NCBI GenBank assembly: GCA_016858145.1 | Contig: JAEHOE010000090.1 | Coordinates: 434,001 to 498,000, forward strand | From: Edaphochlamys debaryana | Taxonomy: Eukaryota > Chlorophyta > Chlorophyceae > Chlamydomonadales | DNA length: 64,000 nt | Reading direction: 5' to 3' | Part shown: positions 1-64,000 of the stretch, piece by piece | Position numbering within the stretch: position 1 is the first letter of the stretch | Layout of the letters: each line of letters starts with the position of its first letter | Made by a program: the position numbers and the translations under genes | Notes under the pieces: model-generated | What the model was told of the DNA's origin: nothing | Databases searched by the model: none | The model's input: only the letters and a program-made list of their open reading frames with translations

Positions 1-129
1 CTCGGCGGCCTGGCCCCGTGCGCGTGAAGTACCTTTCGAGCCGGGCCCAGGCCAGGCCCTGGTCGGGTCCTGGCGGGGACCAAGTCGGTCCGTAACACCT
101 GTGAGCCCCCCTCCCCCTCCCCCCCCCAG

Positions 130-9295
<9,166 letters not shown>

Positions 9296-10136
9296 GCAGG
9301 GGCGTGGGAAGAGGAGCCGGATGCAGGCGGGGGACGGCGGAGGCGGTGCAGTTGCGAGGGCAGGGGGCAGGCAAGGTGGCTGCACGGCTGGGAGCTGGGG
9401 ACTCGGTGGCTGCACCGAGGGCGGCGGATGGCGTCATGGCCGGTTGAGGGGAGTTGGTGTGTGGTGGTGGGGTGGGGTGGGGGGCAGGAGGTGCGGCCGG
9501 GCGCCCAGACCTTGCGTGGCAGGGCTGGCGCTGGAGGGGTGTTCAAGGCCATCAACGAAGCGAAGGTCAGGGGGGGCGGGGGGCGGTTGTCGCAGCCGGG
9601 TTGTGTGAAGGGCTGATCGGGTTGTGTGTGCAGGGCATAGCCCTGTGTGGCAGGTGGCCGCGGGAGAGGTGCGGGAGGGCAGGTGAGGGGCGTGAAGCAG
9701 GAAGCATGGTACCCCATGCGCGGTACCGCCTGCGTGTACCGGCATGCAGCGTGTGGCTGTGCGAGGTCTGGCTAGGCGCTAGCAGGGGCAGGGGGGGGTG
9801 CGGGGCCAGAGCGAAGGCGCTGGAGGTGGGGCCTAAATCAGGCAAAGGACGACGTTGTATGGGTCGAGTCGGGGGGGCACTACTGGGCAGCAGGTTGGCA
9901 TGTATAGGGCAGGAAGTGGCCGGCGGACAGCGGCCGCAGCCCATCTTAAGGGCTAGCGGAAGCTCACGCACTATCAGGTTCTGCTCGTGTACTACACGTG
10001 TAGTGAACGGCCGCGTCAAAAGTTTGCCGTCCGGCACCTGTTCTGGTCTCCTGGACCTGCCGCTTGCCGTCCTCCGTGGGCAGGCCGCGGTGTACGGCTG
10101 TCAAGGCCCGCTTTGATGCTACTGGCCACCCCGTTG

Positions 10137-10141
10137 TGTAA
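10137..10141 (+). terminator. Putative poly(A) signal TGTAA for RAD50
   Basis: TGTAA is the usual polyadenylation signal of volvocine algae. This is the first one after the RAD50 stop codon, 842 nt downstream, which would give a long 3' UTR. No transcript evidence is available here. Confidence 0.35.
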
Positions 10142-11984
10142 TGTGCAACCGCTGGCCGCGGGATGTGACGCAGTACCGAAGCAAGGGAGCCCGAGCGGGG
10201 ACCCTTCGTAGCAGTGCTCACACGTATTGCCCACACACGCCTCTCAAGGCCGTCTCGCGAGCCCGGTTTGTTCCAAGGGTCGAGTCTCACGGGCTATCGG
10301 CAGCATGTCGACACCTGGCCATTCGGCTGTTGTCTCGTGGGGTGGGGGGAGGGGGGTTGCGTAACCCGTTCTTCGCAGGCGGGAACAGGGCGAGGGGCTG
10401 CTTGCGTAACCCGTTCTGACTTCTGAGTAAGCGTTGCGTGGCAGGACTCGTAATGCTATGGTTACGCATTGCCATCGCCATCGCCATCGCCAGACCTTTG
10501 TTTAAGAGCCCTGAAGAGCCCCTGGTCACGCACTGGCGGCTAGCAAGCAAGGTGCGGTGACTCGTTCGTGACAGGGCTGCCGTACACGTCGAACTGGTCG
10601 AAGCCACGCTAAAACCGGCGTCCCAACCTCGCTCGCAACCTCCGCCGTGCCCCTCTGGTGGCATGCCAGGCCTGCTGCAGCCCAGAACCCGATCCCGGAG
10701 CCCAAGGCGCAACCATCCCGCTCATCCCACGTGGACCACCGCCGGTGCGTGTGGGCGGCGGCCGCGGCGGGCCCACAGCAAACTTTCATCCCTCTCGAGG
10801 GTCCCCTTTGCAGCTCATGGTGTCGACATGCCCGTGCGCGGCTGCTTTACCTATACGATGCGGCTTCTTGCCACGTTGTCCTCGTCAGGCCCTAGGCTCC
10901 GTGAGGGATGTATATATGCAGACCCTGCAGAGGGGCGGGCGACACGCGGGGGCGCTTGCTCATGGCGTGCCTGCCACGCGGCCAGCGGCCACCTCCACAG
11001 CCTTGCTACCGAGGCACCAGTGCACCACCCATCCCCGCCTCTGCTCCGGGTCGTTGAGTCCCTCCTTCAATGCCCCTGCGACGGCTTGCCGTGCACTGAG
11101 CGGAGGGTTTACATCCGGGCATGTGCACCGCATGGGACGTACCGAAAGGGCTGTGCAGCCCAGCAGCCACACGCGCTGCTGAGGGCAGGGGTGGGCACGG
11201 CGGGAAGGCATGCAGCAGCTTGCAGCAGGTAAGCGCAAACCGTCTGCTTACTCGACCCGTTACCGTACGCTGATGAAGAGCGGATCCGGATCCCGCTGCG
11301 AGCACCAGAGTCCCTCCTTCGGCAGTTGCATCAGGGCGTTACTCGGGGCCGTCGGAGGAAGGAGACGCCGGGGCGGAGGACTTGCTTTTCCGGACTCCAA
11401 GGACCCGCCGCTCGGAGCACCCGTGGGCACCCGACGCTGGGTCGGTGACGCAGTGCACGAGTCCTCAACCGCGTCACAAATCGAGCGTCGGGGACGTGGG
11501 TGTCGGCCTACCTGCCAGTGGCTGACCCCCGCGTACCCCTGCCCATTCAAGGGCAGAAGGCTTCGTACGCATGGATGCATCAAGGCTCCCGCCAGCTCCC
11601 TGGGTGCCTTTCCTGCCTTGCGGGGCGGGCCGCTTGAGGACCGGACGCCGGGAGCAAATAAAGCACGTAGCACGACAGTAAGGGGTGGATGGAGAGGCGA
11701 GCAAGGCGGCGCGTTGGGGGCGCGCAAGAGCGGAACTTTCGGCTGTGCATGCCCAGGGTCGCTGGCGGCGCGAAGCGCGCCGTGAGCTGGATCCAGGACG
11801 CGGCATTGTGGAGGCGGCTGACACCACACCCATCCATGGATCGATCCACGCCCAGTGCACATGAGGCGCGCGAGCTCGGTTTGTGCTGCGCACACACAGC
11901 ATCATGGCCGAATAATACCGAGCTCGGCCACGTCGGTTACCATCGTGGCGGACTCGAGGCAGAGGCGTCCCGTCACGCACGGGC

Positions 11985-12167
11985 ATGCGACATCAGTTGA
12001 TGTCAACGTCGACATGCTCGCAAGGACGCTCCAGCGATGCGTGGCAAGCTGGCAGCTTTCTCGTAATCGTTGCCTTGTTTCTGCTGGCGACCGACGCGCA
12101 GGCGAGTGGTCGCGGAGCCTCCAAGCGCGGGCGCGACGTCGAAGAGCAGGCTGGACCCGATGGGTGA
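11985..12167 (+). other. Doubtful 60-codon ORF with an internal hydrophobic stretch
   Basis: The ORF contains a hydrophobic stretch (SFLVIVALFLLATDAQA) followed by a short basic, Gly-rich tail and stop. It looks like a signal peptide, but the hydrophobic part sits about 25 residues from the first ATG. A nearer ATG (12036) is in another frame, so a one-base shift would be needed for a standard secreted peptide. It may be chance or a decayed first exon. Confidence 0.12.
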
Positions 12168-13227
12168 CACGTGTCCTCGCGGGGCCAACTGGGCAAAGTA
12201 ATTAAACGCCCGGGGTATTCAGACCCTAAGCTGCTGCCTAGCACGCTTGTCTTGGCGCCCTGGGTGCGGGGGGGGGAGGGGGGGGGGCACGGCGCAGAAG
12301 GAGGACCCTCAGGATTCAGGGGGCGGATTCCACTGTGCGCCTGCGTCGGTAGCGCCGTGAGCGGCGACGGCAATTGAGGCGCGCGCCTCCGCACGCCTCA
12401 GCACTCACCCGTACCCAGCCAACAGACACCAGCAACTCTGTGCGTCGCCACGCATCAGCAGCGTGCAGAAGGTGGACTGCTGTGCGCTCAAGTTAAGGCC
12501 GACGACTCCGCCGCGTCTGTGCGCGAGTCACGTGGTGGACATCCGGCCACGCACGGGCCGAGGGGCCGAAGAGGCCGATATCGAGCATAACACCCCACTA
12601 GCTTTGGAGTAACAGGACAGGGGCACGTATGCGGTCGCGACGGGTTTGCGCGGGCCGTCGCGGGTTGTGTGCGAAAAAAAATGAAGGCCGACTGAAGAAG
12701 GCCGACTCAGCCTAAGTCGTGTTGGTGCACCTGTTACGTGAAACTCTTCAAGTTGGCGTGCACACAAGCTCTGCGTTCGCTTTTCTGGCTTCGCCCGGGT
12801 CGTCAGGGCCGCACTCTCAACCGCCGTGAAACCGCAATGTGTTTTGTGCGCACCGCTTGTTCATTGGGCATAACATCGTATGATAAGCTTGCGTCCTTTG
12901 CGCCCACCGGAAAGCGCGAGTGGGGGCCGCGCGTACGTGGAGACGTGCGTGCAGTACAGAGTTCGATGTCGCCCTCGCTCCCGCCTTTATGAGCGCCGGA
13001 CCCACCTTTACTGGTCTGGCGCACAGGTCCTACCTTTGTCGCGTCGCCATTCACTGGCCAAGCCTTCGCTGGCTTAAGCCTTCAAGCTGCAGAGGCAGCA
13101 TACAGAGCATCAACATTGCGTCACAGCATAATTCCTTAGCCGTGCACCCATGATGAGCGCTTCGTTAAGCTGAACCTCGGTAGACAAGTCCATACCGATA
13201 CACGCAGGACCGGGCATACGTGCGTGG

Positions 13228-13315
13228 ATGGACAGAATGCTCCGCCGGCGGGAGAGGCTCCTGCTCTTGCTGGCAGCCTTCCTGCTCGCAGCGAGCGTAG
13301 AAGGCCAAGTGCGCT
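13228..13315 (+). other. Signal peptide exon of the giant protein
   Basis: The first exon encodes 29 residues. After MDR, a second Met (13237) starts a textbook signal peptide: a basic n-region (LRRRER), a hydrophobic core of Leu/Ala/Phe, and a small-residue cleavage region (AASVEG). Either Met would work; the second gives the better n-region. The SRCR1 sequence begins right after it, so no start further upstream is needed. Confidence 0.85.
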
Positions 13316-16300
13316 GTAAGCGAACATGCCTTGCCAGTTTTGTGGCTCCCCCGACACCCTACGCATGCTCATGCGCCTGACGCTGTCGGCCACCGCCCGC
13401 AGATAACCTCACCCTTGTGAACGACCATTCCTCGCGGTTTGAGGGTAGGGTTGATGCCACCCCAAGCACGGGAGGCACGACGATCGGTATTTGCAGGTGA
13501 GGCAACTTTATTTCAAAACCTTCCAGCAACCGAGAGATATTTGTGAGCGAGCGAGGGGCACGCGTCTCAATGGCTTGCCACAAGCCACTGTGGACCGAAG
13601 TCTACCCTCCAAGCGGCTGAGTAATGTCACAAGGCGTGGGTCCGCTGCGCCGCGCCGCGCCGCGATGGCGGGGGCCGGGCGGGGATTCGGCCCGCGGTTC
13701 GTGTCGCGTGTCGATCGGCCCTGCCCACACGGAGTCATCCGCACCGCCACATGCTATAGCACCCCAGCCAGCCATGGTCCATTGTCAATATACATGGGCT
13801 GCGTGTCCGTCGTCCGCTCTCCATCAACGCGGTGCGAGTTCGCGTGCTTTGCTTCCCAACTTCCGCGCACTGTGGGAACGAATGTACATTAATGCGTTGT
13901 TATCAGGCTTATTAGCAGTGGGCGTGCGTGTGGGTAAGGTCGCGCGGCGATGTTCTCGGTGTGAGCAATGTACATGCGCTTGGTCGGCCACGGTTCGGCC
14001 ACCACCACTGGCACTCGTGAACTCGGGCTCAGACAGCCGAAGGTGCTGGCTAAAGCCTGCCCCCTCCCCTGCTCCCCCTCCCCAGTCCCCTCACCCGTAT
14101 GTATGACGGCCCCAGCTAGCTCCGTCCCTGTCCTGGCCTGCCCCCCGCCCCATACGCACGTAACGACGGCCTCGATAACCCCGACGCCAAGCCTCGTCCC
14201 GAGTGCCGGGTCTTCCCCCAACCCCTCGGTTCCTCTCCCCTCTCCCATTACCCCTGCCCCTTGACCCCGCCCCCTCGCTGCCCTCTCCCCTCTCCCGTTG
14301 TCGCTGCCCCTGCCCCTTGTTCCCCCCCTCCCCAGTGACGGCTTCGACGACCGCGACGCCCTGGTCATCTGCCGCCAGCTGGGACTGCCCACCGCACGTG
14401 AGCAGAGGCCCGAGGCCCGAGGCCCGAGGGGCAGGGGGCGGGGGGCGGGGAAAGAGGGGCGGGGACGAGGGCGGGGGCCAGCGCCGTGCCGGGGCTGGCA
14501 TGGTGTCCGCTGACGCGTTAACTGCCTACCGGGGTTCAAACCCTGCCAGCGTTCTCCTGTACTATATCGCTAGCGGAGCCCGAATTCCTCCCTGCTGCCG
14601 TCCAATCGTGCCATGACCGTCAACCGGTTCCGCCCTCGACGCCCCTTCTCCCTGCCCTCCCTGCCCCCGCTATGCCCCTCCCACCCCCCAACCCCCCACC
14701 CCCAAAGGCGCCTCGGCCGTGTACCAGGCGTGGCAGCAGTACCGCATCGCCTCGTGGACCGACATCGCGAGCTCGCTCACCAACGCGCAGCTGCTGGTGC
14801 GGAGGGGGTGGGCGGAAGGGGCTGTGGGGCCGCGGATGGCAGGGGCGGCAGGAGCACTGAGGCGCGGGGGCTGCAGGGCCGCACCTTGACCTCGGTAACC
14901 CCCACCCCGCCGCCTCCTCCCCGCCGCCTCCTCCCTCCCCGCCCAGGCTGCCCTGGTCTCTGAGCCGCCCGTCTTCCTGACGAAGCTGGCCTGCAAGGTG
15001 GGTGGGCAGGCCCAGGGCAGGCCCCGTGCGGGCCCAAGGGAGGCCCAGGGGCCCAAGGGAGGCCCAGGGGTCCAAGGGAGGCCCCGGGGCCCAGGGCGTG
15101 GCCCAGGGGAGGTTCAGGGGCCCAGTCCCAGGGGAGGCCCAAGGCAGGCCCCAACAGCCGCCGTGGACCCTCCTGCCGCCGCGCTGCGTCCACCTGCCGG
15201 GACGATGGGACCCCCGGGCGCCCTGGCGCCCCACGCTGCCTGACGCCGCTCGACATTGAACCGCTGCCAGCGTGCGCCTTGCGTGGCCCCCACCCCCGCC
15301 TGTGCCTCGTTAAGATGCTCTCGTAGTGACTCCCGCGATTCCTGTTTGGTTGCAGGGCACTGAGGCTTCCATCAACGACTGCGACCGAGTGATCCTCAAC
15401 TCGGGCAGCGCGCTGGCGGCGGGGTGCAACAACGCCCTGAGCGTGGGCGTCAAGTGCTTCGAGAGTGCGGCCGGGCAGGGGGGATGAGGCTTGGCCATAC
15501 AACCTTTTGCCTGTGGGGTTGGGGCCCTTGGGAGACGGAGGTTCGCTTGCGTGTACCTGCAGCAGGGGCTGGGGGATGAAATTGTAGTTTTCCGAGGGTG
15601 AGAGCCGAAGGCACATGCTTCATTCATGCCTGGCAACTACGGGGCCCCCTTCTGTTGTGTGACCCAACCCGTTTCCACCCACCCAGAGGACAACACGCTG
15701 CGCCTCATGACCTCCTCGGCGGCCCTCAACTCCACTTCTGGGACCCTGTCCGCGGGAAGGCTGGAGATCTGGCTGAACTCGGGGTGAGCTTGAGAGGGAG
15801 GGAGGTTGCTGCGCATGCCAACTGGATTTGGCTGTTCTTAAATTCCAGTCGCTTACATGCCGGACACCGGGGCCCATGACCATGCACTGACCTGCTGCGC
15901 ACCCCCCCCCTCCTCGCCCCTGTCCGCAGCTGGGGCCTGGTCGGCGCCGCCGGCTTCGACGCTCTGGACGCCCGACTGGCCTGCCGCGATATGGAACTGC
16001 CGTTCGCAGGTGGGGTCGATGGGTTTGCTTGGTGACAGCTGGGGTCCGCGCCCGTCCGTACGCGCTCCACGGTTTTCCTTGCGTGCTTGTTGACGCGGAG
16101 GCAAGGCGATTGGCATCACGCAGGACCGAGCAATTGGCAAGGGGAAGGGGCCCCGCAATACTATGCGTCTCCGTCCTTTGGGGCTGAAGCAAGCTCCTCG
16201 CTCGTCTCGCCCTTCCGCGCTCTGCAGGCGCCGTCATTGTGCCCAACGCTCAGGCAGTGTTCGGTGCCGCCCCGGCCTCCACCCCCCTGCTGGTGGACAA

Positions 16301-19300
16301 TGTCGAGTGAGTGCACTCAGGCCAACACCAACACCTGCTTAGACATGCACTGTCTAGGAGCGTCGAGGCCGTGGGCTGGGGCAAACGGGCAGCCGGCAGG
16401 GGCCCGCCGCATCCAGCGCATTGGGCGCTGTGATCAATCGCGTGGTCCAATGCCCTTCCTTTCTTACCTCTCCCCGCCTGCAGATGCACGGCCGAATATG
16501 AGTACATGGGTACCTGCCCCCGCAACGGCGCCCCCAAGTGAGACCTGGAGGGGCCAGGGCTCGAGGGGCCAGGGGGAAGCGGTGAAGAAGCTGGAGGTCC
16601 GGGAGCCGGGTGGGGGCAGAAGGGGGCGGGGCCTCAAGGGGCGGTCGGCGGTGGCCGCCCAGCTTTATGACCAAGGATTGGTTGATTTCAGCTGGATACG
16701 GATGTGGGTATGGGTGGTGGGGTGGTGGGGTGGTGGGGTGGTGGGGTGGTGGGGTGGTGGGGTGGTGGGGTGGTGGGGTGGTGGGGTGGTGGGGTGGTGG
16801 GGTGGTGGGGTGGTGGGGTGGTGGGGTGGTGGGGTGGTGGGGTGGTGGGGTGGTGGGGTGGTGGGATGGTGGGGTGGTTGGGTGGTGTTGGGGTGCGGTT
16901 CCATCACCGCATCGCATGTCATAAGCCTTGGGTGGCGGAACAAGCCGCGGCTTGTGTGCATCCTGCCACTTTCTCGGGCTGGCCGCTCCTGAGCTGCCGG
17001 GCGCCTGCGCGTGTTGTGACCCCGCCATCGCTCGCCCTCGTCGTCCCCGCGGCCCCCAGGCCGGGTCCCTTCGTGGGCCTGCGCTGCCAGCCCGAGGCCT
17101 ACGCCGTGCGCCTGGTGGATGGCCCGCACCCCTCGGAGGGCAGGCTGGGTGAGTCAACAAGGCCCAGAGCGTCGTGACAAGTAGCACGTCTGGGCCTGGG
17201 GCGCTCCGCCCGGATGCATCACCGGTCCCTATCTCCCAGGCTTCTCGTCCGTGCTTCTTTGTCTTCAAACCCCACACCTTTAATCTGCCCTCGACGTGCC
17301 CTGGATCCACCCGCAGAGGCATTCGTCGGGGGGCGTTGGGGCACTGTCTGCAACGTCGATTTCGATATTTCGGTGAGCGCCCAGAGCAACCCGCCCATAA
17401 CTAGGTAGTTACCGTAGCCAAGCCATCAAGCAACTCGTGTCCGCCGACACCCGTTGACCGTAGGTGCTCAGTTAAATCACCGCCGCCCGCCCCGCTTGCT
17501 GTGAAACCCCCTTGCGTCCTTCACCCAGGTGGTCTACGCCGTGTGTACGCAAATTGGCTTCAGCACCCAGGAGCAGTGGGGTAAGATGGCTTTTGACCGC
17601 CGGGGCCCACAGGGGAGCGCTCTGGGGGCAAGGCACAGCCGCCCCCACACCGAAGCCGTATGGCCGGTCCCTGCGGGGCTAACCGTTGGCCCTTCAGCGT
17701 TCCCGCGCACTGAGTAGAGACAGCTCTGGGGTCTCTGACTGGCTCCCGGCCGAGGCATAACGGGTGTTTGCGGGGCCCAAATGCTCTGGGGAGTTATCCT
17801 CGCTCGCTGCCCTCGCCTACTCCACCCCATCCCACAGGCCCCTCCTTCCGGACCTACACCGGGTCCTCACCTCGCCCCCCATCTTCCCCCGTGCTCTTCC
17901 GAGTGCGACGGTGCTCAGATAAAGCGTACCATCTGCTCGACTGGTGAGGTTTTTGTGCGTAGCGGTGGCATGTGGCGGTGGCGTCAGACGTGTGGTGGTT
18001 AAGCCCTGCCTGTAAGCACGGTACTGCTAACACTTCCTGGTTCATTACCGCTCATGCTGCATTGGCTTGCGCAACCGGTGTGATCCCAAGCTCGAACGTG
18101 GCGTGCACCTTTGCCCCCGCAACGCCGCCCCCAGCTCTGAGAAGAACACCACCTTCAACGGCGCGTGCTCGGCATCGACCGATGTATACGTCAAGTGCTA
18201 CGCCTCGCCACCTGTGACGACTACGACCGAGCCGCCGCAGTCGCTGTGCGTTGACCTTTGGTCTTCCAACGCACGTGAGAGAGGGGTGGGGGGAAGGTGG
18301 CGCGGCTCAAAGTCGTCGAGATGAGCCAGGTTGTGGCGCAGCGGCACCCCGGCTGCTGCGCCAGCACAGCTCTGCCCTGTCTGACCCATTGTACGTACGT
18401 CCCGCGCTCACCCTACCCACGCAGGCATCACTCCCAAGCCCGGGAGCACCACGATGCTGGTCGGAGAGATCGATGACCCCTCCGTGGGAGAGCGGGCGCA
18501 GGTGGGGGTGGGGTTGTCCACGTTAGCGTCAGCCTTCAAGGACCCGGCTGGCGCTCACAACGCCCTTCGCCCGCACGCGCACGCTTCCGCAACCTTCACT
18601 CAAGCCTGATGCCGTCCCTAAGCTCCTACGCTCCCTCAGCTCTTCCGCGCTCTGCGTCCCTCGCTCTGCGCCGCGTTTTCCGTGCTGCTCCACATCAGCG
18701 GGGCTTGACCCGGCCCTTACCTGCCCCCGTCCATCAACGTTCCCTGCCCCTTGCACGCCCAGGGGCCAACCTCCCAGCGCTCCTCATCCCCCAGCCCTTC
18801 ACATTCCTGCCCTCACCTTGCCTCCGCGCAGGACGTGCTCCTCCTGTCGTACGAGGCCGATGGGACCCTGCTCGGCCACGCAGCATTCGGTCGCCCCTGG
18901 ACCTCCGTCTTCGCCGCAGAGGTAAGGGCACTGAGGCAGGCTTAGAGGCGGGCCTCGGGCCCTGGTTGGGCCCTGGTTGGGCCCGAAATGGGCCCTGGTT
19001 CGGCCCATGAGGGCGGCTATCTAGCACGGGCGGACCCTGTGCCAAATGACAGGGTGGGCCTGGCGCACAGGGCATGGATCCAGGTCAACGCGCCAAACAT
19101 CATACGGCTTGCCTCCCTCTGAACCACGCAACTGCACTTGTGCTCTGCACTCAACCTCAACAAGCCACACAACTCTTCAACGCTTCTCCCTTGCAGATGG
19201 ACTACGCCTGGGGCCCCATCCCCAAGCCCGGCGCGCTGCTGCTTGCCGACATGACGGGCGACGGCCGCGACGACCTGGTGGTGGTCACGGAGCTGGGCGT

Positions 19301-22300
19301 GCGGGTGAGGGGGAAGGGGCGGGGTTTCGGGGCGGTGTGTTGGGTACGTAGTCGCTTTGGTCGGGGTTCGCGGGAGTCGGGGAGGCGATGGCCGGGGGTT
19401 GTCGGCGACGTACGTAACCGTGTGTGACTGGAATCCGGTTGCTTTCCACACCAGCTAAATCGCGAAATGGTCTTTCGGTATTCTGGAATCGTTTGCTCAT
19501 AGATCAAACGTTGGCGCGCAAACCAGTTATGTTCGGCGTTCGCCTCTCACCGGCTTACGGTGTGTAGCACGTTTGCAAAATTATGGCCAACATAATGGGC
19601 TAGCCGTGTCGGAAGCCGGGGCGTTCACAGAAGGTATCGCGACTACTTTCGCCCTGCTTTAGCCAGCCCTCAGCGAACGCACGGCTTTGGCGCTGCTTGC
19701 ACACAAACGTGAACACCAAAGGCATGGTACGCTTCTGCGCCTCGGCGTACGCGTGCCGATATCCCCCGGCCCGCCCTTGGCGCCCTCGCGGCTCCCGCGC
19801 GCTTCGGCAATCATCACTCGCTAGTCGCCCTCACTGCCCATCCCACGTGCTGCTTCTAATTCTCTCCGCCTCCTTCCCCTTGCTACGCCCGAACTCTGTC
19901 TCCCTGTCGCCCTCAGGTCTCCGTTGCCAGCGGCGCCCGCTCCTTCGCCGACATGACCATGTGGCTGGACCTGTCTGAGACGCCGCTGCGCATCGACACG
20001 ACCAACACCACCACCAGGGCCTATCTGTGAGTGGCGGGAAGGCGGGGTTCTAACCACTGCCTGTGCCAGGCTCCCTGCCGCCTGCTCGTAACCTGGGCCA
20101 TGGCGGCAGCGCAACCACGGCGTGTCCTCGTCCCTCTTCTTCCTCGGTGACTCGCTCACCGCTTGGCGCCCCCACACTGCCCTTACGCCCTCCCCGCCAG
20201 GTTCATGGATACCACCGGCGACCAGTCTGCGGACATGGTGGGTGCATGGGCTGCTGCGGTGCCGATCCATGCGCGTGTGCAAGGCTTGGGACCGGGTCCG
20301 CTGGGCTTGCCCACAGACTTCATTCGGATCAGCCTTGCCCGGCTTTCCACCCCTTGCCCCTTTTGTCAGGTGTTTTTCGATCGGCAGACCATGCGCCTGG
20401 CGTACTACCCCTCGGACCGCAAGGGCGCACTTGTGGACGGTGAGGGCTGCAGTGGGCGGGGACAAAGATGTGCGTTGCCTCTACCTGGCTTCACGACTTG
20501 ACACTCCCATTCTCCCTGTTCGCTGTGCCCCTTTTTTTATCACGCCCAGACACGGATGGAGGTGAGCGCATGCACCGCATGCCAGGGGGGGGGGCGTAGT
20601 AACTCAAGGCGTATACGATTAGGCTCTGGTCACGGCTTGCATCTCTGTCCTTCCTTCAGCGCCCCGTGCCCTTTGAACCTATGCTTACTTTCCCAGATGG
20701 CATTACCTGGTTCGAGCTAACCAAGATCTCGGCGAGGTGAGTTCGTTGGGCTGGACTGGACTGGACTTCGTCTTCTGGACTTCTGCTAGTGATGAAGACC
20801 TCAGTTGCCCTCTCTTCCCTCAGCACTGGGGACTGATCCCGCCCTGAAATGAATGTCTCTGAACACAACCTCGCTCCCTCAGGTGCGCCTCCCTGGGCGA
20901 GGACTGCTTCTTCATTGCCACCGACGCCAACGGCGATGGACTGGCGGACCCGGTGCTGGTGAGCCCTGCCTTGGGTGTGGGGTACGGGAGGGTAGGGGGT
21001 TGAGGGCGCCTTTGGGACGTGCGTGGTGCTCGACATGGCCCCTGACGCTTCCCGGAGGGAGTAGCCGGAACAGGGCAGTGTGTGTCACATACCGTGCCGT
21101 GCTTCGTTGAAGCGGCGATTGAGGCCCTTCCTCTCTTGCCCCAGGTCTACCTGGACCGCCTGACCGCCGAGCACGAGGTCTACCTCACCTTCGTGGCCAC
21201 CTCCCCGCCCAGCCCCCTCTCCTGGTACCTGGCAGCGCCGGCGGTCTTCCCCCGCGGCTCATGCACCTCGTAAGCGTTACGCACGGAGGATATAAGAGGA
21301 TATCAAGCAAAGGCCCTTTGCGATGGCGCATGCTTGGCTTGATAGTCATGCACACTTCTTAGCTCCCGCGCCCCACGGCACCCCACCTGTGTACCCCCTC
21401 AACTAATGCCTTCTTTCCCGAACCCTCCCAAACGTGCAGCCCTTGGGCGGTGGTGATGGGCGACTTCGTCGGACCCACTGGCTCCGTGGACGACTCCACG
21501 GCCGGCTCCGTGGGGCCCCAGGTGGCGTGCCTGTCGTCCTACGACGCACGTGTCTACGTGGCCGGCCTGGGCGCGTGGGGCCATGTGCCGGGGCAGCCCA
21601 CGCGGGTGCACGTGGCGGACGTCAAGTGAGGAATGGGGCAGGGGCTGGGGTCCATAGGGGTGTTCACTCTTCCAACACGGGGCAGGGAGCAGGGTGACTC
21701 GAGATTCGCATCCGGCAGCGCACTCCGTGCTACCACTCGTTCCGCTCAGTGTGGCTGACCCTGCCCCCCCTCACCCTCGCACCTACCTTCCAGCCTGGAC
21801 GGCCGCGCCGACCTGATCGTGTTCACCGAGCTGGGCTCCTACTACATGCTGTCGACCGGCTCGAACTTCGAGGCCCCCGTGTCAACCGCCCAGTACGCCG
21901 CCACCGCCTCCGTCAGCATGCCGGTGCAGGCCATCTCTGCGCTGGGAGAGACCGACCAGAGTGGGAGTGGATGGGGACCAGTGGTCTGCTTGGATATAGC
22001 CAGCCGGCTACGCTAGTGGCTTGGCGGGGGGCATGCACGTGTGGGTGGGTGGCCCATCTGCGGTGGGTACATTGTATGAGGGATAGCTTGTACCGCAACC
22101 CTGTTCCCCTTCCTCCGCTGCCCCAGCCGCCGCCACGGTGATCGCTTCTGCGGAGGCCGTCATCGCCGCCCCCGTGGAGCTGCGCTGCTCCTCGCCCCGC
22201 CGTGTGGTGGCCTACTTTGCCAACCGCCGGCCCGACCGCTCGGGCGTGTGCGACGGTGTCACGGAGCCATTCAGCACTGACCCCTTGTCACGCGCAGCGG

Positions 22301-25300
22301 ACGTGACGCACGTCATCTTCGCGTCAATGGTCCCGAACGCGGACACGGTTAGCCTTGATTACGCCAACGCCCGCGACGAGGCGGTGGTTGCCAACCTTGT
22401 CGGGTAAGGTTATTATCGGGGGGTTGACGAGGAATCCCGTTCGCTTGGGCTCGGTGGGAGGATCGGACAATCAGGCTCCGCTGTCGAGGAACAACCTTAA
22501 GTTGCCTAAGCGGCCTTGCTTGCTATGCCCTGTTAGTGAGCCATGCCCATCCTGCGGATTCGTTCTACCGCGCAGGAAGCTGGCTTCGCTCAACCCCGCC
22601 GGCGTCCGTGCGCTGGTGTCCGTGGGCGGCGAGGGCGGCGACTTCGAGTTTCCTCGCCTGGTGCTTAACGACCAGTCGGTTTCTCAGTTCGCCAACGCGT
22701 CGCTCACCTTCCTTCGCGCCAACGGGCTCCAAGGGCTGGAGCTCAGCTGGCCGTCCGTGACCGCAGACCAGGCAAGGAAACGCACGGCGGTGTAGTTTCC
22801 TCAGGGGGCAGGGCAAGGGTGCGCACGCACGGGTCCATCCCAGCCTACCCCCAACACCTGTACTGCTCCAGTCACTTACCTTTGCTGTGTCCTGCATGCC
22901 CACCCACATACATTTGCAGGTGCCTTCGTTCCTGGACCTTGTGTCCACTCTCTCGACCACCCTGCGCGGTGCCGGCATGGACCTGGCCCTGGCGGTGCCG
23001 CCCTACGAGCTGTACCTGGGCCTGCCCTGGGAGGCTCTCAGCCGCCAGGTGGACATGATCAACTTCAAGGTAGGCCCATCTCAAGAGGACCGTGGGAGAA
23101 ATCGAGAGACGGGGGTTGATGATCGGCTCTACTGCGTTTGGGTCCATGGGAATTAATCCACCGCTGTTGTTGAGGAGCAATGAGGAGGCAAGAGCTCACG
23201 CCCTACAATTAAATACCGCCTTGCTTTACCCCCTCGGCCTGTGATGCGCAGACTTTTGATCTGGACGGCGAGGAGGTCCTGGGAGCAGCCCCCTACATTG
23301 AGACGCCTTTGTTCTCCTGCCTCGAGATGACAGGGTTCAGCGTCAACACCATGATCGACCGGGTGCGTGGGCGTGGCTGAGTATTTCCCAGCTTAACGTC
23401 AAGATGCTGATTGATACTTAAGATACTGACGCACTTGGCCACCCTTATACCACCCTTGGACACCCCCTTAAACAGATCCTGGCAGCCGGCGCTTCCCCTC
23501 AGCGCATGAACCTCATCACTTCGGCTCAGGGCCGAAGCTTCGTTCTCGACGGGGATGGCTGGGTCGGAGGTGGGGCTTGTGGGGGCATGTGTGCTGTGAG
23601 CTGGTCGCACTTGGCGTTCCTCTATTCTGAATTACCATCAACTCTTCCCCTGCTTACCCTCGTACGTACCTCTTGTACCTTCCCGCTCAGGTCCCGGATC
23701 CCCGGGCCCCTGCATGGGGGTGGATGGGCTGCTGGACCAGTCCGAGCTGCGCCTGCTGGTGCCCCCGGGCGGCGCCCGCCTCGACACTGAGGCCTTTGCC
23801 AACTACGCACACTTTGGAGCCAACTCCTTCGTCCACTACGATGACCCCTTCACCGTCACCAACAAGGCGAGACTGCGCTGGTTGCACCCGCTTCATATGA
23901 GCTGAACAGTTCTGGTTTACGCTTGCATTCATACCTTGCGCACCCGCTTTCGCCTTCCACATTTGCATCCATACCAAATGCAAGCGCTCTTGCCTTTCAT
24001 CACCCCTCGTGCATCATCATCAGGTCTGCTTTGCCCGCGCGCACTGCCTGGGAGGCGTCGGCGTCTGGGACGTCGACAGCGACAGCTACGGAGAGCTCAT
24101 CAGGGCAGTCACGGAGGCTGTGTACGGCGACCCAGCCACGTGCATCGCCTACGAGCCGCCTCAGTGCACGAACACGAGTGAGTCTAGCCTCGAGATCAGG
24201 GATTAGGCAGGCTAAGCGGAATGGGATCAGTTCTTTCACCTGGGCAAACGCCCTGGGCATGGTCTGACGTAATGTGTTGCGCCTTGCCCCTCATCAGTCT
24301 CATACGCTGGCACCGAGGACCTTGGCACTCCTGAGCTGGTGGCGACCCTGGGCGACGCAGAGTTCATGCTCTTCCAGGTGAGGAGGCCCGGGTGGAAGTT
24401 CCCCTTGCGGATAAAGCAAGTCAAGGGGCTTTCCGTGCTTGATGGGTTGGTTTGGTCCTGGTTTGGTCCTGACACGGTTCGGTCTTGGTGCTCCCTCCTC
24501 AGGTGCGCAAGACCTGGGAAGACGCCCGAGAGCACTGCAAGGCGCTCAGGGGCGACCTGGCCGCGATCACCACCCGCGCCGAGGCGTCCACTGTGTACAG
24601 CCTGCTCACCGGCTGGGCCATTAGTGGCCAGCTCGGGGAGTCGGACATTTACAGGTGTGTGTGTGTGTGTGGAGGTAGTGGAGGGGGTCGAGAGATAGAG
24701 CTGAGGTAGCTGAGGTAGAACGGGCTTTCATCTTGCTTTGCTGTTGGCGCTAGCATTGCATCTCATACCCTAACCAGTTTCAGCACGTTTCTACGGACCC
24801 TCTCGGCCCCTTACAGCGGCCGAGATGTGTTCGTGTGGCTCGGAGGCAACGACGCAGGTGAGACGCGCAGGGCACATCAACGGGCATGTGGCGGGCTCGT
24901 GATTCCCGGTGTCCTGTGCTCGTCTTTCCGTGGGAGTTGGCCCCACCAGGCTCAACGCCGCTAACCTCGCTCGCCTGCTCCCGCGCATGCAGAGCAAGAG
25001 GGGCGCTTCGTGTGGGCCAACAGCAGCGCCGAGCTCACGTACACCGCCTGGGCGGGCGGCCAGCCGGACGGCCGCTTCGGCGGCGAGGACTGCCTGGCCG
25101 CCTCCATCCGCCTGGCGGGCAGCTCGGGCGCTGGGCTGCGCCAGGTGCAGGGCTCCGAGTCGCAGTGGTTCGACATGGGCTGCACGCTGGCGCTGCCCTT
25201 CGTGTGCCAGCGTGAGTGTGCTCGTATGGCGCGCTGCGGGTAGATGCCGTGGCCTGTTACAATATCGGCCTGGCGGTGCTGTGGCAAATGAACTAAGCTT

Positions 25301-28300
25301 GTACCCGTCATGCCTCGCAGGTTCCGCCGCTCAGGCCCTCAGCGTTGAGTTCAGCGGCGCCAAGCAGCTGCCCTTCATTATGGGAAGCCTGCTGGTATTG
25401 CCGCCTGCGAAGGACTCTGAGGAGCCGGGTCTCATGCGCACCATGGCTGAGGGCCAGAAGATCTGCCGCACCCTAGGGGTAAGCTTGGGTTCGGCGGCTG
25501 CGGGTAGCTGAAGCTGGACATTTCTCCCATAACCACAAGCGCTCCCGCGATCTCCTGCTTCAGGGTGAGCTGCCGTCCCTGACGGACATCTGGTCTCGCG
25601 ACACGCTCCTGTCCGACTACAAGCGGGACCTGCCGCCGTACATGTGGATCGGCCTGCGGTCGTACGGAGAGGGCGAGGTAGGGCGAGGCAAGTGGTCTCT
25701 GACAGAGACGGCCGGGGCGCAACTCTAAACAACAGTCATTATGCATGGCAGCCTCGTTAGCAGCCGTCATGACACGCATTCACTCAACATGTCTCGCGAG
25801 AGGGGGCCGGGTGGTCGGCATTCATGTGACATGGGAGAGTCTTTCACACACGCCGGGAGTTTTTGTTCCGTTACAGTTCCATAATCCAAGCAGGTGTGTG
25901 TGGACAACAGTCGACTGACGATGATACCCAACCGCGCGCACTGTCATGCCCTCCAGATGTTCTGGTCTGACGGCTCCTACAGCACCGACGGCCTCCTCAA
26001 CGCCTGGGAACCGGGGGAGTTCGGAAATGCAGCTTGCGCGATTATCGTTGGACCGGCTGGGGCCGACGTCACCCTCAGGGTAGGGCCGGAGCCGACTTGA
26101 ACATCTAGGCGGGTTAGACCCACGGGTAGACCCCGCGGCTGCTGCCTCGGCCGTCGCTTTCGCCTGGGCTCTTGTCTTGGCAGAGCTCTCCCTCTTCTGT
26201 ATGTTCCTCTTGTCCGTCTTTAGCGGCGGGCGTGGCATGTTTGCTAGGCAGGCTCTAAAGCAGGCTTAATAAGTGCAGAGCGTGAGCAGTATAGACCCGC
26301 TTCGCCTCAGAGCGGGGGCTAGAGCATTGCCGGGGGTACAGGAGGGGGCTGGGGCTGAAACATAAGGAAGCAGGAACCGGCTGGGGCTGGGGCAAGAGCC
26401 AGGGCAAGAGCAGCATGGACGGGTCACGGTTTTATGGCATGCAACCTAACCTGGGCTCTCCACCTGCATGCAGGCGGATGCGCTATACAGCTCGTGGAAC
26501 GGCAGTGCCGTGCTGGGCGCAACACTGGTCAGCCCGCCACCCCCTCCACCGCCCCGGCCCCCCTCTCCGGGGCCCAGCCCTCCGCTTGCGCCCCGCAACG
26601 ACAGTGGGGAAGGCATCCCGCCCAGCCCACCCGACTCCGGAGCCGCCCCAGCTTCATCAGATACCGTCACCCTCAGGCTGCGCCAGGGGGTCTACAGGTA
26701 GGAAACGAGGGGCAGGTCGACGGGGATTGCACGCAACAGGGCTGAACCCCAAGCCAAAGTCCCCTTGGCCCACTGAACCTCGCTCTACTCGCTCCCCGCT
26801 CTTCCCTCCGCGTGCACCCTATTGCAGCCTCTCCTGCCAGGAGCGGGCTCCCGTAGTGTGCCAGCGTAACACGCCCGTCGTGTCGCTGGCCCCCACCTAC
26901 CACTGCCTCTCGCGCCCCGACGGCCTTGCTTGGATGGTGAGTGTTGCTCAGGGCGAGGCGCCTGCCCCGCTGCTGCTCCAGTTGAGTGCCCACTGCCCCA
27001 TGTTTCTTGGCTGCAGGTTGCCGGGGAGCAAACTTCAGGTAGGCAAGATCGAGACGTCCTCCTGCTAGCTGTCCTGTCCTGCTAGCTACACTATATGTAT
27101 CTACATCACTATACATCACTATATGTATCTCATTATCCCATTCTCCCTTTCGCAGCGTTGCCCCTGGCAGTTGCCGAGGAGGCCGACTGCGCCGTGCAGT
27201 GCATGCTCTCCCCAAGGTGCGTGAACCACACCCATCCAGCTTCTGCGTTTGTCCTCGCTCGCGTACCTGGAGCGTAACCACGCACCGCACCCGCCCGCCT
27301 GTGCTCAGCCTCACCTCCTCTTCCATGCATGCCTGCTGTGAACCCCCAGGTGCGCCTACTACATCTTCCTGCCCAACTGGCGGCCCGCCAACTTCCCCGA
27401 GGCCGACCTGATGGCCCCCGAGACCGTTCCCCACTCGTGCTACCGCATGGGCCGGCCCTGGCCTCCCAGCGGCGGCTTTGCTCCCAAGGTGCTCATAGAA
27501 GTCACCCCCGGAGACCGCGTGTGCTTCCGTACCGACGCCATGTTTGTCGGGGACACCGTGGAGGCCAGCCCCAGCGCTATCGATTCGCTGGGCGCCTACA
27601 GCCCCCTGTTCGGATCGCTGACGCCGCTTGGGACCCCCAACACGGCGGTCCAGCCCTTTTCTGTCCTTTGCGCCAAGGAATCTGACGCCCCTGTGCTGGG
27701 TTCGTTACGAGTGGCTGCCAGCAATGCCTACAACATCATGGACCTCGAGGTCACCTGCCTGGGCCCGAAGGGTCCGGGTGTGCCGATCAGTGTGCTCGCA
27801 TCGGGGAGGACGCCCGCGGCATCGGGCCTGCTGAACAGAGGCAACTGCGACCGCAGCGGAATCCAGGGCATCCGTGGCGCATCCGACCAGCTGGGCATTT
27901 GCTGGGTAAGTGGCGCTAGAGAGGGGTTCATGGCTGCTGGCTGGTGTGGCTGCTGGCATTGCTCGTTAGTTCCCTTTGGAAGAAGTGCCTGGTCAAGTCG
28001 ACGTTCCCTCTACCCCTCCTGTTGCCTCAAGCAACTGACTACCCCCGCTGCCCCCCTTTCTGCCTCAGCTCTACGTCTTTTGCGGTAGCGGCGCAGCACA
28101 GGTTCTGATTGGGGCATCCATCAACCGCAAGTGCCCCGTGGGCAGCACGTTTGAGTACAGCTGCCCGCGCGGCATGATCGCAAGGGGCGTGCAGGGCGCC
28201 ACCCTACCCCCTCCCCCGAACACCCTCAGCCCCGACCTCAGCCGCAACTACCTCAGCGCCCTTCGCCTCGTGTGCGTTGAGCGGCCCGCGTTCCTCTCGA

Positions 28301-31300
28301 AGACCATCGCGCCCCCGCCTGCCTTGCCGCCGCCGGCCCCGAAGCAGCAGCGGCGACGCAACCTGCTTCAGGAGTCGAGCGAGGGCGCTGCAAGCATCCG
28401 CGGATCGTTGGAGGTGGATGCGGGCCCCCTGAGCGAGGCGTCACAGCAGCTTGCCAACAAGGGACGGAGGCTCCAGCAGGCGCCCCGCCCTCCATCGCCA
28501 GCCCCTCCGCCGCGTCCTCCCTCGCCGCCTCGGCCTCCCTCCCCCTTTCCACCGCCCAAGCCACCCACGCCTCCTCCAAGGCCGCCTAGTCCCACCCCAC
28601 CGCCCCGGCCGCCCACCCCCCCTGTACCCCCTCCGAGGCCGCCCAGCCCCGCACCTCCCCCCCGGGTGCCCTTCAACACCCCACGGCCGCCCCCGAGGCC
28701 CAGACCTCCCCGGCCTCCCGCGTGAGTCAGCGCCTGCCCTAATCGCAGGCATCGTTGCCTTGATAGCTTTGACCTAAGGGTAAAGGCTATTCTTACATAC
28801 TCAACCTACCTCTTGCTTGAATCTTGGACATCTTAAAATCTCGACAGCATTTGCAGCATAAGGGTATCATGGCCTCACATTAACCTCTTGCCGGATGCCC
28901 TCTTTCTGCCACCAGGCCCAAGCCCCCGGCGCCGCGCCCGCCCAGCCCTCGTCCTCCCAGCCCTGTGCCGCCGCCAAGGCCTCCAAGCCCGCGCCCTCCC
29001 AGCCCCCGACCCCGACCGCCCAGTCCACGGCCTCGCCCGCCTTCGCCCCGCCCCAAGTGCGTGCTCGATCTCAAGATGGATTGTGGAGGTGCCTCGGCTT
29101 TTTGTACCATCCCACACATTAGATCTGAAGAGGCGTCGCATGCTGACTCGTCTTCACATACTCGCCCCGCAGGCCCCCCACCCCTCCTACCCCGCCGCCC
29201 ACCCCGCCTTCACCGCCCACGCCGCCATCGCCGCCACCGCGCCCTCCCAGGAGCCCCGTCCCTCCGGTGCCCCCACCGGGGAGGCCTCCATCGCCGCGGC
29301 CCCCGACCCCGCCGGCGCCTATCGTCAGCAGTAAGTGACAACGCGCATGGTTGGCAAGCCTGGTCATCCCGCTGGGCTGCGCTCTCGCCCGATCCAAGCC
29401 GTCCTCCCCTTGCTGCCCCTTTCTTCTTTTGTAGCCGGCCCGCCCGCCTGCCCTGGCTGCTCCCCGCTTTTCGGTGACAACACCGCCAACTTCTCGTACC
29501 TTGCCAGCACTCAGCGCCAGGGCGCCATCGCCTGCCCGCCCGGCCACGTCATCTCTTCCCTGACCGCATGGGTGGCTGGAACCTGGTCTATCAATGTTTC
29601 GTCGGTCTTCCCGACCGCCGGCCTAGAGGGCCGCTGCGTGCCCAGCCCCAACACGGGGAGAATGACGGATGTGAGCATCCGCACAGGAGTCCCCCTGTCT
29701 CGCGATTCGAGGCAATACACCACAACGGTGAGTCGCTAGGGGCTGGGCGGGATCACTTGCGGGAGGTTGTTATTCATGAAGCATGCGTGTCGTAAAATGC
29801 TTTTTGACAGAGTTGTGTGGTCCATCCCGACGACCGGCGGTTCAATCCATCAGCCCCACTCTCCCCGTGTCCTTCCCTGCCTGAACAGCCCGTGCCCATC
29901 GTACCATCGGTCGCCAGCTGCATCGATGGCATTGCCGGCATCTCCGGTGCGCTGTTGGACCAGTCAATGTTATTCTTGCGCTTTCGGGGGAACTGACTTC
30001 TGAAGAAGGCGTACCGGTATGGTTTGTCTCCCTCTTAGCCTCACCACGTGTCTGTAAGAATGTTTGCCTGCGTGCAGGCCTCTTCACCTACCCCACACAA
30101 ACCCCGCGCCCGGGATGGATTAGCAACATGGTGATCAGGTACGCTGCACATAGAAGTATTTGCGTCTCGACATTACCGGTGTTACGCGCTGCACATAAAA
30201 ACTCCCACTTACCCGTGTGTTACCGAGTCGGTTCCTGTGCCCTCTGAACAGATGCCGAGGCACCAGCCCGCCCAATACTGTGCAAGCCGTGCCTCTGGGC
30301 TTCTTTCGCTGGGAGTATTCGTGTCCTGGAGATAACGTCCCCATCTCCGAGATCATATTCACGCAGCAGTACGACCGCCTGCAGCCCTACTTAACCTCGG
30401 TGGCATTCCGATGCAGCCCGGAGGCCGTCCTCGCGCCTCCCCCGCCACTGCAGTACGGTGAGTGCACGAAGATACTTCTGGGAGCGTCTTATCAGTTGGG
30501 CCTCAGGGTGTCGCGGGCATCGGGTCCTAGATAGCCATCCTAGACCCCCGCCGAGGGCTCCAAAAGTCAAACCTCCGTCCTTGCTTCCCGATGTCCTGCA
30601 GCGGTCCCGGCGATTGGTGTGGAACGGGGCCCCGTGAGCAGCCTGGACGCGATGCCCAGCCTCACCTGCCCCGACCGCCAGTTCGTGGTATCGATTTACG
30701 GCAGGTGTGTGAGCAAGCTCCGGGTCGAGTGACTGTGACAGGAATCGGCGGACACAAGCTTGTCTTAAACCCATGTCCGCAGGCTGGAGTATTCCTCACT
30801 TCTGCCAACCGTGCCCGTCTTTGTGCGGCAGCTCGGCGTTGTGTGCTCAGGTTTGGCAGTCGTTGTACGTGGTAAGTGATTGCTTGCGCTTAAGGCGTGA
30901 CTGCTGTTGCATGTGATGTATTCTGCTGCACGGGTTCCGCACTATGCTAACTGATGTGTCCCATGCTCGCAGGAGTGGACACGGGCGTGGCTGCTGCCAA
31001 TGTGACCCGGACCACCCCGTTCACCTCCCAGACCTGCCCGGGAGGCGTGGCTGCAGTCACAGGGCGGCTGTTCACATCGTCGAGTTTCAGTCGGGGCGCA
31101 ATCCTCTCCATGGAGGTTATCTGTTACGACACCCAAACGTTCACTTCACGCATGTTTCCCCAAGCTGTAAGTGGCTTGCTCGAGCGCACACTTTGGCACA
31201 GGCTTGACCTCATTGAAGACGACCTCAGATCGCAGATCGCACGACCCTCAGCCTTGTCGCCTGAAGCCTCGTATCTCCAACCATCCTCCAGGGCTCTGGC

Positions 31301-34300
31301 ATCTTCCTGCAAAAGTGTGCCGCCGGGTCCGTCCTGAACGGCCTCTCAGTGTTCCGCTCCCGCTGGGCGACCGGCCCCGTGTTCAGCCCTGCCACACCGA
31401 TTAACATCGCAGTTCTGGCCCTGATGCACGGTCCTGCCGCCACGTGCATTAACGTACCAGACCCAGACGCCGTGCTGCCAATTTCAGGCGAGTCCCCGGG
31501 CCCCCCCCAGCAGCTCACCGTCTGTGTTTAGATTATGCCCACCCCTTGCTCTTTACTTTGCTTTCTGCGCTCTCCTGCCTGCCGGACCCACTGCAATGTT
31601 GCGCCCCTGCCTCACCCTTCCCCCGCCCTCGCCCTCTCGTCTCCCCCTTCTTGTAGCCCAACTGCCGTATGCCCGTGTGAGCTCTTCACCTGGCTCTTTG
31701 CCTTTCCGCTACGAGTGCCCCGAGGGAAGCAAGGTGGTGGCAGCCCTCGCCGTCATGGACGTGACATCCGACATAGCTGGGTGAGTGCCCAGCCTCGCCA
31801 TCTATGCTGCCACTGGCCACCTTGCGTGGTTGTGCTCAACGTTGCCCTCTTTCCGTGTGGCACATGTCACTCACAGTGTACAAATCGAGTGCGACAACGC
31901 AGCATTGCTTCCCATACTTCAGCGAAGCCTCGACCGCTTTGCCGAGGAAGCAAACAATGTCCTAGGCACGACCATGACGACCGGCTCGGACACGGTCCTT
32001 GCGCCCAACGCAAGCGACTGGGACTACGTCACTCAGACACTCAGCGGCGTAGAAGAAAACGCCCAGTATGGCAGGCTGCGATACATCAGCGCGAACCTCA
32101 ACCCGGTGCCCCTCCAGACCTCTTACAAAATCGCCCGCTCGTGCCCTCTGGGCGTGGCCGGGCTGTCCAATGCCTACGCCCAGCCGGACATCCGCAGCAG
32201 CCTTGTACCGGTGGCAACCCTGCTCCTCGCAAACACTACGGGGCGAGCGCAGGCACAGCTGTTCGACGTCCTCCTGGCAAGTTGCTGCGGCGGGTGTAAT
32301 GTGTTTAGTCGTTGACAGGTCTCATGAGGGCACCTACCCTTTTCAGATCTATCTGACCAGCGAGCCTGTCCCGCTGTACAGGACTGGGGCCAGGCCCGTC
32401 GCTTCTGCCAGGCTCAGGTGAGACTCGTACAGGGTTCCAGACAGGGTCAACCAAGCCCCTGCCTGGCGTTTCATCCAGTCAAAGGAGCGATACTCACATC
32501 TTTCCTCTTGTTGCAGGGAGGCAACTTGATCTCCTTTGCAAACAGTGTCGAGGTGGGCGGTTGCAACGGGGTCTAGACAGGACATACGGTACCTGTGCAC
32601 AGCCGAGACGTCCATTACAAGACCGTTGTTCGACACACACACGAAACGCCCGTGCAGGCAAGCACAGTGGCTCAGATGCTTCAGGAGTGGGCCCTTGGAA
32701 GCGTGGTAGACGAGACGCTGGAGGTCTGGATTGGAGCATACCGTGCTGGTAAGCTGCAATTCGCTGTCGGTTCCTGTGCAGTTCCATGTGAGGGTCTTGA
32801 CAACATGCCTGTCCTGCTGTTTCAGGCACGGGCCAGACTGAATGGGCCTACGTGGATGGAACTACGTTTGGGTCGTGGGCTCCTTGGGCCGTCGGCGAAC
32901 CGAACGACAAAAGGGAAAGAGAGGATTGCGTTCAGGCGGCTGTGGACGTCGTGTCTGGTGACCTGCGCATGGCAGATGAGGAATGCACAGGTCGTGTGCG
33001 CCGCCCACTGGTGAGGACGGCCACTAGTATCCCGTCAGGCCAGTGAAGCGCATCGTAATCCACGCAATGTTTGCTGATTGGTTCCTGCGCTGCCGTTTGC
33101 TCCTTGCGCAGTGCGAGATCCGTGAGTATGTTCCGACTTGGGGCTGGGCCAAACGTGCTACAGTTCAGATCTTTTCAGTGCCTGAAGGAAGCCTGACGGT
33201 GGCGTTTTCTTGTATGCAGCTCCCCCAAAACTGCGACCAGGCGTAAGCATCAGTGATGCTGCGGTCCCGGTCGTCCAGATGCTAGCATCGAACGGTGACA
33301 CGCTCAGTATGTACGACATCCGCCTAAACTGGGACCAGTGAGTGACAATGACTGGAACTGGTACATGGCATCAGCCATTCTGGATGGTGGCTTTTCATAG
33401 CGTTTCATGATGCGTGATGCAGGGCCGAGACATTTTGCCAGCGCCGGGGAGGATCGCTTGCGAGCTTCAGGGACCAAGCGGAGCTGGGGTGAGTCCGACC
33501 TCCCGACCATTCACAGTCACAATAAAGTGCACCCAGAACACTGATGTTCCTCCCTGCCTTCCCTACTTCAGGCGTTTCAGCCTCGGCATCGGCGACTACT
33601 TCAACCTGCGCGGCCGTTCCAGCATCCAAAACTCTAGGCGGCCCAACTGGCCGTCGGTCTGGACCGGTCTGAGCAGTCGGCGTCCGTCAACTGGTCCACT
33701 GCAAGTCGGGGCTTAAGCATGCGCGTCGTATGAAGCCACCGAACCCTTCTTCAAAATGATGCCTGTACTTGCTTGCGAATTTTAAATGCAGGGCTAGCGG
33801 CGTACGCAACGCGCAGCTGGTGGCCACGTGGCGGGGCAACGAGTACATGTGGATTCCCTTCCCAATGCTTGACTTTGAGCAGGTCCGCATGCATTTGTAG
33901 AAGCCATCAAGACCCCCCCTTCGTTGTTGCCCTTCATTACCTTGTGACGCATGAATTCGTAGGCGCGGGCCTATTGCCAATCGTTCAGCGGGGACCTGGC
34001 CGTGCTTTCCGAGTAAGGCATGCAGCAACGAACAACACCTGCTCCGTTGCGGGGCATGGCATTGTTGGTCTCAACCCTCCTAATTTGCGTGGACTGCAGC
34101 CCTGGCGACGTCACTGCGCTCATGAACATGCTGAGATCTCCCATCTACGTGCGGACGGGCACCGCCATACCGCTGCCCCGCCCGATGACATCTTGGGTGG
34201 GCCTGCAGCAGCTCAACGGCAGCAGCAGCTGGACGTGGGTCAACGGCGCAGGTGCCAACATAACGGTCATCCAGGGCACACCCCTCAACACGTCCGCCGC

Positions 34301-37300
34301 GTTTAACATTGCTTGCAACGGCACTAATTGCACGACCAGCTACAGGTAATGCCGTGAGCTGTCTCTTTGTCTTGTCGCCATCTTCTGGTTCTCAATCTGT
34401 CTGCATGTCCAAGCCTGCTGACTTTGGCCCCTTACAGGGCGTTTGATGCCTCCGAGCGCTTTGGTGTCATCTGCTCACGGCCAACTACCGCCAACGGTTA
34501 GCCCTTTGAAGTGACTTGATGCTGTGTTTATGTCGCGCGTCCGTCCGTTGCTGACTGATTGTTCATTGATTCCGCAGCTTCGTTCCTGAACGACGGTCGT
34601 TACTTCACGGTTTTCGTCTCGAACTCTACTTCACAGCAAGCCCTAGCGACCTGCAAGGGCCTCGGTGGCATCCTCGCGGAAATCCTGAGCCCTTCCGACC
34701 ACTCGGACCTCAATGTCCGTTTGGTCGTTGACCCAAACAACGGCCCTGCCCTGCGAAGCTCACTCATTGGGCCGGGGCGCTGGGTCCATGTTGGGCTTCA
34801 GCGGCGCACGAGTAGGTGTGGGCCGGACTTCAATTTTGGCTGGACAGCAGGCCTGAAAAGCTAGAATATTTTCTCTGAACAGAAGTCGCCTTTGCTTGCA
34901 GATGGCGATTGGGTTTGGGGCGGCTCCGGCCGCCCGCCGATGTACTCGGCTTGGGCGCCGGGTCAGCCCAATGGGGTGGGCACAGCCGAGGCCTGTACAG
35001 CGTTGAATTACACGTGCCTGAGCAGCCGGTTCACCGTACCAAATGCCACGTGCCCTCAAGTTCCGGAGCTTCATGACGTGCCGGTGAGCTGATTGCTCGG
35101 TACGCCCCCTGTCGCCTGCTGAGGTCTTCTTCAGCCTAGGCGGGCAGGTCGGTCATGCCTCTGGCCTTGCCTTCCCATGCAGTGCAACACGTTGGGCTCC
35201 TTCGTCTGCGAGATACCATTCGAGTCAAACTGGTAGGTGGGGAAGCTGTGCTGGCGTACGCGCACATCCCCATCTTGACCCAGCAGCGCGTTAGCGTCAC
35301 TGTCCTCCCGGTTCCCCCCTAATTCGACATGCAGGACGTACACGGACAAAACACCAATTTCCTACGTCCAGGAGCCGGGCAGTGTGCGGAACGGCACGCT
35401 ACGCCCTGGGCCGTCGGCGCCAGTCAATGTAGCCTGGAGCCGGCCAGGCTGCGTCTCAAGGGTCGATTACCGCTTCATTGGGCCGAACAGAAACATGCCG
35501 CTCCAGATCGTGACCAACGCCTTCAATGCCTCAGCCTGCTGCTCCAGTTGCACGCTGACGCGCGGCTGTTTTAGTTGGACGCACGACCGGAATGCAAGCG
35601 TGTGCCTGCTGTACAGGTCTGTTGGATTGGTTTGCTGTTGCTTGAGACTCTCTTCTCGGGAGGGAAGTTGTGTACGAACATAGGGCGGTTGAAGCCCCGC
35701 CCCCGGTTACCCCGGTAGTCATTGCGTGGTCGTAACCCCAGCACCCTACGCTCGGATTGCCAATGCCAGGGACTCCGTTATCGGTGTGGACTTGAACGAC
35801 CCTGCAAACTTGGATTTCTTCGACATCGATTATGCGCCTGGTTTCACGACCGGATTCGCCTACCGTGAGTACACCGCGTGCAGCTGTCATCTGAGCGCCC
35901 GTTTGCGCGCTGACTCACGTGATGTCCCTGTGCACTTTTTTTCTCCAGCTGAGCCATACGAGAACCGCGAAGATAACTACGATCTGTATTACTGTGAGGC
36001 TGCACGGCTGGGGAATGTGCATGCTTGTGCGTGTGGTCGGCCCCTGACTCACGGGGAGGGTGTGTATGTTCCGCAGGTTCACGGCTGGTGGCCGTTCCGT
36101 ACCAGACCTCCGCCAACCCCGGGTACTGGTTCGAAACGTTCCCTTGTCAATCAACGGTGACGGTGGCTTGTCGACGTAAGCCGTGTGCTAAGGCCCATGC
36201 AGGGCCTGGCCTGAGGTGGACAGGGCCTGGCCGGGGGTGGACACGTTACTGGACGACGTGTACCTTTACTGCAGGCCCGACCCCCATGGACTCCAGCGCT
36301 CTGACGGAGGAAGAGAGAAACGCAATCACCCAGTACATGGAGCCCGTGGCATCATTTTTCACGAGCGGCGGGCTGGTGGGACAGGACAGAACAGCACAAC
36401 ACCAGAGATCCCCAACTGCCTCCTAGCCCCACAATGTCACCGGCTCATCCCGCCCCCCCCCCCCCCCCCCCCGGCTTCCCTCCACAGACCGAGCTGTCGT
36501 TGTACGACGCATTCCTCGATCGGCCATCTGCAGAGGCGATGTGCGGGCTGCTAGGTGCGGCCATAGCAATCGCATTTGCTATTTCATCGTACCCGTATGT
36601 ATGTACTGCAGTGACCCCCTTGCAGGTGGATCTCTTGTGGATGCGTCCAAGGACGACGTGTACGTTGACGTGACGAACCTTGGCCTCGAGGCCATGTTTG
36701 CGCAGCCCACATTGTTTGCCACGGTCACGGTCACGCCCGGAATCAGCCTCGTTGTTGACAACTCCACACAGCGCTCGGAATTCCACGTCAACCTCCGGGG
36801 CAGGCGTAAGTGTGCAACCTTGACTTCTATGTAACCAGACTGAGATAGGCTTGCAACTCACTGAGCTGAATTACACGCCTTCATCTTGCAGCTGGAGGCT
36901 TTTCCTGGGGATCAGGGGTCGTCGAGAACAGGGGCCTCTGGGCACCCGGCGAGCCAGACTCCTCTCCTCTGGAGCCCGTGTACGAGCAGGCACGGAGCTT
37001 TGCCCCAGGGCTACTCAACGGCCGGAACTGTGTCGTCTACCGACAAGCATCGATATCACAGCCCAATGCAACGATGGCTTTGATCCCTTGCGCTTACAGA
37101 GTTTCGAGGCCCATGTGCCAAAGTAAGCTTGTGATGATTGCAGCAACTGCATAGTAGGTTGGATTGCGAGAACGTCACCCGCTGCTCGTCGTGTACTACC
37201 ACAGGACCTGTCGCTGCGTCACGTCTCGGGGTTTCTCTGCGGACGATTCCGCCTAGCGCCCAGACGTTGCAAGGATCGGCGCATTTCATGTGAGGCGTAT

Positions 37301-40300
37301 GTAGAAAGGCTGACTTGCTTGCTTGGATTGATACTCGACTGATCCAACTCGCTCCCACCCAGGCTCTACACCCGCCTGATGGACTGGCCGACGGCGAGGG
37401 TCATGTGTAAGGCGCAGGTCAGGATCTCGTACTCCATCCACGGAGCCCCAGAGAGCTACCCTTTCGGGCAGGATAAGACATTATTACACTGCATCCCGTG
37501 CTGCACTCCTGCAGGGTGGAGACCTGGCGTTCTTCGACTCCCCGGCTCAGTACGAGCAGGTAGGCTGAGTGCCCTGAGCGGGGTCCGCCCAAGAGAGGGT
37601 GCAAGTACAGACGGAAGTGGCTGACGCATCGACGGATACCTGCTCGTTCCTCGCCATAGGTTACCGACATGGTGTTCTCGTGGATGCGCGGCAACCCCCA
37701 CCTTGCAACCAACTTCAGCACTTGGTTCGGGCTCAACGACCGCGGTGCGTGGGTGGTCAGGACAGGGCGGGAGCAGCCCCAAGGCTCTATCCCGACAGAG
37801 ATGACGGGAACATGTGACGGACCTACCTTGAGGGCAGGGCGGGGCGGGCTATGCGTACAGGCTTGCACGGATGAAGCCTTGACCACCAACCAATGATGAT
37901 TGTTACCAGCAAGATGGCCAGGCTGCCCGCCGACCGACGCTTACCTAATGACTTCTGTTCCTCATCCTTCCGCTGCAGTGGCCGAAGGGGATTTCCGTTG
38001 GGCGGGCCAGCCGTGGCTGCCCTCACCCACCTGGGCCCGTTGGGCCAGTAACGCCAGGTCGACTGACGAAGCGGGTATGCGCTGAACTGTTCTCTTCTAG
38101 TCACCAGCCTTGGGTATCGTTTCTGCGTTATGTATCCATTCCTCTCATTGCTTGGCTTTGCTGCTTGCAGTGCTGATTGCGGAAGCGGCTACCAGCTTTG
38201 GTGAATTGGCGTCCCTGGCAGCATGCCCACCCGGCACATACGTGACCGGGATCCAGGCCAGGGTCGACAGACGGGTGTTTACCGCGCCGGCGGCAACTGA
38301 CACCTCTGAAGATGGATTGGGTGTCATCAACATCAGGTCAGGGGGTGCACAACACCCATCATTTAGTTACTGGACCGACTGCAAACATATCCACATGTAT
38401 CTCCGCAACCTTTCTACGCTGCAGGATGCAGTGCGGCAACTCCACCACTGTGAACGTGGCAACAATCCAGTCGGGCGAAGATCCGACCACATCACTTGGG
38501 CCATGGTGAGCCCATTCTGAGCTGCTTGCCCTTGTGCGGCCGCGGCGAATGCCCCCAGAACACATCCAATCACCTGCGCATTGACCCCATGCCCTAGGTC
38601 CGACCCCGCATCGGTTATGCGGTCGTGTACTGGTACCGGTAACTACGCTGTCGGTGTGGCGATCAAGTCCTTAGACCCGCAGGACATCACAGTCCAGAAC
38701 AAGGTGAGCAGCAGATGCACCAGTAAGTAAAGCATTTGCCCGCTGCCAACGCGGCGACTGCTCGCTCACAAGTCGTACTCTGTCTACAGCGGAGAGTGTG
38801 CTACAAAACCGGCGAGTGCAAAACATTCTTCGACCCCGTGACGGTAAGTTGCAAGCGGCGGCGGCTGGCAGTCGGAGGGAGACAAACCACTTGGCCTAAT
38901 ACTCTGCCGTCTTCACTCCGTGTTCCCAGACCAACAGCGACGACTTTGGTGCCACGAGCATACAGCTCCTGTGCCGCACCGGCGGCGCTGTGGAGATCAG
39001 CAATGCAAACCCCAGTCCCGGGAATTGGTCAAGGCCCACCATGTGCGTCCTTCAGTCCGCAAGAAGCTGCAGGCAACGCTAATGATGGCAGCTACCTGCG
39101 AGCTGTTGTTCCTCCCTTGCTCCTGCCGCCCCCAATCCCACGCCCGTGCAGGTGCGACACAGGCTTCTTCATGTGCGGCTTTGCAGTCAGCTCGCAGCAG
39201 TACCGGGCTGGCATCACTCGCTACCATACGTACACGGACTACTATGACAACACCGCCGTCAACTCGCTGCAGATTCGCTGCTGCAGAGGTACGGCAACAA
39301 ACTGCAATGCTTTGGGACCTCCGGCCTGGTGTAAGCTCGCTGTTCGTTTCCTATCAATTCAGAATCAATCGTGAACAACACGCAAGATTGCGGAGAGATC
39401 CGCTACACGCTGCCCTCAAACTCGACGAAGGGCTCCGCGGCCTGGGTGGACCAACCCGTAAGAAACCTGCACTGGGCCCAACCACCTGCGCCCGATTTGC
39501 TGGTGACGACAACGCCCTCCCCTCTGGCCTGATTGTCCGCAGTGCAAGACCACCCGCACTCAGATCAGCGCCAACTTTGTGCTCTGCCGCCGTGAACTGT
39601 CCAGCACGGCTTCGCAAGGCGTGGCTATTGTTAAGAAAGACGGCGTGTCTGAGCGCGGAGCTGGGCTCTTGGCGGTAACGGTGCCCACCATTGCCGACCC
39701 CGTGCTGCCCACGGTGGTCCAGGCGGCATCGCCTGTCGCCTTGGAGGTCTTCAACTACACAACGTATGGAGCAGAAACAACAAGTGTTGTCCGTAGTTAC
39801 ATCTCCAGGCGATGCTACCAGGCTCCGGACTCTGAGAAGTGCCAGCTAACGGAAGAGCCCGTGTTCAGGCAAGTCTTGGCGTCGCGGGTCGAGTGATCCA
39901 CGTGTGGAGCTGACGTCGATTATTCTCACATTCCTCCCCACCCTGCAGCACTGTCAGCAGCGAGGACGAGCTCTCTTTCTGGTTTGTTCCCATGCCGGTA
40001 AGGCAGGCGCCGCAGTCGATGGCTCTGCAACTTCACCAGGCCCCTTCATTCGCATCTCTACATGTGCTGACCGATTGCCACACCCCGTGCATCCCTTCGG
40101 TGCACTCGCAGTGGGCGCTGGCGTCGTCCTGGTGCAAGGTGCGTGCGCATATATAGGTGACTCCACGTCGTGCCTGCTCATCTTTTCGGAAGAACCGGCT
40201 AAGGGTGCGGCTCTTTATGCTCGTGCTTGAACGATGCACAGGCGCACTCCTCAGAGCTGGCGTCCCTCACTGACTCTGTTCAAGTCCTGGCTGCCTCAAA

Positions 40301-43300
40301 GCTAGTCCAGAGATGGCTTGAGCGCTACGAGGTCAACCAAGTCAACCCCGCTAACGAACTCTCAGTGTGGTTTGGGGCATCCAACGCCGGCAGTGAGTGC
40401 GGGACAGCAGGCCGCCATACCCTGGCCCTTTGGCTCAGCTGTCAACCTGAACTTGTATTCCTTTGCGCGCAGGTCGGGCTCCCTGGCGCTACACCAGCGG
40501 AGACGCGGTCCAGTACTCAGCGTGGGGTGCACAGTCCAAGGAGCCGCGGCTGGCTTCTTGTGGCGAGCTGAAGTTCCTGACTTCTGGAGCCGTGTTCCCT
40601 GTCTGGATAGCGTCTCCTTGCAACCGGCACCTACCGGTAAGGTCATGCACGCGTAAACTCTTTCAACCCCGCCACGTATGTAATTAGCCATCTTTCCCCC
40701 CTGCTTTCACTTCCCATTGCAGTTCATCTGTCGCCGCGTGAGTGTCCAACTTGCGTTTCAAAGCTAGCCGGGACAGCTTACTTCTTGTTGCCATGCCCAC
40801 GCACGGCTCTGCCTGTGCCGTGTTTTCACTCGTGCCTCACGTGCGGCGCAGTCGTCAAGCCGACGCCCCGCCCCGGTGCTGGGTGCTCCCCCATCTGCAT
40901 CAATGACTCTGTACTCATCTCGCACCACGCTGTTCAACCAAGACATGACGTGGGACAGCGCCAAGGGCTTCTGCGAGCAGCGGGGGGGCGTCCTCGCCAG
41001 CGTGAACTCAGAGTCAGAGGCGTATCTGATGGTTGATATGGTCCAGGAGTGGGCCCGCAGCCGTCTGGCGACCGGTACCGTCCGCATCTGGCTCGGCAGC
41101 AAGTTCATGCCAACGGCGAATGCTCCAGCGGCTGGTGGGTCTGGCTAATATAGCCTTACTGTCGGCCTGCCGTGATGTGTCGCTTTTTCTCATGTGTCGC
41201 TATTTCTCATGTGTCGTATGCAGATGCCGATGGCGAGACCACGACGCCCGCTGCTGGATCTTGGTCATGGCTGGATAAGACGGAGTTCAACTACCTACGA
41301 TACCAACAGTCCCTGCCCACGACCTCTTCGCCTGTGGAACTGTGTCTCGTTTGGAATATCCTGGTTTACCCGGACCAGCGCCCTCAAACGGCTCTACCTG
41401 ACAAGTGGGAGGCGGTGCCATGCACACAGATTGCGTATCCCATGTGTCAAGCAGATCTGCAGCCCTTCATCTGTCAGGACCCTGTAAGCAACCTCCTGAC
41501 AAGCGTTATGCCAAATCTTGCGTCGGCTACGTTCTTATTAATCTACTGCATTTGCGTTGTTGGTGATCGCAGAATCCCGGGATTATCCCCAACCCCGAGC
41601 TGGGAGGGGACGAGGTCTTTTGCCCCCCGGGCACTGTTCTCACGGGCATTCAAGGCGCCATCCCTGCCAGTTCCCAAGCCGTGGCTGAGCGCTCCATCTC
41701 ATTTGCGGGCATCTGCGGCAACCCCTCTGCACCTGCAGCGCTGGGCAGCCGCGGTGCGTGATCTTGCCCAAAGTGTTTATCATACAGCCTCGCCTGCTTG
41801 CGTCTGCTCAATCACGTTGAGGCTTACCTCCTGCCTTGTTCCGCAGACCGCGACTCCAAGCCTACATGCCGCTACGACTGGTCGCTGCCTCGTCAACAAG
41901 GCTTGCGCGGCTGGCGTGTGCGGGGCACGGTGCAGAGTCGCATCGACCAGTGCATCGAGCTCTGCGGCCTGGACAGCGCACGCATGCAGGAGGCTTACGC
42001 CTCGCCGAAGCTGGCGGTACGTGTCTGCCAGCAACCTACTGGTCCAGATGGCACAGAACACGAACTCATCCCAATCTGGTTCTGACATCATGCAGGTACT
42101 CTTCAAGTCTACTAACAGCAGCAGCGCGTACGCACCGACGGACGCAGTGGATAGCGGGTGCTACTGCGCCGTTGCCTACAATGGGCTGGCGCTTGGGTAA
42201 GCAACGATGAGCAATCAAGGACTATAGCATACAGCAAATTTGCTGGTTACTTCACGTGGTGGGCTAGAGACATCCCGCGTTTCCAACCACACGTTTTGTG
42301 TATGCAGCGTCCAGGCGCTTCAGGACGCTATGATGCCTACGGCTGGAAACGATGTCATTTTGGACTTTGGGACACAGCGCAGCATTGAGGCCGTCTGCGC
42401 TTTCTCCGTGGAAGCCCTCAGCACGCTCACCACACTCCCAACTCAATTCAGGCTGGGTGCGTCTGTCTGATGAAAGACGCTTGCGGCCCTCCGCTGCTGC
42501 CCGCTTGCGTGGAACCCACGTAACAGCAAGAGTGGTTGCCGCCCGCAGAGCTCCCCGACCTGGGCTACGTCCCTGTGCTGACGTCCATTGTGCGGGACTC
42601 CAAGTACCGCGTCTTCACTCAGGGCGCGGACTGGAACGCCGCACAGCGCGTATGCACATTGAACGGAGGCCACTTAGCAGTGCTTGAGAGCGCCCAGGAC
42701 ATCCGGGACTTGGTGAACCTCATCCAGTCTGTGGGAAACATGCGCTTCCCCGTGGGCATGGGCCTGTGGCTGGGTCTCTTCCTGGCGCAGAGCCCGCAGT
42801 ACAGGTGGGTGCTGCCTTTCTGGGGGCGCGCTGCACACAAAGCCAGTCCGATCTAAGTTTGGCCCTTCTTATCGTACAGATGGGTCGACGGCACGCCACT
42901 GACTTACAACATCACAATTGGCGAGGAGTGGGACTACTGTAAGTCCTAGTCAGGAACCTGGCTTACTGGACCTTTCGCCATGGGTGCTTAACACGACCTG
43001 TCGTCCCCTTCGCCCGTGCAGCGCCAACCAATTGCGGGGCCCTAAGCCTCACGGGAACCACGCAATCCACCTACACTGGCACGGTATCAACCCGCGGCTG
43101 CGACAACATGCTTGCCTTCGTCTGCGAGACCAGCACCATCGTCGACGACAGCCTTGCAGGTGGGCATGTTGATGTGATGCTTGTCTTCACTCTGCTTCAC
43201 TCTGAATGAGGCCGTGGCCGCTTTTAACCATTCAGCTCTTTCACGTTACATGCGTACCTACCAGGAATCACGCCGGGGGTAACGCAAGCTGTGACTGGCC

Positions 43301-46300
43301 TAGGTCAAGGTCTTGGTGGGTGTCGCGCATTATGAACTTGAAATGGATGGCTGGTTCGCTTAGCTCGTTTGCCTCCTCAGGCTCCTGGTCTGTCACCCTG
43401 TATACTGCACACATGGTGTCCTGGCTGGACGCACAGCGCATCTGCCGTTATGAGGTGGGGCATGCGCTTGTATGCTTCAATCGACGACGATGAAAGCTCA
43501 CTCTCTTTACCCTGCAACGGCTTCCCTCTGGTTTGCAATCCCGTGTGCACAGGGCCAGGAGCTTGTGTGGTTCTTCACTCAAGCAGAGCAGCAGTGGCTG
43601 ACGCAGAGGCTCCAGTCCAGCACTACCCTTGCTGTGGGCGTGTGGACGGGCCTTTCCTCCGACGCGGGCGGCCGCATGGCATGGCGAAGCTCCAAGGTGT
43701 GCGCGCGCAAGCGCGGGCAAGCCTGTCTCCAATGGATTAAAAGAACACCTTCATCACGTGTCCATTACCTCTCCATCTGCAGCTGTCAGATGCAAGGGCC
43801 ATGGAGCTCTCGACCTGGCAGCTTCCTCGTGGCATCAGCAACGACACCGAGTCCCTTGACCGGAACGGGGGCGTTTGCGGCGCCTTAGTGCGACCGAGCC
43901 CCACACAGCCATATCAAATGACGCTCGTCAGCTGGTAAGTTGCGTGCTGCTGTCCCAACGTCCATTATAGTGCCCGCTGACCCTGTCATTGAATGTGTTG
44001 CTCTGCAGTGATACGCCATTGGCATTTGTATGCAAGACAGGGCAGCGTTGGGTGGGTCCGAACCCTACCAACAAAACCAGTTACCCTCCCCCACCGCCTC
44101 CGAGCCCGGTTGCGGCAGTGGGCACGCCGGTGGCAGACTCGGAGTTCACCATACGCGGACAACGCTACTTGTACTTCCAAGGAAAGGGTGATGCCGCTGT
44201 TAATTGGACTACGGTGAGTTATGAATGCCATTTCAAGCATTTAAGGTGAAACAGGGATTTTTGGGGCTGGGCCCCTGCATTTGACGGCAACACATTTGCG
44301 GTGATAGACGGTTGGCTATGGAGACAGCGTGCCACCCCAAACTTGAAACCTCGCAAGTCCAGATCCCTTTTCCTGTCCTGTGGCTGTGTGTGCCCCCAGG
44401 CCGAGCGCCGCTGCGCGGCAATTGGCGGGCGCCTCGCAGAGTTTGCCAGCAAGGATGATTTCTTCAATGCCGGATACGCCGTCAAGGTAGCGCATGGGGT
44501 CATGGGCCGTGCGTGCGCGGGTTGCGTCGGTCACCCAGCTCGCCATCGCTAGTCAGGCAGGCCCGCCACCTCACGCCCGGTCCCCGGGCTCCCCCTGTCC
44601 TTGTCCTTGCCCTGGCCCCTACTGCTGCAGCAGCTGCTCCCACCACAACATATTGTGCCCCCCAGCTCTCCCTTGCCCTGTCCTCTTGTGCATTGGCTCC
44701 TAATGCTGCTCCCACAACCTCATATGATGCCCCTGGGCCTCCCTCCTCTCTCCACCCTGTGCACCCCTTGTCCTTGCTGCTGCTCCGCCACCTCGGGCCC
44801 CCCCTGGCCCCGGTCTTGCCCGTCATCCCCCGCGCCCTGGCTCCCCCTGACCCCTACTCCCCCCTCAACCATGTGTTCTGCAACCTGTGCACCCCTAAAA
44901 GGACTTTTGGCTTGGATATACTTCCGACAAGTATAAGAGCTTCTGGTTTGGCCTGCGCAAAGGTGAGACTTGTGGACTGCACCGTGTGCGGTGACACGCC
45001 GGCTGACTTGGTTTCGACCTGCTCTCTTGCAGATCCCGATGACTTGCTGACGTATCGCTACGCCAGCGGCAATGTGCCGGCAGCTAGCGCCGTGGCTTGG
45101 GGTAGGTTTGAGTTCCACTTTGTTCAGGGGGTGGTGAACATGGCCGCTCAATTGACCACTTCCCATCACAATATTCCCAGGACCTGACGAGCCCCGATCG
45201 TCAGTTTCCGAGCTGGTGGGTTCAGTTAGCGGCTGATAATGGAAACCGACCTATATGAGATGCCCTAAACTGCTCCCTACCGACACAGGAATCTCGTCAG
45301 AGCGGGCGTTTGTGGGTGAACAGGCCATCCGAGTGCGTGGAAGGACAGGCTCACCTGACGGTACGCACTGGCAAAGCATTGGCAACACCGGTCGCAGACC
45401 CCTCCACTTTCACCAGCTCCCCCGTCCCCCTCAAACGTTGCTCTGTCCCACGCAGCCGCGTTCATACATAGTCGAGAAGCGCATCGAGTCAGTGGCGTAT
45501 GGTGCTGCTTCCCTTCGCACACAGCGTGTGATGAGCATGGACTCCTTCACCATGTGCAGGTTGCTGTTGAAATTGGGGTTCATTCAAGTGCGGGTTGAAG
45601 ACCATAAGATCAAGATAAAAGCCCTGCCAATTCCGCCGTTCCTCATCTTTTGGCTTATTGGCCTCGAACAAGCTTGGACGCAAGAATGGGCCAGGTGTGT
45701 ACCGTAGGCAACCTTGCCCAGGTCCGGGGGCTTGGGGAGCTGTCGTTGGCTCTAAGTCGCGCCCGCCCACCTCGGTACCTTGCAGGATCCGGAACACATG
45801 GAATGTGCAGAGCTGTTCAGCCAGGAATGCATATATGTAAGACCACATACGCCCCTGTCCCTGTCGCTGAGTCAATGTCCTCAGCTGCTGCCCCTGATAA
45901 ACGTGACGGCGTTGATTTGCTGATACTGCAGGTGCATGGTTACACCGCCACCCCTGGTTATCAACTCCCTTGCGGTAAACCAAGGTGACTAGCGCATGCA
46001 TGCTCACAGCATGGTCAGCATGCTTTGGGCCCGCCATACCAATGACACCGCTACACGCAGACATTGAAAACCTGGATTTCCAGATCACCTATCAGGGCAC
46101 ACGCTACGTCATGTAAGTCACTCGAGACTATGCTGCTGCTGATGTGTCGAAATGACTGGTCACATGATTGCAACGATTGTATGGTTGCCAGGTACGCAAG
46201 TGTCATGGGCTGGTCGGAGGCCGCTGGGTTCTGCGCTGGTAATGGCCAGGTATGATGACACCCACACATTACGGACCCTCAAAGACTGAAGGCAATGGCC

Positions 46301-49300
46301 AAGGAGTTAGTGCAGTCTCTTGATCGCTTTTCTCACAAGTACGCACGCACGCCTGCAGGTGCTGGCCGACTTCTCCAGTGAGAGCGAGTATGACTACGTG
46401 CGCCAGGGCCTGGCCCAATGGGTGTACACAGACCCCAACTTTGCGGAGGAGGTCATCAACGTCTGGTAAGTTAACCGGTTGATGTACCACCCGACCCCAA
46501 GTCCATCAAGTTGCATGTTTTGCTGATCAGACATGTCATTCATCTGTAGGGTCGGGTATCAAAGTCGGACGTCGGATGTTAGTGGCAACACTCAATTCAC
46601 GGTCAGCAGCATCCCCATCTCCGGCGGCGGCTACTATGCACCCCTCACAAGCGCCTTCACGGCAACCAACCAATGCGCTGGCTTAACCATCAACCCCAAG
46701 TCGCAAGCCGTGTCCATGAACCCCAGCGTCTGCACCCGGCTCATGCGGCCACTGTGCCGTTCGGACCGCTCGGCAGCCAAGCCAGCCCTCGAGATAACGG
46801 TCAACGGCCGGAGGTTTGCTTACTTCCCGCAAGCCCGGTCTTGGGGCCGTGCCCGGGAGACCTGCCAGACCCTGTTCCAGGTAGGTCACCTTTTGGCATC
46901 ACCCGAAGCTCTCATGTTCCCGCACTTCTTCTGCTAAGTCCCCCCCTCCCCGTGTTCTAGGGTGATTTGGCTACCTTCGGGTAAGGCCACTATCAGGAGC
47001 ATTGCCGTATCTCATAGTGCTCCCTTTCCCCTATCTAAGCATGAGTGCTGCTCATCACAGGACAAGCGCCGAGTACGACGCCGTCAAGGCCTGGATGAAC
47101 TCCGTATTTTACAATGGCATTGTCATGGGAACAAAGGTAACTGCAAGCAAGGCCAAAGTTCACTTGCCTCGGGAGCGCTCTTTTACCTTACCGCACGTTG
47201 CTACCTGCACAACGCCTTGGTCCACTACAGACCTATGAGATGTCCGGTGACATTTACATCACCGACACGTGGTTCGGCATGACGGATCTGTACACGCTCG
47301 GCTGGGCTTACCTCGGCTCAAACGTTGGGTGAGTCCGTCTGTCCGCCAAGCTCAGTCCGCCAGGCTATCTACACCCATCCGTTTCCCATGTCCCAACTTT
47401 GTGCTTTCCATTCATGGTTTAGGAACGAGACGAACAACATCAACTGGCAGACACGCCCCGCACCAACCAACAACCCCACTGCTGGCGGTAGGATACGAAA
47501 GCAGCAGCAGTTTGCGCCTCGCGGGTTGCGGCCGGCTGTGTTTGGGGCTGCAGTCCTGTCTGCTTGCTTGTTTGGTCACACATCCACCACTTTTCTTGCA
47601 GACTGTGCGGTTTTCCGAATGTACACGACGTTCCTAGTGGCTACCACCACCGTATGGATGACGACCCCATGCAGCACAGCGAGGCCCTTCCTCTGCGAGT
47701 ACACCTATGTGGCCCCGCCCACACCACCAGCACCGGGGCCCATCCCAGCCCGCTCACTGTAAGTGGTTTACAGGAGCGGGCGACAGACCTCCTTCCGGTG
47801 CACTGCAGTACCTCTAAAGTGGATGTGGGATGCATCTCCACAGGCTTGAACTCAAGATGAGCATCGCAGCCCAGGTTGCCCGCGGCGCCTACATCTACAC
47901 GCTCATCACAGACACAGACGTGCGCTCCACGTGGACCCAGGTGCGTCTAGCTAAGAAGAAGGGCTCCCGAAGTCTGTTTCTTGCTTCTGACGCTGGCGGT
48001 TCTGGACCGGGCTGCAGGCCCAGCTGATGTGCCAGATGCTGCCAGGAGCCCCCGGCAGCCTCGCATCCTTGTACACCGCTGCTGACTTCAACTTATTTGC
48101 CAGCATGTCGGCCAGCGCTGAGACAAATCCAGTCGGTCTTTGGGTCGCGTTTGGTGACTTCCTTCAGCCAGGCAAGTGGCTGGCTGTAATATTGACCGCA
48201 GAAGCGCCGTGTACGTTTGGCAACTGCATGGCAGTGACCATCTCATCTGTATACTTTGCGACTGTAACACATGTGCAGACCACCCCTACTGGACGGCAGC
48301 CGCTCTCGATGGCAGTCCTTATGGCACCAGCTGGACCGAGGACCCCGAGGCCGTGCTTGGGGAGCCCGCGGTCTGTGGCTACCTGGACCCATCTAGATAC
48401 CGTCTCCGGAGAGCACCCTGCAGCACACGTCTGGGCATGTTGTGCATGAGCCCACGTGAGAAGTAACCGACGCGTCAAGGGCTGAACTATTGGGGGCCGA
48501 AGTGTCGGGCTGACGCCAAGCTGACGTGCGCGCTGCCGCTTGTTCAATCTTTTGCCCACGCACGCAGTCGCTGCGGCCGCACCTCAGCACGTGGAGATTG
48601 CCGAGCTGAGCGGCGACGGCCTGCCAGACCTGGTCGTTGCCACCAACTGCCCATGGGACGGAGGCGCGAGCCTGGTCGGCTTGCAGCAGCCCTCGCCCAA
48701 GTCCCTGGTGGTGGCACCCGACCAGGCGGTCGCCCCCTCTCTGTCAGCACGTGTGTGCGGCGACGGCATTCCGTCGTGGTGGCAGGAGGAGTGCGACGAG
48801 GGCCCTGAAGGTGCGCGCACGTGCCAATCGCCAGGTTGTGCAGCTTGGCAGCTCGGATCCTGCTCGCATGTTCCTCAGCTTGGTGCACCCTAGCTCCACT
48901 GAAGCCTTCACGCTTGTCATAAATCACGCAGGGAATGCTGTCTGCCAAGCCTGCGAAATCCAACCAGACCGCTACGTTGTGCGGGCTAGTGCAAGCGAGG
49001 TGGGAAGACTTGGGGGCAGGCATGATACCGAGGGGCGCCTTGCTGCTCTCTTGCGAGGTACCACAACACGTCCATCTTCTGCGTCCAGGCGTACATCATT
49101 GTTGGCTCTGGCAACGACACAATCTCGCACTATGGGGTTGATTACAACATGTTTGGGCAGGTCCGCAACTTCCCAGACCTTCGTGAGGGGCCGGAATCGC
49201 CTCTGCTTTTCAGGGGCTTCTTCAACAAAACTGAGGAGAACGGTGCGTGTAGCTGCATCTTTGTTCACAACCCTGTTTTTATTTGGCGTTTGCATGCATT

Positions 49301-52300
49301 GCTAAACGAACATTCCCAAATCTCAATCCTTAAATCTCTGGACCATGCCCAGTATTCCCAACGAATCAGCCCATCCAAGTGCACCGGAGCCGCAAGCTGG
49401 TCCCGGGATCGCCATTCCAGTACAGGTGAAGTATTGCGTTATTGTGGTCATTTCCCTCCATGTCGCAACCTGAGAGCGTGCAATCGCTGGATCGCTGCCA
49501 GCTGAATAAATTGAGCGTTCGTCCTGCTGACGACTCGTCTGCTTACTTATGTAATCCAGGGCGTTCATGCAGACGGAGTTGCACCGCACAGTCCTGCCTG
49601 ATTGGACGGACGCGGAGACCCTTTCCCAAAATGCAACTCAGTTCTCGGTGGGCGCCTCAACGTGTGGCTGTACCCCGAGCAACCCAGGCGGCCAGCCTGT
49701 CGGGCTATCCGTTGAGCAGGATTTTGACGCCATCCTTCTCAGGTGAGGGTGCAGCTGCTGACTTCAGCATATGCTTATTGCTGAGCTCGGCAGAACCACC
49801 AGCAGTGCCGAGTTGCCTCCTGATGCTGTGCAGCTGGACTGTGGGCAGTGCCTGTGAGAGCAGTATGTCCGTCACTCGGTCTCTGGTCGACGCCATCTTC
49901 AACACGCCTGTTAACACCACGACCGTGGCGCAGCTCAGCATTGGGCTTCCCTGCGGAGCGGTGAGAACCGGGGCAACGGCGGAGGAAACATCTTGCATCA
50001 TACTGACTTGGAACCGGAGCGGAGTCAGTGCTCACATGCTTCGTTGCACGCAGGTGTACCGCCCATCAAAGACGGAAGTGGACGAGGACATCGTGCGGGA
50101 CAACCTGCAGGCAAGCGCCTTTTTAAGATGAAAGTTTACCTGTCCGCATCTTCGTACTCTCTCTCTTCTACTCTTCTTGCAGGTTGGCATGACGTACCGG
50201 TACTGTATCCAGGTATCCAGTGATGCCACCAGCATGTACTTCCTGAACCCCAACAACCCGCTTGAGTTGCAACGCTTTGTCAGCGAGCCAGTCTGCCGTG
50301 ACATCCGGATCAGATGGGCGGCGCGCATCACCGGAGAGGTAGGCACACGCGAATGCTCTCGGATTGCTTGCTGGCGCCGGGCTGTGTCAAGTCATCTCAC
50401 CCTGTCCCTGTCCCTGTCCCTGGCCCTGGCCCTGGCCCTGGCCCTGGCTGTTGTCACAGGTCACGACACAGTTTGCCACTGCCGCACCAGGCACACGCCT
50501 GACAGCACGTCTGCTTGGCAGCCCCTACGTCACGTCCACAACAGGTTTGATCCGTCGCATTCCCATGTAACGTTTGGCTGGGCTTGAGTTGCATTGCATT
50601 CGCGTTGTGTCGTGCAGCTGACGACAGTGGCCGGTACACACTGACTCTCCAGTCCGATGCGCCCAACTGTGACCCCATTGGTTCACCAGAGGCTTGCCTT
50701 GGCCAGATGGTCAGGTGCGCACCTCCACGCGTGGCTCCTAGGTGCGTTTGGGTCTAAGCTGTAAGGCTAATTCTTGACGGCCGTTTCCTCCCCAGGCTAA
50801 CGCCTAGTGCACGCACAAAGCTGCGGAGCGGACGTACCATTCGACACACATTCTCGGTCAACAAGCGCATCAGCGGGTCCCAGCAAGTTGCTCTGGCACA
50901 CATGCAGACACTTGATGCCACTGCAATCATGGACGAGAGCGCTATTCCAGTCGCGGGCTACGTCAAGTAGGTCTTGCGTACATGGGCATCAGGACAGGGA
51001 CGTGAACCAGGGACACGGACACAGGGACACGGACAACAAATGAAACTGAGACTTGCTTCTGCAACGCGTTGCCCAGGTGGCCCGGCACGCTTGAAAACGC
51101 CGGTTATGACCAGACCCGTGGTTGTCCACTGGAAGGGGCACGCGTGTGTGTGGTGACCATCGTGGATAATACCACACAGAGCTGGTATGTTAAAGTTGCA
51201 GGGCTGAACGGAAGATACCGCCCGTGCTCACTCATTGTCTGTGTGGCCTTGAGCACAGTGCAACCTCCGATCCTGATGGTGCATTCCTGGTGGTCGCCGG
51301 CATTGGCTCGTATATGCGGCTGAAAGTTGTAAGTTGGGGTGCTTGTAAGGTGGGCTGCATGTACTCCCGTGCGTCCCCATTGCACAGCTGCGACTTGACC
51401 TCGTTTCCTTCCCTACTTTCCTGGCTCCGTCCGTGTTTCTATGCTGAACCTAGGTGTGGAATGACCATGCCTTCGCCGTCAGCATGCCTCAATCGCTCGA
51501 GGTGAGCACTGTTGGTCTACCGGTCTCTTTCATCCCCACCTGCTCATCCCCACCTGCTCATGCCACCCTCGCCACAGGTTGAGGACAATGGCGCCTTTGA
51601 GCTCATGACTCCGCAGTACGATGTCGACATCCGAAACGTGCAGACCCGCACACTCCGCGTTGGCCTTGTGGGGGGCCTGTGCGAGGTAAGCTGCACCTGC
51701 ACTTGCTCGCTTTGCCAGGGCCGGCCCTTGGCCTCTCGGTCAGACGGAGTTTAATCCCTTGCATGGATGTCCTTATTCCGCACACAGTACTCGCTGGCAC
51801 GCGTCACTCTCCAGCTTACGGCTTACGGCTGCCTGGAGCAAGCAGAGCAGCGGCCGGTAAGTGTTAGTTGAGGGCGGGTCAAAGGACTGGACTTATCCGA
51901 ATGAAGCAGGGCCCGAACGCAGACTCATGTTCTGTTTTTGCGACCCGCAGCAACAACGCCGCGTTGTACTCTCTGCTGGAGATCTGTACACGTAAGCCTG
52001 GTTATGATCTTGTACACGGTGCACGCTTACTTACCGCTACTGATGGATGGACACCGATGCATTTTGCCGGCATGCGGAACCTATCAGACGTTTGCTGACG
52101 ATAGAAGCGTTTCAACTGTGCAGAGAGCTGCAACTCCCGGCCCTTCCCTGGGACGTCTCGCTAGCTGTGCTTGAGGAGCCCGAGCCGGATGTCAGCGTGG
52201 AAGCCATCTTCCAGTACCTCACGATCACAAACCAGATCACTCAGTTTATCAACCTCAGTACCCCCCTGCAAGCAACCCCGGGGGTGCCAGCACCACCCAT

Positions 52301-55300
52301 GCCAGGCCTCACGTGGCTTTTTATGGCACCAAGCAGCTTGGAGGTGGATATTTGCCGTAACTACCAGGTACGCGAGGGTGGCATGCAATTGTATGTGCGC
52401 TCATATTCAAGCAGACGGATTCCGTTCTTCATCCCCCGCCCAAACAAACCCATGCAGGGACAACTAGCGTTCTGTGGAGAGGCGAGTCTGACTAAGCGAT
52501 GTGTAGGAGACACCTGGATCAGCGCAATGGACGCAGTGTACTCAGCGTTCAATCCCCCCAGCAGTGCCCTTGTTGCCAAGGATGTTGTGCTGCTGAGTCG
52601 ATGTGAGTTGATGATGATGGCCACGCTGTAAAACGATATCCGGATGGCGTTCTCTCCTTCACACATAACTTGTATTGTATTACTGCCACAGCTGCGCCGT
52701 ACAAGGCAAGGGTTCGCCTGGTACAGATGTACGGACGCCGCCGCTGCACAAACGTCTCCAGTGACATTTTCATCCAAGATTCGGTTTCTGGAGACAACTC
52801 GACAGAAAACGCTTGCACTCCCAAGGCTGCGTCAGGTTGCAAGCAGCGCGTGGAGTTTAATAGAGAGACACAGGTGATGCTGTATGGGTTTCTGGGTTTG
52901 ATTGAGCGGATCTTTGAAGTGGTGGTGGTGGAGGGCTAGCCCCTGCCTCATACGAACCGCCCCCGGCTGTGGACGTCCCGTCATTTAAAAGAAAGGCTTC
53001 CTCTGGCGTTCCTCTGACACCATTGCCACCCTCCCCGCCCTCGCTGCCAGTTGTCCGAGTACGTCTACAACTTTGTGCCACGGGTCGTTAACTTTGGTGG
53101 GTTCGGCTTGAGAGATTCCCGGAAGTTCCAGCGTGCAAGGCCCGGAATAAAGTGGCTTTACTGTTGCAACAACCTCTGGCCGCGCAGGCGCAAACACTGC
53201 TTACTCTACACCACTCGTCATTGACGCACCAAGCCCTGGATGGCCGACCCGGTCATTCTTCTTGTATGCTATTGTGGAGGTAGGCTCCGCATCAAGTGTT
53301 ACTCTCAAGTGCCTTGTAAGTAAGGAAACCCCTTTCTTCATGGTCAGGGCACACAAGCAAGGCGCGGCACAGGCTTCATCTCCATCCCCATTCCAGTACC
53401 ATTGCTGATCCTTCGCGATCCACCAGGTATGTGGCACGTGGCCGGTCGAAGACCGTTATCAAGTGCAAGCCATGTAGGGGCTGGGGGTAAGTCATTGTTT
53501 CTCCACATTCCTCAATGCTGCCGTGGACCCTGGATTTCTAATCCATAGGGGACATGAGCTTTGCCTCCTTGGAGAGCGACATAGAGACAACCGTACAACT
53601 TCGGACCGTCTCGAATGACAAGCTGCGATGCGGCGGCCTGGTAAGTATGCTCCTGATCAAGGGGAGTTTGATTGTTTTAGAACCTTAACACTGGTGACTC
53701 ACTCAACGCAGACCAACACAAAGAGCATGGATATGATGCTCCCAGCGGTAAGCCCGTGCGCAAGTTATGCTCTTAAGTTTTGCGTGGATGATGAGTGAAT
53801 GCCCGTTCCCGCCCCTCCCCGCCCAACAGGTGGTGTCTTACGCTGCCTTGCCCTTCCTTTCTGTATTAGCTGCCCCTACCATGGCGGAAACCGAAGGCCT
53901 GCTCTGGTTCAATGAGCGCGCAATTATTAACGCTGGGAAGGATAAACGCAACAATCGTATTCCCCTTACAAACGCGGAGAGTGTTTCTAACAAGCTGAGC
54001 ACAAATACAATCAAGTCGTTGCTCCAAAACATTGACCGGAGCTTATTCGCGCAATATGGTGATGCTCTCCTTACCTTGAACAACAACGACGGTGCACCGG
54101 TGGACAAGGGTTTGTCGAGCAACGCCTTGGACAACGGCAAGGGCGCAGCTTCGTCCTTCCGGATGCTTTCAGATGCGGATCAGGCAGTCACAAAAGTCTT
54201 CGCCCAGGCTGGCGTGTAAGCTGGTTGCCCCGGGAAGGGCTGGTGACTTGCACAGGAAGAGCCAACCCTCGCTGATGCCTGCAGGCCTCTCGACAAAGAG
54301 ACTCGCATGGTGGCCCTGGCGGAGCTACTCGACCTCGACCCTGACCAAGCCGAAACGGTTCTTGCACAGCTGGTGGGTGCATTGTTGTACGTGAAGTTGT
54401 GTGTAGCTAGTTGGCTGACTAGGGACCCGGTGCCCAGTCATGTGACATTCTGTATGCCTCCTCCTTCTCAGGTAAAAACAGCGGACGAGGAATTGCAGCA
54501 GTCCGCCAGGTAAGCAGTAGCATTGGCCGACACAGCAAGCTGCGATGCAGGGGGACCCAGGGCATTAACTCGCAACCTCCAACATATCTTTGCAGACGAA
54601 TTCCGGAGGTTAAAATGGACTCGTTGACGGTCGCCTTCAACAGAGTAAGCTGAGCTCAGTCGTGTGCAGTTGTGTGCGCATAAGGGCAGCTCCTGACACT
54701 CGGCTCTCTTACACTAGGACCCGTACGCCACCGGACCCGGGAATGCGGAACTGGCACGGGGCACCGTTATCTCACGTGTGCCAAAGTATGTTGGCGGAAT
54801 GAATGACAAGTGGCATACGGTTGGCATTTGAGCAAGCAAGCTGTCAGGCTGTCGGTAAAGATCTCCTTTCCTGCGCACACGTACTGACCTGCAGGGAGTA
54901 CCGTCGAAAAGAGAGGACGGGCATATACGCAACACCCAAAACGGATCCCACGTGTGAAAGCTTCAGCAATGGCATGGGCATTCATGCCGACGCTGGCGGA
55001 GACGTAGGGTTTGGATACGAAGCAACCATAAGCTACTTTGACACCACTGGGTCTGGCGGCAATCACGGTGAAGAGGTCAGTACATGCTAGCCAGAAAGCT
55101 AGCCGGGCCTCTCATCATCACCCAAGACACCTGCTATCCATCTTGAATGCCAGGCATGGTATGATGAAGAGAGCGAAGACTCTTTTTACAAGGTTGGTGC
55201 GGTTCTTTGTCGCGTAATTCCAGCGCCTGCTACGCTGCATGTGGTCAATGCTTCACTCAACACCATAATGCGTGCAGATCACGCTTCAAAGGAGCGAAGC

Positions 55301-58300
55301 TTTCTCAACCTCGGAACTCAGCGAGTAGGTGCTGAGCTGCACCATACCTGAAATTAGAATGCGCGTACATAATCCATGGTCTAAGTTGGGGTGCATACAC
55401 GCACGTGCTTGCAGTCCACGGCAGGTTATCATTATAAATCGTGTATTCGACTGTTGACCTTGAACACGTATCAATACTTGTCCTCGCCTGTGTCGCATGT
55501 GCAGCCCCCGGCAGGTTGGAGGTCTGTCTGACTAGCCTCATACACACCCTCCCCCTTAACACACGCCCCCCGCTGGGGGCATCTCATTACTCTTATTATT
55601 ACCTGCTTGCAGCCCAAGAGGGCGAGGGAGGGGAGGGAGGGAGGGGAGGGCAGCACGCAGGCGCGAGGCAGCGAGGGCGAGGGCCTGAGCGAGGGCGAGG
55701 GCTGAGCTCCGGCGGGGCGGCTGTGGCTGGGCGGCTGCGGCTGCGTGGCCCTGCCATGCCCATCCACAGCCGCCTACGCTCCAACAGTGCGTGATCAAGA
55801 CGGGACCACCTAGACCCCCAATGCAAGCTTGCTGCCGCGATGGCGATGAGGAGCAGCCGCGCTGATGCGGAGGCCCCACGCCGTGCACTGAGTGTCACTC
55901 GTGTAGGCTCCATGCCACGGAGCAGGGGAACGGCACTTGTCCTGCTAGCCCCGCATCTACTTGTAACCTTGCCTACCTGTCCTGCATGTGCAGCCCCCGG
56001 CAGGTGGGGAACATGTCTGACATGATCCTTGCGCCAACCTTTGCAATCATGTGAGTGAAAGTCGCAAGCTAGACAGTGCACTATGAAGTATAGGATTTCA
56101 AGGAAAACCTGTGTTTTTTTTCAGGTTTATCCTCTCGGATAAGCTTGAGCTCAACTCGACCACATGCCGGCCCACGGCCACGATGGGCATCCCCAGCTGG
56201 GACCTGCGTAAAGACATGCACGGAACAGCCTGGCACAGGTGCTGTTGAGGCGCACGACAGCAGTCACAAGGGTTCGATGTTCGTCCTGGGCCGTCCATGT
56301 GTGCGTGACGCAGTCCTGCCCTTAATTTGATGCAGTGTCTGGCATATCAAGAACATCTTGCAGATAGATCTTGATGTCCAACTTCAAAAAGAGCTAGCAA
56401 AGCCAGCCCTGCAGCAAGACAAGGCTATTATAAACCAGCTGCAACAGGTGGGTGTGATGGAACCTCGCTCTTGTAGACGGATCCACGAGGCTCCACGGGA
56501 ACCTTCTGGCAGACGGATCTCTTTGCGTGCGCCAGGGCATCAAAGGATGGGCAGAAATCATCAAGACATACGAGGCGCTCAATGAGCTGTCCAAGGTAAG
56601 CGAGGCATCACCTCCTAAATACGCTTGCGCGGTAGGTTGCTGACACTCATTGGTTGCTGCTGCAGACTCAGGACGAGGCATTGCCAGGATACACGGTGGG
56701 GAAGTCGCAAGTCCCCGACCCTCAATCCAGATCTACTGTAATTAGGTCACTGACCAGGCCCGAGCTTTCTGCGCCTGCAGCCGGGGCAGCAGGACCTGAA
56801 CGCCCTGGTGCAGGCATCAATTGAAGGGGCGTGGCATGACACACTGGATAAGAGCCCGGAGAGGTATGTGGTGCCCTAAGCTACTTGTACATCTGCTGCA
56901 TGAGAGTCTACCAATCTCATGATTAATTCGAACCCTCTCCAGGAACGCTGAAGCTTACGAAGGCAGGCTACCCTCAGGAGAGTGGCTTGAAAACACACCG
57001 GTCTGGCGACAGGTCGGTGCGATAGACGGTCGGTGCTAGATCATCATGATTGTTCCTCATGACGTCTGCCACCCCAACTGTGCCGGCGCCCGTGGTTCCT
57101 GCCCATAGGGCTATTTCGAGGGACCCGAGAAGCTCCAGTCTCTGATGTTGAAGACTCAGGGCTACATGGATGCCAGCAGCGCAAAACAAACTAACCTTGC
57201 AGCAAACCCAGGAACCGTTGCGACCGCTGGCGGCGTGGTTGCCGGCAAACAGCTTGACGCCCTAGGCTCGGCGTATGACTTGGACTTCAGCACATTCCAG
57301 TTCAGTGGAGGTAGGCCTGTGCATTGTAGCGTTGGAACTGCATCTTGCTGTGAAGCTGCATGCACGTGTGCGCTGAGCTGTTGCGAGCTGATCTTTCTAC
57401 TCCGCAGGTGGCTCCACCTACTCATACTCTTTCACCACCTCCTCCACGCTGAGTACAACTATCCAATTCTCGATCTCCACTGAGGTGCGGTGGGCCAGGA
57501 CGGTGCAAATGTAGCGCAGCACTGCAAGACATAAAATCCCTCGTGCTGCCCGACATAACCATCCACCAGAATTTCTACGGGACGCATGGGAGCAACGAAG
57601 CTACCTTCCCATTGTTTCATGCGTCCGTGGAGAAAGAAAACACGTAGGTGCCGCTATGTGCACAGCACCACATACCCTGCTGCTCTACCTCTCCTTTTTT
57701 CTCCACCTGCCGCTCCCTTCCCTCCTCTCCCCGCTTCCAGATATGGCTTCGAATTGGGTACGGGGGCCACAGGGACACGGGGACACACGGATACGGGGAC
57801 ACGGGGACACACGGACACGGGGACACAGAGACACGAGGGCAGGGACACAAGGACAGGGACAAGGGTGGGAATGGGTGGGGCTGGGTGGGCCCGTGCTCCT
57901 GGTCCTTAATGTCCTTAATGTCCCTTTCCCTGATACAGAGTTTTCGAGCGAGAGGCTGCAAGAGACGGCCCGCACAAGGACCGTGTCTGTTACTTTTGGG
58001 TAGGTGCATGCACCGGGCAAGGGCGGTAGATGCTATGCCGCACGGCTGTCCCTGACGTGGGTCTGCGCCAAACTCACAGGGACCAAAACCTGGGTGACCA
58101 ATTTTTGGTCAAGGTATGCGCAGACTGCTGTGCGAGGCTGCTGGATGGAGGCGTGGACCAGGGCGCAACAAGCCTACTTACAATGTGTGACGTGTGCGTA
58201 AACCCAGGTCAAGCCCGACCCGGCCTTTGGTACCCCATTCTTCGAGACTCTAGGAGGTGCGTTTCTGCATGTGCTCTCCCATGCCACTAGATCGGTCACC

Positions 58301-61300
58301 CCTCTGCGCTTTGCAACCCTGCCTCGCACAGGCCGCAGCAAGTGCCCACCAGAGCCCAATACGTTAAACCGTGAAAAGGCACGCCTCTTTGTCCTCGGCG
58401 GCCAGAACACAAGGGTGAGCTGAGCCTAATTGTAAGCCTCTAACATCAAGTATCGCTTAATAGTCGAGCAGAGTCCTTAAGTGACATGACAACTGCAGAG
58501 GGACCTCAAGCAAGGAGAGGAGACCTTGTACGATGTTGTCATCGAAAATCAGTCAGAGACCGACGAGATGGTAGGTAATGGCATCCCGGATATAGAGACT
58601 GGGGGCCACTATAGTAGGGAACAGGGACAGACACCAAGAACACAGACAGATCCCAGGGACAGCGTTATGGACACTGACTTCAGGGGCCAGGGCACAGCCC
58701 CTGTCCGAAATGCAGTTAGGAGGCCGACGGTTTCTGATCAGCGCCTTGCACATGCCACAGGTGTTCCTGAGCTTCGGACCTGACACGACGACAAACAATG
58801 CCTCCATTGACCTCAAGATGGCAGGCGACTCGTTTGTCATGGGCGGCTTGTTTGCAACACCAGGTGAGTGGGAAACGGGCATGGTCAAGTCATCTTGCCT
58901 CTGCACGCAATTACAACCTATGCTGTACCTTGATGCACAGGCCCTGCAGGAACACAAACCCGAGCACTTGTTACCGCAAAGTGCGGACCCGCACATACGT
59001 CAGGAAGTGTCGACCTGTACCTAGCGTACGCCTGCCTTGACTGTGAGTTGAATCTACCAGCAGTCTTCTATCCGGGGGGGGGAGAAGGGGGCTCGAAGGG
59101 GGGGCTCGAGGGGTGTGCCCACCAACCCGCAATGCATCACTCGTCTTGCAATACAGGGACTGTTTCAGAGCAGGACCGTGTCAAGCTGACTTTGGAGTGC
59201 TACACTCCCTGTCCACGTGCCGAGTGGGCGCAGGTAGGTGGAAGTTGGGATTAAAATGCACTAATCCGCTGAGGTGCCGGACATACGCGACATGCTTTGT
59301 GGGGCTCCCCCGTGCGCAGGGTTGGCCGGCCGTTCAGCCCATCGTCTACAACGCTACAGATGCGGCACGGAACGCGGTATGAGAGCTAGCGCCATGAGAC
59401 ATCTGCTAACATGCGCTAAGGCTACCCTCACTGTTCCATTTCGCAGACCATTCCGCTGAGGCTCTACAACCCCCGGTACACGATAATGAAATGGAGCAAC
59501 CACACGCGCCTCAAGGGCAACAAAACTCTGGTGCGCTTTCAACCAACATGCATTTATGGGCTACCAGCTCAAAACCGAGTGCACTACTTAACTCAGGGTT
59601 CTTACTCATGCAGATTCAAATGGAGGTTCTAAACCAGGTGTCAGACGGTGGCATCTGGCGGCCGATTCGGTATCCGAATGGCACCACAATAGATTTTGCA
59701 GACCTTGAACAACCGGCCTACGGCTTTGCTACGTACAACTGGGACCCAGTGAGCACGTTCTTCTAGCTCTGCTGCCGAACATATGCAAAGCTGCCATAAC
59801 GCTGTCTCATACCTTGCCTCCGTCACAGCGTTCTACCCTCAACACGGATGGAGAGTACCTCGTTCGGTTCGTGGTAAGGCTTCCATGCCTGATCAGGCAA
59901 AGCCCCTCTTCAACCTAGCTGCAGTGTCGAACCCTGCTCACCGTGCTGCTTTCCGTTCCCAGGTTTACTGCGATGCCGATGTTGGAGGCGGCACCGACAC
60001 TCGTTTTGAGGGCCCAGCAGTTCGGTTTGTGTTGGACCGTGCACCACCAGTTCCAGTGCTCAACACCCTTGCACCGGCTATGGCGTACCTGCCGGGTGCG
60101 TGTGAGGGCTGCTGCTAAGCGACTTCATGCTAAATCCGAATGGCTGGCCTCACGGCATGCCTGCGGCCCCTCTCTATCGTTTGCTTGACCGTCGGTTGCA
60201 GGAGATCCCATTGCCATTACCTTCAATGAGCCCTTGGACGTAAGCACACGCGATGCGATGGGGAATCTCCTGTGTGGATATGTCGCTGACCGTGTGCTGC
60301 TGACTGCCTCGTGCGCAGTGCCGCAAGCCGTTCTCCTTCTTCGTCATGGGGCGCAATGTCAATAGCTCCGCTAGTACCCGCAACTTTACCGATGGCAGAG
60401 GTGGTAAGTCAAAGTGCTGATTATTAGGGCCAGTCGTGGGGCCAGCGGGGTCTGCAGGGTGAGCGTGTACTACAGAGCTAACTGTTCTGAACAAAAGGGC
60501 CATTTATTGATTGTTTGAACCCGCTTGTTGCCTATTGCAGGTGACTTGCTCTCGACGTGTGAGGGCAGAACCATCTCCGTTGCCTGGGACCCCCTCAACC
60601 GTCCCGCTGCGCTAAGTGACAACCAGAACGTCACGCTCCGCCTGTCTAACGTTCAGGACCTGGCAGGCAACGCGCTGCCCCGCACCATCGACCTAAGTTT
60701 TTTCACCGGCGTCCTGAGCCCCAATGTAAGCCCTTGGATCGCGTGAGCTAGCGCATCAGTGCTCCCAGTTGCTCATGCGTTAGGCTTTGCCCTGTTACCT
60801 TGCTTCTCCTGCCTCGCCCCCCGGAACCTCTCCAGCGCACAATCGCTCTGAGGGTGGCTATTAGCGTTCAGCAGACTAGGCGCCGCTTGCTCTTCAAGCA
60901 CGAGATGGAGGAGCTCCCCCCCGCGTTGCGTGCGGCCATGTCAATTGGAGAGGAAGCATTCGGCGCCGAGCTGCTGGGCAAGATCGCCCACAAGCGGCGC
61001 CTGATGGCGGACATCAATACGCTGCTTGCGGGTTGCTTGAGCCCAGAGGACGGAGGCGAGCTCCCCGCAATCCGGTTGGCCAATGCCAATCAGGACAATA
61101 CGGCACGCCTGCTGGTGAGGCGGGTGGGAGGTTGAGCTAATTAGAGCTGGTTGAGAACACTATGCTGACCTGCGGCTCGACTACTCCAATGCAGGTTTTG
61201 GAGTTTGAGACATCGGCGAACACTGCCGGCGACACGTCCTTGGCAGTGGCGGCCCGCTTGTCCCAGACTCTTCACGATGAAACATCCTGCCTGCGCACCA

Positions 61301-61776
61301 AGCTGAAGGAGGGCTCATCCGTGGTCCGGCTTGTCTACGGCATGGACGTAAACCACCAGCTCCGAGCGGGCCTGAGCGAGGAGGACCTGGCCGCGGCCCG
61401 ACGCGCGGCTGCGGAGCGTGCAGCTGGGCTTGGGCTGCCCGACCTGTGGGAGGCGCAGGTCCAGGCCCTGGCTGCTGAGGCGGGTCTGACTGCTGCTGAG
61501 TCGCCTGATCAGGTCCTGCAGCTGGGAGGACAGCAGGCTGGCAGGACTGCTGCTGCCTTGGCGCGGCGCTCGCTGGTGGCTGAGAAGGGCGGTGACGGAA
61601 ACGTGCGTGGCATGTTGCCAAGGGCCCTGGAGGCGCTGAGCCACCCCCACGCAGGGCTCGTGAGCGTGCTGGTGTGCGTTAACGCAGCTGCAGTGCTAGC
61701 AGTGGCCGCGGTTTGGAGGCTGAAGCGCAAGGCCCGCAGGCAGGCTGCGAGCGGCAACATCTCGCCCCGGTCTTAA
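13228..61776 (+). CDS. Giant single-pass membrane protein: SRCR(3)-VCBS-GH18(dead)-CTLD(~16)-Pro rod-VOMI-LRDPPG-Ig-TM
   Basis: I joined 196 exons whose summed length is 23,652 nt (7,883 codons plus TAA); every junction keeps phase and no in-frame stop remains. Exon coordinates are given in the domain entries below. The protein starts with a signal peptide and ends with one transmembrane helix, so nearly all of it should be extracellular. SRCR and C-type lectin domains are ligand-binding modules of animal scavenger and pattern-recognition receptors; both have been reported in Chlamydomonas, but I know of no characterised protein with this architecture. Seven introns use GC donors (22772, 23867, 31488, 33701, 39869, 48172, 50111), and micro-exons of 10, 12, 15 and 17 nt occur. 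Weak joints are 18134/18135, 32295/32347 and 48810/48905; at the last the model could be split into two genes. Function as a giant adhesin or glycan receptor is inference. An upstream non-coding exon is possible. Confidence 0.85.
13304..15464 (+). other. SRCR domain 1
   Basis: Exons: 13228-13315, 13403-13496, 14336-14397, 14708-14796, 14947-14997, 15356-15464. The domain starts VRYNLTLVNDHSSRFEGRV and includes the core DALVICRQLGLP, the C-x9-C motif CKGTEASINDC and the terminal GVKCFE. These match the scavenger-receptor Cys-rich consensus, including the spacing C-x-G-x-E-x(5)-C. The intron after 13496 (839 nt) is C-rich in its second half and empty. Confidence 0.9.
15003..15140. repeat. Tandem GGGAGGCCCAGGGGCCCA-type repeat in an intron
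   Basis: Intron 14998-15355 of the giant gene begins with about six imperfect 18-20-bp units containing gggaggcccagg and ggggcccaag. The units are partly self-complementary (ggcccaggggcc). Confidence 0.7.
15687..17090 (+). other. SRCR domain 2
   Basis: Exons: 15687-15783, 15930-16009, 16228-16306, 16484-16537 and the start of 17060-17148. Visible motifs are LRLM..., GRLEIWLNSGWGLVGAAGFD, ARLACRDMELPFAG, and C-x9-C (CTAEYEYMGTC) followed by FVGLRC. The intron after FAG has the same position and phase (1) as in SRCR1 and SRCR3. The intron 16538-17059 holds the GGTGGTGG array. Confidence 0.88.
16712..16890. repeat. 8-bp GGTGGTGG tandem array
   Basis: About 22 near-perfect copies of an 8-bp unit (GGTGGTGG) sit in intron 16538-17059 between the SRCR2 and SRCR3 exons. 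Only the last two units have point changes (a for g, and ttgg). The GG-tract spacing suits G-quadruplex formation on the coding strand. Confidence 0.95.
17090..18274 (+). other. SRCR domain 3
   Basis: Exons: 17060-17148 (3' part), 17317-17372, 17529-17580, 17838-17943, 18135-18274. Motifs are YAVRLVDG, GRWGTVCNVDFD, AVCTQIGFS, C-x9-C (CSDKAYHLLDC) and DVYVKCY, followed by a Thr/Pro linker (VTTTTEPP). The acceptor at 18135 is inferred from phase and from the Cys spacing. An alternative frame of exon 17838-17943 also gives a C-x-G-like motif (ECDGAQIKRTIC), but it cannot be joined to its neighbours. Confidence 0.82.
18425..21960 (+). other. VCBS/FG-GAP-like repeat region
   Basis: Exons: 18425-18501, 18832-18921, 19197-19304, 19917-20026, 20201-20237, 20370-20439, 20550-20561 (12-nt micro-exon), 20697-20736, 20883-20958, 21145-21269, 21440-21625, 21794-21960. 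Repeated Asp-rich calcium-loop motifs occur: ADMTGDGRDDLVVVTEL, DTTGDQSADM, DDTDGDGITW, ATDANGDGLADPVLV, ADVNLDGRADLIVFTEL. The DxxxDGxxD pattern is typical of FG-GAP/VCBS beta-propeller blades. About 365 residues would allow a whole propeller. The micro-exon supplies DTDG of one calcium loop. Confidence 0.8.
18945..19015. repeat. GGCCCTGGTTGGGCC tandem repeat in an intron
   Basis: Three to four units of ggccctggttgggcc type follow the donor at 18922 in the intron 18922-19196. Each unit is partly palindromic (ggccc...gggcc). Confidence 0.7.
22127..24177 (+). other. GH18 (chitinase-like) domain lacking the catalytic DxxDxDxE motif
   Basis: Exons: 22127-22403, 22576-22771, 22920-23069, 23252-23362, 23476-23569, 23691-23866, 24024-24177. 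A full GH18 TIM barrel can be followed: RVVAYFANRRPDRSG (strand 1), DVTHVIFAS, ALVSVGGEGGDFEF (SxGG strand), FLRANGLQGLELSWPSV (strand 4), ALAVPPYELYLGL, VDMINFK, and the C-terminal YDDPFTVTNKVCFARAHCLG...GVWDVDSD. At strand 4 the family's FDGLDLDWE reads LQGLELSWP (22727-22753): all four catalytic acids are replaced (Q, E, S, P). It should bind rather than cleave glycans, as chi-lectins do. Two introns here use GC donors (22772, 23867). Confidence 0.88.
24298..25211 (+). other. C-type lectin domain 1 (QPD-type)
   Basis: Exons: 24298-24377, 24503-24654, 24784-24857, 24993-25211. Canonical landmarks are TWEDAREHCKALRGDLAAI, VFVWLGGND, YTAWAGGQPDG, GEDCLAA, WFDMGC and LPFVCQ. The QPD tripeptide is the motif linked to galactose specificity in animal CTLDs, and the downstream WFD is close to the WND calcium-site motif. 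Confidence 0.9.
25321..26936 (+). other. C-type lectin domain 2 with a Pro-rich insertion
   Basis: Exons: 25321-25478, 25564-25677, 25957-26079, 26474-26697, 26828-26936. Motifs are AEGQKICRTLGGELPSLTD, YMWIGLRSYGEGE, FWSDGS, NAWEPGEFG and the closing LSCQERAPVVCQ. Between the WEPGE loop and the last Cys pair, exon 26474-26697 inserts a Pro/Ser-rich stretch of about 50 residues beginning with seven prolines. The intron between Cys and GG is phase 0, as in several other CTLDs here. Confidence 0.85.
27017..28320 (+). other. Cys-rich PAN/WSC-like and CP-G modules before the rod
   Basis: Exons: 27017-27038, 27156-27216, 27350-27905, 28069-28721 (5' part). The first ~60 residues have a DCAVQCMLSPRCAYYIFLP pattern like a PAN or WSC domain. 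Two longer segments follow with Cys pairs and a CPRGMIARGVQGATLP...LRLVC module of the CP-x-G...C type seen again after the rod and in the VOMI-like domain. No firm family assignment. Confidence 0.6.
28295..29330 (+). other. Hydroxyproline-rich-type rod (Pro/Ser/Arg repeats)
   Basis: Exons: 28069-28721 (3' part), 28916-29056, 29173-29330. After an APPPALPPPAPK segment and a basic/acidic linker, about 180 residues are built of RPPSP, PPPRPP, PRPPSP and TPPTPP units. Such stretches in volvocine cell-wall proteins (pherophorins, agglutinin shafts) are hydroxylated, O-glycosylated and form stiff polyproline-II rods. The two introns fall inside the rod and keep frame. The rod separates the SRCR/GH18/CTLD1-2 head from the long CTLD array. 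Confidence 0.88.
29435..32295 (+). other. Array of Cys-rich CP-x-G modules, family uncertain
   Basis: Exons: 29435-29727, 29889-29946, 30078-30138, 30252-30457, 30602-30704, 30783-30871, 30973-31166, 31292-31487, 31657-31780, 31877-32295. About 580 residues contain repeating units that begin with Cys-Pro and end in a hydrophobic-x-Cys strand: ACPPGHVISSLTAWV, YSCPGDNVPISEIIF...AFRC, LTCPDRQFVVSIYG...GVVC, TCPGGVAAVTGRLF...VICY, YECPEGSKVVAALAV...IECD. They recall VOMI repeats but are more diverged. The donor after 31487 is GC. The donor at 32296 (gtaatg) was chosen to keep the frame of CTLD3; a GCAAGT at 32278 is in the wrong phase. Confidence 0.65.
32347..33121 (+). other. C-type lectin domain 3 (EPN-type)
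   Basis: Exons: 32347-32417, 32517-32552, 32658-32748, 32826-33010, 33112-33121 (10-nt micro-exon). Motifs are DWGQARRFCQAQ/GGNLISFAN, EVWIGAYRAG, WAYVDGTTFGSW, VGEPNDKREREDC and the final RPLCEI. EPN is the mannose-type sugar-binding motif of animal CTLDs. The micro-exon supplies the last Cys. The Cys/GG junction again carries a phase-0 intron. Confidence 0.85.
33220..33700 (+). other. C-type lectin domain 4, C-terminal half missing
   Basis: Exons: 33220-33337, 33423-33488, 33572-33700. The N-terminal half is normal (QAETFCQRRGGSLASF, SVWTGLSSRR), but the next exon already starts CTLD5, so the loop and closing Cys pair are absent. The join uses a GCAAGT donor at 33701, which is the only one found that keeps phase. 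A missed exon is unlikely because the intron is only 91 nt. Confidence 0.65.
33792..34496 (+). other. C-type lectin domain 5
   Basis: Exons: 33792-33882, 33963-34012, 34100-34345, 34438-34496. Motifs are FEQARAYCQSFSGDLAVLSD, TSWVGLQQLNGSSSWTWVNG, FNIACNG and FGVICS. No EPN/QPD-type motif is seen, so calcium-dependent sugar binding is doubtful. Several NxS/T sites are present. Confidence 0.8.
34578..35232 (+). other. C-type lectin domain 6 (QPN)
   Basis: Exons: 34578-34811, 34902-35083, 35183-35232. Motifs are QQALATCKGLGGILAEI, RWVHVGLQRR, GDWVWGGSG, YSAWAPGQPNGVG, AEACTAL, and CNTLGSFVCE at the end. The QPN tripeptide sits where EPN/QPD occurs in animal CTLDs. Confidence 0.85.
35335..36175 (+). 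other. PAN/Apple-like domain
   Basis: Exons: 35335-35616, 35719-35864, 35949-35993, 36077-36175. The segment GCVSRVDYRFIG...ASACCSSCTLTRGCFSWTHD...ASVCLLYR matches the PAN_4 pattern (Cys-Cys-x-x-Cys, Gly-Cys-aromatic, Cys-x-Leu). PAN domains bind proteins or glycans. The acceptor at 35719 was picked by phase; a closer-looking AG at 35743 gives the wrong frame. Confidence 0.65.
36275..37122 (+). other. C-type lectin domain 7 (EPD)
   Basis: Exons: 36275-36375, 36488-36554, 36626-36805, 36892-37122. Motifs are SAEAMCGLLGGSLVDAS, GFSWGSGVVENRGLWAPGEPD, NCVVYRQ, and PCAYRVSRPMCQ. It has a longer-than-usual middle (TVTVTPGISLVVDN). The intron before 36488 contains a C15-type homopolymer. Confidence 0.8.
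37205..38074 (+). other. C-type lectin domain 8, closing Cys pair not seen
   Basis: Exons: 37205-37289, 37363-37417, 37515-37559, 37660-37744, 37979-38074. Motifs are WPTARVMCKAQ/GGDLAFFDS, STWFGLNDRG and GDFRWAGQPWLPSPTWARW. The chain then runs directly into the VOMI-like domain without the usual final Cys pair, so the domain looks incomplete. Confidence 0.72.
38171..39868 (+). other. VOMI-like (vitelline membrane outer layer I) domain
   Basis: Exons: 38171-38336, 38425-38505, 38598-38703, 38790-38843, 38930-39042, 39152-39288, 39363-39457, 39543-39868. Two units resemble VOMI beta-prism repeats well: FGELASLAACPPGTYVTGIQ...DGLGVINIRMQC, and GNWSRPTMCDTGFFMCGFAV...YDNTAVNSLQIRCC. Between them NSDDFGATSIQLLC closes another. 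The Trp...Cys...Gly-Phe...Asp-Asn-Thr-Ala-x-Asn...Cys pattern is that of animal VMO1. In animals VMO1 is a secreted egg-coat/mucosal protein. The donor after 39868 is GC. Confidence 0.7.
39949..40737 (+). other. C-type lectin domain 9
   Basis: Exons: 39949-39997, 40112-40138 (27 nt), 40242-40392, 40473-40636, 40723-40737 (15-nt micro-exon). Motifs are WALASSWCK/AHSSELASLTD, LSVWFGASNAGS, RYTSGDAVQYSAWG, and the closing FICRR supplied by the micro-exon. A phase-0 intron again follows the first Cys. Confidence 0.8.
40852..41483 (+). other. C-type lectin domain 10
   Basis: Exons: 40852-41134, 41224-41483. Motifs are MTWDSAKGFCEQRGGVLASV, VRIWLGSKFM, GSWSWLDKTEFNYLRYQ, ELCLVWN and CTQIAYPMCQ. 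No EPN/QPD motif is seen. The domain is encoded by only two exons, fewer than its neighbours. Confidence 0.82.
41573..42456 (+). other. Cys-rich linker: VOMI-like unit plus WSC/PAN-like unit
   Basis: Exons: 41573-41753, 41847-42016, 42096-42196, 42308-42456. A CP-G unit (FCPPGTVLTGIQGAIP...SFAGICG) is followed by a segment with CIELCGLDSAR...SGCYCAVAYNGL, which has the Cys-x-Cys spacing of WSC carbohydrate-binding domains. Assignment is tentative. Confidence 0.55.
42549..43159 (+). other. C-type lectin domain 11
   Basis: Exons: 42549-42804, 42880-42938, 43022-43159. Motifs are ADWNAAQRVCTLNGGHLAVL, MGLWLGLFLAQSPQYRWVDG, and CDNMLAFVCE. Spacing and conserved Trp/Cys residues are close to the CTLD consensus. 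Confidence 0.85.
43265..44045 (+). other. C-type lectin domain 12
   Basis: Exons: 43265-43315, 43381-43454, 43553-43696, 43783-43934, 44009-44213 (5' part). Motifs are SWLDAQRICRYE/GQELVWF, LAVGVWTGLSSDAGGRMAW, GGVCGALV, and CDTPLAFVCK. It ends in a short Pro-rich linker ([10 protein letters not shown]) leading to CTLD13. Confidence 0.82.
44100..45984 (+). other. C-type lectin domain 13 (DEP)
   Basis: Exons: 44009-44213 (3' part), 44400-44486, 44902-44962, 45033-45101, 45181-45215, 45289-45360, 45456-45559, 45786-45836, 45932-45984. Motifs are NWTTAERRCAAIGGRLAEF, FWLGYTSDKYKSFWFGLRK, AVAWGPDEP, SECVEG, and VQSCSARNAYMCMV. The 415-nt intron 44487-44901 is C-rich and has no further exon that I can see. 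Confidence 0.78.
46061..46770 (+). other. C-type lectin domain 14
   Basis: Exons: 46061-46112, 46192-46249, 46359-46465, 46550-46880 (5' part). Motifs are MGWSEAAGFCAGNGQ/VLADFSS, INVWVGYQSR, and VCTRLMRPLCR. The C-terminal half is short. Confidence 0.78.
46780..47758 (+). other. C-type lectin domain 15
   Basis: Exons: 46550-46880 (3' part), 46961-46980 (20 nt), 47061-47136, 47231-47328, 47423-47487, 47602-47758. Motifs are SWGRARETCQTLFQ/GDLATFG, TDTWFGMTD, DCAVFRMY, and PCSTARPFLCEY, followed by a Pro-rich linker (APPTPPAPGPIP). Confidence 0.8.
47844..48455 (+). other. C-type lectin domain 16 (last of the array)
   Basis: Exons: 47844-47940, 48018-48171, 48279-48455. Motifs are STWTQ/AQLMCQMLPGAPGSLASL, VGLWVAFGDF, YWTAAALDGSPYGTSW, VLGEPAVCGYLD, and PCSTRLGMLCM. 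The donor at 48172 is GCAAGT. The intron after Gln lies just before the Cys rather than after it. Confidence 0.8.
48568..48810 (+). other. Second VCBS-like unit with a CGDG...ECDEG Cys motif
   Basis: One exon. It starts with EIAELSGDGLPDLVVATN, a calcium-loop repeat like those at 18.8-22 kb, and ends with VCGDGIPSWWQEECDEG, which resembles the CGDG-x(n)-ECDDG Cys-rich repeats (DUF4215-like) of large extracellular proteins. The reading frame stays open to 48893, so the exact exon end is uncertain. I used the gt at 48811 because it joins in phase to 48905. Confidence 0.7.
48905..52873 (+). other. Extracellular beta-rich region, no family recognised
   Basis: Exons: 48905-48999, 49089-49242, 49353-49425, 49560-49742, 49834-49960, 50054-50110, 50183-50338, 50460-50544, 50618-50714, 50796-50966, 51077-51184, 51259-51328, 51454-51501, 51578-51685, 51788-51856, 51951-51991, 52124-52367, 52458-52602, 52692-52873. 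About 740 residues of alternating hydrophobic/polar strands with scattered Cys and Asn-glycosylation sites; typical pieces are YIIVGSGNDTISHYG and FLVVAGIGSYMRLKVVWN. No lectin motifs. The donor at 50111 is GC (CAG|GCAAGC). Confidence 0.65.
50400..50450. repeat. CCCTGT/CCCTGG hexamer array
   Basis: Intron 50339-50459 contains three CCCTGT units followed by about five CCCTGG units, directly upstream of the acceptor at 50459, where it also acts as the pyrimidine-rich tract. Confidence 0.85.
55485..56030 (+). repeat. Decayed second copy of an exon start in intron 55325-55993
   Basis: The exon start at 55994 (tgcagcccccggcaggtggg and on to gtctgac) has a close copy at about 55498-55540, with the acceptor, the Asp-Pro-Arg-Gln-Val-Gly codons and then a TAG stop. 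The copy lacks a usable open frame, so it is a pseudo-exon. The rest of this 669-nt intron is a purine-rich gagggcgaggg stretch (55618-55706) without features. Confidence 0.65.
57771..57865. repeat. GGGACACGG-type minisatellite, related copies at 50991 and 58616
   Basis: Intron 57758-57938 holds about a dozen short units built on gggacacgg/ggacacac. Shorter stretches of the same motif occur in intron 50967-51076 (50991-51038) and intron 58571-58760 (58616-58690), so the motif is dispersed among introns of one gene. Confidence 0.75.
59963..60725 (+). other. Ig-like (SbsA/Big-type) domain
   Basis: Exons: 59963-60095, 60202-60239, 60319-60403, 60541-60725. The sequence PVPVLNTLAPAMAYLPGDPI then AITFNEPLDC and finally LSNVQDLAGNALP fits bacterial-type Ig-like domains (strand pattern ending in DxxGN). 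At 60396-60404 two donors are possible (gtggta or gtaagt); I chose gtaagt, which adds one Gly. Confidence 0.65.
60836..61776 (+). other. Juxtamembrane region, transmembrane helix and cytoplasmic tail
   Basis: Exons: 60836-61114, 61195-61776. A basic stretch (QTRRRLLFKH) and an Ala/Glu/Leu-rich helical region precede the only long hydrophobic segment outside the signal peptide, about 61655-61720 (LVSVLVCVNAAAVLAVAAVW). It is followed by RLKRKARRQ, a positive-inside stop-transfer signal, and ends 10 residues later at TAA (61774-61776). The tail of about 20 residues has no kinase or other signalling domain. Confidence 0.85.
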
Positions 61777-62244
61777 ATCATGTCCCTCTGCATGTGGGGG
61801 GATTAGGTGATGCATGCTGCACATTTTAACGCGAACACCCATCCCATCTCACAGCTAAAACTCTTCACAGACTCGTTCAATGCTCACTTTCTTACCCCTT
61901 AGCCACCTCGTAGATCTTTGCGGTGCAAATAGGCGTGCTATGCCCGCAACGTCTTTCCGGATCCACCATCTGTGCGCTTCGGTTTGGGGTATTCATTAAG
62001 TGGCAGGCGCCGTTTGTTTGATAGCACAAGCTGGCAGGGCTTTCGTGTGTTCCTGTGTCGTTTGTGGATCTTCCCGTAAAAGCTCATTGCCTTAAACCGC
62101 ATGGCTTATGGCGTACTGCTCTGGAGAAGTTTGCAGAGTCAGTCTTGTTTCTGGCTGGCGTGGCCGTGCATGCAGTGGTGGCTTGCATTAATCCTGCCCT
62201 TGGCGGTTTGGAGGACCAGTTCCTTCGAAAACACGCGCACTTGA

Positions 62245-62249
62245 TGTAA
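62245..62249 (+). terminator. Putative poly(A) signal TGTAA for the giant gene
   Basis: This is the first TGTAA after the stop at 61776, 469 nt downstream. It fits the volvocine poly(A) signal; the cleavage site would be expected some 10-20 nt further. Confidence 0.45.
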
Positions 62250-63132
62250 CCAACGGTTGCACTGGGGGGACCCATGTCACCCGGTCCTGTCGAAGTACTG
62301 CAAGGCCATTTACTTGGGGGCCAGGAACAAAGCAGACAGGAGTTGCAGACGGCCAACTGCCAGTGCAGCGTGTGGCTAAACCATGACTCGGCGGGGAGGC
62401 GGGGAAGGGTGCGAGGCCTTAAGGCAAGCTTGCACGCGACCAGTCTACGGAAATGGCGGGTCAAGGGACATGGCAGCAGTTCCTGTGCATTCCGCGGCCC
62501 CAAGGCACAAGTAGTAGGTCGGGGGGCCACGAGGGACTACACAAGGGAAGGTCCGTGGGTATCGTCCGGTGGCCAAGGGCCCCGTTCTATCTGGCACCTC
62601 TGGAGCTCTTTATGCCGCCTGTCGAGTCACGAAGTCGAGCTGGGGGTGACCCTGGCTGGGTCACCGGGGCGTGTCCCCTCACTCTGTGGGTTCCCTGAGG
62701 CCGCCCAAGTGCAAGCAGCGGGTTCCCAGGCGGGCAAAAGCCCAAAGCCGCGGGGCTGGGCCGAACGGAGGGAGCACGCGGGGTGGGCCGACCTCAGTGC
62801 ATGCCCCGCAACGGTTTGGGCCATGCCGAGGGACGGAACCACATTGCACACCCCGGGCGGGGGACCGGGCGGGAGCTGGCGGAGGGAGTGGGGGGTAGGG
62901 GGAACGTGGGTCCTGGCACGCTGCACTCGTGTGGGCCGGCGGGAGAGGGCTGGAGAACAAATCGCACCGAGGCCCTGCCTGCGCACCGTCCGGGGTCGGG
63001 GCAGCTATGCACGCGCACGCTGCAAAGGCCAGGAAGCCGAGGGCGGAGGGCTGAAGAACAAACCGCAGCAGTCCACACTACCCTTCGCTCGAGGTTAAGG
63101 CGGCTGCGTGGGCTGCCGTACGCTGCCGGACA

Positions 63133-63240
63133 GCACACACACGATACGCCACAATACGCATCTCCACCGTATTAATACGGCTGGGCGCGCCATATTTGCC
63201 GTATTTGGCCGTATTAGCAAGGAGGGGGCCGTATTGCGTA
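63133..63240. repeat. Cluster of CCGTATT motifs with a 14-bp palindrome
   Basis: CCGTATT or its complement occurs at least five times in about 75 bp, including a perfect palindrome ccgtattaatacgg at 63167-63180 and GCCGTATT at 63198, 63208 and 63228. Nearby gatacgcc and caatacgc are related. The cluster stands out as AT-rich in a GC-rich surrounding. Confidence 0.7.
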
Positions 63241-63873
63241 GTAGTATGTGTATTGGCAAAGGGGGGCTGCCGTAATGTGCAACCCTGATTTAGGGCTGAG
63301 CCCCCGCCGCCAGGCTCTTCGGGGGGTTGGCTCGCCCTTATCCCAGGCGGTCGAAAGGGGATTAGCGTGTGACTTTGCACACGTTGCATGGTCTGTGCAC
63401 TTGGGCCAGAAAGTCCCTACGGCCTCAGCACCCCCCACCGCCCTAGGGCCCAACTTCCTGACGATGGCTATGTAACGTGCTCCCTAGCGCAAGCGCGAGC
63501 GGCCATGGGAATGTTTGCTCGCATCGTCCAGCGCCACGACATTATGGTAGAGGATGAAAGATACGGTGTATCGAGCTGTGCAAAAATGGGGCTCGGCAAG
63601 CGTGGGTACGCCGCGGGACCCCGGCTTATGACCTGATCTATCGGGCGGGCCTTCGCCCCAGCCCGCGCCAGCAGCTTGAGCTCTCAGTCAATACCTGAGG
63701 ACAGCAGAGAGCTCATCTTGACTCGCCCGGCAGGCTGGGCAGCGACCTCGCTGGGGTTGCATGCAAGTGCAGTTTGTGCCCCCCACCAACTCGAGGGCAG
63801 AGCGCAGGCCTACAGCCTTTCCTGGAAGAAACCAGTACCGTACCTTATGACATCTATAGCCTAGCTGCTTGCT

Positions 63874-63999
63874 TCAGGGGGCCGTTGATTCGCGCGCCAT
63901 CTCCAAGATGCCGAGCAGGTTGCACTTGCTAGGCAGGGGTACATACGCCCTGGGGCTCAGCCACAGAACAGCCCACACGCCGTGCTGGGGCAATGGGTC
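63874..63999 (-). CDS. Possible C-terminal exon of a minus-strand gene running off the window
   Basis: On the minus strand a frame open to the window edge reads 41 codons to a TGA at 63876-63874. It includes QHGVWAVLWLSPRAYVPLP and SKCNLLGILEMARESTAP. The composition looks protein-like and codons are GC-rich at third positions, but I do not recognise the family, and no TTACA (minus-strand poly(A) signal) is evident just downstream. Chance is a real alternative. Confidence 0.22.
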   Translation of the reverse strand, partial: DPLPQHGVWAVLWLSPRAYVPLPSKCNLLGILEMARESTAP

Positions 64000-64000
64000 A

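Follow-up and report, generated by a model that had tools for sequence, protein, structure and literature searches.

The window (the whole 64,000-nucleotide stretch of the Edaphochlamys debaryana genome that we analysed) carries a RAD50-like gene and, downstream of it, a very long gene that runs from an ATG at 13,228 to a stop codon at 61,776. The features are:

1-9,295 (start 4,991 bases upstream of the window), + strand: RAD50-like gene, 43 exons, 1,364 aa (gene finder)
13,228-61,776, + strand: the whole long gene; best model of 203 exons, 22,998 nt coding, 7,665 aa
13,228-13,314, + strand: signal peptide, residues 1-29 (from the sequence, hydropathy 1.7; exon 1 is 13,228-13,315; covered by no homolog)
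13,405-18,201, + strand: three SRCR domains, residues 31-163, 169-289 and 296-376 (Pfam PF00530)
18,241-21,878, + strand: FG-GAP repeats, predicted integrin-alpha-like propeller, residues 390-739 (PF13517, PF01839)
22,198-24,128, + strand: GH18 domain lacking its catalytic glutamate, residues 791-1136 (PF00704; GLELSWP ends at 22,753)
24,351-26,867, + strand: C-type lectin domains 1 and 2, residues 1171-1317 and 1356-1536, the second with a Pro-rich insert (PF00059, our own HMM)
28,306-29,460, + strand: Pro/Ala-rich segment that likely forms an extended rod, residues 1852-2043 (composition windows)
32,241-48,599, + strand: about 13-14 further C-type lectin domains (our own CTLD HMM)
38,200-39,367, + strand: VOMI domain within the lectin array, residues 3556-3766 (PF03762)
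48,588-48,809, + strand: FG-GAP-like motif and weak DUF4215-like Cys motif (from the sequence; PF13948 E 0.17, below cut-off); spans a suspected break, with introns common to a paralog on either side
50,306-60,725, + strand: C-terminal family module (bacterial HMM; named by Pfam/NCBIfam at its edges only)
within 50,306-60,725, + strand: CarboxypepD_reg-like repeat (CarboxypepD_reg E 0.011, below cut-off)
53,399-53,562, + strand: ILRDPPGD segment of the C-terminal module
58,084-58,357, + strand: DxGD segment of the C-terminal module
60,035-60,710, + strand: Big_5/Ig-like domains (Big_5 20.3 versus 23.6 bits, below cut-off)
61,651-61,722, + strand: transmembrane helix, residues 7625-7648 (top hydropathy of the protein, 2.62)
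61,723-61,776, + strand: 17-residue basic tail and stop codon, with no signalling domain

Genes were modelled with a purpose-written, self-training exon finder, for which the upstream gene is a positive control (the first 390 residues of its protein match RAD50 structures at 2.1e-70). That 13,228-61,776 on the + strand is one gene, as a first-pass annotation had claimed, is confirmed at both ends and has several lines of support: a homology-free run of the finder, relatives in three Chlamydomonas species, and introns shared with a paralog in the same genome. The annotation had also been right to describe the product as a membrane protein and the organism as a green alga of volvocine type, and we found family relatives in both Chlamydomonas and E. 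debaryana. These are P0001 (CHLRE_01g002861v5 of C. reinhardtii, 2,722 aa), P0002 (HXX76_014794 of C. incerta, 3,936 aa), P0003 (HXX76_003615 of C. incerta, 6,262 aa), and, from E. debaryana, P0004 (HYH03_015758, 7,810 aa), HYH03_015331, and HYH03_017219. P0004 aligns with 7,090 of the 7,665 residues at 41.9% identity, and P0003 aligns with 5,579 at 40.3%. (P0006, HYH02_014272 of C. schloesseri, joins a Sec8 N-terminus to the family C-terminus and is probably an annotation chimera.)

Our best model was guided by relatives P0001-P0006, with the true first exon anchored. It had 206 exons, and 203 once an exon at 13,403-13,496 replaced four exons (exon 2 was hand-edited); its coding length is divisible by three, with no internal stops. 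Its 202 introns comprise 191 GT-AG and 11 GC-AG introns; this share of GC starts is above the usual one, and part of it may be due to model errors. The homology-free model, trained on the region, has 207 exons and 6,611 aa; its start, at 13,950, is too late, and some GC-AG introns are missing from it. Neither model reproduces the 196 exons and 7,883 residues that were first proposed. A first model with a homology bonus (8,161 aa) pulled introns into the coding sequence and was replaced.

Run without homology on region-trained parameters, the finder yields a single gene on the forward strand, with a score of 3,677, versus 8 pieces (best score 112) on the reverse complement and 5 pieces (best score 218) in the mirrored sequence, in a comparison that favours the forward strand because the parameters were trained on it. 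The gene has a lower GC content than the genome, and region-trained parameters were needed. With genome-wide parameters, a generic finder returned the gene in pieces or cut short, according to the gene penalty: it gave seven + strand pieces overlapping 13-62 kb at a penalty of 0, one model at 13,950-50,192 at a penalty of 3, and one at 13,950-61,776 at a penalty of 6.

Homologs at 25% identity or more support 184 of the 203 exons (19 lack such support, and the exons across 13,228-14,997 have none), but because the model was built with P0001-P0006 as guides, this support is not independent. Splice junctions of the guided model are conserved in 116 of 202 cases, versus 53% for random residues, so splicing causes no visible break in the homology, although this comparison is also homolog-guided and not independent. 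The homology-free model (206 introns) and the guided model (202 introns) have 159 identical introns, which leaves about one in five exact boundaries uncertain. Bits of intron probably remain in some exons of the guided model, and the exact splicing should be taken as approximate. A copy of TGTAA, the Chlamydomonas poly(A) signal, lies 3' of the gene at 62,245, but 28 of the 31 copies in the window fall within the gene, so it does not prove where the 3' end lies. An 8-base repeat, GGGTGGTG, occurs in 22 copies at 16,712-16,887 of the window, within an intron of the gene.

Intron sharing between the homology-free model and the paralog is a stronger and independent test for a single gene. (The first-pass annotation had relied on the agreement of exon phases as a sign against chance. 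Phase closure itself is weak evidence because any gene builder enforces phases, but the gene does beat chance by its paralog introns.) Residues 2,310-5,948 of HYH03_015758 were placed on contig C128 in 80 consecutive segments that match exactly, and all 79 junctions between them were resolved. For 44 of these 79 introns, the homology-free model has an intron in the same place and phase (within 3 alignment columns), and 35 of the 44 are offset by 0 columns; the guided model has 43 of 79 in common. Random intron placement (n = 1,000) gave a mean of 4.8 common introns and a maximum of 13.

These introns also bear on a point near 48.8 kb, which the first-pass annotation had flagged as a place where the model might break. 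If two genes had been fused in silico there, the locus would encode an N-terminal lectin protein and a separate C-terminal membrane protein. Most of the N-terminal part is absent from P0001, P0005, and P0007, and P0006, with Sec8 at its start, illustrates that annotation is able to fuse genes. However, seven junctions of the homology-free model across the suspected break (48,455; 48,810; 49,242; 49,425; 49,742; 50,110; and 50,338) are common to the window gene and the paralog, and 6 of 7 homologs align across the 48.8 kb point at 36% identity or more. Also, the last lectin domain is joined to the C-terminal module in P0001, P0002, P0003, P0004, P0005, and P0007. We find no break, and we consider a fusion very unlikely. 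Taking the unity of the gene and its architecture jointly, we have very high confidence in both.

In order, the protein comprises a signal peptide, three SRCR domains, an FG-GAP propeller, a dead GH18 domain, and 15-16 C-type lectin domains with Pro-rich segments and VOMI; an Ig-like stalk then leads to a transmembrane helix at the C-terminus, followed by a short basic tail. The first-pass annotation had correctly named the SRCR, GH18, C-type lectin, and Pro-rich parts (present by Pfam or composition) as well as the N-terminal signal sequence and the C-terminal helix (both confirmed by hydropathy), but it lacked the FG-GAP propeller and the C-terminal module that is common with bacteria. In the draft protein, SRCR is matched in three stretches (E 1.4e-30, 105.9 bits versus a cut-off of 26.1). 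A six-frame search of the genome found no SRCR in the window or contig C90 among the matches listed (150 of 302 candidates scored). This miss is due to the splitting of the domain over short exons, as the spliced protein does reach 105.9 bits. The same scoring gave at least 125 SRCR matches in the genome, many of them clustered (contigs C2, C40, C117, C139, C200, and others), which agrees with the expansion of SRCR/CTL genes in the cited part of PMC8226300. The FG-GAP repeats are above the cut-off for both PF13517 (E 3e-8) and PF01839 (E 5.6e-7) in refined segments, and residues 401-800 are 59-62% identical to P0004.

Active GH18 chitinases have a DxxDxDxE motif in which the glutamate is catalytic. 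The GH18 domain of the draft protein is over the Pfam cut-off (PF00704, E 1.9e-30), but the motif reads LQGLELSWP in the window gene and LDGLELSWP in P0004, with proline at the position of the catalytic glutamate. Judging from these motifs, the catalytic glutamate is lost in both proteins, and the description of a dead chitinase fold in the first-pass annotation holds. UniRef calls P0004 'Chitinase', and if this name and the Pfam score were taken at face value, then the product would be a secreted or surface chitinase. Given the proline, we consider this extremely unlikely, and the name is likely misleading. Instead, the retention of the fold with the loss of catalysis in two paralogs would point to glycan binding.

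Those C-type lectins that bind sugars in a Ca2+-dependent manner have an EPN/QPD-type motif and WND. Lectin_C matches two halves of the draft at 159.1 and 133.2 bits (cut-off 22.6; E 6.9e-47 and 7.7e-39), with 4 + 3 stretches passed by Pfam itself. Our CTLD HMM, which was built from lectin domains of the same protein set, gives 16 matches in the window protein (two are probably parts of one domain), 16 in P0004, 14 in P0003, 8 in P0002, 2 in P0001, and 1 each in P0005 and P0007. The EPN/QPD-type motif is kept in 4 of the 16 matches in the window protein and is missing from 12, and only the first match has a WND-like WFD alongside it. As for the VOMI-like modules of the first-pass annotation, Pfam supports one VOMI domain (PF03762, E 1.2e-16, profile positions 5-167 of 167), but two other Cys-rich segments had no Pfam match. 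Elsewhere, 16 short VOMI matches are clustered at G000:C107:150969-176961 and may be a tandem family.

In P0001-P0005, too, the chain closes with a hydrophobic stretch and a basic tail, which is not the case in P0006 (the ends of six relatives were inspected). Three internal stretches (residues 1768-1788, 2285-2312, and 2473-2491) also pass the hydropathy threshold of 1.6, with values up to 1.95, so the single-pass topology is a prediction.

The membrane-near C-terminal module gave an unexpected result, as its relatives include bacterial proteins. Metagenomic proteins P0008-P0014 match the algal C-terminus collinearly, and several have a T9SS tail. Among stretches of bacterial genomes with the DPPGD pattern, 356 of 438 encode a relative. 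The best 80 bacterial relatives are mostly from Bacteroidota, with others from Chlorobiota, Calditrichota, KSB1, Neomarinimicrobiota, Latescibacterota, Fibrobacteres, and Krumholzibacteriota. The HMM made from 85 bacterial rows matches the window protein at 143.7 bits (E 3.2e-40 for 1e6 sequences), with mild circularity because those rows were aligned to a profile that includes algal sequences. It matches the window protein in four stretches, three of them significant alone, and it matches 7 of 7 algal relatives but 0 of 21 decoys (1 reversed and 20 shuffled) at E ≤ 10. The motifs ILRDPPGD and YGTP-F are common to the algal and bacterial modules. These profile matches and motifs show that the module and secreted proteins of bacteria from Bacteroidota and allied phyla are homologous. 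The module thus links green-algal surface proteins to such proteins, by either transfer or shared ancestry. In a tree of 93 modules, all 8 from algae fall into a single clade (support 1.0, branch 1.27); the tree is uninformative on the direction of transfer. We found no T9SS sorting tail (PF18962) in the window draft or in P0001, P0005, or P0007.

The only sequence match of the module among solved structures is NOMO2. The predicted structure of the algal module is poor (pLDDT 59), and that of a bacterial module is good (pLDDT 84.2) and ends in Ig/FN3-like sandwiches (residues 341-667). A pore-forming or other known fold was considered for the module; structure searches gave common Ig/FN3-like sandwiches alone, within residues 341-667, and we make no claim of such a fold.

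Our preferred explanation, towards which we lean with some confidence, is that the product is a single-pass surface adhesive receptor of about 7,700 residues for extracellular sugars and proteins. The signal peptide and the C-terminal helix would place the chain on the outer side of the plasma (or ciliary) membrane and leave only 17 residues inside, and the Ig-like stalk and the Pro-rich segments would raise the SRCR-propeller-GH18-lectin head above the surface. The dead GH18 fold may bind, rather than cut, a GlcNAc-type glycan. The few lectin domains with the EPN/QPD-type motif may bind sugars, and most of the others would be protein-binding or spacer units. With no signalling tail, the protein would act by adhesion or via a partner. 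Candidate ligands are the alga's own wall or matrix, another cell, or bacteria.

One special case of adhesion is mating. The sexual agglutinins of Chlamydomonas (SAG1/SAD1) are mating adhesins, and the first-pass annotation suggested mating as one role for this protein, next to the recognition of prey or bacteria and the assembly of the wall. A giant Pro-rich surface protein in a sexual lineage would fit, but we consider a mating adhesin of this kind improbable.

The main rival to a receptor or adhesin is a purely structural role, in which the protein is part of the wall, matrix, or ciliary coat and its modules serve only to anchor it in a lattice and recognise nothing foreign. This would account for the loss of the sugar motif in most of the lectin matches and for the Pro-rich segments. 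Also, SRCR genes rise with wall-remodelling genes in the cited part of PMC8895990, and MST3, a giant lectin-domain protein, is described as the core of a ciliary filament in that of PMC11015965. On the other hand, the window gene and P0001-P0005 have a predicted transmembrane helix and tail, and the GH18 cleft survives together with a few of the lectin sites. We view a structural role as possible but rather unlikely, and we prefer the surface receptor.

More broadly, and only tentatively, the giant receptors of unicellular volvocine algae may combine an animal-like head (SRCR, propeller, chitin-lectin, and C-type lectin) with a membrane stalk of the kind found in secreted Bacteroidota-type adhesins, probably after gene transfer, and recognise and hold bacteria or cells. 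This broader proposal is doubtful, but if true, a green alga would have an innate-immune-like surface system with a partly bacterial frame. As this gene shows, algal SRCR/lectin proteins can be as long as about 7,700 residues, and what the 'immune-like' domains of algae target is a question that can be tested on defined modules.

Within the searches made, the full combination of domains is otherwise known from the paralog HYH03_015758 alone. That paralog also has SRCR, the FG-GAP region, the dead GH18, 16 lectin matches, VOMI, the C-terminal module, and a terminal hydrophobic stretch, but it lies on another contig (C128), and the first five exons of the window gene are uncovered in the alignment. 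No other protein of 4.3-13.7 thousand residues came up when the first 1,400 residues of P0004 served as the query (3,654 candidates). In the deposited models of HXX76_003615, HXX76_014794, and CHLRE_01g002861v5, the C-terminal module and the chain end are alike, with 14, 8, and 2 lectin matches, but there is no aligned SRCR/FG-GAP/GH18 head. Thus, the combination is not undescribed in the sense of the first-pass annotation, as it was already in databases as HYH03_015758, although a literature search by the identifiers of four homologs found no paper that names these proteins.

Among animal proteins, chitinase-like lectins such as YKL-40 have a GH18 fold without the catalytic glutamate, but they are small and secreted, with no SRCR or lectin array. 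The Bacteroidota-type secreted proteins (P0008-P0014 and L033-L112) are alike in the collinear C-terminal module; several of them have a T9SS sorting tail, where the algal proteins instead have a membrane helix and SRCR/lectin heads.

The closest known group is the algal SRCR/C-type-lectin proteins. For C. reinhardtii, the cited passages credit Wheeler et al. 2008 with more than 30 genes that have SRCR and/or CTL domains (PMC8226300) and with over 20 SRCR proteins that also have lectin and Hyp-rich parts (PMC6704257). An expanded orthogroup of 16 genes is described for E. debaryana (PMC8226300). These reports contradict the view of SRCR plus CTLD as a hallmark of animals: the pairing is not new in algae, and it is the whole combination that our searches found in no record other than that of the paralog. 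The window gene has the SRCR domains and C-type lectins of this group and is kin to P0001-P0007. The described proteins are alike in having both domains, Pro-rich parts, and a surface location, and we found no GH18, VOMI, or bacterial-type module in those parts of their descriptions. Finally, as described in the cited part of PMC11015965, MST3 of the Chlamydomonas mastigoneme is similarly giant (8,572 aa), with C-type lectin and Pro-rich parts. A Pfam scan of the window draft found no PKD channel family; unlike the window protein, which ends in one predicted helix, MST3 has a PKD2-like channel domain as well as 42 long poly-Pro repeats.
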